DNA from: Telopea speciosissima
Taxonomy: Eukaryota; Streptophyta; Magnoliopsida; Proteales; Proteaceae
DNA length: 64,000 bases
Direction of reading: 5' to 3'
Assembly: GCF_018873765.1 (NCBI RefSeq)
Contig: NC_057925.1
Span: forward strand, 22,951,568 to 23,015,567
Numbering within the stretch: the first letter of the stretch is position 1; every line of letters starts with the position of its first letter. Shown here one piece after another: positions 1-64,000 of this stretch. Under the pieces are notes generated by a model, which made no database searches, was not told where the DNA came from, and was given only the letters and a program-made list of their open reading frames with translations. A program made the position numbers and the translations under genes.

Positions 1-2926
1 AAGTATCTGAGGATCCGGTAAATAACATCCAGGTGCCCACTCTTGGGGGCATGCATAAACTGACTCATTACTCCAACTGCATAGGTGATATCTGGGCGAG
101 TCAAAGAGAGATAGATCAATTTCCCTACAAACCTCTGGTATTTCCCTGCATCAATAAGGGAAGGTCCACAGTCTTCTCCTAGCTTATGATTATGATCAAT
201 AGGAGAGTTTGCTGGTTTGCAGCCCAACATCCCTGTCTCTTTCAACAAGTCTAGGACAAACTTCCTTTGGCATATAATAATTATTCCCTTCTTAGACCTT
301 GACACTTCAATACCCAAGAAGTACTTTAAGGGACCCAAATCTTTAATCTCAAACTATTAAGCCAAGTAGGTCTTTAGCCTAGCTATCTCAACCCTGTCAT
401 TTCCAGTCACTACAATATCATCAACATAGACAATGAGGGTTGTGATGGTACCATTACCTCGCCGGGTAAATAAAGTGTGGTCAGCTTAGCTCTGGGAATA
501 CCCATTTTTCAAAATGGCCTGTCTAAACCTCTCAAACCAAGCCTTCGGGGACTGCTTGAGACCATATAATGCCTTCTTGAGCAGGCACACTTGAAACCAG
601 GTGGAGATTGCATGTACACTTCCTCTTCTAAATCACCATGGAGAAAAGAGTTCTTCACATCCAACTGATACAATGGCCAATCTTGATTAGCCGCCAAAGA
701 TAAAAGAACTCTTATTGAGTTATGCTTTGCCACATGAGCAAATGTCTCCTGATAATCGATCCCATACACCTGACTGTAACTTAGCCACCAACCGGGCCTT
801 GTATCTCTCAACCGTACCATCTGATCGGTACTTGACTGTGTAGACCCATTTGCATCCAACTAGAACTCTCCCCCTGGGAAGATCAACCAGTTTCCAAGTA
901 CAGTTCTTCTCAAAGGCCATCATTTCCTCAGACATGGCTTGCTTCCACTTTGGGTTAGACATGGCCTCAGTGACATTTTTTGGGATGGAAATAGAAGAGA
1001 GGGCAGCAGTGAAGGCATCACCTGTAGGAGAGAGAGCATCATAGGAAACAAACTGGGCTACAAGATTAGTGCAAGCTCTCTTTCCTTTTCTAGTAGCAAT
1101 GGGAAGTTCTAAATCAGAAGGAAGAGAAGAGATGTTACCTGACCGAGGAGGATGTATCTTAGGATATGGATCCAAACATGGCTCTTGGCAGGTCTTTTGT
1201 CCTGTATTAGGCAAGCCTTCACCTCTTTTGTATTTAATGTGGTAATCTTTCTTATTACCAGAACCATTTTCAACAACAGCCCCTTCTTTTTCATTGCTAG
1301 CATCATCACTGGAATGAGTATCAGTATCAACAACAGCCCCTTCTTTGTGTTTCCCAATATGAAACAGAAATGGAGAAGAAGGCAAAGATGGGAGGAAAGG
1401 GATAGAGATAGCCTCTTCATTTCCACTATTCTCCCCTTGAATAGGGTGTTGAGAAGAAGCAAAGAAAGGTGTCGATTCAAAGAAGGTAACATCTTTTGAG
1501 AAAAGTCGCCTTCGAGAAGAGGGGTGATAGCACTTATACCCCTTGGTAGAGGAGGAATATCCAAGGAAAATACATTTGCGTGCCTTGGGGTCAAGCTTAG
1601 ACCGAGCACATTTGTTGACATGAACATAGCAGACATACCTAAACACCTTGGGAGGAAGAGAAAAAGCAGAAGTCTGAGGAGACAACAAGTCTAAAGGGGA
1701 TTTGGAGCTCAAAAGTTTAGTGGGCATGCGATTGATTAAAAAGGAAGTAGTAAGAAGAGCTTCAGACCAAAAGGTTTTTGGAACATGCATGCCAAATAGG
1801 AGACTTCTAGTGACTTCCAACAAATGGCGATTTTTCCTTTCAGTCGCCCCATTCTGTTAAGGGGTATCCACATAAGCAACTTGATGGATAATGCCATGAT
1901 CAGTAAAAAACTATTGAAGCCCCCCATACATATATTGCCCCCCCTTTATCAGAACGAACAATTTGAATGCGAGTACGAAACTGGGTATAAATGAGCTGAT
2001 AAAAATTTTTGAAGGCATCACAGACCTCACTTTTTGTTTCATCAAAAAGGTCCAAGTTGCCTTGGATTAGCCATCAACAAAGGAAACAAAGTAGCGATAG
2101 CCAAACAAAGAAGTAGTGAGGGAAGGTCCCCAAACATCAGAGTGTACAATATGGAAGGGAATAGTGGATCGATTACCTTGATAAGGATAAGGAACGACAA
2201 TGTTTGGCAAACAAACAGGGTTCACACTGAAACACATGGGAAGAAGGAATGGAAGAAAACAAGTGGGGCAATTTTGTCCTCATAACCCCAAAAGAAGGGT
2301 GGCCCAAACGTTGATGCCACAACATCACAAAGTCAACAGTACTGTTGTCATTACGCCCACATGCGTAGGACTGAGCAGTAGGTAAAGTCCCTTGATCAAG
2401 AAGGTAAAGTCCCCTTTCCTTACGTCTTCTGCCAATTACTTTCTTTGTCACCAAATCCTGAAAAACACAATGAGATGGAAAAAAAAGTGACAGAACAATT
2501 CAAGGATTTGGTTAGGTGACTCATAGATAAGAGGTTAGTATGAAACTGAGGAACATGAAGAACAGAGTCAAGGGAGATAGAAGAAGTGACACGAGCACTG
2601 CCTTTACTAGAAATAGAGGAAAGGGAACCATCAGCAATTCTAACCTTGTCCTTACCAGAACAGATAGAGTAGGAGTCATAATACTGAGAATTGCCGATCA
2701 TATGGTTAGTGGCTCCAGAGTCAATAATCCATGTAGATCCCAGAGGTGCAACTGCAGTCATCACGGAGCATGCTTTAGTGCCCCCTCTCCTGCTGCCTTG
2801 CATACCAGGGGGGACAGCCATAAAGTATTCAACATCTCTCTCTCGTGTGTCCAGACTTCCCACAATGGTCACAGCGGAACCTATCTCTGTCATTTCCTTG
2901 GGGTGTACCCTGGCCTCTTCCTCCAA
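1..2926 (-). pseudogene. Copia element A gag-pol remnant
   Basis: Broken polyprotein on the minus strand. Visible in order from the 5' side: a CX2CX4HX4C zinc knuckle near 2,845-2,895, the protease motif DSGAT near 2,711-2,725, the GAG-pre-integrase motif WHQRLGHPS near 2,300-2,340, integrase through about 1,530 ending in the LDPKARKCIFLGYSS block, then reverse transcriptase with YKARLVAK (near 800), FLHGDLEEEVYMQ (600-660) and the YVDD active site (about 412-425). The segment at 1-115 matches the connection between reverse transcriptase and RNase H; the RNase H catalytic part is outside the window. Frameshifts near 2,440 and 800 and several stops break the frame. The zinc-knuckle frame stops at once after the last cysteine. 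No functional protein is expected. Confidence 0.85.
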
Positions 2927-4114
2927 GAGTTGACATAATGTAGGAATACGTAGAAAAAAAGGAAATAATACTCAATCCAATGGGGAGTACACACTCTACC
3001 CAAACAGAGACAGTTCTTCAAACAACCGCTGTCGATTCACTTCTCCAAAGAACACACTTACAAGATGGGAGTAATACCCAAATTCAAATGGGAAGTATAT
3101 TCTCAACCCAAAAAGAACACAGTTCAGCAGCCAAACAAGGCGAACAGCTCAAAAAAATTCAACACCACAACTGGTAGACATGGTACCAAAAGTATCCAAC
3201 AAATCAGAATGGTGCCTTGCACAAATGGGGAGTAAACTCTACCCAAAAACAAGTAAGATACCCCACAAACAAAGGGTAATACATTGCCCCAAGTAGTCAC
3301 GACAGTAAAAAGGAGGATAAATCCGTAAGAATCATTAAATCAAACACCTCATATGCAGCCCAACTACAGTCACAACAGCCATGCACCACATAACAGTTCA
3401 AAAAACTTCAAAGAACCTCAGGTCATAACCATCCAACACCCAACAAGTGTAACTACAGGCAGACATTCCAATCTCAGCAACCAATAACCATCCAATGCAT
3501 TGGTTTCCAAAAAAAAATATCAAATATGGAGCAAAAACAGGGTTGGTGGTACCTTTGGAGCAGCAAAGAGATGAAATATGCTCCTCAAACTGCTTCTCTC
3601 ATCAATCGAGTGCTGGGGGATTTGAAAGAAGACCCCTAGGCGATTCTAATGGTGCTGGTCCCACTCCAAATGGTGATGGGATGAGGGAGAGACAAGTTGG
3701 ACAAGACAGGGTTGGTGATAGTAGCAGAATTCTGTGCAGCAGCAAAAAAGAGCACTACTCTCTAACCTTATCCCTTCAAGAACCAAGCTTTTGGGGCTGT
3801 AAAAACACACCTCTAGGCCACTCAAATGGGCCTAGCTTCAAGACAAAACAGCCTGCCAAGAGGCAGAATCGAAACTGAGACAAGAATGGCTGGCGGAAAT
3901 TTTGGGTTCATCTCCAAGTGCTTCAATGCAGTTTTCCAGCCAATAGACCTCCTCCATTCATCATTGCTTTGAAGATCTAACCACAATAGATCATTCTATG
4001 TGAAGTTCTTTACATAGTATGGTCTCAATGGAATCCCTTTACATTTCTAGGGTTCCAAAGAGAGTTAAGAGTCAATGAGAGCTAGGTCAACTCTCAAAAC
4101 CTGCTCTGATAGCA

Positions 4115-4372
4115 AGTTAGAAATGAGCTAGGATTGATTCAAGATAGGAAGTAAGAAGGTAGAGGCTGAGAAGAGAGAAGAGGAGTGAAATGAACACAAT
4201 CGTATGGGAGAGAGAATTGATTTCTCTCCCATATATTCTTTATTAATCAACTGCTGGAATTACAAATAGCTCCATCGGGAGGTAAAAAAGAAGAAACTAG
4301 AGAACAAAATACAACTTAAGGCACGATACAATGGCCAGTTACAGAAATACCCCTAAAACATAAGCTCTAACA
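4115..4372 (-). repeat. 5' LTR of copia element A
   Basis: A 258-bp block ending in CTAACA on the plus strand, flanked on its left by a tRNA-Met-type primer-binding site (4,103-4,114). The partner LTR is outside the window, so the boundaries rest on the primer-binding site and the terminal motif, not on a pairwise comparison. Confidence 0.65.
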
Positions 4373-4400
4373 GAAGAAGAAGAAGAAGAAGAAGAAGATA
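4373..4400. repeat. GAA microsatellite at the A/B element junction
   Basis: Nine or so GAA units lie directly at the edge of the element A LTR, where the LTR of element B resumes. The matching place in the other B LTR (9,690-9,703) has a shorter GGAGGAAGAAG stretch, so the tract expanded after insertion or marks the target site. Confidence 0.7.
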
Positions 4401-4610
4401 AGAGAGAGGATTCGGTTGTAATGTGTTAGAGTGTAATGACTCTACACTCAACACCTATATTACTTCATTACTAGAAATAAGAATATTACATACACCTCCC
4501 TAGGGAGGAAAAAGGTAAGAAAAGAGAAAAATAGAAAAATACATAATGGGGCAACTAGACAAAAGGCTAGTTCCCAAACTACCCTTACTTAACTTCTCGC
4601 AACTCTAATA
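4373..4610 (-). repeat. 3' LTR of copia element B, truncated by element A
   Basis: Matches 9,680-9,915 nearly base for base from AGAGAGAGGATTCGG onward. The outer part is missing and begins in a GAA tract at the edge of element A. The minus-strand start has TA where TG is expected, a likely point change. Confidence 0.85.
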
Positions 4611-4636
4611 CTCCTCCTCAAGCTAGAGAATAAATG

Positions 4637-7600
4637 TCATGTATTCCTAGCTTGCATAGGACCAAACTGAATAGAGGTAAGAGCCTTGGTGAAGATATCC
4701 GCCAGTTGATCACCAGTCTTCACAAAAGGAGCACAGATGCATCCAGAGTCTATATTTTCCTTGATAAAGTGTCGATCCACTTCAATGTGCTTGGTCCTGG
4801 CATGTTGCACTGGATTGTGAGCAATACTAATAGCCACCTTATTATCACAGTAGAGTCTAATAGGGCCTTCAGTGGTAAATCCTAGTTCCTGAACAAGTCT
4901 TTCCAACATATAAGTTCACACACTCCATGAGCCATAGCTCTAAATTCTGCCTCGGCACTGGATCTAGCTACAACCGGTTTTTTGCTTCTCCATGTAACCA
5001 AGTTACATCCCACAAAGGTACAATAGCCGAAGGTAGACCTCCTGTCTATGATGGATCCAGCCCAATCAGCATCAGTAAAACCTTCCACTCTCAGGTGGTT
5101 GTGCCTAGCATACAACAGTCCTTTCCCTGGGCATGACTTCAAATATCTAAGAATACGATACACAACATCTAAATGGCCACTCTTGGGGGCATGCATAAAT
5201 TGGCTTACTACTCTGACTGCATAGGAAATATTTGGGCGTGCCATAGAAAGGTAAATAAGCTTCCCAACTAGCCTCTAGTACTTTCCCACATCAACAAGAG
5301 AAGGACCACAATCTTCTCCTAGTTTATGATTCTGCTCAATAGGAGAACTTGCTGGTTTGCAGCCTAACATCCCTGTCTCTGTCAGCAAATCAAGCACAAA
5401 CTTTCGTTGACATATGTTGATTCCTCTCTTGGTCCTTGATACTTGAATGTCTAAGAAATGCTTTAAGGGACCCAGATCTTTGATTTCAAACTGTTTAGCC
5501 AAGTAGATTTTCAGTTTATCTATCTTAGCCATATCATCTCCAATGACTACAATATCATCAACATAGACAATGAGGGTTGTGATGGTACCATTGCCCTACT
5601 TGGTAAAGAGAGTGTGGTCAACTTGACTCTGGGAATATCCATTCTTCAGAATAGCCTGTCAGAAGTGCTCAAACCATACCTTTGGTGACTGTTTGAGTCC
5701 ATATAGTGCCCTCTTGAGGAGACACACCTTCCATTCAGCTGAAGGTATTTTGAGGCTTGGTGGAAGTTGCATGTACACTTCCTCTTCCAAGTCACCATGA
5801 AGAAAGGCATTCTTCACATCTAACTGATATAATGGCCAATCTTTATTGGTAGCCAATGATAAAAGAACTCTTATAGAGTTGTGCTTAGCTACAGGAGCAA
5901 ACGTCTCCTGATAGTTAATCCCATAGACTTAACTATACCCCTTGGCCACCAACCTTGCTTTGTATCTCTTAACAGTACCATTAGATTTATACTTGATTAT
6001 ATAGACCCATCTGCATCCAACTGGGACACGTCCCTTGGGAAGATCCACCAATTGCCAAGTACCATTCTTTTCAAGGGCCATCATCTCCTCAGACATAGCT
6101 TATCTCCACTTTGGGTCAGATATAGCATCAGTAACATTCCTGGGAATAGAAGCTGTAGAGAGAGTAGCAATAAAGGCAAGACCTGTAGGAGAAAGAGCAT
6201 CATAGGAAACAAACTGGGCTATAAGATTAGTACAAGCTCTTTTCCCCTTTCTAACAGCAATAGAAAGGTCTAAATCAGATGGAGGAGAAGGGATATCACT
6301 TGATTGAGGAGAATGAATCTCAGGATCTGGATCTGGATCCAAAGAGGACTCTTGGTAGGTCTTCTTTCCTTCATTATGCAAGCCTTCACCACTCTTGTAT
6401 TTAATGTGGTAATCCTTCTCCTTACCAGAACCACTGTTAACAACCAAATATATATTCACATCCACATCCACAACCTTGTGTTTTCCAATGTCAAGCATAA
6501 AGGGAGAGATAGGTAGAGGATAATGAAGAAAATCAGCAGCTTGTTCACTTCCACAATTCTCCCCCTAAAGAGGATGCTGAGATGGTGCAAAGAAAGGGAC
6601 AGACTCAAGGAAAGTGACATCTTTGGAGATTAGGCACCTGTGAGAAGATGGGTAATAGCATGTTTAACCTTTGGTAGTAGAAGAGTACCCAAGAAATAGA
6701 CACTTGAGAGCTTTGGGATCAAGTTTAGTACGATGTGATTTGTTAATATGAACATAACAAACACAACCAAAGACTTTAGGAGGAAGAGAGAAAGCAGAAA
6801 CCTGTGGAGATAAGATTTCTAAGAGTGATTTGAAATCAAGAAGTTTGGTAGGCATGCGATTAATGAGAAAGGAAGCAGTGAGAAAAGCTGCAGATCAGAA
6901 GGTCTTGGGAACATGCATGCCAAACAAGAGACTACGGGTGACCTCCAATAAATGGTGATTTTTCCTCTCAACAACCCCATTTTGTTGGGGTGTGTCAAGT
7001 CACGCGAGCTGATAGATAATGCCATTATTAGTAAAGAAGGCTTGGAGGCTACCAAACATGTATTTTCCTCCTCTATTAGACCGAATAATTTTGATACGAG
7101 TATCAAACTGAGTAAGAATCATTTGATAAAAATTCTGAAATGCATCACACACATCACTTTTATATTTCATAAGAACAGTCCAATTAGCATGAGAAAAATC
7201 ATCAACAAATGACACAAAGTAACGATAGCCAAATAAAGAGCTAGTAGGGGAAGGTCCCCAAACATCAGTATGCACAATATGGAAAGGAGCAGCAGTTCTA
7301 TTACCATGATATTGATAAGAAGAACGACAATGTTTGCAAACATATATGGTTCACATTGAAAAACATGAGAAGAGAATAGAAGAAAATAAGTGAGGCAAAT
7401 TTTTCCTCATTACAGTAAAAGATGGATGACCAAGACGACGATGCCATAACATAACAAACTCCACAGAACTACTATCATTACGTCCACACACATAGGACTG
7501 AGTTGTGGGAAAAAAAGGGTAATAAAGGTAAAGGCCTTGCTCCTCATGTCCATTACCAATAATCCTCTTCGTCACCAAATCCTGAAAAAGACAGTGAGAA

Positions 7601-8957
7601 GGAAAAAATGTGACACAACAGTTCAGAGATTTAGTCAAGTGACTCACAGATAAAAGATTAAGTGTAAGGTTAGGGACATAAAGAACGGAAGTAAGGGAAA
7701 TAGATGATGTAATAGGGATACTACCCTTACCAGATATGGAGGAAAGGGAGCCATCAGCTACCTTAACCTTATCCTTACCAGAGCAAATGGTATAGGAATC
7801 ATAATAATGGGATGTACCAGTCATGTGGTCAGTGGCACTAGAGTCAATGACCTAAGACTGGGTTGCAGTAGAAGCGGAGGTAGAGACCTGCAAAGCTGAG
7901 GATGAAGAAGAGCTGGCCACTGTGGGTGCAGGAGATATGCTCAGCTGTGACATGACCCTGCGAAACACTGCATCTGCCAAAGTGGAGTCATCCTGTGTAG
8001 TATCTGTCTCAGTCATCACAGAGTGTGTTCTAGCTTCCCCTCTACGGCTACCATGACCTCGTGTATCAGGAGGACGACCATGAAGAGACCAATACCTATC
8101 CTTGGTGTGGTCAGTTCTCCCACAATGATCACGTTTCCACTGGCACCAATTGTCTTCACTGCTCTGTCTTCCTCACGGTTAGGCCCTTGGCCTCTACCAC
8201 CTCCACGGGTGTCTCGGAAAGAACTAGAATTGAGAGCTGACCTCTCAAGAGATGATGCTAGTGTTGGTTCCATAGCAACACGCTGAGTCTCCTCACTCTG
8301 TAAGTAACTACAGACCTCACTAAGAGATGGAAGGGGAGACCGACCTAAAATCTGGAGTCTGATTGGCTCCTAGTTAGGGTTCAGACCACCAAGTAAAGTG
8401 AAGACACGCTCCTTTTCAAGAGTCCGATACACCTTTGCTTCAACCTCTGGGTTGGTCAAGTGAAGATCCTTGTAGTGGTCATACTCCTCCAAAAGACTAA
8501 GAAAAGCATTGTAGTACGCAGAAATGGTCCTGTCGCCCTGCCTCATTGAGTTAATTTTTTGATGAAGCTGACAGACCTTGGCAGAGTCACCCACTCTATC
8601 AAAAGTCTGGGAGACACTGTCCTAGATTGACTTTGCAGTTTCTTTTCTTATAAACCTTCTCCCAATCTCGAGTGTCATGGAGAAAATTAGCCATGTCATG
8701 ACTGTAGAGTTTTTGGTCTCCCATTTGTCATAGGTAGGTGAACTAGGCTCTGGAGCTTTAATAGTACCAGTAATGTACCCAAGTTTCCCTTTGCTCCTAA
8801 GGAAAAGCTTCACAGAGTGTGACCAGTCCAAGTAGTTAGTGCCATCAAGTTTCACAAAGGAAATCTGTGTGTGTGTACTCTCATAAACCAACTGAGGGGC
8901 AGCTGGAGTGGGCTGTGAATCAACCGAACCAAGTCCAGATGTACCCGAATCAACCAT
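4637..8957 (-). pseudogene. Copia element B gag-pol remnant
   Basis: The gag start is an ATG at 8,957. The UBN2-type gag domain (motif GTNYLDWSHSVKLFL) spans about 8,370-8,900, followed by a zinc-knuckle region near 8,100-8,160. The protease motif reads DSSAT instead of DSGAT near 7,830, so the catalytic triad glycine is lost. GAG-pre-integrase and integrase occupy about 6,660-7,500, reverse transcriptase 5,270-6,110 with YVDD near 5,560, and RNase H 4,637-5,250 ending with the ADIFTKAL block. In-frame stops include TAG at 5,275-5,277 and TAG just upstream of the protease motif. Frameshifts separate several domains, for example near 4,890. The element cannot make a full polyprotein. Confidence 0.87.
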
Positions 8958-9640
8958 ATTGTATGGAAAACAACACTTAACCATTAACCAGATTACCAAC
9001 TGCAAGTGGGGAGTACACACTCAAACCAAATAGAGGATTCCAATACAAAACAGAAATTCCAGTAAGGAAGAAGACAGGTATAAGCTGGTCCTTAACACTT
9101 TCCGAGAGGTAATACTAACTTAAACAAGCTCCAATATCTCAAACATGGTGTCCACTATCATTCTTCTACCAAGAGAGAAACCCAACACCAAAAAAGCAAG
9201 AGCAAGAAATAAAGGTAATCTCGGTTTTACCTGGGCAGAAAAAGGAGCAGCACGAAAATGGGCTATGCTCAAATAGGGTTCTCATCCATCAAGGGAAAAC
9301 ACAAGTGGCATAAAGAGGACCCTTGTACGATCCTACAGAGTTACTCCAACCCCCAAACACATACCGAGAGAAGGAGAAGCAGAACCTGCAACTTGTAGCC
9401 GGCGGTAACCCTAGCTGAGACTGGGTGAGCTTCAAAACATCATGAGAGCTTCAACACAGCTCAAATAACACTTGCAAACACTTGAATAGGTTATATCGAA
9501 CCTATTTCATGCTTCTTTGACAGCTTTCTTACATAGGAGTCTTCTCCTTGAAATCCTTTGTGAACTAGGATCTCAAAGAGAAGAAAAAGAATAGAAGAGA
9601 GGAGCAGAAAACGACTCTCAAACCTAAAGATCTGATACCA

Positions 9641-9915
9641 AGTTAGATTTTAGGTTTAGGAATGTAAGTAAGAGAAGGAGAGGATGTTGGAGGAGGAAGA
9701 AGACAAGAGAGAGGATTCGGTTGTAATGTGTTAGAGTGTAATGACTCTACACTCGACAACTATGTTACTTCATTACTAGAAATAAGAATATTACATACAC
9801 CTCCCTAGGGAGGTAAAAGGTAAGAAAGGAGAAAAATAGAAAAATACATAATGGGGCAACTAGACAAAAGGCTAGTTCCCAAACTACCCTTACATAACTT
9901 CTCACAACTCTAACA
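9641..9915 (-). repeat. 5' LTR of copia element B
   Basis: A 275-bp LTR ending in CTAACA on the plus strand, directly next to a tRNA-Met primer-binding site on its left. It shares about 235 bp with the copy at 4,373-4,610. Confidence 0.85.
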
Positions 9916-10504
9916 GTTGGGATGGATGAGTGGGCAAGACTAGAAATGCAACTGTAAGGTCGTCTGATAGAAGCTAGGAGTAGCACCATCAAGAAAATGG
10001 AGAGTTGAACAAAATGGGTTAGTCATATGTATCGTGAAGGTCATTGATGCACCTGCTAGTTCAATGAAGAAGATTGAATGCTCTAGATGGTAGAAAATTT
10101 TGGAGAGGTATTTACTAAGGATGGCTTGGCTTTAAGAGAAAGGAATGCTACAACTGGTTTTGTATTGCCAACTCTAGTGGATGGGCTATTGATGACACTA
10201 ATGATGATAATGATAGATCAATCATGTGTTTTTTGGATTGTTTAGGTGATTGTTATCAAATTGACATTTAGATCCCAAAATGATAATGTAGATCCAATTT
10301 AAAAGGGGAAAAGCCTAGCTATTTAGTCAAGAAGGGCTGCATGGGCCATGGATCTTAACTTGTTATTTGTGTAGAGGTATAACTAATTTTATAGTGATAG
10401 GGACCTTCTGGATTAACCAGACATCAGATTCCATTGCCCAACTCAACCATATGGCCACTTCCTCCTTGTATTCCTTTTTGTTTTTTTGTTATAAAAAAAA
10501 AGAA
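9916..10504. other. Gene-poor spacer with a weak coding remnant
   Basis: This interval between copia B and the Mutator-like element has no element ends that I can define. About 50 codons on the plus strand near 10,130-10,270 read without a stop and contain CYNWFCIANSSGWAIDD, which looks protein-like, but I do not recognise the family. It could be a decayed gene piece or chance. Confidence 0.3.
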
Positions 10505-10665
10505 GGATAAATTACTCCCCCTTACCCTCAATTATGCCCGAATGACAAGCCCCACCCCTGGGTATTGAGTAATAACTCTCCCCTCCCCTGAAATCAAAAG
10601 ATTCTGTCAACCGTACCCATTCTGTCAAAAATGTCTGTTAAGTGTTAGAAAAAGACTATATTACC
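10505..10665 (+). repeat. Left terminal inverted repeat of the Mutator-like element
   Basis: Pairs over about 160 bp with the inverse of 12,261-12,420, with a handful of mismatches. Shared blocks include the segments reading ATTATGCCCGAATGACAAG and GTATTGAGTAATAACTCTCC. Confidence 0.85.
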
Positions 10666-10786
10666 CCCTGCTTCTTCTTCTTCCTCCTCCTGCAACTCTG
10701 CCCCCACCCTGCTGCCAACGCAACCCATCTCACTGCCCCCACTCATGCTCTCTCCTTGCCCTTCCCTTCTCGGAATCTACGTTGCT

Positions 10787-10903
10787 TCAACTAAGATTCC
10801 TTCCCCGAGACAGCTTCGTCTCTATGAGGTCTAGAAAGGACGGAGTCTTCCTGAGTGTTAACCCCTGAGGACTGGATTGTTCGGATACATTTTGGGCTTC
10901 AAC
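10787..10903 (-). pseudogene. Captured exon fragment, unidentified gene
   Basis: On the minus strand a consensus splice acceptor (TTGCAG) at 10,904-10,909 precedes a 39-codon exon-like segment ending in a stop at 10,787. It contains the motif LTLRKTPSFLDLIETKLS. I have the impression of having met this motif in plant proteins but cannot assign it to a family. It lies inside the Mutator-like element, so it is most simply a captured terminal exon. Confidence 0.45.
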
Positions 10904-11745
10904 CTGCAAAAATGGAGGAATTAACAAGGAACAACACAAACTAATTATGAAGAAGTTCTTCTTCTTCTCGTTATCTGACTGTCCCCCAAGTATGAACTGA
11001 TTCACAATCTTCAAACTGTTGTAATCCCAGAGTCAGAGACACACCATTGCTGGCCGTCACTCAATTAGTTCAGGAGAACAGAAAATGAAAGGAAGGGGTG
11101 AAATATTCAGAATTACAGAAAATTAATGAGATGCCGGACTTATCATGATGCGGGCATCAAAGGGAAGGCCCGCAGTCGCTCAATTAGTTCAAGAATCAAG
11201 TCTTCCAGAACCAAACAATCAACCACCACAGAGTAGAGAGTGGGGTTAAAAGAACAGTTTTTGAAGGGTTAAATGAACTTTTTAACAGAGAAATTGGGAG
11301 AAGAAAAAGAAAAAAAAGGGAAACTAACAGTATACCTCTTCAAGCAAGGAAATTAATTAATCACTTTTCGTTTCTGCAATTCGAGAAGCCTTTTAATGGA
11401 ATTTTAGTTGCAGGATCAGAAGAAACCCCACTGGCCATTGTTATTGTCGTCTCCTTATCCGTAATAGTTAGAAGTTAGAACAGCATACTTGGGCATAGAC
11501 TAATAACCCAACGATTCATATCGCAAACCAGATGCAAAGTTACGAATCAAATTCGGAGCTCTTCAATTTGACTACAGGCATGGAGATGTTAGCGTTCCCC
11601 TCGAAGAATATCCAGCAGCAGAGAGATGGTAACTTGGTCATGTGAACTTGTGAAGTCAAACTAGAAAAAAAAAAAAAACCCATTTCGGTCTGATTAACAA
11701 AAACATATAAAAGATAGAGGAGCTTGAGAAAAAGAAAAGAACACC

Positions 11746-11937
11746 ATGGTTCAGGGACCTGCATCTCAGAAGATTCGCTTTTGGGTAGATGAAAAAGGTG
11801 GTGGTGATGAGCTCACCACTTTGGATGGCCTTCAGGTTTCTCTATGTGGTTCTGTCAACGGCAACGGAGAGATTGCTAAGGAATTCGAAAGTTCTGAAGC
11901 TAATTTTAAGCGTATAAAATTAATGGGTTCCCATTAA
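11746..11937 (+). pseudogene. Captured N-terminal fragment, unidentified (63 codons)
   Basis: A plus-strand ORF that begins MVQGPASQKIRFWVDEKGGG and ends at a TAA. The ATG context (CACCATGG) is good for a plant start. The sequence is charged and has no membrane segment. I considered a decayed cold-shock domain because of the KIRFW and DEKG spacing, but the match is weak. It sits between the inverted repeats of the Mutator-like element, so it is probably a captured first exon. Confidence 0.4.
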
Positions 11938-12039
11938 AATATAAGCAGAGATTGAAGATATCCAATAATTCTTCCTGGGTTCTGTGCATCTGAGCTTGAA
12001 TTTTCTACCTCTATTAAATCAGAGAAGAGAAGGCTTTCT

Positions 12040-12171
12040 TGCTTTGGCGGTGGAGGCGGCAGTGGTTATGGACGTCGTGAGGGCGGCGGTGGTGGATACA
12101 GCTGTGGTTGTGACCGTGGCTACGGAAGTGGTGGTGGTGGTGGTGACCGTTACTCGAGCTGGAGAAACTAG
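12040..12171 (+). pseudogene. Captured C-terminus of a GRP7-like glycine-rich RNA-binding protein
   Basis: Forty-four codons read CFGGGGGSGYGRREGGGGGY, then further Gly/Tyr/Arg repeats, and end in SSWRN and a TAG stop. Plant glycine-rich RNA-binding proteins of the GRP7/GRP8 (RBG) class have an N-terminal RRM, then GYGRREGGGGY-type repeats and a terminus close to NWRN, so this looks like the last exon of such a gene. No RRM is present nearby. The fragment is in the same orientation as the ORF at 11,746 but in a different frame, so it is not an intact gene. Confidence 0.65.
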
Positions 12172-12260
12172 GGTTTCTAGAGATGTTTTTACGGTTTTGA
12201 TATGCTTAGGGAGTATTATTGGAATATCACAAACATAAGGACATTTTGGGGTTTAATTGA

Positions 12261-12420
12261 ATATATTTAGGGTGATGTCATCACTTAACAGTGATTTTTG
12301 ACGGAATGGATACGGTTGATAGAATCTTTTGACTCAGGGGTGGGGAGAGTTATTACTCAATACCAAGGGGTGGGGCTTGTCATTCGGGCATAATCGAGGG
12401 GAGGGGGGAGTAATTTACCC
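12261..12420 (-). repeat. Right terminal inverted repeat of the Mutator-like element
   Basis: Inverse partner of 10,505-10,665. It ends in TAATTTACCC at 12,420, followed by the putative 9-bp target duplication. Confidence 0.85.
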
Positions 12421-13469
12421 AAAAAATAATAATAAAAAGTGCCACATGCACTTTAATTCAGTGAAACTTCCATTGTGTGTAGAGGGTGATGTAGGATGCC
12501 ACCGAAGTTGTCGTGTAAAATTCTTGGGCTTTCCCAAGTTGGCTGCACCACCTGTGTGGCATACTGACCTCCCTTTCCAAAATTATGAAAGAATTTTCAG
12601 TCTTCGAGTGTATTTCTTTTTATCTTGAGCTTAATGTATGAGAACTGAAGCATAGACTCTTGATCCTTGGATGACACAAATTGATGGAAGAGCAAGAGCA
12701 ATAACAGAAGGAAAGGGGATTAGTCATGTCATGGGATACTCTTCCTTCAATGAGGTACAAAAGCTTTCAGGTCAGAAAGAAAATGGAGAATGTGTGTCAA
12801 GAATGACATACTAGTTTTCAGGTCCAGTTGAAGTCTTTCTTCTTGTTTGTTTTTATATGAGAATGACTGTAGTTGGCCGTACCTTTTTCCTTATTCTCTC
12901 TCTTTATTAAGACACCACATCTAAGGGGGCATTAGAATTATGGGGAGAAGGACCTAAACTCAAGAAGGGGGGACTATAATTCCCTTCTACAAACTTATTG
13001 AACTAAATTTTATCTGCTCTATCAAAGAAAGAGAAATGTTGCTGCTTGGAAGCTGTTATACTAAATAATAATCTACACTTATTCATTTTCATAAAAAAAA
13101 AAATAAAAAACATGAGAAAAATCAAGTTCCTTAGGAACCTATTCTACATGACCAAGGAAGTTTAATGTTGGAGTTAACACTTAAGAGGGACTACTGAACC
13201 TTCAGATCAGTTTCATCTTTGTTTGGAGTTAACACTTAAGAGGGACTGCTGAACCTTCAGATCAGTTTCATCTTTGCTAGTTCGTGGATGCCATATGAAG
13301 AAGCATGAAATCAGTCAGAACAATCCAGTTTACAAGTATTGTAAAATGTATTTTAAATGAAGTTTCAAAACACCTTTTCCCTTTTGAAATTTGGTTTTGG
13401 TGTTTCCCTCCCATAAGGTTTGGTTTCTTTGATCTTTTCGAAGTTGCTTTTTTTATTTAGGTCCTTTTG
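12421..13469. other. Noncoding spacer with a 55-bp tandem duplication
   Basis: No gene recognised. A direct duplication of about 55 bp (units near 13,167-13,222 and 13,223-13,277, GGAGTTAACACTTAAGAGGG) differs at very few bases, which points to a recent slippage event. Confidence 0.6.
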
Positions 13470-14290
13470 TGTCGGAACTTTAGTCCCACATTGGAAGTGG
13501 AAGAGGATGATGGGAGGCTTATATATAGAAATGAGAACTGTGTGGCATGGCGAGGCGAGGCCTTAAAGATTGAGAAATCTTTTTTTTGCACTGACGTTGG
13601 CATTGGTGCATCTAGTGCCAGACAGAGAGAAAACAGTGTTGGGGTTTGTCAGAACCTCACGAGGCCCTACACTCTCTGTCTGACATACGGTCTGATTCGG
13701 CCGATGTTGGCGGTTGAATGGCCAACGCCAGCTGACTTGCAACTGATGTTGCCGACACCTCAAAGGGTGCTGGCCAGTGTCCACTCGGTACTGGTAGTGA
13801 CTATTTTTGATGTGTCTTTTCTTGGACAGACAACACTGTTGGGCCTCCCTACACAGGTGCTTTCAAAGGGCTTTTGTCCTCTATAAATAGAGGATGGCTT
13901 TGGCATTTTGTATGATTATTCTAAGTGTTCCTATCTCATTCTAAACTCTCTCTATCTCTCTTTCTCTTTTTTAGACACTGTTTTGAGAGTTTGTCTTCCT
14001 TGGTTGATTGAGCATAGCCTAAAAGTGCACTGACATGGCCCAGTAAGTGAGTGCAACAATTACTGGAGGGCCCAAGGGGCTGTTTCATTTTGGGGATTGA
14101 TTCACAAGAATCTTCTTGTACGATTGAGGGTGAATACAATATTAAGGATAGTGACCGGTGGCACGATCTTAATATTGACCAGTGGCACGACTCAGCCCAC
14201 CTTCACTTCTGCATTTGTTTGGAGCAAGTTGCAGAGATCATATGTTGTTCAAATTCAAGTGGAATCTTTACTTTATTTTTACAGTGAGTG
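13470..14290 (+). mobile_element. Probable LTR-like retroelement sequence (solo LTR or TRIM-like)
   Basis: It begins TGTCGGAACTTTAGTCCCACATTGG, a common start of plant LTRs. There are two TATA-like boxes (TTATATATAG near 13,520 and CTATAAATAGAGG near 13,881), the second followed by a pyrimidine-rich run like an LTR transcription start region. There is no coding sequence and no second copy in the window. The right boundary and target duplication could not be fixed. Confidence 0.4.
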
Positions 14291-16064
14291 CTTCAACCTT
14301 TTAGATTAGTTTTGTTATACTAGTCTCTCAAATCATATATTTGTTGTTCTATTTTACTACAACAAATAATCTAGCTTTTCCATTATCGACCCATTAGAGG
14401 AGAAGGGAATGATAAACACCTACCTGACCTTTTACAAGACAATTTTAGTTGTCCCTTCTTGGCTTAGGAATTTTTTTTTTCAATTTCTTCAATGAAAGAC
14501 TTCTCATACCCACCATTGGGGCTAAGATTGTTTACATCCTTTATAGACACCTTTGGAGATTTATAAATTTCCTAACAGCCAATAATAATTTAGCATTATG
14601 ACTAGACACATCATGGATAATATGAGAAATAAATTCACTAAATAATGCCCTCAGGTAAGGGTGAGAAGGTGTTTGCTTTCTTGGATAGTGTGAGGAATGT
14701 TCACTAAAATGTAAGCATCAGGTGAGTAAGTATTTTTTTTATGGAAGAGTATGTATTTCTTTGTATTACGAAGCTCATCTTCTTCTTCTTTTTTTTTTTT
14801 TTTTTTGCAGCTTGGGCCTGTAAATTACAGCGCCACCACCAAGTGCCAAATGTTTAGAGGATAGAACCCACCGTTGGATAGATTGCATGTAAGAGATCAA
14901 GTAGGTCCAAAACAGCTTAACAGACTCCTACCATGCACTGTTCTGTTTTTTTCTTTTTCAAAATATGGACCAACACCCCCCCCCCCCCAAAAAAAAAAAA
15001 ATCAATGGGCTTCAATGCAAGTGGTAGTGAATGATTAGAATCTATTAGAAGAAAGGAATCGGTTTTGGATCTTATTTATACTTTGCAGGAATCTGAAAAA
15101 TTGCACCAATTATAACAAACTCAGAAAATGTTATTTTGTGTCCTGTTCTTTCTAAGTTTTACTGCAGTTTTACTTATATATCATCTTCTTTGTGGTTTCT
15201 ATCCTACAAGTTGCCATTTTGAATACGAATTGTAAAGATAACGATTTTTTTCTTTTGTTGTTCTGTTTCTCCAAGTTAATATATTACAAACTTCTTGAAG
15301 TTGATGCCACATGATCTACCATCTTGTATGCAGGGTTTAAATGGTTTTGAGTTGAAATTTACCAAATGTGTTGAAGGTGATGTGGCAATTCAAGTTTGAA
15401 GTACTGTGTGTTTTGTATTTTGTAGATCAACCATCAAGTGGACCAAGGAGATGTTTTTGATTCCATAATGTTATAAACCACTGATTAGGAATCTAACTGA
15501 ATAAAATTGTTCCTATAGCCCCTGGACATAGTTTTATATGATCCATCGTAGTTTAAAGATATCCATTGTCCACCCCCCCCCCCATAGGCCATAAGCACCA
15601 CAGAAATAAATTTTAGTTGAAAGGTTTAGCCAATATCTATAATCAGAAGCTTAGCCAAGCACTTTGAAATGTTTAAATTCTCCCCTCCTTGGACGAAAAA
15701 ATGATTGGTTTTCGCCCTTTTGGGTGATGCTCAGTCAGTATTAACAAGAAATCTCAGATTGAGAAAGAGAATCAGAATCTCAGATTAGAACACAATGACT
15801 GCCTTGTATTTCTCTACTGTCTATGCAAAGAAAAAAACCACTGATTGTATAAATGGAACAGAAGTTAGAAATATTACAATACTGTAACTGAAACTTATCA
15901 TTACAAAATCGGTGCCTGTATCCATAGTTATATCACTTCTCTGCTTAGATGCCTCTACCAAAAAACTGCTATCCCTGAGTATTTTCTAGTATATGGTTCC
16001 CTAATTCTCTCTTCTATATAACTGGGAAAAAAAAAAGATGTATGCTTCTAGTTGAGAAATTAAA
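14291..16064. other. Noncoding region downstream of the phosphatase gene
   Basis: No coding sequence recognised. It has homopolymer runs (T near 14,791-14,807, C and A near 14,979-15,001, C near 15,573). The right part, just left of the stop at 16,065, should hold the phosphatase 3' UTR, but no single polyadenylation signal stands out. Confidence 0.5.
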
Positions 16065-17890
16065 CTAGTGATAATAATTCCTTAATTTTTTTATGATTCG
16101 GAAAGTATCCTCGACCTTCTTCGTATTTGCATTCACAAACTGCATATCACAAAGGGAAAATGAGAATTAGAAAATGTAAGAAAGACAGAGGTTAGGTGGG
16201 GGGGTTGGGGGTTTGAGTTATTGTCAGAATTGGTTCAGTATATGTGCAAAGACATGACAGAACTTATGTTCTGCAACATATCTACTGATAATTAGTATCA
16301 TTACAAGGATCAAATATTGCCAAGCAAGGTCTATATGGGGCACACGATTAATGGGTCTTAGCCAGATGGGAGTTAATGATCCTAACTTTCTGACTTTTTA
16401 GGATCACTTGGATAAGATTGATAGCAGGAATGACTGCTGCATGCACAATTTCATTTCATCTTATATCCATCTTTCTTTGAGTTTCAGCTTACTAACCTTT
16501 ACACTTATCTCTTTCTTTGTTGCGCGCAATCTAGTGTATCCAAAATCAGAAATCCTCACCAAACTCCAGCTATTAACCTGTCCATAATTCCAAAACATTA
16601 TTGATAGTCCTTAATTTATTTTTATTTATTTATATTCAAACACTTCAGGCTAAAACAAAAGTTGAAAGGCAGGAGATGAAATATCTACTTACATTATCAG
16701 TGAACCCATCCAATGAGAATCCTGCCATTCCAATGATTGCATGAACTGGAGCCTTATAGTTGTTGTGGTCATATGTGTCAATCCCCCTTCTATCTCTAAA
16801 AGGCATGGCTTTGCAGACACCCTCTTGAAGGGAACAAGTTCTTTCATAGTTGTGGACATGGCCAAAAAGAACTAGATCAACCTGATTCATCATCAACAAG
16901 TGTTACTGTCATCCTTCAGTTTAGGATACTAATGAGTCTAAAAAATCTGAAATCCACTCTGAGCTTTGTTTTCCCTCATAAATCTTAATGCATCATAGTG
17001 TTCCTCCCCACCCCCCAAAGATCACTTGTATACCTTGTTGTGTACTAGTAAAGGCTCCAAGCTAGCAACAAAATTTGTGTCGACATTTGGTGGAAAGAAT
17101 GGAGGTGCAGATGAATACATGGGTCTATGCCTGTAATCAATCAAAGGAGTTCTTATGAGGCTCTTAAATGAAAAAGACTGATTCAAATAGAAGAGATGGG
17201 GTCTGATCATATTTACCCTGTAAAAATCACCCAAGGAGTTCTTGATCGATCAACTGAAAACAAGTCCTTTTTGATCCATTCATACTGTAACAGTTTTGAT
17301 GTTTTTATTATATGATTGGGAGAAATGATTTTAGAATTAAAAGGAGAAGTGATCAATCAGCAAGCTTATTCTTACTTGTTCAGAACCACAGCTGAAGTTA
17401 TGTTCAGTTGAAACTACAGTTAAATGAACAGGCCCTTGCTCTATGGAGTACCATGGCTTGTCCTTTCTAGTTCCGGGCATTGGAAAATAAGTCTCATAGG
17501 GAACTCCACATTCTCCACCTGAGTCCCATAGACCATAAACTGATCCAGAGTCTGGGTAATCTCTGCAAAATCTCATACAGTAGAAGGCATTATATCACAG
17601 ATTGCTTCAAACAGAAGGTTTACATGGCCCTCAGTTTACCATGAAGTCTAAAATGAAGAATGAGATAATGTCAACAGATGAGATCATGACAATTGAAAAT
17701 ACCTCTCATGGTTTCCAATTGCAGTCATGTAGGAAACATGAGATGCAACAGGTGAGATATGTTGAAGAAAGTAATCCCATTCCACTAAGAAGCCAGTGGC
17801 ATAGCTAATGTCTCCAATGTGGAAGATTGAGTCAACTTTTTCTGCATCAACTTCCTTAGATATAGCTGCCATCACTGATATTGAACCTGG
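16065..17890 (-). CDS. Purple acid phosphatase exons 7-13 (catalytic core and C-terminus)
   Basis: Exon 7 carries FHIGDISYATGFLVEWDYF and MTAIGNHER. Exon 8 carries SGGECGVPYETYFPMPGT and WYSIEQGPVHLTVVSTEHNF. Exon 9 has SRTPWVIFTG, exon 10 HRPMYSS and FVASLEPLLVHNK, exon 11 VDLVLFGHVHNYERT, GIDTYDHNNYKAPVHAIIGM and AGFSLDGF, exon 12 SWSLVRISDFGY, and exon 13 FVNANTKKVEDTFRIIKK with a TAG stop. Introns are 92-357 bp, normal for plants, in contrast to introns 4 and 6. All five metallophosphoesterase motifs are present. Some members of this long PAP class are annotated as inactive, so activity cannot be assumed. Confidence 0.9.
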
Positions 17891-20800
17891 CTGCATATTT
17901 CACAGAACAACAATGTGAGTTCAACATCCCTTCTTTCCAGTGATTTTGTTTCTTACAAAGATGAATACATGAGTTAGTCTTTTAGTATCATGTTCTATAG
18001 ATTTTGTAACAAACCAGAATCTAGGTAAACAAATCAAGAGAAGAAGAAGAAGAGAGAAAGGAGAGAAGAAAAGCAAGCCGCAAGGTGGGAGAGAGCACCC
18101 TGCGATAGGTAGTTGTGTATTCTGTTGTAGGAGGTTCTCTCCCCTTATATTAATAATAAAAGCACCAAACAAGAAGTCGGTTAGGGATTTTGATATTACC
18201 CCTAACCCCCTAACTATCCCTGAATTACATGAATGTACAAAAAGAAAATAACATTGAGACCCACAAAACCCAAATTGTAAGACAAAAATATCACTAGATT
18301 TTCAACACTCCCCCTCAAGCTGCAGCATATAGGTCACCCATGCTCAGCTTGTTACAACATGAGCGAAAACTAGGAGCAAACAATGACTTGGTAAACATGC
18401 CTGCCAACTGGTCTGAAGACAAAACAAATGGAGTCTCAACTAACTTCTTCATCATTGCATCTTGAACAAAGTGACAGTCTACCTCAATATGCTTGATCTG
18501 CTCATGATAGATAGGATTGCTAGTAATATAAATAGCTGCTTGGTTGTCACAATACATCTTCATTGGTGTAGGCACAGGAAAACCCAGCTCAAGAAGGAGA
18601 GACATAAGCTACATCAATTTTGCCGTAGTATAAGCCAGAGCTCTGTACTCTGCCTCAGCACTTGACCTGCTGATGGTGGTTTGATTCTTACTACGCCAAG
18701 TATCTAGATTGCCCCAAACAAATGTACAGTAACATGTGGTGGAGCGAAGATCGCTGATCGAGCCTACCCAATCTGCATCTGAATATGCAACTAAATCCAT
18801 GTCAATTAGGATGATAAATCAACCTTTCACCAGGAGCACCCTTCAAGTAATGGAGAATGCAGACAACAACATTCCAATGGGCCTTCTATGGAAACTGCAT
18901 GAATTGACTAAGGACATCAACAACAAAGGAAATGTCTAGTCTGGTAACTATAAGATAGATCAGCTTCCCAACAAAACTCATATATTGGTGCACATCTTTG
19001 AGAGGACAACCATCATCTACTCCAAACTTTTGATGAGGATCCATGGGGATATCCATTGGCTTTGATGCAAGCATACCAGTGTCAGACAAAAAATTTAAAA
19101 CATATTTTCTCTAGGATAGGCTGATGTCTTTCTTGTTTCTCATAACCTCAATACCAAGGAAGTAGTGGAGGTCACCTAGGTCCTTGGTCTGAAAATGTTG
19201 TAAATATGTTTTTATCTCTACAATACCAGCCACATCATCACTTGCAATGATGATATCATCCACATAAACAACCAAGACAACCAGTTTACCATTACGTCGT
19301 CTAACGAACACAGAATGATCAGAGTAGCATTGTGAGAATCCACAAGGCACCACAGTATCACTGAACTTCTCAAACCAAGCTCTGGGCGACTATATTGAAA
19401 TCATAAATTGCCTTTCATAATTTGCAAACCCAAGTACTATTCTCTCCTTGAGCAACATACCCTGGAGGTTGCTCCATATAAATCTCCACAAAAATGCATT
19501 CTTAATATCCAGCTGAAACAACAACCAATCATAGTTAAAAACCAGAGATATAAGTAACCGAACAGAGTTGAGCCGAGCAATAGGAGTGAAAGTCTTGAAG
19601 TAATCAACACCATAAGTTTGTGTATAGCCCTTGGCAACCAAGTGGGCCTTGAGCCTCTCAATAGACCCATTAGGTAGGTATTTAATAGTGTAAACCCAGA
19701 GACACTTAACTAAGTCCTTACCAGAGGACAGATCAACTAACTCCAGGTGTTATGGGTCAAGAGAGCATCCATTTCCACATCCATGGTAGTTTTCTAACTA
19801 GGAAGACAAAGACCCTCAGTATAATGGTTGGGGATAGTGGTAGCAGATAAAGATAAGGCAACATTGTGTATGGACGAGGGTAAGTGGGAGAGAGAAACAT
19901 CCTGATCAATATCAATAGGATACACAACATTGGACCGCTGGGTACAGGAACGCATACCTTTACGCAAGGAGATTGGTAACTCATCAAACAAGTAGGAGGC
20001 ATATCTTCACCAGAGGAATTAATGTAGTCCTAGATAGGTAGGAGACCTACTAGGAGCCAGATAACCAGGACCTGTAGAATTGCTAGTTCGATAGGGGCAG
20101 AATTGAGGTTTTTAGCTCAGATTTAGGGTTAGGATTAGGGTAATGAAAGTGAATCTTATATGGTAAAGCTAGGCAGGTTTAGGAGTTTAATGAACTATGA
20201 TTTGTAAATTTTAGATGGTTAAAATAGGTTAGATGGATTTGGGCAGCAACTAGGGTTAGGGTATTGAAAGATAGAAGATGATGAAATCTAGGGTAGGAAA
20301 TCAGGTGGTTGAATGGGTTTAATATTTAGGTTGAGTGTGGGTAGAGTTGAGGGGAATATATGCTAAAAGTTACAGCTAAATTAGATGGTTAAATCTTGAG
20401 TTATGGAGGTTTCCTAGTAGAGATAGGAGAGGGGTAAAAGTGTAATTTCAGACAATCGACTGGGTGGATGGTGCTGAAATTTGAATAAAGTCTCTCTTAG
20501 GGTTTGAGGAAGTTTCGATCAAATTTTTAGTAGGTTCTAACAGTTAGATTTGGTTGGGCAGAATTCTCACGAAAATCACCTGGCATGTGACCTTCTAGAA
20601 GGGAAGAAGAATAGTGGCAGGTTTTAGGGTTCTAATGGATCTATGGTATTAATGGCGGATGAGGAAGGTAGGCTAGACAGGGTGTAGATTGAACTAGGGT
20701 TTAGAGGAACGATTGGAGATAGGTAGGCTTAGGTTGGAGGATTAGAAGAAGAAGGATGTATGCTGTAACAGTAAACTAATTACTTGAAAAATAGATCTTC

Positions 20801-23800
20801 AATAGTAGCAGTAGCTTGAAAAAGATAGGGTCTCCCAATCTACAAGATGCAAGGAGATGAGTAGAAGATCCTCCCGGTACTACCAGACGCAAGGAGTCAT
20901 CTGGAGATCCACCAGTCCCTTCACCTTGATATGACTCACAAGGCACACTCACGATGGAGCAAAGGCAACAACTAAGGTAGCAAGCATAAAGCTGAGTTTT
21001 TATTAATCAAATTCGTATTCAATACTTGTCCCCCCGTACAACCTTATATAAAAGACTCAAAATTAGATTCCTACACTAAAAAGGAAAGACCTAACCTAAT
21101 CCTTGACCTATTAGGTAACTTAAACTGACTAGAAAACTAAAATAATAAAGGAAATAGACTCAAAACATGGTTGAACTTATAGAGTCCTAATCTAGCCCAA
21201 CTTACATCACATAACCACTTAACCAAGTCACATGATCATTTAAGTGATGACATAACTACTAATTACATAAAAATAAAAACTAAGGAATTAAAACAACTAA
21301 TCCTATATGCAACCTAATTACCCATATTTTAGGCCCATAAAAGTGGCCTATTACATAGAAAATCCATGGGATCAAAGGCCCAACATGTATATAGCCCGAC
21401 CCTAGACTTATTCCTAATAAAAAAAATAAGGCCATTTCGGTGATGAATCTGCATCAGGAAAAAACTAGTAGAGGTGGAGAAACGGTTGGAGTAGTAGGAA
21501 TCTTAGCCTATTGCACTGTCTTGTCTCAAGGCTGATAAACCTGTAATGGTGGTGGATCTGAAAAGGGAACTAAGGCAGGAACAGGAGGAGGAGCAACAAC
21601 GGTTCACTCATCCCCAGAATCAGGGGGAGATGGAGGAAAATAAGAACTTCCCTCAAAGAAGGTGAAATCAACACTCACAAAATACCTGTGGGACACAAGA
21701 TCATAACACTTATACCCTTTATGGGTACAAGAATAGCCGAGGAAAACACATTCAGTGGACCTCGGAGAAAGTTTATCATAGGCGATGTGTAAGTTTTGCA
21801 CAAAACAGACATTCAAAAACACACGGCGGTAAGCTAAAAGAAAATAGACTGGGAAAGACAACAAAAAATAGAGACTTATCAGTAAGAACAGACGAAAGCA
21901 TGTAGTTAATCAAATAACAAGCGGTTGACACTCCCTCACACCAAAACTGCTTCGGAACATGCATATGAAACAACTGGTTTGATGAATCATACCAGGTAGG
22001 CGAGAGCAGTTTGCAATAGATAGTGGTGTATTCTATCGTAGGAGGCTCTCTCCTCTTATTGATGTAGATTCATCATCGAAATGAGCTTATTTCTTTAGAA
22101 ATATGTCTAGGGTTAGGATATATATATATATATATTGAGCCTTTGATCCCAAGGGTTTTCTATTTAATAGACCACTTTAATGGGCCTAAAATATGAGTAC
22201 ATAGGTTGCATATGGGATTAGTCCTATACTTAATTTATTTTTATGTTTTTAATATTTTAAATTGAACCGGTCCAAATCTGGTTTGAACCAGTGGTTCAAT
22301 TTAAGTGATTTTAGTAATTTGTCTTTTAATTGTTTAGTTGGGCTGGATTATGACTCTATTTTGAGTCTATTTCAGTTTCCTAGTCCGTTTAAGTTACCTA
22401 ATAGGTTAAGGATAGGCTTAGATCTTTCCTTTTTAGTGTCTAAGGCTATTTTTGAGTCTTCTATATAAGTTTGTAAGGGAGGCCAGCATGGAACACGAAT
22501 TTGATTAATAAAAATTAGTTTTATGCTTGCTACCATTGTTGTTGTTGCCCCTTACTCTATTGAGTGTTGCCTTGTGATGTCAAGGTGAAGGGATTGGTGG
22601 ATCTCCAGTTGACTCCTTGCGTCTGGTAGTACCGGGAGGATTTGTTATAAGGGATTGGTGGACCTTTAATCAACTCCTTGCATCTTGTAGATTGGGAGGT
22701 CCTTCTTCTAGTTCTTCAAAGCTGCTGCCATTGAAGATTGAATTTTTCAAGTAGGTAGTTTATCAGCATTCAACCTTCTTCTTCTAATCCTCTAACCTAA
22801 GCTCCATCTACTCCTATTATCATCCCCTCTATTAATCCATAAATCTATTAGAACCCTAAAACCTGCAACTATTCTTCTTCCCTTCTAGAAGGTCACATGC
22901 AAGGTGATTTTCACGAGAATTATGCCTAGCCAAATCTAACCATTAGAACCTGCTAAAATTTTGATCGAATCTTCCTCTAACCCTAATAGAGATTCGATCC
23001 AAATTTCAGAACCATCCACCCACCTGATTGTCTGAAATTATACTTTTACCCTCTCTCCTACTTCTACTAGAAAACCTCCATAACTCCAGATCTAACCATC
23101 TGATTTAGCTATAACTTTCAGCATATATTCCCCTCCACCCTACCCATACTCGACCTAAATATTCAACCCATTCAACCACATGATTCGTGTTATTATGAAC
23201 CCTAGATTCCATCATCTTCCACCTTTCAAAACCCTAATACTAGTTGCTGCCCAAATCCATCTACCCTAATCTACCCATCCGAAACTCATTAAACCTAGAT
23301 CATTAGACTCCCCTACACTTGCCCAACTTTATTATATAAGATACACTCTCATTGACCTAACCATAACCCTAAAATTTGACCTAAAACCTCAATTCTGCCC
23401 CCATCAAACCATCAGCTTACAGATCCTGGTTGATTGGCTCCTAGTAGGTCTCCTACATATCTAGGACTATATTACTTATATTAATAATAAAAGCACCAAA
23501 CAAGAAGTTGGTTAGGGGTTTTGATATTAACCCTAACCCTCTAATTATCCCAGAATTACATGAATGGACAAAAAGAAATGAAAATAATATATAGACCCAC
23601 AAAACCCAAATTGTAAGACAAAAATACCCCTAGATTTTCAATAGATTGATAGGACCCCTAAGCTCTAAATTCACCTTTCATGTACATAAGAACCAAAGTT
23701 CATTACATACCCATAAAAGAGAATTAATGTGTTTTGAGGTTATCACCTGAATGTAGTGCTCAGTTGATGGATCAAGGGGGGCCTTTCCCATGTCGCCGTA

Positions 23801-26800
23801 TGCGATGAATTTGAGTTCATGTGATCCTCCAGCTGGGGGAGTACGGAATTGGGTTTGGTTGCTCCAACCAGTTGAACAACTGCATAAAATGAGTTTTAAG
23901 GTATATAAGATTATCAAGCATTGTCAACCCTAATACATTATATAAGTAAAGCAACACTATGGTCACAATGAACAAAGATTGTTATTCTTGGAAATATATA
24001 TGATACAAGGTGAGAGGTGGGATACCTTCCATAGCTATAGTAATAAGTGGTTGAAGGTTTGAGACCGATCATCACAGCAGAGTGAATGAAGCCAGGGTCA
24101 TGCCAACCAAAATCCGAGGCTGGGCAATCAGATCCAGAAGTATTACCTACCAAGTTTGAAGGATAATTAAACATATTACTGAGTGGAAAAATATATGTCT
24201 AACCTTTAACAATTTTGTTGTAGCAGTTCAAGAAAAAAAAAAAAACCTAAAAAAGGATAAAGCAAGACCAATATAACTTCAAATTAGAGTTATAAAAAAA
24301 AAAAAAACAAAGGCCTACTAAACTCATATATAAGTATGGGAGCCGTTTTAGTGGTTTGTTTGGTGGTTTGACCTAATATTAGCCATGTAGTAGATCAATT
24401 AGGGCTCAAGTTTTTTTTCCAAGTAGGTCCCATAGTACTTTGATTACTAATCAAATTTGCAGTAAACCAGAGTTGGCATTGTGATAAAATAAAGCCTTCA
24501 AGATTCATTACATTAGAAAAATAAATGAATGATTTAAAAATAGAAGAAAAAGATGCTAATACATAGGGTAAATTATTAATTTTGATGTGAAAGATGATGT
24601 ATTACCAATCTAGTTCTTCAAGCATGAGAATTCCAGGTGCGTAATACTTCATCATTTTATATATATAATATGGGGAAAAAGTTTTCTGTGCGGGAGTGTG
24701 GCCTATGCCAACACTCCCATGAGTCTATCTCTCTCCTCCCCATGTGAAAAGACACCTCTGCCCCCTTATTTTAAGGAGAAGAGAGATAGACACATGGGAG
24801 TGCTAGCGTAGGCCTCACTCCCGTACAGAAAACTGCTTCCCTATAATATAATTAATATATAGAGAAAAATATTTCTATGCTGCCTGTATGTAGTTTCCCT
24901 CTCACATGATTTTTTTATTATTATTTTCTCTCATTTGTTTTTGAATATGTGGGCCTCATATAGTTTGGGCTCTTGTTCATGCAAGGCCAATGGGAGAGCA
25001 TGTGAGGCATCAAGCAGGACATCATTTGCACATTTCATGGGGGGGGGGGGCGAATAGTCATTTGACCTGTTGCACAAAGAATGTTGCCAGTGGAAGACCC
25101 TCAAGCAGTACAACTTTCAAGCTAGCCTTGGGCTAGGAATGAATTAGGGAAAAACGAAGATAACTCTGCTAAGGTTCTTGATTTCTTTATTGATAGATGA
25201 ATGAATGAATGAATTCTCCTCTTTAGGAGCGACTGGGCTCTTATTTATACAAATTCATGCCCAATCCCTTTCCTATTCCATCCCTCCGATCTGCCAGAGG
25301 ACCTTTCCTTTCTGATAAGGTGGTCCCTGCATGCTCGGATTAGGAAACCTTTACAAGAACTGAGATTCTCTCATCGAATCTTGGGATCCTTCCGTATGTG
25401 ACACGTGAATTACGATTATCTGCGTGTACCCACTTGGAAGTTTACAACTATCTTTGCTGACGTGTCCAGGCCGGTATAACTGTCTTGGGCGTGACTTTTT
25501 GGGTTTTGGTTTGAGAACCGGTTTGCTTATAGCCTAAGTAGGGCCACGTGTAAAACAAGGATTGGGTGCACAGAAAGTGGTGTATCATTTGCCCCCGACT
25601 CCCCTTGCCTGAGATGAGGTATGGGGAGGAAGTTTCCTGGGTATCCCGTGCAGACGTGAATGCAGCTCGGTTTATATGTTCAGTGATGTTTACAAGTCGT
25701 GAACAAATCGTTTTTTCTTTTGGATCATATTTCTCCTTTAGACGACATTACCCTCCATGGGTCTTTTATAATCGTGCCGCCACTCGTCAATGTTTGCACG
25801 TGGGTGCAAAATATCTTTCGATTTTCACGCCTTTTGAGGGAAGCTTGATGGGATGTCATAAAGTTCAAATTTAAACTTTCTTGCTTTTTTGGTGTTTTCC
25901 TTGTAGAGGTAGCTTTTCTCATCCTCGAAATATGTGTCTCTTCTTCTTCTTCATCTTTGCATCTTGGCCGTTCGAGCAAAACGAATGGTTGGATTGGAAG
26001 CTTTGTTCCACTGCCCCCAAGAGTATAAAGCGTTCTAACTTCCCCTGTCTTTCCTTCTTCATCGTCTTCAAGTTTCCTTGCTAAAAAACCTTTTGAGTTT
26101 CTGAAGTCATCTTGTTCAGTGCTTCTTCTTTTCTTCAATTGCATCCCCTCTTGCTCAAGTAAGTTTTTCCTTTATCTTTCTTTTTATTTCTTCATTTGCT
26201 TTGCTTTTCTGTTCAGTCTGAGAGATGAGGAAATCTAAGAAAACTTCGGTCGCTGAGTCCAATCAAGAGGTGGACTCCTTGTTAGAAGAGGGTGAGAAGT
26301 TGTATCATGGAGAGGTTGCGAGAGGAAACCGAAGGGCTCCTCCCCGGTCATCCATGGAGGGCATTTGATGTAGGTTCAAGCACTAGGAAGAAGAAGAAGC
26401 CTTGACTTGGCTGTTTTGTGTTGGAGTCTTTCTTTTTTTTCTATACTTAGTTTTTTTTTTTTTTGTTTGAGCTCTTAGATTGAACCGGTCCAACCAATGG
26501 TCCAATTTAAGTGACTCTTTCCTATTGACTGCTTTTGTTTTATTTCTATTGGCTCTTAGAGCATCTTTTAAATTTTTTGTTTAAACTATGTTTTAGTCTC
26601 TCCCCCCCCCCCTCCACGATTTTAAGAGGGTGGAGTTGTTTTGTAACTAGGAATTAGATTTGGGATTCCTAATCCAGATCTGAATATTTGTAAGGCCTTT
26701 GGCCTTTTTTTTTACTATAAATATAACAATTGTGGGTAGGCTCCCCCACTATTTCCTGTATAAAATTTTCTTTCTTTTAAGCCTTGTTTGCTGCCATCGT

Positions 26801-29800
26801 GATGCTGCCTCTGCTCCTTGGTGAGTGATTACATCCTTGTGGATCTCAAGGTGGTAAAGGGTAGGTGGACTCCTACGACTCCTTGCATCGTGAAGATCGG
26901 GAGGCTCTTTCAAGACATCAAGCTGCTGCCATTGTTCCTGCATTACAGCAAGTTTAAACCTGCAAGTTGTTTTAAACCCTTCTTCCACCTAGCCATTACC
27001 CTTCCCTTAGACCTAATCCACATCCCCCTCCATCCATCAAACCCTAATTCTCCATTAAACCTGCACTCCTACCTCTACTAGGACTCCCTCGTAACTCCAG
27101 TTTTAGCCATCACTTTCGAACCCTACTTCTAGCCTATATCCCCCACACCACTACCCACATTCGACCTTAACCCTAGCCCATAGTCTCCACTATAACCCCT
27201 CCATTCCCCCACCCCATTAGACCTAAAAGCCTGCAACTCGATTCTGCCCATGGAACCTTCCTAAACCCTAGTATTTATATGCCATTAAAGCTTCCTAGAC
27301 TTGTATATTAAAACCCTATAAACCCCATTATCATTATTCAACCCTAACCCTAATTTCTGCCCTAATTAGCCTAATCTGTCCTAATCGGCTAGCCTTGTTA
27401 GGTGATCCTATTCCCCTGGCTCCTAGTGGGACTTCTCCTACCTAGGATTACATCAGCATTGTAGCTTCTAGGGTTCCTTTTTGATTCCTCGAAGTTCATC
27501 TGGTGCTTCTGCCAGCACTTTCAGTTGTGCCTCCAAAAAATCAATGGCTTCCCATGGAAAAAGGGGTTATCGCGTTCGGCAACCCCAATTTGATCCTACT
27601 TTAGGAAAAGGGGTGGACGAGATCACCTCTATATTGACAGAATATATCCTGGTGGAGATCCGAGATGTTTACTCGATCCCGGAGTCTGTTGACCTTAGGG
27701 TTCCTTCTCCCGAGGATAGATTGAATCATGTGCAACCCAACGAGGTTGGCCTCATCCTAGATGCTTTTGAGGTAGGGCTCCGTTACCCCCTTCCTACCTT
27801 TATCTCTTGTCTCCTTAGGCATTACAGGGTTGCCCCCAGCCAACTTGTCCCTAACTGCTGGAGATGTGTAGGAGCCTTCGTAGTTAGATGTTCTCGGTTA
27901 GGTAGACATCCCTCTCCCACTTTGTTTATTAGGTGCTTCACCCAGAACTCAAATAGTAGTCACCCGGGGTGGTATTACTTTCGTCAGCGTGACGTTCCTG
28001 TTATGGGCAAGATCCCATCGGCCATTCATGGCTGGAAACAGAGATTCTTCTAGGCTTCATATAAGGGGCCCAAGTATCCTATTGTGTGGGGTTACCCAGA
28101 CACCTCTGCTCGGAATAGAACCTCTTGCCTTGATCCCACAGATCTGTCCACTCTGGAAAAGATGGTGATCGATCGGGAGCGTGTGGAAGTGGATGCTATT
28201 GACGCTCTGGACATGAATGATTTGGAGAGGGGTGAGCGCCTTTGGAATTTGCTTCTTCCCGTCTCCTTCCTATGGTCCTTTATTTTGCATTAACCTCCTT
28301 TTTCATGTTTGTTGTAGTGGAGTTTACTTTGGGTTCTCTCACCAGTTTCATGGAGGCTGAAAATCTTCAGGTGGCTGGGGATATTGTTCTTCCTCCCTTG
28401 GACAAGGGCAAGAAAAGAAAGGAGCCACCGACCGAGCACAAAAAGGGTCTCTCGAGGAAAGAGTCCAAGAATCTCCCTCCTCCGTCTTCCTAGGATCTCA
28501 AAATTCAGGGGCAGCATTTGGGCAAGAAGAAGACATCTTCTTCCTCTGAGCATTCAACACGGTAGCAAAGTTCTCTCGCAGTCTTTGAGGATCCCCCGTC
28601 TTTAGCAGTGGCTAAGAAAAGTATGGGAAAGAAGAAAATAAGCTCGAACGTGTTTGTCCCAAAATGGTCAGTTCATACTGACCAGAAGGTGGTCGGTGAT
28701 GTAGGGGTTGCCGAGCATCTGGTATTGCATTGCATTCCTCTAGCTGATCAGGATCTACTTTCTGACATGGATGATGATACGCTGGAGAGTACCACCCTTA
28801 CCTGGGTGTATGAGGTAATGCCCTTTGTCTTGATAAATCTCGGGGTTTTAGGTAATTATTGTTAATTTTTCTTTGTTCCAGGCTTTGGCTTTTGCCTCTG
28901 GGTTGGTGGAGCGTAAGAGAAAGATTGCCTCTGTGTATAGTGAGCTAGAGAAGGAGTGCAGGGAGGTGAAGAGAACTAGCCTTGAAAGGAATGACTGGAT
29001 TCATCTCCTGTCTTCCGAGGTGAAGGATCTATCGGCGGGGAAGAAGGCTGCGGAGAAGGCCCGCGCTGAGGCAGAGGTGAAGCTTGTGGCGGCAGAGAAG
29101 CGGGTGGAGACTCCCTCTTCTTCTTATGAGAAGAATAAGGAAAAGCTGCGCGATAAGGAGCAGCTGATCAAGGATCAAAGGAAGGAGATTGCCGGTCTGA
29201 AGTCCTAACTTGAGGATCCCTATGCCAAGGCCATGGAGGATTATCTCTGTTCGGAGGCCAACACCAGGGAGCATCTGAAGACGGCCTCAAAGGTTTATCT
29301 AAAAGTGTCTCACTCCATTTGGGAGCAAGTGAAGGAAAAGCAGCCTGACTTTGATTTGGTAACATATCCGAGGTGCAGTACATGCTTACTTGGCTAGAAT
29401 CGGGTGCTTATGTCCCCACTTCATCTAGGGGTCAACTGGAGATTCCCCGGCCGCATCCTTCTTCTGTGATTACCCCTATGATTAGCGCGAAGGTTGGAGG
29501 GTCGACTTCTTCGACAGGTGTTGTGGAGACCGAGACCATTGCTCCCAAGCAAGCCAAGACAGCTGCGAGGATTCTTGATCAGGTTGCCGAGCAGAGTACT
29601 GAGCTGGGAGTGGAGAATCCTTCATCGGTGCTTGCAGAGGGGGGTAGTTCCTGCTCCGGATGCTCAGGATCCCAAGGACGCTTCCGTAGTTTAGCTCTTC
29701 TCCTTTTTCTAATTCTTTGTCGTGTGTTGCTCTTTTTGTTTTTTGTCCACCGAAAAATGTAACTTGCCTCTAGGGATTTCAATAAAGAACGATTACTTTC

Positions 29801-32800
29801 TCATTACATTCTGCATTTCTTATCCAGTGTTGATTTCTTTGATTTTGCATTATCTGACCATAACCTTTGTATCTTGTCTATAGGATAATCTTCCCATGCC
29901 CGGTAGCACACAATTTGATGCCGCCCAACGAGAAAAGGATTTGCACGCCTAGATAATAGCGTATGCGAATGCAAATGCTGTCCTAAGGAAGCATTATTCT
30001 CGTCTTGAGAGTGATCTAGATTACTACAAGTCCCTTGAAAGCTGGGAGAAAGATTTGCTGAAAAGACTGGAGTTTGCTAGGGATATTGTAGACAATGTTG
30101 TTGACTATCTCTAGGCCGAGAAGTATGCTGCTGCCAACCTTACTATAGAGCACGTTGTAAAGTCAGTGGCCTTCCAGCGCTTCAGCGAAGATAAGGCACT
30201 AGAAGGTGCCTAGCATTTGTATGATAAGATAAGGGAAGTTGCCCCCTACTTCAAATGGGGGAAGATTATGTTGGGCTTTAATCCACGAATTCCTGTACGG
30301 GAGGTGATGTTCGATCCATCTTCCCTCTCGATACCTTTCTTTCCCCCTCCTCAGGATGTTCCAGGACCTTGGCCCCCTAATCCTCCACACCCTACGCATG
30401 TGTATTTGTAGCCAATTCATTGTACCTCAGACAGTGATAACTGTCACGTTTTATTTATGGAATCTTCATCTTGCTCGGTATCTGTTTGGCTCATACTGCT
30501 TAGTCTCTTTGTCTTAATGAATAGTTCTTTTTTTTTTTTTTTGTAGCGTTGGTCCTAATTTTTGGCAAAAAATTGCCTTTATGACGAAGATCTTTTTCCA
30601 GGGGATTTTGTTTGTAATTCCCAACGTAAAACATTTATTGCTTATGCCGTACTCAACACTTCATTTATTTTGCCATTAATGGAACTTGCCGAATTGTTAC
30701 CTCCGTAGTTGGACCCTTTCCCAATTTTTGAAAGGTATAGGCGCAATGGGGCTTGGCCACGTGGCTCCCGACAGTTATTCCTCTTAATTTTGGTGGTTGC
30801 CTTTTGATATTCCTCTCTTAACTTGAACCGTCGGTTGCCCTTTAAGTAGTGCCTCTGCTTTCCACTTCTGCTGTTCATAGCAAAGCCATGAGTCCTCTCT
30901 ATAGATGTTCTTCCTGTAGTTCTGTCGAAGCTCTTATACTTCTCTGGTGTTTTAGTTGTCATTGCCTTTATGGCTATACAGGTTTTATATTTTTGAATGC
31001 CAACTCTTTTGTAGATGTAATTGTTTTCGGCTCCAATCTTCAATCGACATTAGCCCTTACAACTTCGATCCTCAATTGACACATAGTGCCCTTTGGGTTT
31101 CTAGGCTTTTGGGCTTTCTTTCTGCGTGGTGTGCCCTTGCCAATACTTGGTGGAGTTATGCTATCGCAGAGAGAATGAGAGTCTTGAGGGGGCTGTTTCC
31201 TGCCATCCCTAACCTCTTCAGAGTTCGAGGTATGGTGGTTTTGCACAAGCAGTGCGCTGGAGAACCTAAATCGGTGCCATGCTCATCGTCTTCAACCTCC
31301 TCATCTCTAGCAGATTTAGGAGACTGGTAATGGAGGCCATTTAGGCTTTGGAGGAGCTTCAAGATGCCCGAATGGTGATTCCCATTTGGTAAAGCAGTCC
31401 CCCTAGGGCTTCTCGAGGTCGCTTTGGAACAGGTCATGTTGTATCATGAATGTCGGGGTTGATTATAATCGGTCTTGCATTCTGGTTATGGCTATGCCTG
31501 TTTCATATTTCTTATCCCCTAGTTCATTCATGCCTCAACGCTCTTCTCTGGAGGATCAAGACAAGGCACATCGGGCTTGTGGGTTAGGCGCATTTCAATC
31601 TCGCTCGGCTTTCGTCCTTTAGGAGAAGAATCCAACTGGAACCAAGCATAGTTAACTTTTGTATTTGTAATACTGTTTGATGTTTGTAACAGTCCCTTGC
31701 ACTTGTACCACCATTTGAAATGACAATAAAGAACTTTATTGTTTTTTATTTGTTTCTGCTCTGATTTCCTCTTTTATGCTTTATGGTCGATCTTCCGCTC
31801 CATCATCATTGATAATAATAAATTGAACTTTTGACCCTTTTTGTTGTTGTAGCGCAATTCATCGTCGTGCTCAGATGACCATTCTCTTCTTTGGCAAAAC
31901 GCCCCTATGGTGCAACTCACCATTATGGTCGGATGACCATTGTCTTCATTGGGGAAATGCCCCTATGGTGCAACTCACCATTATGGTCGGGTGACCATTA
32001 TCTTCATTGGGGAAACGCCCCTATGGAGCAACACACCATTATGATCGGATGACCATGATCTTCATTAGGGAAACGCCCCTATTGTGCAACTCACCATTAT
32101 GGTTGGATGACCATTGTCTTCATTGGGGAAACGCCCCTATGGTGCAACCTACCATTATGGTCGGATGACCATTGTCTTCATTGGGGAAACACCCCTATGG
32201 TGCGACTCACCATTATGGTCGGATGACCATTATCTTCATTGGGGAAACGCCCCTATGGTGCAACTCACCATTATGGTCAGATGACCATTGTCTTCATTGG
32301 GAAAACGCCCCTATGGTGCAACTCACCATTATGATCGGATGACTATTGTCTTCATTGGGGAAACGCCCCTATGGTACAACTCACCATTATGGTCGGATGA
32401 CCATTGTCTTCATTCGGGAAATGTCCCTATGGTGCAACTCACCATTATGGTCGGATGACCATGATCTTCATTGGGGAAACGCCCCTATGGTGCAACTCAC
32501 CATTATGGTAGGGGTGTCAACGGGCCAGGCTGGGCCGGGTTTTCCCTAAACCCTAACCCAACTCTAGGGATCTTAAATTGGACCCAAGCCCAGCCTGGCC
32601 CTGTCAGAGCCTAATAATCCCTCAACCCAGGCCCGGGCCTGCCAGGGTATACCCTAGCCCGACCCGGCCCTGATTGACCCTGATTGGGCCGAGTAGGGTC
32701 GGGTTGGCCCTGATTGACCTAAATGACCCTTTCTTTTTTCTTCCTCTTTCCTGCTACTGAGTTACTCCGTTTGTGTTTTCTTTGTTTTCGATTTGGGCAG

Positions 32801-35800
32801 ATTTTTGTTTTTATGTGTTAGCAAGTTATTAGACGCTTCAAGCCTTTCTTGTTCTCCCTGATTTTCAGTTTCTTTGTAATGGGTACTTGGCTTTTGTTGA
32901 TTCTTCAGCATCTTGTGTTCTTGAGTAGAAAGAAAGAGGTTTTATGGTCTTCTGTGTTATTCAACTTTTCTAAGAAGGCCGCTGCAGTTTTTTTCTCAAA
33001 ACAAAGAAAACACAACACTTCTCTTTCTAGAATAGCCTTGATCAAACCAGCATATAGCAGCTTAGAAGAATCCCAGTACCACAGTCCACACTCCCAACCC
33101 AAAAACTTTTATCAAATTAAAAATATTTACACACACATACATGGGTAAGAGAGAGAAAGAGAGGATCTAAATGCATGATTTCCAACCATGAAGGAATGAA
33201 TCGAAGGCTCGAAGGAGAGAATAAGATTTGAGCTGTTGAGAGATTTGCTACCTTCAGCAGCTGCCCTTTCCCCTTTAGCGATTAGGATCTGATGTAGGGT
33301 TTTGGTTTATGTTTTTTAAATTTTACATTGTGTGTTTGTTAATACAATACAGGGTCGGGCTGGGCCGGGCTCAACCCGAGGCCTAAACCCAAACCCGACC
33401 CTATCTTGTCGGGGCCAAGAAATTACTAAACCCTAACCCGCCCTACAGGCTGAAAAATCGAGCCGAGGCCCTGTTCGGGCTCAGGGAGGGTTAGGGCGGG
33501 TTCAGGCTGGCCGGGCTTTTTTGATACTCCTATATTCTGGTCGGATGACCATGATCTTTATTGGGGAAACGCCCCTATGGTGCAACTCACCATTATGGTC
33601 GGATGACCATTGTCTTCATTGGAGAAACACCCCTATGGTGCAACTCACCATTATGGTCCGATGACCATGATCTTCATTGGAGAAATGCCCCTATGGTGCA
33701 ACTCACTATTATGGTCAGATGACCATTGTCTTCATTGGGAAAACGCCCCTATGGTGCAATTCACCATTATGGTCGGATGACCATTGAATTTTTGGCGCAC
33801 CATTAGTAATAACATATGAAATTTGCTTAGAAGAATGATTACAAAGTTTAATTGCGAGAATAAACCATTGCTATAGTTTTATGAGTAAGCATTGGTATCT
33901 TTATTAGTCATAGCCACATAAAACTTTGGAACAACGTCAATTTTGATTCAAAACAACTGGGAACTCATTGAACTGACCTCATTGATAGAATTTTCGCAAA
34001 TTTTCTGCATTCCAAGACCGTGGTATGGGTACTCCCTCCAAAGTCTCCAAATGAAAAGCCCCTGGTGCCACTTGTTTGGAGATTCTATATGGTCCTTCCC
34101 AATTGGACGCTAGCTTTCCCAGGGATCTCGGGTCAGAGGCTTCTACCTTGCGAAGTACCAATTCTCCTTGGTGAAATTTTCTTAGTTTCAAATTCAAATT
34201 ATAATGGTGTGCCGTTCGCTACAGGTAAGCCGTGTTCCTTACCCGAGTTGTTTCTCGGATTTCCTCCAACAGGTCCAAATTTGATCTTAACTCCCCATCA
34301 TTAGCTTCTGGATTGTATAATTGCACCCTCATTGATGTTTCCCCTATCTCCATGGGGATTACTGCTTCGGTTCCATATGCCAGCATGAAGGGTGTTTCAC
34401 CTGTTGTAATTCTTATTGTTATTCGGTACGCCCATAAAATGCTAGGCAACTCCTCTGCCCATAATCCTTTGGCTGTCTCCAACTTCTTTTTGATTCCGTC
34501 CAGTAGGATTTTATTCATGGCTTCTTCTAGGCCATTGGATTGTGGGTGCGCTACCGAGGTCTTTCGCAGTTGAATTTCATGCTGATCACTGAATTCCTTG
34601 AATTTTTGCTCAAATTGCTTTCCGTTGTCAGTGATGAGTGTTCTTGGAATCCCATATCTATATATGACGGAGTAGAGGAAGAATCTCCAAACTTTCGCAG
34701 CTAAAATTACTGCCAAAGCTTCTGCCTCTATCCATTTAGTAAAGTAATCCATAGCCACAACCACAAATTGTCTACCTCCTGATGCCTTTGGGAAAGGACC
34801 TAGAATATCCATCCCCCAATGCGCAAAGGGTAATGGGCTTGAGATTGAAGTGAGCTCTGTGGCTGGCTGACGCGTGATCGGTGCAAACGTTTGACACTTG
34901 AGGCATTTGCGCACAAAACTCATAGCTTCCTTCCGCAGATATGGCCAAAAGCATCCCTGCCTGATGACTTTGTGGGCGAGTGCTATTCCCCCCAAGTGTT
35001 GTCTGCAAATCCCCATGTGAATTTCCCTCAGAACATATTCTGCTTTGGATGGCCTGAGACAATTCCGGTAGGGCATGGCATACGCTCTCTTGTAAAGCAC
35101 TCCCCCAATCATCATGTACTGTGCTACTCTCATCCTTATCTTTTTGGCTTCTTTCTTGTCCGTTGGGAGTGAGTCCCTTTGGAGATATGCTATTAGGGGG
35201 TCCATCCAGCAAGGTTCAACCTCAATAGGTAGCACGTCCTCGGTTTCTTCTATGCTGGGCGCACCGAGCACGTCAATGTATACGGTTCTGCCCAGATCTT
35301 GAAATTCCGTTGTGGCTAGCCTAGAAAGTGCGTCAACCGAGGCATTCTATGTTCGGGGTACCTGCAATATTTGAAAGCTGACGAACTCATGAATTAAGTT
35401 GTGCATCTTTCCTAGGTATTGTGCCATGCGTGGTTCCTTTGCCTCGTATTCTCCATTGACTTAATTGACCACCAACTAGGAGTCGCTATGCACGGTGATG
35501 TTCCTCACCACCAAACTCTTAGCCAGATTCAGACCTGCAATTAGGGCTTCATATTCTGCTCCGTTGTTTGTGGTCTGGAATTCAAATCTTAGTGCATACT
35601 GCACTAAGAATCCCCCTGGGCTTGTCAATATCAGGCTAGCGCCACATCCGTTAGCATTAGATGAACCGTCCACGAACAATGTCTAAGTTTCTGTTACCTC
35701 CCCAGCTTCAGTCTTTGGTGCTATCTCCTCATCTGGTAAGGTGCACTCGACGACAAAGTCTGCAAGGGCTTAGGCCTTAATGGCAGTACGAGGCGTATAT

Positions 35801-38800
35801 TGGATGTCAAATTCTCCCAGCTCTACCGACCATGCCACTAGCCTCCCAGAATGGTTGGGCTTGGCCAGGATTTTCTTCAGAGGCTGGTTTGTTATTACTT
35901 CTATGGTATAGGCTTGAAAATAAGGTCTCAACTTCCAAGCAACCGTTATCAGAGCATAGGCGTACTTCTCCACATTGTTGTATCTGATTTCTGCATCTAG
36001 GAGTACCTTGCTGACATAGTAGATGGGTCTCTGTACCCGTCCGTCTCCTCGGATCAATACCGCGCTCACCGCTACTGTAGTAATGGATAAATAAAGCTGG
36101 AGCATGTTCCCTGGCTCCAGCTTGGTCAAGAGTGGTGGTTGGGCCAAATATCTCTTTAATTCTGTGAACGCTGTCGTCCACTCAAAAGTGAGCTTGGTCC
36201 CCTTCGTTTCTCTCTCCTGTGCTCGGTTTTTTAATGCCTTGAAAAAGGGTAGGCAGCGGTTGTCGGAAGCAGAGATAAATCTTCCTAGCGCCGCTACTCT
36301 CCTTGTCAACTCTTGCAAGTCTTTCATTCTGCCTGGTGGATGCATCTCCAGTATGACCTTGATTTTAGCTGGATTAACCTCTATTCCTCTTTTTGAGACC
36401 ATGAACCTAAGGAACTTCCCTGAGGTGACGCCAAAGGCACATTTTGTCGGATTCAACTTCATTTTGCTTTCCCTTAAGACCTGGAATGGCAGGAACGCCT
36501 CATCTAGGTCGGAGATGTGATGTTTTGCCTTCAACCTTTTCATCAGCATATCATTTACATATACCTCCATATTGCGCCGCCCTATTTGACCCTTGAAGAT
36601 GTGGTTCACCATCCATTGATACGTGCCCCAGGCATTTTTCAACCCGAAGGGTATACGGGTGTAACAGTATGTATCCCTTCTGGCGATGAAGGAAGTTTTC
36701 AGAATATCAGGTTTGTACATCCTAATCTGATTATATCTTGAATAGGCGTCCATGAAACTCAACATTTCATGGCCAGCCGTTGTATCTATCAATAAATCAA
36801 TACGAGGCAAGTGGTAGTAGTCTTTAGGGCATGCTTTATTCAGATTAGTGAAATCAATACACATCTGCCATTTGACGTTAGGCTTTGGCACCATTACAAC
36901 ATTAGAAAGCCATTCTAGATAGATGGCCTCATCTATGAAGCTTGCTTCTAGCAGCTTGGTCACCTCTTCGATCACTTTCTCTTGTCGCTCTGGGGTGAAG
37001 GTTCTCTTCTTCTAAAAAAATGGCTTGGAGGTAGGGTACACGCTGAGCCTGTGCTCGACTAATTCCCGATCTATCCCAAGCATGCCGGATGTCAACCATG
37101 CAAATATATCAGTGTTGGCTCCCAAGAAACTCATGAGGGCGCTCCTCTGCTCGCTATTCAAACTTGCCCCAATCTGCACGATACTTTTTGCATCTCCTTC
37201 AATAATCTCTATGGGGACCAAATCCTCCGCTGGCTCTGTTCTTTCATGCTCGGTATTATCCCGGTTGTCATCCAGGTTGATTAAGAGCATCTGTGGCTCT
37301 TGGCTCTTAGATATCCCTCGTAGCATCTCCTGATAGTTATCTGACTTCCTCGGCACTCCCCTACTCCCTGATCGGTTGGGAACTTCATTACCAGGTGCGG
37401 GGTGGAGACCACCGCCCGTAGAGCGTTAAGCCCCAATCGTCCTAATATTCCATTGTGGGTGGAGTTTACCTTCACCACCAAAATATTCATCCTCACCATA
37501 ACGAGCCTAGCTCCATCCTCACCGTCACCAATAGTTCAATTGACCCCTCAACATGTACCGGGCCCCATTGAATCCGTATAGAGGGGATTCAACCCTTTTC
37601 AGCATCTCGGGTTTCAAAAGCATTTTCTCAAATGCATCGTAATATAAGATGTCAAATGAGCTCCCGTTATCTACAAGGATCCTTCCCATAGTATAATTGG
37701 CGATAGTCATCTTGATCACCAGAGCATCATCGTGGGGAGACTGGATGTCAGATAAATCTTCATCCGAGAAGGTAATCTGATGCTCGGTCGTCCTACTCTT
37801 GTCTGGTACTTCTGTTTGGAACATGCTCTGAACATGGTTTTTTCTTGAGTTGGAGGACTCGCCTCCTAGCCCTGGGCCTCCATATATCGTGGCTATTTCC
37901 CTTACGGGGGTGTTCTCAACATGTTGTTTCCCTCTAGCATGGTCTTCTCTGTCCAACCGAGCAGGTGGGGAGACTGAATGGGGAGACTGGATGTCAGATA
38001 AATCTTCATCCGAGAAGGTAATCTGATGTTCGGTCCTCCTACTCTTGTCTGGTACTTTTATTTGGAACACGCTCCGAACATGGTTTTTTCTTGAGTTGGA
38101 GGACTCGCCTCCTAGCCCTGGGCCTCCATATATCGTGGCTATTTCCCTTACGAGGGCGTTCTCAGCATGTTGTTTCCCTCTGGCATGGTCTTCTCTATCC
38201 AACCGAGTAGGTGATCTGGGCTTCGACTCGGGTCGATAGTCTTGCCTCCTATCATGGCCATCTTTCTTGACAAACTGGCCTAGGCGGCCTCTCTGGATGA
38301 GTGCTTCTATCTCATCCTTCAGTTGCCTGCAGTCTTCGGTGTCGTGGCCATGGTCTTGGTGAAATTGGTAGTATTTATTCTTATTGCGCTCATGCGCAGG
38401 TTTCACCATTTTAGCCGGCCAGCACTGGATCACCTGGTCCTTTATCTCGTTTAAGATGTATGCTCGATTGTGAGTGAGTGCTGTGTAAATAGGTTCTGGC
38501 TCCACGTTACTCTTGGGAACCCACGCCTTCTAGTCCTCTCTCTTCCTCCTCCCCTCCTTCTCATCTCTGCCGCGCTTTGAACCGCTCTCCCCGACCTGTA
38601 TGTCTTTCTTTTCTTAGTCCTCCTTCTCGGGTTTATCTTCTTTTTCTTACTCGGCGGCCAGAACTTCAGCCAGATTGATATATTTCTCATACCTGAGAAA
38701 AGTTCATACATATCTCCTGGTTCATCCATGATTAAGGACTTCTTCAACTTGACATCTCGGATGCCGCTACACAACGCTTGAAACTTCACCATCTAATCTA

Positions 38801-41800
38801 GGTTTCGCACCTCCAGGGCCTCCTTGTTGAATCTTGTAAGAAAGTTCTTGATTGACTCGTCAGGGCGTTGCTTTATGGCCAGAAGATTGGCGGCAGTCTT
38901 CTTGTGGACCCTGCTGCTCACAAAGTGAGCCAGAAAGGCTTGCTCCAGGCCCACAAAGTTGAAAAGGGAGCGCGGCTGAAGGCGCGAGAACCATTGTCTC
39001 GCTGCCCCTTTCAGGGTGGAGGGGAACGCTCTACACATTATGGCGTCCGAGGCTCCTTGAAAGGACATCAAGGACTTAAAAGTTTCCAAGTGATCTTCTG
39101 GATCCGTTGTGCCCACGTATTGCTCTATGGTCGGCATCTTGAACCCCTTCGGCAGAGGTTCCAACCGGATTTCATCCGTAAACGTCAAATCAATAGTGAA
39201 GTGGAAGTCATGATTAGGGGCTAGGTTCTTTCCTCCCATGACCTCCTGGATCTGATCCTACAGTTCCAAGACTTTGTCGTTCATAGCTTGTTCAACCTTG
39301 GTCATCTGGGAACCCTGATTCTTGCCGTTCCCTGGCACTTCTTTCTCCTTCCGCCTGGCATTGTTTGCATTACTGTGATTCTCACTATGCTCCAAGGAAG
39401 GAGTTCTTTCTCTATCCTGCGGTGGATGTGGGGGTATTTGAATCCCCTGTAAGAAATCACACTGCAGCTCCACCATCTGATTCATCTTGTCCTGCCAGCG
39501 AGCCTGCAACGCATCGAACTGCTCCACCGTCACGTACCACGGTGGGTCTCCAGAGAGTCTTGGATGAGATTCCTCCTGCTGTGATTCATTCACTTCGAGG
39601 ATAGGATCTTCCGCCGCCTGGCAAAAGCTTGCCGGTTCTCCCAAAGTTCCTCCCTGGGCGACGGCGGGAGCAACAGTTGGAGCAGCGGCTGCTGTAGCGG
39701 CGACGGTGGCAGCCCTTGTGACTTTTGACTGATTTCTGGTGTTAGTCATGGTGGGAACTTTGCAGGTCTCTATTCTTCGCTTCCCACAGACGGCACCAAA
39801 ATGTTGCACAAAGAATGTTTCCGGAGGAAGACCCTCAGGCAATACAACTTTCAAGCTAGCCTTGGGCTAGGAATGAATTAGGGGAAAACGAAGATGACTC
39901 TGCTAAGTTTCTTGATTTCTTTATTGATAGATGAATGAATGAATGAATTCTCCTCTTCATGAGAGACTGGGCTCTTATTTATACAAATTCATGCCCAATC
40001 CCTTTCCTATTCCATCCCTCCGATCTGCCAGAGGACCTTTCCTTTCTGATAAGGTGGTCCCTGCATGCTCGGATTAGGAAACCTTTACAAGAACCGAGAT
40101 TCTCTCATCGAATATTGGGATCCTTCCATATGTGACACGTGAATTACGGTTATCTGCGTATACCCACTTGGAAGTTTACAACTGTCTTTGTTGACGTGTC
40201 TAGGCTAGTATAACTGTCTTGGGCGTAACTTTTTGGGTTTTGGTTTGAGAACCGGTTTGCTTATAGCCCAAGTAGGGCCACGTGTAAAATAGGGATTGGG
40301 TGCATAGAAAGTGGTGTATCAGATCCCATTATTGATACTATAGGAGATTGGTATAAATATAAAATAAAAAAGATTAGTGAAATTTCGTATCCACAACCAA
40401 CTCATTTTACCATTCAACATATCACACATGGACAAATGAAGATGTGTCTTTAGGTGATCCGGATCCACTCCAACGAAGGCATCGCCCAATGAGCATCCCA
40501 ACGGTTAGGCTGCATGGGTGGGCGATCTCCTCATTGGAGAGGATCCCGATCGTCTTTAGGGGACCCCACACCCATCTATCAGCTTGAATATGAGTCCAAA
40601 ACAAAAACATGGGAAGGGGTAAATTTGTGAGTTTCAAGGTTCTTGAAATTAGGAAAGTACAATATCATTAGAGTAAAATTTAATGATATTTCTTAAAATT
40701 TTAGTTCACCTTAATTTAGCTTTTTAATGTGCTTGTACTATGCTACTTGTTAAAAGGTACTTCTCATAAAATTGCTGTGGGGTCCTCTATCTAATCTATT
40801 CAGGATGAAAAGGAATTATGGCCAAGGATTCCTTTTGAGATTTTACTAGATATTCTTGACTTGAATTTTTTTCTTCTCATATCTATATTCTGTCTTGTGG
40901 GAAAGAGGCTGCAACCATGATGCAAGTAGGGGACTAAAATTAGTGGTTAATATCACATAGACCCACCCTCGTTGTCATATGACAAGTCGATGATGAGGAA
41001 ATGTCACCAACCAATGTGACTTGCAACAATCCTAACAATTATTAGATCATAATAATTTTTTAGGAAAGGGATCTTTGAGCTACCAGCAAGGAGTGCACCA
41101 CTGAGGTGTGACAAAATAGTATTGTATATAAATATATCCAAGGAGACAGAAAAATAATTTCATTGGAGAGAGAAAAAGATCTATATAGGTGCTAGTATAT
41201 CCATTTTAGCGATTTAGAGAATCTTTTCCTAATTTCTGATTTCCTGATTGGAAAATGGGGAGTCAACTAATGGAGGACTCCTTAATTACATTGGATTGGG
41301 TTTTGTGAAATCAATTTTATTTTGAAAAAAAAAAAGTAATAAAGGGTGATACTATATGGTGCAAGTGAATGTTTTTAGGATTTTGATCCTCTCCAATTCC
41401 TAAAAAAGTGTATAATGTGGTAGTGCTAGGTGGAGATGTTGACACCTGGCAGCTCAGACATCCAATGGTCTATATCAATGAGCTCAAACCGTTGGATGTC
41501 CGAACTGTCAAGTGTCGACATCTCCACCTAGCATTGCAGCACTGCACACCTTTATGAATTGGAGAAGATGATTTTCCATGTTTTTAAGAGGGTTCCTAGA
41601 GCTGATAAAAAATGACTATAGGAGAAATGGTGAGCAAGATTTTAAGAATCGAGGATTGATGAATCGGTCAATTTGGATTAGAATCGATAGTGATTGATTA
41701 CGATTTCCATCAATCAGACACGGTCGATTCACATTCAAAACCCTAGAAATTCTCTGATTTTGGATGTGGAGACCTATTCTAAGGTTCTTGAAGATCGATT

Positions 41801-43969
41801 CCGACGGATTCCGATGCCCTGATGGTGAGGAATGAGATGCTTCAAGACTTGTGAAATATGACCTCCAAATAAAGGTAATCGGATGGCAATGATACATGTA
41901 GATGACCCAATTAATTGGAATAAAAGTGAGTTATTGTTGTAGTTGTTGTCCCTAGACACCTGACCGGGAATCCTAGTAGCATTGCTCATCTTTGTTGGTG
42001 TTCCCTGGAACTGGATAGCTGACTAGGGAACCCATGTAGACGTGACTTGGGAGTCCCATCCCTTATCTAAGTTGCCAAGCCAACCATTAATGAGACGCGT
42101 AAAAGAGGTGTGGGGCTGTCGATTTTGCCAGCCTTAAGGCTTAAAGCCCATCCACCGCCGCTTTTAATTGAGGACACAAGCGTCGCACACACTGTAGATT
42201 GCATTAATGTAGGAGGCCACCATAAAACCTATCCTATCCCCGCTCCCCTCCCTCAAGCTTGAAAACCCATTTTAGAGTAACCAGGCGGGACAACATTAAA
42301 CCAGGCCTAACCCAATACAAAACCAAACCAAACTCTAACCAATCAACTGATCAATGGTGCCTAGGCCTTGTGTGTTAGGGGCTAGGTTCTAAATGAACCC
42401 AAATTTTAGGATTTCAGTTTAGACAGTAAGCAAAATTTCATTAAAATTGGTTTTTTTTTTTTTAATATCATTTGAGACAAAATTGTGTTGATTTATTTAT
42501 TTATTTTTGGTAAGAATTGTGTTGATTTATAACTTTATTTATATTACTTGTACAATATAAATTACACAATACAAGAGAGTGTTTTATATATATGTAGAGA
42601 AGTTTCCTATGGGGGAGTGTGCACTAAGACAGTGTGGGGGGTGAAATGACCTCCCCACCCTCAGTAAAAGGCAGATATATATCCCATCCCCAAGATGCTA
42701 ATGCACCTCCTCTCATTGGCCCCAATGCACACGCAAAGGCCACATTCCCCCATAGAGAATGGTCTCCCATATATTATATACTAATTCTATTAAATATAGA
42801 CAAATATCCAAAATTCCAATAATATGAAAAAAAAATAGAAACTGTGAAAAAATTGTACCATAATTCTGAAATCTAAAATTTTCCAAAACTACCAAAATAA
42901 TCCAAAATCAAAAAGATTTTTCGGCCCCCTTGCAAGGTTGCGAAATTGAAATTTCACAAGATGGAATTTAATCATACAGTTGGTGTGCAGATGGGATTCA
43001 ATTAAAATAGTATACTTAAAAGGCTTCGGAATTTAATCATACAATTGGTGTGCAGATGGGATTCAATTAAAATAGTATACTTAAAAGGCTTCATTTCCAT
43101 TTAATAAACTGCCTTCAAAACTTTTTACCCAAAAAAAAAAAAAACTGCCTTCAAAACTAGCGCAAGGCCCGAGCCAAGAAAAATGCCAAGATCTACCCGC
43201 GAACTTATATAATATGGTTCATACAAATCAAAAAAATAAAAAAAATAAAAAAAATAAAAAAATAAAAAAACCATGAGATTAAACTATCAATTCATATTTA
43301 TGTATAAACGATTTAATCAAGTGTATGGACACTAGATTGAACTAACTTAATATGAGATAGATTAAGAGACTTGATTTAATATGTTCCATAACTTCTAACG
43401 TATCAATCAAATACTTACAAGAGCATATGTCATATCTAATTAAATAGAGAAAGAGAGTATTTCAACTCACCATTACACATATCGTTTGGGGTAAAAGTTG
43501 TAACTTGTGCCGTCCTAATTAGTGATGTGAGGGATTTTCCATCTCCATACTGAACCTGTTGAGGTGTTTTATGTCCACTAACCCACGTTAATCTCATCTG
43601 CCCAACCAAAACATACGTCAATCATCATTATCTCATTAACAAAGAAAATAAAAAAACAGTTAGAGAAAAAAAAAAAAAAAAAAAAAAAAAGTTACCGATC
43701 TTCCAGTGGAATCAACACTTGAAAGATGACCAAACAACGGAGCCTTCGGATTAGCAAACCTAATAGGACCAGACCTCTTAATGATGCAAGGGTTTTGGAA
43801 TCCACCACCAAATAACACGAACTCTATATCAGTTCTAATGTTAACAACATGGAAAGTTAATGTTCCATTGCAACTATTATTTCTTTCTTGTTTCTTGCAA
43901 TTCATATAATTAGGATCTTGGCTCATGTACTGTCCCTGTAACCCAAATACAGAAAAACACAAAAAAATC

Positions 43970-44000
<31 letters not shown>

Positions 44001-44544
44001 CTATTAAATTTTTATTTTCTAATTTGAATAAGATTACAAAACCTAACCTTCACAGGATAATGGCAGAGAAGAGGAAGATCACTAGTATCTCCAGTCAGAA
44101 CATAGTTAAGTTCAATATCCAGACAAGCCTTCACACTGCATGCCCATCATAACAGAAAATCCATCAGAGAAAGATGAAAGTGATGACAACCATGATGAAA
44201 TACCAAAAGAAAAAAAAGAGTACTTACTCTTTATCAGAATGAGAAGGTGTGATCATGGCAATCCAATCTTTTTCTGAAGGATTTGAAACTCCAGTGACTG
44301 TAACTTTTACATATTCTTCATTCATAAGTCCAGATGGGGATTTCGAATTAACTCTGATTAGAATGTTCTGATTCTGCGAACACTCAACCAATGTTCTTCT
44401 GTTCAATACCCGGAAATCTGATCTGTGGACATGGAGTTTGGATTTGGAGTTGATAACTTGAACAGGGGAAGAAGAAGCTGATGATATCAAAACAAAGAAG
44501 AACAGAAATAGAAAGAATAGAAAATTTATTTTGGGAGACTTCAT
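16065..44544 (-). CDS. Purple acid phosphatase, nucleotide pyrophosphatase/phosphodiesterase-like, 13 exons
   Basis: Thirteen exons with GT..AG borders and matching phases join to 1,911 bp (636 codons plus TAG). Minus-strand exons in order: 44,544-44,228; 44,135-44,048; 43,935-43,696; 43,597-43,471; 24,146-24,026; 23,879-23,747; 17,890-17,703; 17,562-17,376; 17,284-17,217; 17,130-17,034; 16,881-16,693; 16,577-16,497; 16,139-16,065. The product has a signal peptide (hydrophobic residues ~8-25), a fibronectin-III-like N-terminal domain, and a metallophosphoesterase core with GDMG (~326), GDISY (~368), GNHE (~401), a GHRPMY histidine (~491) and GHVH (~529), the usual metal-ligand motifs, then the C-terminal domain. 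It is the long PAP class (about 620-650 aa), probably secreted or vacuolar. The start at 44,544 opens the signal peptide; an in-frame GTG upstream is ignored. Introns 4 (19.3 kb) and 6 (5.9 kb) are filled by retroelements, yet no exon is broken. Confidence 0.9.
18005..18307 (-). repeat. 3' LTR of copia element C
   Basis: A 303-bp block beginning TGTAAC and ending CAACA on the plus strand. From about 18,083 onward it matches the split right LTR; shared text includes TTAATAATAAAAGCACCAAAC. Confidence 0.8.
18315..21973 (-). pseudogene. Copia element C pol remnant
   Basis: RNase H is at 18,315-18,800, with a changed terminal block ending MFTKSL. Reverse transcriptase is at 18,886-19,670, with LVVYVDDIIIASDD near 19,250-19,275 and QLDIKNAFL near 19,490-19,520. 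The reverse transcriptase N-terminal part extends to about 20,002. The integrase C-terminal block (LSPRSTECVFLGYSCTHKGY near 21,700-21,790) is at 21,604-21,973, beyond the inserted solo LTR. Gag, protease and the integrase core are missing. Multiple frameshifts and stops are present. Confidence 0.82.
20020..21456 (-). mobile_element. Solo LTR, family S, copy 1 (inverted)
   Basis: A 1,437-bp noncoding block. Read on the minus strand it starts TGATGCAGATTCATCACCG and ends in CTACATTA, with flanks GGAAT and GGAAA. It is the inverse of copy 2 (22,060-23,474) and related to copy 3 (26,366-27,455). A TATA-like box (TATATAAG on the minus strand) lies near 21,045. TG..CA-type ends, 5-bp flanks, a promoter and no ORF fit a solo LTR. 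Confidence 0.75.
22060..23474 (+). mobile_element. Solo LTR, family S, copy 2
   Basis: A 1,415-bp block starting TGATGTAGATTCATCATCG and ending GACTATATTA, flanked by perfect 5-bp duplications CTTAT (22,055-22,059 and 23,475-23,479). It splits the 5' LTR of copia C exactly, because the flanking LTR halves rejoin to match the 3' LTR. A TATA-like CTATATAAG sits near 22,460. Confidence 0.85.
23747..24146 (-). CDS. Purple acid phosphatase exons 5-6
   Basis: Exon 5 (24,146-24,026) continues from exon 4 with TSGSDCPASDFGWHDPGF and SAVMIGLKPSTTYYYSYG. Exon 6 (23,879-23,747) has TGWSNQTQFRTPP, then IAYGDMGKAPLDPSTEHYIQ with the first metal-binding aspartate in GDMG. The phases at both ends (2 nt carried from exon 5 into exon 6, none from exon 6) fit the neighbouring blocks. 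The pair is isolated between gypsy D on the right and copia C on the left. Confidence 0.88.
24147..25067. other. Phosphatase intron 4, left part
   Basis: No coding sequence recognised. It contains A-rich runs and the foldback MITE listed separately, then continues to the LTR of gypsy D. A G10 run at 25,041-25,050 lies just before the LTR. Confidence 0.6.
24672..24841. mobile_element. Foldback MITE with 8-bp target duplication
   Basis: About 170 bp in which the left arm (TTTTCTGTGCGGGAGTGTGG, then CACTCCCATGAGTCTATCTCTC) pairs with the inverted right arm over nearly the whole length. The flanks are TATAATAT on both sides (24,664-24,671 and 24,842-24,849), consistent with an 8-bp duplication, though AT-rich. 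There is no coding capacity. Confidence 0.7.
25068..25587 (-). repeat. 3' LTR of gypsy element D
   Basis: A 520-bp LTR paired with 39,802-40,321. It contains a TATA-like stretch and the (AATG)n-like segment GATGAATGAATGAATGAATT. The polypurine tract read on the minus strand lies at about 25,588-25,604. Confidence 0.9.
26225..30411 (+). pseudogene. Accessory ORF region of gypsy D (Transposase_28-like plus coiled coils)
   Basis: Plus-strand coding region, opposite to gag-pol. It starts MRKSKKTSVAESNQEVDSLL at 26,225 and is interrupted by a solo LTR at 26,366-27,455. It continues with a domain resembling PF04195, the 'putative gypsy type transposon' family (RHYRVAPSQLVPNCWR at about 27,815-27,865 and GWYYFRQR). 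Two introns fit GT..AG and keep frame: 28,232-28,317 and 28,815-28,881. Downstream are a long charged coiled coil (28,890-29,205) and a second coiled-coil segment (29,890-30,411) ending in a proline-rich tail. In-frame TAG at 28,051, 29,950, 30,112 and 30,211 and TAA at 29,206 break it. Such antisense accessory ORFs near the 3' LTR are known in Tat-lineage elements; their function is unknown. Confidence 0.75.
26366..27455 (+). mobile_element. Solo LTR, family S, copy 3, inside gypsy D
   Basis: A 1,090-bp noncoding block with ends TGATGTAG and TACATCA, flanked by perfect GCATT duplications (26,361-26,365 and 27,456-27,460). It resembles copies 1 and 2 in the AACCGGTCCAA region and in the conserved 3' part containing ACTCCTTGCATC. 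A TATA-like box (CTATAAATATAAC) lies near 26,716. It splits the accessory ORF of gypsy D. Confidence 0.85.
30412..31870. other. Noncoding part of gypsy D between accessory ORF and repeat array
   Basis: No conserved coding sequence recognised. AATAAA motifs in similar contexts (CAATAAAGAAC near 29,780 and 31,723) could act as polyadenylation signals for the plus-strand accessory transcript, and their repetition suggests a duplicated 3' region. Confidence 0.45.
31871..32508. repeat. 58-bp minisatellite in gypsy D, left block (about 11 copies)
   Basis: Tandem copies with a 58-bp period; a typical unit contains GGTCGGATGACCATTGTCTT and then GGGGAAACGCCCCTATGGTG. Units differ at a few bases each. 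The array lies between the ends of pol and the accessory ORF. Confidence 0.92.
32509..33532. mobile_element. hAT-like nonautonomous element inside the minisatellite
   Basis: 1,024 bp with ends TAGGGGTGTCAA and, inverted, TAGGAGTATCAA, and GC-rich subterminal repeats of GGGCCGGG type that pair between the two ends. The flanks CATTATGG (32,501-32,508) and TATTCTGG (33,533-33,540) agree at 6 of 8 positions, fitting an 8-bp hAT target duplication. No transposase is seen; the short ORF near 32,850-33,148 is not recognisable. Confidence 0.75.
33533..33795. repeat. 58-bp minisatellite in gypsy D, right block (about 4.5 copies)
   Basis: Continuation of the 31,871-32,508 array with the same 58-bp unit, separated from it only by the hAT-like insertion. 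The array ends within a unit near 33,790. Confidence 0.9.
33979..39750 (-). pseudogene. Gypsy D gag-pol remnant (Tat type)
   Basis: Gag starts at an ATG at 39,750. The retrotransposon gag domain (ARQWFSRLQPRSLFNF, near 38,960-39,010) is followed by a zinc-knuckle-like FHQDHGHDTEDC near 38,320-38,360. The protease signature is VDNGSSFDIL near 37,650-37,680. Reverse transcriptase is at about 36,400-36,975 with its active site changed to YVND. The first RNase H ends near 35,770, and a second, archaeal-type RNase H (FVDGSSNANGCGASL) is at 35,476-35,679. Integrase is at about 33,979-35,270 with an HHCC finger and MDILGPF, ITDNG and the later glutamate. Stops include TAG at 39,258, 38,793 and 34,219; at least one frameshift lies near 38,500. 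The element is dead for autonomous replication. Confidence 0.88.
37735..38226 (-). repeat. In-frame 246-bp tandem duplication in gypsy D gag-protease linker
   Basis: Two adjacent copies (near 37,735-37,980 and 37,981-38,226) share long blocks such as CTGGATGTCAGATAAATCTT. The period is 246 bp, or 82 codons, so the frame is kept and the encoded linker is doubled. The copies differ at a small number of bases. Confidence 0.88.
39802..40321 (-). repeat. 5' LTR of gypsy element D
   Basis: A 520-bp LTR paired with 25,068-25,587. The primer-binding region is directly on its left, at about 39,786-39,801. Confidence 0.9.
41385..41571. mobile_element. Foldback MITE (CTCCAATTC family)
   Basis: About 187 bp whose arms pair along their length: the left arm has TAGGTGGAGATGTTGACACC and the right arm has its near-inverse GTGTCGACATCTCCACCTA, with outer ends ATCCTCTCCAATTCC and GAATTGGAGAAGAT. 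The central loop is short. A single-arm relative occurs at about 56,397-56,480. Confidence 0.75.
42598..42768. mobile_element. Foldback MITE related to the 24,672 copy
   Basis: The left end AGAAGTTTCCTATGGGGGAG and the inverted right end (CTATGGGGGAATGTGGCC) form an imperfect inverted pair. The same end motif, AAGTTTTCTGTGCGGGAGTG, is seen in the MITE at 24,672, so the two are probably relatives. Exact ends are uncertain. Confidence 0.5.
42962..43093. repeat. 65-bp tandem duplication in intron 4
   Basis: Two adjacent copies of GGAATTTAATCATACARTTG..GGCTTC differ at about one base, indicating a recent duplication. Copy 1 ends near 43,028 and copy 2 near 43,093. Confidence 0.85.
43471..44544 (-). 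CDS. Purple acid phosphatase exons 1-4 (signal peptide and N-terminal domain)
   Basis: Exon 1 (317 bp) encodes MKSPKINFLFFLFLFFFVL, a signal peptide, then the start of the N-terminal fibronectin-like domain with the motif VTVTGVSNPSEKDWIAMITP. Exon 2 (88 bp) has LTGDTSDLPLLCHYPVK. Exon 3 (240 bp) has TLTFHVVNIRTDIEFVLFGG and IRFANPKAPLFGHLSS. Exon 4 (127 bp) has MRLTWVSGHKT and ends TTFTPNDMCNG. Donors are GTAAGT, GTTAGG, GTAACT and GTGAGT; every acceptor is preceded by CAG. Phase 1 at the end of exon 4 matches exon 5, 19.3 kb away. Long A and T tracts (43,667-43,690; 43,971-44,000) in the short introns are likely assembly-sensitive. Confidence 0.88.
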
Positions 44545-44708
44545 GATTTCAGACACGAATAGAGTCTGAAATAATTTTGTGTTTCGGTACCAAAAGAGTT
44601 CAACAATCTCTTTATTAAGATGCAGAGAACGATTTAATCAATCTCCTAATTCAACTGTGTTTCAATGTCTACTTGGATAAGTTTCTACTTTTTTTTATTT
44701 TTATTTAT

Positions 44709-44715
44709 TTATATA
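44709..44715 (-). promoter_or_regulatory. Candidate TATA box of the phosphatase gene
   Basis: On the minus strand TATATAA lies about 165 bp upstream of the ATG at 44,544. It is in an AT-rich stretch, so chance occurrence is possible. Confidence 0.35.
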
Positions 44716-44977
44716 TCTCTTCTGTCTTAGGCGATTTAGAGTTCTTTTAGACTTGACACTTGCAAGTTAAAAGCTGCGCCTCACGTTGCCAGACCAAGCA
44801 TGTGTGATACTGGGTCTTATTGGGCTTGGTATAGGCTGTGCTTAGGGCCCAGGCATATGAGACACTGAGTGGGCCAGCCCAGGCTTCACAAGCCCGTTTT
44901 AAAAGTGAATTCAGATGCTGGAGGTGGACATGTTTGGATACATACATGCCACTAGTATGAAGGTGCCATTCAATTAG

Positions 44978-45176
44978 CAATTTGGATCGTCTACGGCCTG
45001 CCCGCCCGTAGCAGCTGTAGCAGCCTCCTAATGAGGCGCGGTACAATGACTACCCTACCCCTGCCCGAGCACCTTGCCCGAGCAGGGGTAAGGCGGTCAT
45101 TGCGCCGCACCTCATTAGGAGGCTGCTACGGCTGCTACGACTGCTAAGGGCAGCAGGCCGTAGACGATCCTGATCC
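44978..45176. mobile_element. Hairpin MITE with 9-bp target duplication, upstream of phosphatase
   Basis: A 199-bp GC-rich near-palindrome. The left arm (GATCGTCTACGGCCTGC, then CAGCCTCCTAATGAGGCGCG) pairs with the right arm almost to the centre. Perfect 9-bp flanks TTCAATTAG (44,969-44,977 and 45,177-45,185) support transposition and suggest a Mutator-related MITE. It lies about 430 bp upstream of the phosphatase ATG, so it may affect that promoter. Confidence 0.85.
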
Positions 45177-45185
45177 TTCAATTAG

Positions 45186-45575
45186 TGTTGCTGAAATCGG
45201 ATTTGGCTAATTATTGTCAGGTCTAGGTAGAGATGTAAACAGATCAAATTCGAATCGGATTGAGCACTATCCGAATTTGAATCCGTTTATCAATCCACTA
45301 TCCGAATCCGATCCGTTTATCCGGCAGATATGTAGAAAGTGTATTGAATTTGAATTCGGCTTTACTAAACGGATTCCGGATATTATCCGGTTCGATCCAT
45401 TTAGAAAATGGATACCCGAATATCCGGATGTTCGCTATTCCAATTATGATTATCCGATTACTGTTTATCTGATTATCCAATAGAATAACTCTCCTATCAC
45501 TTGGCAAATGCAATTTTTTCCAAAAATAAATTCAAAATACAAAATTGATTGCTTCCTTCTCTTGCCTTAAGCACC
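45186..45575. other. Spacer with a decayed hAT-like end
   Basis: From 45,228 the text TAGAGATGTAAACAGATC resembles the end of the hAT-like element at 54,826, followed by repeated GGATTCGG/ATCCG words. The right end is not found, so this is probably a truncated relative. Otherwise nothing is recognised. Confidence 0.4.
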
Positions 45576-45994
45576 TGTTGAAGTTAAGAAAATAGAAAAC
45601 AAGAAGGAGAAGAGGAGAAGAGGAGAAGAAGAAAGCTACACAAGATTTTAACGTGGTTCGGTTTATCTAAACCTACGTCCACACAACTGAATATTTCTCT
45701 TACTTATTTAACTCTTTACTAGCCCTCTCATTATATAGATGGAGAGGAGTAGTAGTTTTGGCTGTACAGAGATAGGTACAAGGAGTTAGTGTTGATCTAG
45801 AACACTTGTTGGTACGATCCTTGAGCTTTGGAGAGTTTAATGAGGACTCAAACACTGTTGTAGATTGAAGGGTTGAGTTAGGGATAAGAACCGACTTATC
45901 CTTGGCTATGCTTGAGCTATTATCATATGTGAAGTCATGGTTGGACTCTGCTACGTTGGGCGTTGGAGATAAGGAAGGATCCTTATCATTTACA
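45576..45994 (-). repeat. 3' LTR of copia element E
   Basis: A 419-bp LTR; it carries an extra GAGGAGAAG relative to the 5' copy. Minus-strand order is TGTAAATGATAAGG..TTCAACA. Confidence 0.92.
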
Positions 45995-48900
45995 TGCCCC
46001 CTCAAGTGCAAGGTGGGCTGAACCTTGAGCTTGGACAGAAGATAACTGAATCGTTTACTTGCTAGGGCCTTTGTGAAGATGTCCGCAATTTGGTCCTTGG
46101 TGGAGATAAACCTGACGTTAGGATCACCCTTTACAACCTTATCACGTACAAAGTGGAAGTCAATTTCCACATGCTTTGTGCGGGCGTGAAAGACTGGATT
46201 GGCCGTTAAGTAAGTTGCGCCAACATTATCACACCATACAGTCGGTGCGGTAGCCATGTATAGCCCAAGTTCCTTCAAGAGAGACTGTAGCCAGGTAAGT
46301 TCAGCGGCGGCATTGGCAACGGCCCGATATTCTGATTCTGTGCTCGATCAGGCTACAGTGGCCTGTTTGCGGGAGCTCCAAAAGATAAGATTGGTGCCGT
46401 GATAGACCGCAAAACCACCCGTTGATTTCCTGTCATCAGGACATCCAACCCAGTCGGCATCTGAGTAAGCAGAGAGCTGTAATGTGGGCTGTCGTTCTAG
46501 GAAGAGGCCATGATCAATGGTTGACTTCAAGTATCTCAAAATACGCTTCACTGCTGCCCAACGATCATTGCAAGGACGGTGCATGAACTGACACACCTTG
46601 TTGACGGCAAATGATATGTCAGGCCTTGTCAGGGTTGCATACTGGAGGCCACCAACCACACTTTGATAGAGAGTAGGATCATCTACTGGCGTGCCACCAA
46701 CCCGTGTCAGTGTTTGTGATGGTGATAAAGGAGTTGATATGGGTTTGCAGCCAGTCATATGGGTGCGGTCCAATAGATCCAAAATATACTGCCGTTGAGA
46801 GAGCATAATACCCCCTTGCATGGCTATGCACACTGATGCCCAAAAAATAATGGAGATTGCCGAGGTCCTTGATGGCAAATGTCTTGGCAAGTTGGTCAAG
46901 AAACCGTGACATGAATATTGTATTGTTGCCTGTTAGGACGATATCGTCAACATACACCAAAAGATACATGGTAGTTGTAGCAGTATTGTAAATAAACAAT
47001 GATGTGTCTGTCTTGGATCCCAAAAAGCCAAATTCAGTAAGAAATTCACTCAAACGATCAAACCAAGCCCGTGGAGCCTGCTTCAGGCCATAGAGTGACT
47101 TGTGTATGCGACACACGTGATTTGAGAACTGTAAATTAGTGAAACCTGGAGGTTGAGCCATGTAGACCTCCTCTTTTAGTATTCCATGCAAAAATGCATT
47201 CTGAACATCAAGCTGGCGTATGGGCCAACCTTTAGACACAGCCAATGATAGTACAAGACGAATTGTTGTTGGCTTGACCACTGGACTAAAAGTCTCGGAG
47301 TCGTCTAGTCCTTCCTGCTGGTGGAACCCCTTGGCCACCAAGCGAGCTTTATAGCGCTTAATAGATCTATCTGCTAGACGTTTTATTCGGTACACCCATT
47401 TACAGCCTACTATATTCATTTGAGGCCGAGGAGAGACTAAAGTCCAAGTGCCATTTTTAATCAAGGCATTAATTTCTGTGTCCATGGCCTTACGCCAATT
47501 GGGATCTTTAGAGGCAGTGGTGTAACATGTGGGTTCCAATGCCTGGGCTGCAGATTCGGTTAATAGGAAAGTTGGAACCGGATGTTTGGTGGTGAGAAGT
47601 ATTTTGTCCTTACGAGTGCCATCACGGTGTCGGGTTATCATGGGGTGGTGGGAAGTTATAGGATTCGGTGGAGGGATTGATGGAGGTGGTGGAGAGTTCG
47701 GTGGAGGTGGGATTAATGTATTTGGTGGAGATGGGGTTGATGCATTCGGTGGAGGGTGTGAAGGAACAGGTGGAGGAATGGATGGTAGAGGGGTAGATAA
47801 TGGATTTGATGTAGGTGATGATCATGGTCGTTTTGGGGTTATTAGTGGTGGAGATGAGCGGTGTTGGGTGGATGGTGGTGATGGCATCCGTGACCAAGAG
47901 AGAACCGGTGGTGGACCTAGAAGTGAAGGTTGTGGTGATGGATGATTGGATGGGTGTGGAGCTGCAGCCTCAAGGAAAGGGAACCGATTTTCATCGAAGA
48001 CTACGTGCCTGGATATTATAATGGACTTTGTACGCATGTTGAGGCAATTGTAGCCTCTATGTTTTGCACTGTTCCCAAGGAAAACATGCAATTCAGATCT
48101 GTAATCAAGCTTGTGCTTGTCATATGGCCTTAATAATGGATAGCAAGCAGTTCCAAAAACCGGCAAAGTCAGGTAGTCGGGTTGGGTGCCAAACAATTTA
48201 AACAAAGGGCACACATTGCCAATCACTGGTGTGTGAAGCCGATTAATCAAAAAAGCTGCAGTAGCAAATGCATGATGCTAAAATGATTTAGGTACGCCAG
48301 CATGAGATAATAGGGCCAAACCAGTCTCAACTATTTGATGGTGTCGTCTTTCAGTAGATCCATTTTGCTCATGAGTATGTGGGCAAGATACCCTATGTTC
48401 AATACCATTATTTTCCAAGTATGTTGAAACGGAGCGGTACTCCCCACCCCAATCACTATGCAAGCGCTTGATTTTCCTATCAAATAAATTCTCAACAAGA
48501 ACCTTGAATTTAATAAAGACAGGTAGTACTTCTAACTTATTAGTGATAGGAAATAACCAGATAAACTTGCTATAGCCATCAACAAAATGCACATAATAAC
48601 GGTGGCCATTGGAAGATGGAATGGGAGAAGGACCCCAGACATCCGAATATAAGAGATCCAATGGGCCAGTAGACCGATGAGTGGAAGAATTAAAAGGTAA
48701 CTTATGACTCTTGCCCTGTTGACAGGCATTACAAACATTAAAAACCTGCTGAGAATTTAATGGTAAATTAAATCTACTCGTAAGTTGACGAACAAGGCGC
48801 ATGGCTGGATGCCCTAGCCTGTTATGCCATTGATGTAGAGACATGTGTTCCCCAACTAATGCACGTGGAGCAGATCCAGGTCCTGAAGTAGCACCTTTAT

Positions 48901-50305
48901 TCATAGCCAGCTGGTAAAGTCCATCTTTACTAATTCCCTGTAGAAGACACCTCCCTGTGCAGCGATCCTTAACATAGAAACGGTCAGGATGAAATTCAAA
49001 CATGATGTTATTATCCCTTGTAAATTGAGACACAGATAATAAATTCCTAGTAATTACAGGCACATGCAGAATATTTGGTAGGATTAAATTCTTAGAAGAA
49101 GAACAAATTTGAGATGACCCAGTGTGTAAGATTTCCAAACCTGAACCGTTGCCTACTTGGACCTGATCTTGGCCGATATAGTTAGAAGATATAGCCAAGT
49201 TATCCATGTCAGCAGTGATATGATTTGTTGCTCCAAAATCAGGGAACCAAACATTATTGTTTGGTGGTGCCGTACGGGTATAGTTAACCACATTTGCAGC
49301 AGGTGGCACAGTATCTTGAGTCTGCTGAAACACATGATTGAAGCAATTGTGACAATATAGAGCTTTGTGGCCAACCCTGTTACAGATTTGACAAACATTT
49401 GGAGCAGGGTTAGAAGGCTGAGTACCTTGTCGGTGCATACCTGGATTGGGATATCGTTGGTAACCAGTCCGGTTAGAGCCACGCCCGTTCTGGCCACCAT
49501 GATAATAACCACGTCCAATGCGTGACCCATTGCCACGGTTTGAGCGTCCACCACGATTATCATTATTAGTGGTGACAGTATTAGCAGTGACATTCAAATC
49601 AGCTAGAGGTTGTTCATCGAGCATTTGGATCTCTTGCGTGAGAAATATTCCACGCAAAGCAGTAAAGGAAAGAGGCTCCCAACAAGTAGTGATCGATGTA
49701 ACAAAGGCCGAATACTCAGGCCCAAGGCCACCGAGAGTATATAGGCAAAGATCTTCATCAGTTACAGGCTTCCCTGCAACAACAAGGCTATCGGTTATTG
49801 TTTTGATCCTTAAGAGGTACTCCTGAATAGTGGAGGAACCGCGCTTGGTGTTCTGTAGTTGGTACCGAAGTTGTAGTACTCTTGCACTAGAGATGTTGTA
49901 GGAGCATTCAAGGGTATGGCAAACCTCATGAGAGGTACTGCATCCAACGATGTGAGCATGGACTGATTCAGTCAATGATGAAATTAACCAGCTCATGAGG
50001 AGTTGGTCTTGGCGTTGCCATGTTTGGTAGGCAAGATTGATCGTTGGAGGATCAGCAGAAGATGCATCAGCTGCTGGTGTAAGGTATTCAGGAGGACATG
50101 CCATGGTGCCAGTGACCATTCCATAGAGATCATACCCACGAAGAAGAGGTATGAATTGTGAGCGCCACAGCAAGTAATTCGAATCGCTCAGCTTGATGAC
50201 AATCGCATGGCTGAGAGAAGGAAACAGAGGTAGGGTGGAGGAACCTGTGCCGAGGCTGGGTAGGTTACTTGTGGATCCCAAGGTGCCCTGGTTGGATGAT
50301 ACCAT
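45700..50305 (-). pseudogene. Copia element E gag-pol, nearly intact
   Basis: One frame runs from the ATG at 50,305. Gag has the UBN2 domain (LSDSNYLLWRSQFIPLL) and a CQICNRVGHKALYC knuckle near 49,360-49,400. The protease motif reads DFGAT near 49,225 where DSGAT is usual. GAG-pre-integrase (WHNRLGHPA) and the integrase core lie at about 48,290-48,850. Reverse transcriptase has [11 protein letters not shown] (near 47,195-47,225) and an intact [10 protein letters not shown] (near 46,930-46,965). RNase H is at 46,000-46,350 with ADIFTKAL. Breaks: TAG at 48,278, TGA at 47,822, a one-base shift at a five-base run of C (plus strand) at 46,811-46,815, and TGA at 46,348. The reading frame extends past RNase H into the LTR, to 45,700. 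Confidence 0.9.
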
Positions 50306-50715
50306 GTTGAAGTTAAGAAAATAGAAAACAAGAAGGAGAAGAGGAGAAGAAGAAAGCTACACAGAATTTTAACATGGTTCGGTTTATCTAAACCTACGTC
50401 CACACAACTGAATATTTCTCTTACTTATTTAACTCTTTACTAGCCCTCTCATTATATAGATGGAGAGGCGTAGTAGTTTTGGTTGTACAGAGATAGGTAC
50501 AAGGAGTTAATGTTGATCTAGAACACTTCTTGGTACGATCCTTGAGCTTTGGAGAGTTTAATGAGGACTCAAACACTGTTGTAGATTGAAGTGTTGAGTT
50601 AGGGATAAGAACAGACTTATCCTTGGCTGTGCTTGAGCTATTATCATATGTGAAGTCATGGTTGGACTCTGCTACGTTGGCCGTTGGAGATAAGGAAGGA
50701 TCTTTAGCGTTTACA
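50305..50715 (-). repeat. 5' LTR of copia element E
   Basis: A 411-bp LTR matching 45,576-45,994. Its inner edge on the minus strand is directly followed by TGGTATCA, the start of the primer-binding site. Confidence 0.92.
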
Positions 50716-53700
50716 GCACCAAACAACAAATGACATAAACATGAAAAATAAACAAGTAAAAGATAAACCAATAAAATAACTCATCTTCCAAAATTTTCCA
50801 TTTTAAATATCCTTTAATACTGTCAAGGGTTATAGTTGACCATTTAAGTAAAATTTCATGAAATCGCACAAAAAGAAAAACTCTGCTGCCCCTTCCATTT
50901 CAAATTTCAATGTTCTAAACATACACGTCCTTCCCTTCCATGTCAATGTTTACCAAAAAAACGTACATATCCTTCTCCAATCTCCCTTTGTTCACAAAAA
51001 AAAAACATCATGAACGGTTGAACCCAACCACCTGTCAAGGAACCTCTGAAACATTAAAACACAAAATCTAATGAGGAAAAGAAACATTTCCATTATTAAT
51101 GACCATGCAGTAGGCTCTACTGTCATTCTAGCACACAAGACATCAAGTAAAATTTATGGATAATTACAATTAGCACCATATCCATTAATTAAATAAAGAA
51201 CCAATTAATTTAGCAAATTCCAAATAACTCCGTATATGATAACAAATTATCATATACAACCCCCCCACTAATCAACACCATCATTATGGAATCTAGGGCA
51301 TGTACACATGTACTGCCAAACCCCAATCCATAGTACATGTCCATATAAGAGTGCATGTGCATCTGATCGGGTCCCGCAAAACTCGACAAAACACTTTGTT
51401 CAAATAATCATATATAATCTATTATTTTATGTAAAATAGATTTTTGCAAAACCATTTCCAAAACGGCACTGGATCCAGATTCCGATCCAACCGTACACAG
51501 GCAGTCTCAATCTTGGTGTTCCCCAATCGGGCAGTGGTGACCATGTTGAGTAACTCCTTCACTCACAAAGTATTCTCGCATTCCCAGAACACCGGCTTTG
51601 ACTCGATTGAGTCTCAGTCATTGATGAACCAAAGAATGCGATCACATTTTGCAGTGATATGGTTCCCTCAGGCATAGGGTGTCGGTGACACATGTCTATC
51701 TCTTCTTACATTTGACAGTAATACATAAGGAAATCGACAAAATAGATTCTTCGCCAATACACACATCAAACATGTGAGTATTCTCATTCGTACCTTGACA
51801 TCACATGTCGAGGCATATCCAATGCGACGACCATATGATAAGGGTGCCCAGCCCAAACCCTAGTCATGACTACCATTTTAAGTAAAACTCACGGACAAAT
51901 AATGCTCAAAAAGTTTATATCGCATGTGATAATATTAAACTAAAATGTATAAAAGTTCAATACAAAGTAAAACCGGGTTGAACCGGATCGAATCGGGTTT
52001 GATGGACACACTCAAGTCCAACAAAAGTGTGTTAGAGTAGTGGTGGGGCCCAAGGGTATGCTTGGGTGTGAACCAAGAGGAGTTTAAACTCATAACAGCT
52101 AAGTCAGCAACTCTGGTCAATAGGTGAGGTCGACCAGAGGGATCAATCAGTGGGCTACAGTAGCTAAGACTATTTCAGACTTTATAAGACATTCTCTGGT
52201 CGATGGGTGTCGTCAACTAGAGCCATCGACCAGAGATTTCACAACAGCAAAATCAAAGGGGAAACAAGGGTTTTTGGGAGGTTTTAGCTTGGTTTCACTT
52301 ATTTGGTTTTAGGGATGATGTTTAACCGTTCCAATTATGTATCTAGCATCACAAATTGGTCAAGGATGATGGGAAATTGGTGAATTGGAGTTTGGATCAA
52401 CCATGCATCAAGAAATTTGGGTTCAATTTGTATCTTATAAAACATGCATGCAATTAGGTGATGATCCATATACATTATAAGACAGAATTTGCATTAGTTC
52501 TAAATCTAGAAAAGAAATGAGAAAATGGGTTGTACTTGCATGAATGGAATTTCGATCTCCCAACACTACAAATCATTATGCAAATAGTTTGGTTAGGCAT
52601 GTTCTTCTTAGGATCAGAATTGAACATAAGATTCTAGGTCTTGGATGAATTGAACAGTGATACTTGTGTAGGTTTTAAGATTATCAAGAACTGCTGAAAA
52701 TAGAGGCAATACATGGGCTTTACAGCATGGGGTCTCCTCCTTTCAAGGTGATCAGAGGAGAAAAGATAAGGTTTAGAGTTTGTGAAGTAACCAGAACTCA
52801 AGGAAGAAAGGGAGAGAACGTTGAGGTTCATACCTCAGCTTGGGGTAGGTGGCCCCAAGTTCCTTTCCTTCCTCTTCTCCTTTCTGTGCTTCTTCTCTCA
52901 CCTTCTTCGTTTTATCGTTCCAGAATTGAGAGAAATGGGTTAAGAATTGGTTTTTGGTTTATATAGGAATGACTCTAGGGCCTGTTTGGCTAAGGTCTAT
53001 ATGCCCAAAACTAATTTAAAAGTCGATATTCATGTATTCATCTTGAAATGTGGGTCCCACTTACCCACATTGTCAGGAAAGTGATCCTACATGACAATTG
53101 AGACACGGCGGCAAAATCCCCGACTTGCATTATCGGGCCCTGCATTCTCAGGACAGAGCAACGTGAATACAACAACTCTGGTCCAAATATGAGGTCAACC
53201 TAAGTGATCGACCAGAGTGGGTTATTGCTGATTTTACTGTTGGATCTCTTTTGGCCATTCTTGCCTTCGCACTCCAAGTTCTCCGAACATAATTCTAAGT
53301 TAGAAATATTAAAATATAATTAAAGTTGTCCATTTAGAGATTACTTACTATGAATGGTACATCCGATGATGGACCCCGTGGTTGCACGGGGAAGGTACTC
53401 GTCTTTCCACCGGCAAATAAGACCTCACCATTGGGGTTCCCTCTTCTCGAATAATCACTAGGCTGATACACCATAAGTTATTGGTGGTTATAACCTCGGT
53501 TCTCCCGATTTTCGGATCTACAATCAGGTTCGGGTTAGAATTATGCCAAACTATAACATGTTTGAAAAAGGAATGAGTTAAAAAATGACTAAAAGAGGAT
53601 CATTTAAAAATACAAGTTCTTAATTGAATTAAGGGTAAAAGAAGCTGCTTGGTCGCGTGAACACTGCTCCAGCAACTGGGTCAATGGCAGCGTACACATG

Positions 53701-54825
53701 GGCATTGATCAATAGGGGCGGGATGGTCTATTTGCATGTCCCCTGTGAGAGGACGTAGGGTATGCGGCCAAGCATCGTTCTTTCTCCTTTGAACTAATTA
53801 TGTTTACTATAATATTTATCAGAAGAAAAATACTTTGTATTCCAATACACACTCACTCTATCCCTTCTCACGTTCCGGCGCATTGCACGTTCTTAATCTA
53901 CGAATTTCCAAGTATGTTATCTGGAGGCCTATTTTAGGGCCTAATTCTAATAGAAGTTAGATAACTAATACAATCAGATGTAATCTGTATATTTGCAAAT
54001 TTCTGATTTATGTTTGTTCCCTATCCTGACCTGTAGCTAATAGACTCCACCCTCGAGTGAGAGCCCCTCCAAACCTCCCTAGGGGTTGTCAGGAGAATCC
54101 ACATAGAAACCGCACCTACTTTCAACACCCCACTCAACACCTCCACTCAGTATCACCACTCTCAGACAGTTGTTAGACTCACTGTACTGTTAAATATGCC
54201 AAGTCGTGGGATCCCATTGGATGATCCTACCAAAGTTTTCTTCTGTGAATCCAACTTTACGTCATAAATAGAGATTTATCATTTATTCACAAGGACATCA
54301 AAATTGGATATAATGTGTAAGCCCCCAAAATTAATACTATCATTATGAATTAGTCCCAACACTATACAATATTGCATAACATACCTATGACCATAGAATT
54401 AACTGTCAATCATTCATTGGATATAAATAGTTTCAAAAATATTTTAAAATACATTTATTAATCAATAATAATAAGGTAAAAGAACGTTGCTAGGCCACGT
54501 AGTCTATGCTAGCTCTCTCTTCCCTCCTATGAAATGACATATAAACCTCCATCGTGGAAGGAGAGAGGTAGACATAGTGAGGCACTAACATGCGCTATGC
54601 AGCCTGATAGAGAACTCAATCCCTTAATAATATTAGAAAATTTTGCAAACTATTTACAAAGCATGCAACTGAGCTCAAAATTTTCAGCCAATCTTGATTA
54701 AACCTCTCTCCCTTGATGTCTCCCAATATGTGAAGTGTAATCGTTATCGAATGTTTCTTTCGTTTATTACTAAACATCCTGAATCTAGCGCATTGATATA
54801 TGGTCCGAGAGGCATCAAGTGTTAG
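50716..54825. other. Gene-poor, probably decayed repeat sequence
   Basis: No host coding sequence recognised. Related words recur (for example CGACCAGAG at 52,130 and 52,225 and in reworked form near 53,205; segments near 51,250-51,300 and 54,310-54,350 also resemble each other), as in old LTR sequence, but no paired LTRs or element ends could be fixed. A possible small foldback lies near 54,490-54,615. Confidence 0.45.
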
Positions 54826-55083
54826 TAGGGATGTAAACAGATCGGATTCGGCTTGGTTAGTGCTATATCCGCATCCGATTAGCTTTCGGACGGATTTGGA
54901 TAGTGCTAAACGGATACAGACATGTATATGGAGTGGATATTTTATCCATTTACATGTAAATATAGCTTTTCGGATAGCTATAGCATATCCGTATCCGTTT
55001 AGCTTTTGGATGGATTCGATTAGTGCTAAACGGATACAGGCACGAATACGGAAACGGATTTTGGCTATTCATTTACATCCCTA
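54826..55083. mobile_element. hAT-like MITE, 258 bp
   Basis: Ends TAGGGATGTAAAC and, inverted, TAGGGATGTAAATGAATAG, with perfect 8-bp flanks AGTGTTAG (54,818-54,825 and 55,084-55,091). The interior is built of repeated GCATCCG/CGGATACAG words, some duplicated (CTAAACGGATACAG twice). No ORF of note. Confidence 0.88.
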
Positions 55084-55477
55084 AGTGTTAGTACCCCAAT
55101 ACAAATAATGATTAGCAACAATGATAAAGACCTCTCAAGTCTAAGAACAAACCATAAATTATTAATGAGAGTTTTGTATCTAACATAATTGATAGTATTC
55201 TATTCAAGATTTTCAAGCGATCTAGTCCAATGTACACACATATGTAGATTCAAATTTGTGCTCAAAATCTCCATTAGCAAAATTACATAGTATGACAATA
55301 ATATGAATAGAATGTCTAGTTCTATCTTCATTTGTGAACGATATAAGGTGTAACCCTAAAGACAAAAAGCTCCCAAAAATATCATGCAAATTAATTGTCA
55401 TTTATAGAATATTTAAATCTAAATTTGATGGACAAAAATTCAAATTCTGACAAGAGAAAGAGAGACGTGGATACTAG
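55084..55477. other. AT-rich spacer
   Basis: No gene, inverted repeat or element end recognised. It separates the two hAT-like elements. Confidence 0.5.
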
Positions 55478-56128
55478 TAGAGGTGTCAATTTCAAGGCCG
55501 CACTGGAAAGGCCCAACCGAGCCAAATCAGGAAAACCCGAGACCGGCAAGGCCCATTTATGAAACATGTAAGGCTTGAGCATGGGCCAAATAACAATCGG
55601 TCATTCCAGTAAGGGTTCAGCCTGACAGTCGCAGGTCAAGACCGACCGATTAATAGCCCGTCCCATCCCGACATTATTGAAGACCATTTACGGCCCATTT
55701 ATAGCCTGTTTGTGTGGGCTATCATTAACGACCATCATACGTTGACATGATCAATAGGTGAGTTTGGGTTTAAGAGTTAAGACCCAACTATTATAACTAG
55801 GGGTCAATCCAATCAAGCAAATAAAATAGAATTGACATTGCAACCCTCTGCAGAGCATTTTTATAGCAATGCAGAAGTTAGCTAGTAAGAATTGCCAAAT
55901 AAAGCCCAAAACCATGTGACGTTTTTGTTTCAATGGTGCATAGCATAGAATTTGCGGATAAGGGATAAATTGAAGAACTCAACACAATAGGTATCTAGTG
56001 AAAAGCTATATGCAAGTGAATACCTTAGCCCGTCTGTGCTCCATTTAGAGATAAATGTGTCATTAGTCTGTTTAAGGCCTGATTAGACCCGGCCAAAGCT
56101 GACCCGGTCCGACCAATTGAAACCCCTA
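55478..56128. mobile_element. hAT-like nonautonomous element, 651 bp
   Basis: Ends TAGAGGTGTCAATTT and, inverted, TAGGGGTTTCAATTGG, with perfect 8-bp flanks GATACTAG (55,470-55,477 and 56,129-56,136). Subterminal GC-rich words of the AGGCCCAACCGAGCC type recall the element at 32,509. No transposase. Confidence 0.88.
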
Positions 56129-56396
56129 GATACTAGACAGCGAGAGAGAGGTGGCTAGTTCAGTGGTACATTACCTACCGTGAATGGGTTAGATAAGGCG
56201 CAAAACACTAGAAGAGACCATGCCCCCACTCAGGTGGAAACCAAAGACTAATTTCATTGTCATTCAAAGTACCCAAAAAATAAAAAAGTACATACAATAG
56301 ACACCCAATAACCTTTTTTTGGGTAGGAAGGGTGGGGGGGGGGGGGAGCAACTACCCAATAGCTACAGTCAGTTACCCAATATCTACATAACTTTG

Positions 56397-56480
56397 GAAA
56401 ATAATTCTTTTCAATTTCCTAAAATGTGTAACAATTCAAGGTGGAGATGTTGAGACCTAACAGCTCGGACATCCAATGGT
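56397..56480. repeat. Single-arm relic of the CTCCAATTC MITE
   Basis: AAGGTGGAGATGTTGAGACC and CAGCTCGGACATCCAATGGT match the left arm of the MITE at 41,385 in order and spacing. The second arm is missing. A G-run of about 18 bp lies just upstream (56,330-56,347). Confidence 0.55.
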
Positions 56481-56696
56481 GCCGAGTTCTAGAGAGAATT
56501 AAAATCAACGTAACTCCTTACCTTCTTCAACACAACACAATAGGTTATAACTATCTCCACTCAACACAATAGGATTACATTGAATACAGATATACAATTA
56601 TCTATCTAAATTAGTGGGATTAGTTAGGATTGAGGAGATGGCAGTTGTATCGTGGTATGAGTTTCCAATGACTCTGACATGACCCAAGACTCTCCT

Positions 56697-56704
56697 TATT
56701 TATA
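56697..56704 (+). promoter_or_regulatory. Candidate TATA box of the small peptide gene
   Basis: TATTTATA lies 48 bp before the ATG at 56,752, a spacing that implies a short 5' UTR of about 20 bases. Confidence 0.5.
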
Positions 56705-56751
56705 GAGCTCCAACAAATACACCTTTCGTACTCTCTCAACAAGAATCGATC

Positions 56752-57037
56752 ATGGCTACTAGTTTTTCGTTCATATTGGTTTTGATAATTTCATGTGATC
56801 TCTCTCTGTCTCTTTTCATTGTTCCTTAATTGTTAATCTTTTTATTTAATATCATTGTTTTTCTTTGTAGATCTGCTACTGGTTTATGCTGATACTGATG
56901 ATGTCTCAATCCAAGACCCACTTTTTCAGTCACCAGTCGATTGTACTAATCCGCCCTACCCTAATTGTAAAGTCCACGGCTGTGTGGGCGGCATATGTGC
57001 TTATGATTGCAGCGGCCCTCCACCTTCCTCTAACTAA
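56752..57037 (+). CDS. Small secreted cysteine-containing peptide, two exons, 69 aa
   Basis: Exon 1 (56,752-56,794) and exon 2 (56,871-57,037) join in frame through a 76-bp intron (GTGATC..TTTGTAG with a long pyrimidine tract) to give 69 residues and a TAA. The protein starts MATSFSFILVLIISYLLLVY, a clear signal peptide likely cut after YA (residues 20-21). The mature part is about 48 residues, acidic at first (ADTDDVSIQDP), then has five cysteines at 38, 47, 52, 57 and 61 (NPPYPNCKVHGC and GGICAYDC) and a proline-rich tail GPPPSSN. I do not recognise the family; five cysteines do not fit defensins, lipid transfer proteins or thionins. A TATA box at 56,697 and an AATAA-type region after the stop support a real gene. 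A secreted signalling or defence role would be inference. Confidence 0.65.
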
Positions 57038-57176
57038 TCTACTGGCTAGCTGCTAGTTGTATATAATAAGGTGGTTCTTGTACCATCAATTTCAACTTTT
57101 TTATATAAATAAGAGCGAAACAAATAATCCCTTACATTAAATATGGCTTTACTCTTTCTTTCGTTTTTCTTGGGAG

Positions 57177-57381
57177 AGCTTGATACTTTTTTTTGATAGA
57201 TAAATCAATTTATTGCTAAACGAAAAGAAAATAAATACAACACAAGGGCAGCCTTCTAAGACTCATGGCATAACATTGGACTTGGTCTACATGTGTTAAT
57301 GTTGGACTTGGTCCACATGTGATAACGTTGAGTTGGGATTGGAAATTCAAATTGGAATTTGAATTCTCCTTATCCGTTACA
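57177..57381 (-). repeat. Possible copia LTR remnant
   Basis: On the plus strand the block ends CTTATCCGTTACA followed by CTCCCCCTTAAGCG, the look of an LTR end next to an inverse polypurine tract. Within it GTTGGACTTGGTCYACATGTG occurs twice. No partner LTR is in the window. Confidence 0.4.
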
Positions 57382-57422
57382 CTCCCCCTTAAGCGAAGTA
57401 GTCAGGAGATAGTGTAGCTTCT

Positions 57423-57935
57423 ATGATCCCCATATTGATTCCTCGAAGTTCCTCTGGCGTATCTGCCAATACTTCTAGCCGTGGTTCCAAGAGATCATCG
57501 GCTAACAGGGGTTATCGGGTTCGCCAACCCCAGCAAGATCCTACCATCGGCAAGGCGTTGGACGAGATTCTGTCCATTCTGACAGAGTATAATCTGTTCG
57601 AGATCCGAAACGTTTATGCCATCCCGGAGTCTGTTGATCTCAGGGTTCCTTTTCCTGAGGATAGGTTGAACCAACCACAAGCTGCTGAGGTTGGTCTCAT
57701 TCTGCACCCTTTCGAGGCGGGGCTCCGATATCCTCTCCCTGCTTTCATTTCTTTTTTCCTTAGGCATTATAGAGTTGCCCCTAGCCAACTGGTTCCCAAT
57801 CGTTGGAGATATGTGGGGGCCTTTATTGTCAGATGTTCTCGGTTGGGCAGACGTCCCTCTCCTGCTCTGTTCATCAGATGTTTCACTTTGAACCAAAATA
57901 GTAGTTTGGGGTTCAACCATTCCATCCTTACATGA
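57423..57935 (+). pseudogene. Fragment of a gypsy accessory ORF (Transposase_28-like)
   Basis: 170 codons closely related to 27,481-27,950 of gypsy D, with the shared block RHYRVAPSQLVPNRWR. The frame is open from 57,423 but runs into LTR-like sequence and stops. In this copy the serine-rich leader is in frame with the domain, whereas in D it is shifted. Since it lacks the downstream exons, it is a remnant. It represents a different, diverged element of the same lineage. Confidence 0.75.
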
Positions 57936-58267
57936 GCGCTTGGGGCTCTTATTTATAACAGTTTGGGGTTCAACCTCCTCCCTCTTTAGTAAGTCCGGTT
58001 TTGGCAAGCTCGGATTAGAAAACTACCATAAAGGGCAGCGATCTTCTCAGCAAATCTAGCGATTTGGTTACAGGTGGCACGTGGAATATGGCTAGCAGCA
58101 CGTTCCCAGTTGGAAGTTGTATAACCGCCTTAGTGGACCCATCTTAGCTGATGTAACCGTCTCGAGCATGGTTCTTTGAAGCCACATTTTGGAATTGGTT
58201 TGCTTGTGGTCCAAGGGAGGCCAGGTGTCAAACGGGGATTGGTCATATGAAAAGGGGTGTATTAACT
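57895..58267. repeat. Gypsy LTR remnant fused to the accessory ORF fragment
   Basis: The order and wording follow the 3' half of the gypsy D LTR: GCTCGGATTAGAAAAC, a GGTGGCACGTGGAATA block, CAGTTGGAAGTTGTATAACC, GGTTTGCTTGTGGTCCAAG and an end GGGGTGTATTA. The link from accessory ORF straight to LTR indicates a large internal deletion. Confidence 0.65.
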
Positions 58268-58398
58268 CCTAAAGCCAACATTCAAACCACCGTTCTGGTA
58301 TGTACACCGAGGGCCACAAATAAAAAATGTAGAACAGACAAAAATTGAAGGCGTTCCATCTTTTTACGTACGTTTTGTTTTGCCCTTGCTATTATTAC

Positions 58399-58411
58399 TT
58401 TTTTTTTTTTT
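58399..58411 (-). other. Poly(A)-like tract downstream of the cyclin pseudogene
   Basis: A run of 13 T on the plus strand (A on the minus strand) lies 165 bp beyond the cyclin stop, in the right place for a retroposed poly(A) tail. Confidence 0.5.
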
Positions 58412-58576
58412 CCAGACAAGCATGCTAGAAGCAAGCAATAATCACTCAATAGCATCCGTTACATATAGCGATCATACAAGCATATTTTAAACATCCCTAT
58501 CTCCTAGAATAATCTCCTAGTGTGAATGACAATTTTCTGTGAAACCGATAGGCACTGGTAATTATAAGATCATGGC

Positions 58577-59297
58577 TTAGCAACTGTACCTTACTACTGT
58601 GGCTGCATGTTTTGGGTTATCTTTGTTTGGCCAGCTTTCTTTCAACCCACATATTTGGATCGACCTCTCAATCTGGTAACTCCCACCACCTTCTTTGTCT
58701 AACAGTAGACAATACCATTCAAAAGTCTTAACAGTAACTTGAAGTCTGAAATCCAGACTGAACAAAAAATTTCCTCTCCAACCTATTCATCTCTGATGTG
58801 CTTACTCCTCTACTGTGCCATCGGATGTGCATTGCCACCCAACCGGTACTGCAGAGGATCCTGGTCCCCTTTGCTTAATAGGCATTGTTGAAGAATGCAT
58901 CATCAAAAAATTTCACTGCTGCCATCACACTTGTAATTATAAGCCAGTAAACATTGAGGGAATTGAGATGGACATCCGTCCATTGGATGAATCTATCGAT
59001 GTAGATGTAAGCAACAACAAAGCAGGAAGGGCATCAACTTGAGTACTTGATGATACGATCAATGTAATTCTGAATGCCCAGGCTAGGTTCCCTTAAACCA
59101 TGAAATATGGTAACTGTATCTTTCTTCTTTGTAGTGTCTAGTAACTTCTCATTCTTCTGGACAGATCTCTCTAGAATTGAAGAAAGGAATGACAACACAC
59201 GAGGGTAGTTTCCAGGAACTTTAGCCAACTTGATTAGACCCAAAGATGAATAAATTTCTGAGTCTACAACCACAGAATCAAGTGTGGTGGTTCCCAT
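58577..59297 (-). pseudogene. U/P-type cyclin pseudogene, probably retroprocessed
   Basis: On the minus strand an ATG at 59,297 opens MGTTTLDSVVVDSEIYSSLG, followed by RVLSFLSSILERSVQKNE, FHGLREPSLGIQNYIDRI, FVVAYIYIDRFIQ, LNVYWLIITSVMAA, DDAFFNNAY and LFSLDFRLQVTVKTFEWYC in order. These are the hallmarks of plant cyclin U (P-type, Pho80-like) proteins, closest in my recollection to the CYCU3/CYCU4 types. A stop replaces a cysteine codon after IIKYSS (near 59,034), another interrupts NAYYAK, and frame shifts follow near 58,830-58,770. No intron interrupts the cyclin box, and a poly(A)-like run lies downstream, so a retroposed copy is likely. The C-terminal part stays open to 58,577. No functional cyclin is expected. 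Confidence 0.8.
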
Positions 59298-59967
59298 ATC
59301 CAAGTTGAAAGCTTCTTGAAAAAACTATCCAGTCTCTATTACTTACTACATGAGCCTCAGATACGAAGTAGATACTCCGCAGAGAGACCCATGGAGGTGC
59401 CTTTCTCTCTTACTTCGCACCAGCCATGACTTTTTGTTTTGTTGTGGAGACAGAAGAAGATGGTTGCTTTAGTAAACCACAAATACACGCTTTTGTACGA
59501 TTGTACCTCTCTCTCTCTCTCTCTAGTCTCTCCTCCTTTATTCCTTTCTGTGAGGCTAATAGTAATAGGCTAAACCTTTACGGCATTATCTGGAATTGAA
59601 GTCGTTTCTGCCATTTTCTATTACAATAATCATATTTGATCCTTTCTAACCCTTGAATTTGATCATTTTTTTTCTGGGTTTAATTTCTTGTAGACTATAC
59701 CTTTGTAACTGAGGGACCTACAGGTCGGAAACTTTTGCAAGAGATAAAGAGTAAGTCCTCTCTCTTCCTCTCTTTGTGTATGTGTGTGTTCCTATCTTGT
59801 GGGGTCTGGGACTTAATATGCATTTCCTTCTGTGTTTTTTCAATCTCACATATACTAACTACCAACATGGTCGATTTACTCGTCCTCACACATTCTCTTT
59901 TGGTGTTATCACTGTGCATTCTCATCACCGATACAAGGGCAGCCATTCTGATTTGACTAAAGCCATA
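59298..59967. other. Region between cyclin pseudogene and WAK-like gene
   Basis: It should include the WAK-like promoter and 5' UTR. A (CT)n microsatellite is at about 59,509-59,531. Several short plus-strand ORFs here are not recognisable. Confidence 0.4.
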
Positions 59968-61111
59968 ATGGATCCTGCACTTGTGTGGCTTCGGTTTGTC
60001 ATCATACTATTGTTATGGCCAGCGGTGGCAACATCAACCTTTTCAATGCCGAAATCCAATTGCAAGGAAAAATGTGGTAGTATCACAGTTCCTTATCCCT
60101 TCGGCTTTGGAGCGAAAGAATGTTACCGTGATGAAAATTTTCTGCTAACCTGCAATGATGATACACCTCCAAAACTATTCTATAGAGATATGGAAGTGTT
60201 AAACATTTCATTACAAGGCCAACTGCAAGTGATGAACAAAGTAACCCAGCTATGTTATGACAAAAGGGGCCACAACAAGGACAAGAGCATACACAATATC
60301 AATTATACACGTGGACCCTTCACTACTTTCTCTGACACACACAACACGTTCATAGTTGTGGGTTGCCAATGCCTAGGAGAACTCTCCGACTATAGTCATG
60401 ACTACTAGACGCAAAGTGCGTGCAAAGCGATCTGCGAAGGCAAAGATTTTCATCCTATGGAAAGTTCCTGCTTCGGCTTTGGTTGTTACCAGACCCCCAT
60501 TGCAAAAGGCCTCAAGAGTTTCGAGATAAAAACCTTTTATCTTAGCGTCCCTAACGCTACTATCAAGTTTGAGTCTATCTATCCATGCAACTTCGCATTC
60601 CTGGTAGATAAGAACTTTTATAAGTTTTCAGTCTCGGATCTCTTACATTTCAGCCCCAATGTCGACAAAAACGGTGTTTCACATGTCCCGCTTGTCTTAG
60701 ATTGGGCAATGGAGCATGAAAATGGTCAATCTTGTGAAGAAACTAGGAAATACAACGCCAGTTATGCCTGTGGTAGAAACGCCTACTGCTTTAGCTCCAG
60801 TTTTGTTCTCAAGGTTACCAAGGTAACCCCTACCTTCCATATGGCTGCAAAGGTAATCTTGATTCTATACATCATTTTCGTACATTTGTTTACACTTTTG
60901 GTGGAAAACCCCAAGCTAAGTAAAGTAGTTGGTATATTTGTTGCAGACATTAATGAATGTGCAAATCAAGTTAACAGTCCTTGCAATGGCGTTTGTACAA
61001 ATTTGAATGGGAGTTACAGCTGCTCTTGCCCACCTGGTCATGATGAAGACGGGAAAAAGAATGGACGTGGATGTGCTCGTAAGCCATTTCCAGTGATTCA
61101 GGTCACCACAG
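59968..61111 (+). pseudogene. Wall-associated kinase-like receptor, extracellular part only
   Basis: Exon 1 (59,968-60,852) starts MDPALVWLRFVIILLLWPAV, a signal peptide. The galacturonan-binding WAK domain follows (NCKEKCGSITVPYPFGFG), with paired cysteines through about 60,780. Exon 2 (60,947-61,111) encodes a calcium-binding EGF module beginning DINECANQVNSPCNGVCTN. The intron is GTAATC..TTGCAG and the exon 2 donor GTAAAA. Two lesions are visible: TAG at 60,406-60,408 and a one-base shift near 60,790-60,800, after which the correct frame reads CSQGYQGNPYLPYGCK. The transmembrane and kinase exon that normally follows is not found in the remaining 2.9 kb; it may be lost or lie beyond the window. 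Intact relatives bind pectin at the cell wall and signal through the kinase. Confidence 0.75.
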
Positions 61112-61723
61112 GTAAAATACTCTTGAATAGTTAAAGTGTATTTAAATTATTTTTTTTTTAGTAAAGAAGTGTATTTATAATATAATCCTTGTCGAATCAT
61201 GGGTATTTAACTAAGGTTCTATGGAAATCTCTACTTCTCAACTAGACATAATTATCAGAAAAGAAAAGGTGATGAATATCCTTTGTTTTGAAACAATAAT
61301 AATCATGGACAAGTGCAGGAACCTTCACTTTATATTTTTTTTTTGACTGTTTTCTCTTCTTCTCTCTATCATGGCAGCATCAACTCATTCAGTGGTTCAG
61401 GTTTGGTAATATAAAAGTCATCTACTAGTACTGTGACCTTTCTAATACTGTAACCATTCTATTTGATATCTTTTATGCATAAATGTCCATTTTTGTGGAC
61501 CTAAACTAGTTGCATTAACACATTAAAAGTCTCTCTCTCTCTCTCTCTTTTGTGAATAAGGAAAATGGATTCTAGGCCAAGTTGCATTATGGTCATACTA
61601 TTACAAGGCAGTGTTTTACAACATGTGGTGTTGTTCCAACTTTACAACATACAATTTGTCTTATAGTATGAGGGAATAATCGTGATATGGTCAGTACGAG
61701 TTTCATTGACTCAGGAATCCCTT
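61112..61723. other. Intron or downstream flank of the WAK-like gene
   Basis: Noncoding, with T-rich tracts and a (CT)n microsatellite at about 61,531-61,548. No kinase-coding sequence is recognised. Confidence 0.5.
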
Positions 61724-63959
61724 AGATTGGTGGAGAAACTGCTTCTTTGTACTCAAAAATTCAGAAGAGAAGAACTTGATGGATAGCATGGTAAATTCTG
61801 ATAAATTAAAGGGAGCATAGGTAGGAAAATAGAGAATCCAAAGGTACTCTATGATTTTGATGAGAAGAGCTTCGACCTCAACATTGTTTTTAATGGCGAT
61901 CTAGAGTCCCGTTATACAAGTAGCAGAGACGGAGAAGTGGATGCCCAACGAGAGAGATAGGGGATGTGAAACGTTTGTTTTAATAATGAAAGTAAATGAC
62001 TATTTTACCCCTACCTGGAGCAGATTATATACATCTGCTCACTAACTACTCAGGAATAAATAACCACTAATAATTTGTAATCACAAATCACACAATAAGA
62101 CTCATAAATCATACCAAACATCTTAAAAAAATAAAAACTAGTCAAGTAAAGACAAATACAAATTATACCAGAGTTACCCTTAGGCACCGTTTGACAACGT
62201 TACTAGTGTTTCTGTGCCGTTTCTGACCAAAAACGTATTTTGGTGTTACTGTTACCAGAATAACGTTACTGGCTTCCTGAAAGGTGTTTGATAAACCTAT
62301 TCTAGAAACGTATCCAGAACATTATTAATACTGAAATGTGTTTGATAAAACCTGTCTCTGTAATAGTTTTGTATTAATTAATATAAATTACAAAAATACC
62401 ATTAATACTATAATCCATATAAAGTCAATGATGTTTTTTTTTTGGAAGAAGTCAAGTCAATGATGTTAGGACATTAAAAAGTATTAAAAATCCAAATAAA
62501 GTATATATTATAAAAAAAGAGACAGAGATGCGTTAGTAGATAAGTGGAGAAACTGCTTGGTCGTTCTCCTTTGTACTTAGGAATTCAGAAGAGAAGACCT
62601 TGATGGATTGCACGGTAAATTCTGATAAATTAAAGGGAGTATAGGTAGGAAAATAGAGAATCCACTTTGAAAGGTACTCTATGATTTTGCTGAGAAGAGA
62701 TTCGACCTCAACATTATTTTTAATGGCGATCTAGAGTCCCGTTATACAAGTAGTAGAGACGGAGAAGTGGATGCCCAATGAGAGAGATAGGGGATGTAAA
62801 ACGTTTGTTTTAATAATGAAAGTAAATGACTATTTTACCCCTACCTGGAGTAGGTTATATACACCTGCTCACTAACTACTCACGCATAAATAACCACAAA
62901 TAATTTGTAATCACAAATCACAAAATAAGACTCATAAATCATACCAAACATCTTAAAAAAAAAAAACTAGTCAACTAAAGACAAATACAAATTATACCAG
63001 AGATACCCTTAGGCACTGTTTGACAACGTTACTAGTGTTTCTGTATAACGTTACTGGCTTCCTAAAAGGTGTTTGATAAACCTGTTCTAGAATTGTTTCC
63101 AGAACACTATTAATACTGAAAGGTGTTTGATAAAACCTGTTTCTGTAATAGTTTTGTATTGATTAATATAAATTATAGAAATGCCATTAATACTATAATC
63201 CATATAAAGTCAATGATGTTTTTTTTTGGTAGAAGTCAAGTCAATGATGTTAGGACGTTAAAAAGTATTAAAAATCCAAATAAAGTATATATTAAAAAAA
63301 AAGAGACAAAGATGCATTAATAGATTGGTGGAGAAACTGCTTGGTCATTCTCCTTTGTACTCAAGAATTCAGAAGAAAAGAACTTGATGGATTGCACAAT
63401 AAATTCTGATAAATTAAAGGGAGTATAGTTAGAAAAATAGAGAATCCACTTTGAAAGGTACTCTATGATTTTGCTGAGAAGAGATTTGACCTCAACATTG
63501 TTTTTAATGGCGATCTAGAGTCCCGTTATACAAGTAGCAGAGACGGAGAGGTGGATGCCCAACGAGAGAGATAGGGCATGTGAAATGTTTATTTTTATAA
63601 TGAAAGTAAATGACTATTTAACCCCTACCTGGAGCAGATTATAAACACCTGCTCACTAACTACTCACGCATAAATAACCACAAATAATTTGTAATCACAA
63701 ATCACAAAATAACACTCATAAATCATACCAATCATCTTTAAAAAATAAAAACTAATCAAATAAAGACAAATACAAATTATACCAGAGATACCCTTAGGCA
63801 CCGTTTGACAACGTTACTAGTGTTTCTGTGCTATTTCTGACCAAAAACGTATTTTGGTGTTACTGTTACCAGAATAGCGTTACTGGCTTCCTGAAAGGTT
63901 TTTAATAAACCTGTTCTAGAAACGTATCCAGAACTCTATTAATACTGAAAGGTGTTTGA
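61724..63959. repeat. Three tandem copies of a ~0.8-kb repeat
   Basis: Units start at about 61,724, 62,538 and 63,322 (AGATTGGTGGAGAAACTGCTT), with periods of 814 and 784 bp. Unit 2 lacks about 44 bp (the ACGTATTTTGGTGTTACTG block) that units 1 and 3 keep; unit 3 stops matching near 63,959. Units 2 and 3 share extra bases absent from unit 1, so duplication occurred at least twice. Coding potential is negligible. The GGCACCGTTTGACAACG part resembles MITE-type sequence common in plants. Confidence 0.88.
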
Positions 63960-64000
63960 CCCCAACTTCTCAAGTGTCTTTAATAAGTTCAATGTCTCAT

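Follow-up and report, generated by a model that had tools for sequence, protein, structure and literature searches.

An apparently intact purple acid phosphatase gene of Telopea speciosissima with introns lengthened by two LTR retrotransposons

That plant introns can be filled with retroelements is well known. A study of rice (PMC7145194) reports that 4,227 of 37,866 gene models contain heterochromatic retroelement introns, 5,809 in all, with many such genes transcribed and a subset dependent on OsIBM2; for both rice and Arabidopsis it describes that heterochromatin-bearing introns can need IBM2-type factors against premature polyadenylation. In Sapria himalayana, 53.1% of genes are reported to have introns of at least 1 kb and 23 genes to have introns of more than 100 kb, with many expressed (PMC10246380). 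Among the entries in the literature listings that we consulted, none appeared to concern long retrotransposon-bearing introns in purple acid phosphatase genes.

The gene that we describe here is like the rice genes in having LTR elements within the introns of a protein gene, though it is known from sequence alone. It shares long introns with Sapria, beside which its 19 kb is modest. In that company it is a well-preserved but unremarkable case.

Gene model and predicted product

Within the window, by which we mean the whole 64,000-nt stretch of T. speciosissima DNA that was analysed, the gene runs on the minus strand from 44544 to 16065 (Table 1). Its 13 exons, when rejoined, give a CDS of 1,911 nt that encodes 636 residues and a stop codon without any internal stop, and all 12 introns have GT..AG borders. 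The first-pass annotation had claimed the 13 exons, their borders and phases, and the absence of a stop, and each of these was recovered as claimed, with the junctions 43471/24146 and 23747/17890 exact. Of the gene's span of 28.5 kb, the ten introns other than introns 4 and 6 take up 86 to 357 bp each.

Table 1. Coordinates of the gene, of the elements within its introns, and of related copies (positions are those of the window unless contig C8 or C10 is named)
Feature	Position	Strand	Remarks
Exon 1	44228..44544	-	ATG; N-terminus hydrophobic by inspection; homologous, with ATG, in paralogs A, C, F and G; counterpart in paralog B homologous, no start codon found
Exon 2	44048..44135	-	rebuilt model and paralog borders
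Exon 3	43696..43935	-	with exons 1-2, fn3_PAP domain (residues 75-197); paralog borders
Exon 4	43471..43597	-	rebuilt model and paralog borders
Intron 4	24147..43470	-	19,324 bp
Gypsy LTR retrotransposon	25068..40321	-	intron 4, in the gene's orientation; 15,254 bp; coding frame broken
Gypsy LTRs	25068-25587 and 39802-40321	-	520 bp each
Gypsy gag	39257-38796	-	
Gypsy RT/RNase H	37011-35773	-	
Gypsy integrase	35346-34222	-	
Exon 5	24026..24146	-	rebuilt model and paralog borders
Exon 6	23747..23879	-	metal ligand D327 (PPD1 D271)
Intron 6	17891..23746	-	5,856 bp
Copia, decayed	~18005-23643	-	intron 6, in the gene's orientation; ~5.6 kb
Copia LTRs	23475-23643 (partial 5' LTR) and 18005-18307 (3' LTR)	-	
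Exon 7	17703..17890	-	ligands D369 (D312), Y372 (Y315), N402 (N345)
Exon 8	17376..17562	-	rebuilt model and paralog borders
Exon 9	17217..17284	-	rebuilt model and paralog borders
Exon 10	17034..17130	-	ligand H491 (H434)
Exon 11	16693..16881	-	ligands H530 (H476), H532 (H478)
Exon 12	16497..16577	-	rebuilt model and paralog borders
Exon 13	16065..16139	-	stop codon; matched in B, D and G; no match in A or C
Paralog A	C10 23.2175 Mb		open over exons 1-12; exon 13 unmatched
Paralog B	C10 23.280 Mb		open over exons 1-12; no start codon found; exon 13 matched
Paralog C	C10 23.297 Mb		open over exons 1-12; exon 13 unmatched
Paralog G	C8 45.418 Mb		open over exons 1-12; exon 13 matched
Copy D	C10:20815456-20821480		exons 5-13 only in the stretches read; frameshift in exon 6
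Copy E			exons 6-11; exon 6 broken, stop in exon 9, other exons missing
Copy F	C10:21697303-21698371		exons 1-4 only
Further partial copies	C10 20.822-20.831 Mb; C8 45.442 Mb and 45.472 Mb		near D (C10) and near G (C8)

The predicted protein carries, in order, the Pfam domains fn3_PAP, Pur_ac_phosph_N, Metallophos and Metallophos_C (110.5, 65, 62.3 and 43.7 bits, all above the cut-off), and by this architecture it is a plant purple acid phosphatase of the large fn3_PAP type. The closest solved structure is that of lupin PPD1 (PDB 3zk4; E 1e-97), whose Fe-Mn centre has seven reported ligands (PMC4062093). The two proteins align over residues 87-632, and all seven ligands (D, D, Y, N, H, H, H) are in place, the residue numbers of the 3zk4 chain and the published ones differing by a constant 18. 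Because the domains and the counterparts of all seven ligands are present, the protein looks catalytically competent. The hydrophobic N-terminus suggests the secretory route, and the product would be a secreted or endomembrane bimetal phosphohydrolase. It is likened to PPD1 by this structure match.

The roughly 257 residues encoded by exons 1-4 include no metal ligand; all seven ligands lie 3' of intron 4, and six of the seven lie 3' of intron 6. We consider it very probable that this is an intact, ordinary plant purple acid phosphatase gene of the PPD1-like type, whose introns have been lengthened by two LTR retrotransposons.

An Rfam search within the 64,000-nt window gave no match at gathering scores. 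Upstream of the gene lies another copia element (45576-50715; LTRs 95% identical, K2P 0.035), and as about 1.0 kb separates its end from the start codon, it delimits the promoter region. Farther along, plus-strand stretches at 59776-61134 show galacturonan-binding and EGF domains of the wall-associated kinase type and are perhaps the next gene. Large near-tandem direct repeats with a period of about 0.8 kb, 87-91% identical, occupy 61723-63959.

Related copies elsewhere in the genome

Searching the same genome with the predicted protein turned up 75 exon-level matches (69 of 155 candidates scored). Besides more distant phosphatases, these included a family on contigs C10 (20.8-23.3 Mb) and C8 (45.4 Mb). 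Seven stretches were examined one exon at a time. For six copies a model was built, its splice borders being sought solely in the phase of the window gene.

The internal borders of exons 1-12 all lie at most 11 bases from their expected places in paralogs A, B, C and G. The exception is intron 7, which C and D possess; A, B and G lack it, their exons 7 and 8 being fused in frame. Copy D has a GC donor after exon 11. Because A, B, C and G keep the same splice borders, the gene model is better than would be expected by chance.

The two long introns are a different matter. Intron 4 measures 874 bp in A, 3025 bp in B, 1259 bp in C and 2393 bp in G, against 19,324 bp in the window gene, and for intron 6 the corresponding values are 92, 361, 155 and 118 bp against 5,856 bp. 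By this comparison, in which intron lengths were set against those of paralogs only, the exon plan is evidently old and common to the copies, and of these five genes solely the window gene has been stretched to this extent.

Of these copies the window gene has diverged furthest, being 65-66% identical to A, B, C and G over 564 aligned residues. No near-identical intact copy was found elsewhere in the genome among the 69 of 155 candidates that were scored, and the strongest other matches in that set reach about 74-76% over exon-sized stretches. Own-genome relatives that we take to be PPD1/PAP27-like are 34-43% identical over the longer exons and 57-60% identical over two short ones.

Single halves occur in this family, as exons 1-4 in F and, in the stretches read, exons 5-13 in D. 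We therefore asked whether exons 1-4 and exons 5-13 could be two separate half-genes in line, not one transcription unit. An unrooted tree of the 3' half places the partial copy E beside the window gene, with weak support (56), but we judge the two-gene reading to be very improbable. In trees of both halves the window gene is the longest branch and the most divergent copy; E shares more amino acid identity with D (81%) than it does with that gene (68%); the window gene's identities to the paralogs at third positions are similar in the two halves (0.52-0.57 for the 5' half and 0.56-0.63 for the 3' half); and the order, the strand and the junction phase of the exons are all correct. At the protein level, identity to the paralogs is 0.55-0.59 in the 5' half and 0.68-0.71 in the 3' half, and a similar gap between the halves is seen for A against C (0.65 and 0.80). 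The half-by-half comparison thus fits a single gene. Copies F and D both break at intron 4, the 19-kb intron of the window gene, and by their third-position identities to C (0.78 and 0.89) these two do not seem to be the parts of a single gene.

The two retrotransposons

The element in intron 4 bears the marks of Ty3/gypsy: paired LTRs, gag, and RT ahead of integrase, in a frame that is interrupted at several places. An ORF on the plus strand within it (27472-28050) matches PF04195, "putative gypsy type transposon". The LTR pair is 95.0% identical and gap-free (K2P 0.052). Each LTR is the nearest copy of the other, at 95% against 91% for the next best, with 40 copies scored of 310 genome candidates. 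Since they are nearest to each other among the scored copies, the pair is compatible with one insertion.

The flanks of the gypsy element show no clean 5-bp target duplication (TGACC vs GATCC); the duplication may have decayed with the age of the insertion. The lack of one is also what might be expected if the long introns were an artefact of assembly, a reading that we find scarcely credible. The window is without any N, the gypsy LTRs are 95% identical to one another when the other 38 copies listed reach at most 91% to the query LTR, and the copia element retains a near target duplication.

Inside the gypsy element, a 58-bp tandem repeat forms two arrays, at 31874-32509 (about 11 units) and 33534-33786 (about 4 units). 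Near-palindromic, MITE-like repeats of about 185 bp are found in intron 4 (24664-24850 and 41386-41569) and upstream of the gene (44984-45170), and the small palindromic repeats of intron 4 have relatives in or near the paralogs. Without the gypsy element intron 4 would measure about 4.1 kb, still longer than intron 4 of A, B, C or G.

The decayed element in intron 6 retains fragments of RVT_2 (RT) and SH3_retrovirus, and its flanks, CAATC and AAATC, match as a target duplication at four of five positions. The RVT_2 fragment, the partial LTR pair and the 4/5 duplication are marks of Ty1/copia. Its LTRs have a K2P of 0.085 over 163 sites, an earlier, wider cut of the pair having given 0.090, and this pair too is compatible with one insertion. 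Intron 6 without this element is about 0.2 kb. A 1.4-kb inverted repeat (20017-21456 and 22060-23477, 76% identical) lies inside the copia element and flanks an integrase-end fragment; if transcribed, it might fold into a long imperfect hairpin.

The first-pass annotation had put about 25 kb of copia and gypsy DNA in these two introns. That figure holds for their summed length, which is 25,180 bp; the two LTR elements themselves amount to about 20.9 kb, and the remaining 4.3 kb or so is intron remainder with small palindromic repeats.

At plant substitution rates of 7e-9 to 1.3e-8 per site per year, the LTR divergences date the gypsy insertion to about 2.0-3.7 My and the copia insertion, on 163 sites, to about 3.3-6.0 My. 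In substitutions per site, the insertions lie at a depth of about 0.026 (gypsy) and 0.042 (copia). The gypsy element was probably inserted after the copia element, an order taken from two LTR divergences with large standard errors (about 0.01 and 0.02).

Selection on the exons and presumed transcription through the long introns

We compared the window gene with A, B, C and G over 564 gap-free codons, using a branch codon model on an unrooted tree without an outgroup. Besides copies D, E and F, we excluded the further partial copies of Table 1 (C10 20.822-20.831 Mb, C8 45.442 Mb and C8 45.472 Mb). B contributed no N-terminus, as its start codon was not found, and exon 13 was omitted for the paralogs. 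Omega on the window branch was 0.257 versus 0.239 elsewhere, and equality of the two could not be rejected (p 0.65). An omega of 1 on the window branch was rejected (LRT 86.8, p ~1e-20). These values show long-term purifying selection across the lineage. The window branch has a dS of about 0.73, including the stem to the other copies in the unrooted tree, and because the insertions are far more recent than that (about 0.026 and 0.042), the omega signal comes mainly from before them.

For the time since the insertions we let the CDS decay neutrally in simulation, at the LTR rate, and scored survival of the frame, the start and stop codons, and all splice dinucleotides. On the gypsy clock, survival was 0.06 at the full LTR rate, 0.24 at half and 0.49 at a quarter of that rate; on the copia clock it was 0.0047, 0.067 and 0.26, and with the wider LTR cut (K2P 0.090) 0.003, 0.05 and 0.23. 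These figures cover substitutions and splice sites. The gypsy pair has no gaps and so provides no indel rate, and in the copia pair two gaps were counted, one of them an artefact of the cut end, so that products including indels are overstated. The lower rates are a fair comparison because LTRs probably mutate faster than genes. The full-rate values suggest selection after the insertions. The claim that selection has kept the exons, made in the first-pass annotation, is thus sustained for the lineage as a whole, and for the period since the insertions (0.06 and 0.005) it is suggested.

These figures bear directly on whether the gene is a silent relic, shut down by the insertions and drifting, with its frame unbroken so far by chance. 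The insertions are young relative to the age of the gene, half-rate neutral survival is appreciable (0.24 for gypsy and 0.07 for copia, the latter for substitutions and splice sites), and loss is frequent in the family, D and E being broken and F partial. Nevertheless we think a relic unlikely: full-rate survival on the copia clock is only 0.005, all ligands, splice borders, and start and stop codons are intact, and the omega of the branch is not significantly above that of the rest of the tree (p 0.65).

For an intact gene we propose the following history. The introns would at first have been compact, as they are in the paralogs; the copia element would then have entered intron 6 and later, probably, the gypsy element intron 4, to produce the long gene. 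RNA polymerase would pass through the 28.5 kb, and the spliceosome would remove both long introns. By analogy with rice and Arabidopsis, IBM2-type factors may be required against premature polyadenylation in elements of the same orientation: because both elements are sense-oriented, such polyadenylation signals as they may carry would face the gene's transcript. The motif AATAAA occurs 23 and 3 times in sense in introns 4 and 6, respectively, and 17 and 7 times in antisense, without a consistent sense excess.

One could go further and imagine the gypsy element as a switch. Polyadenylation inside it would yield a short mRNA for the 257 or so residues of the N-terminus and the fn3 domain, read-through would yield the enzyme, and the balance between the two would depend on IBM2/EDM2-type chromatin factors and perhaps on phosphate supply. 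We offer this as a long shot.

Members of the Proteaceae are reported to live on phosphorus-poor soils (PMC4260170), and phosphatases are of ecological interest in this family for that reason. The intact-gene reading that we favor would make this locus a clean, datable case in which a compact gene has grown to about 28.5 kb, mostly through two retrotransposons, with its frame whole, and for which the more compact paralogs in the same genome are built-in controls.
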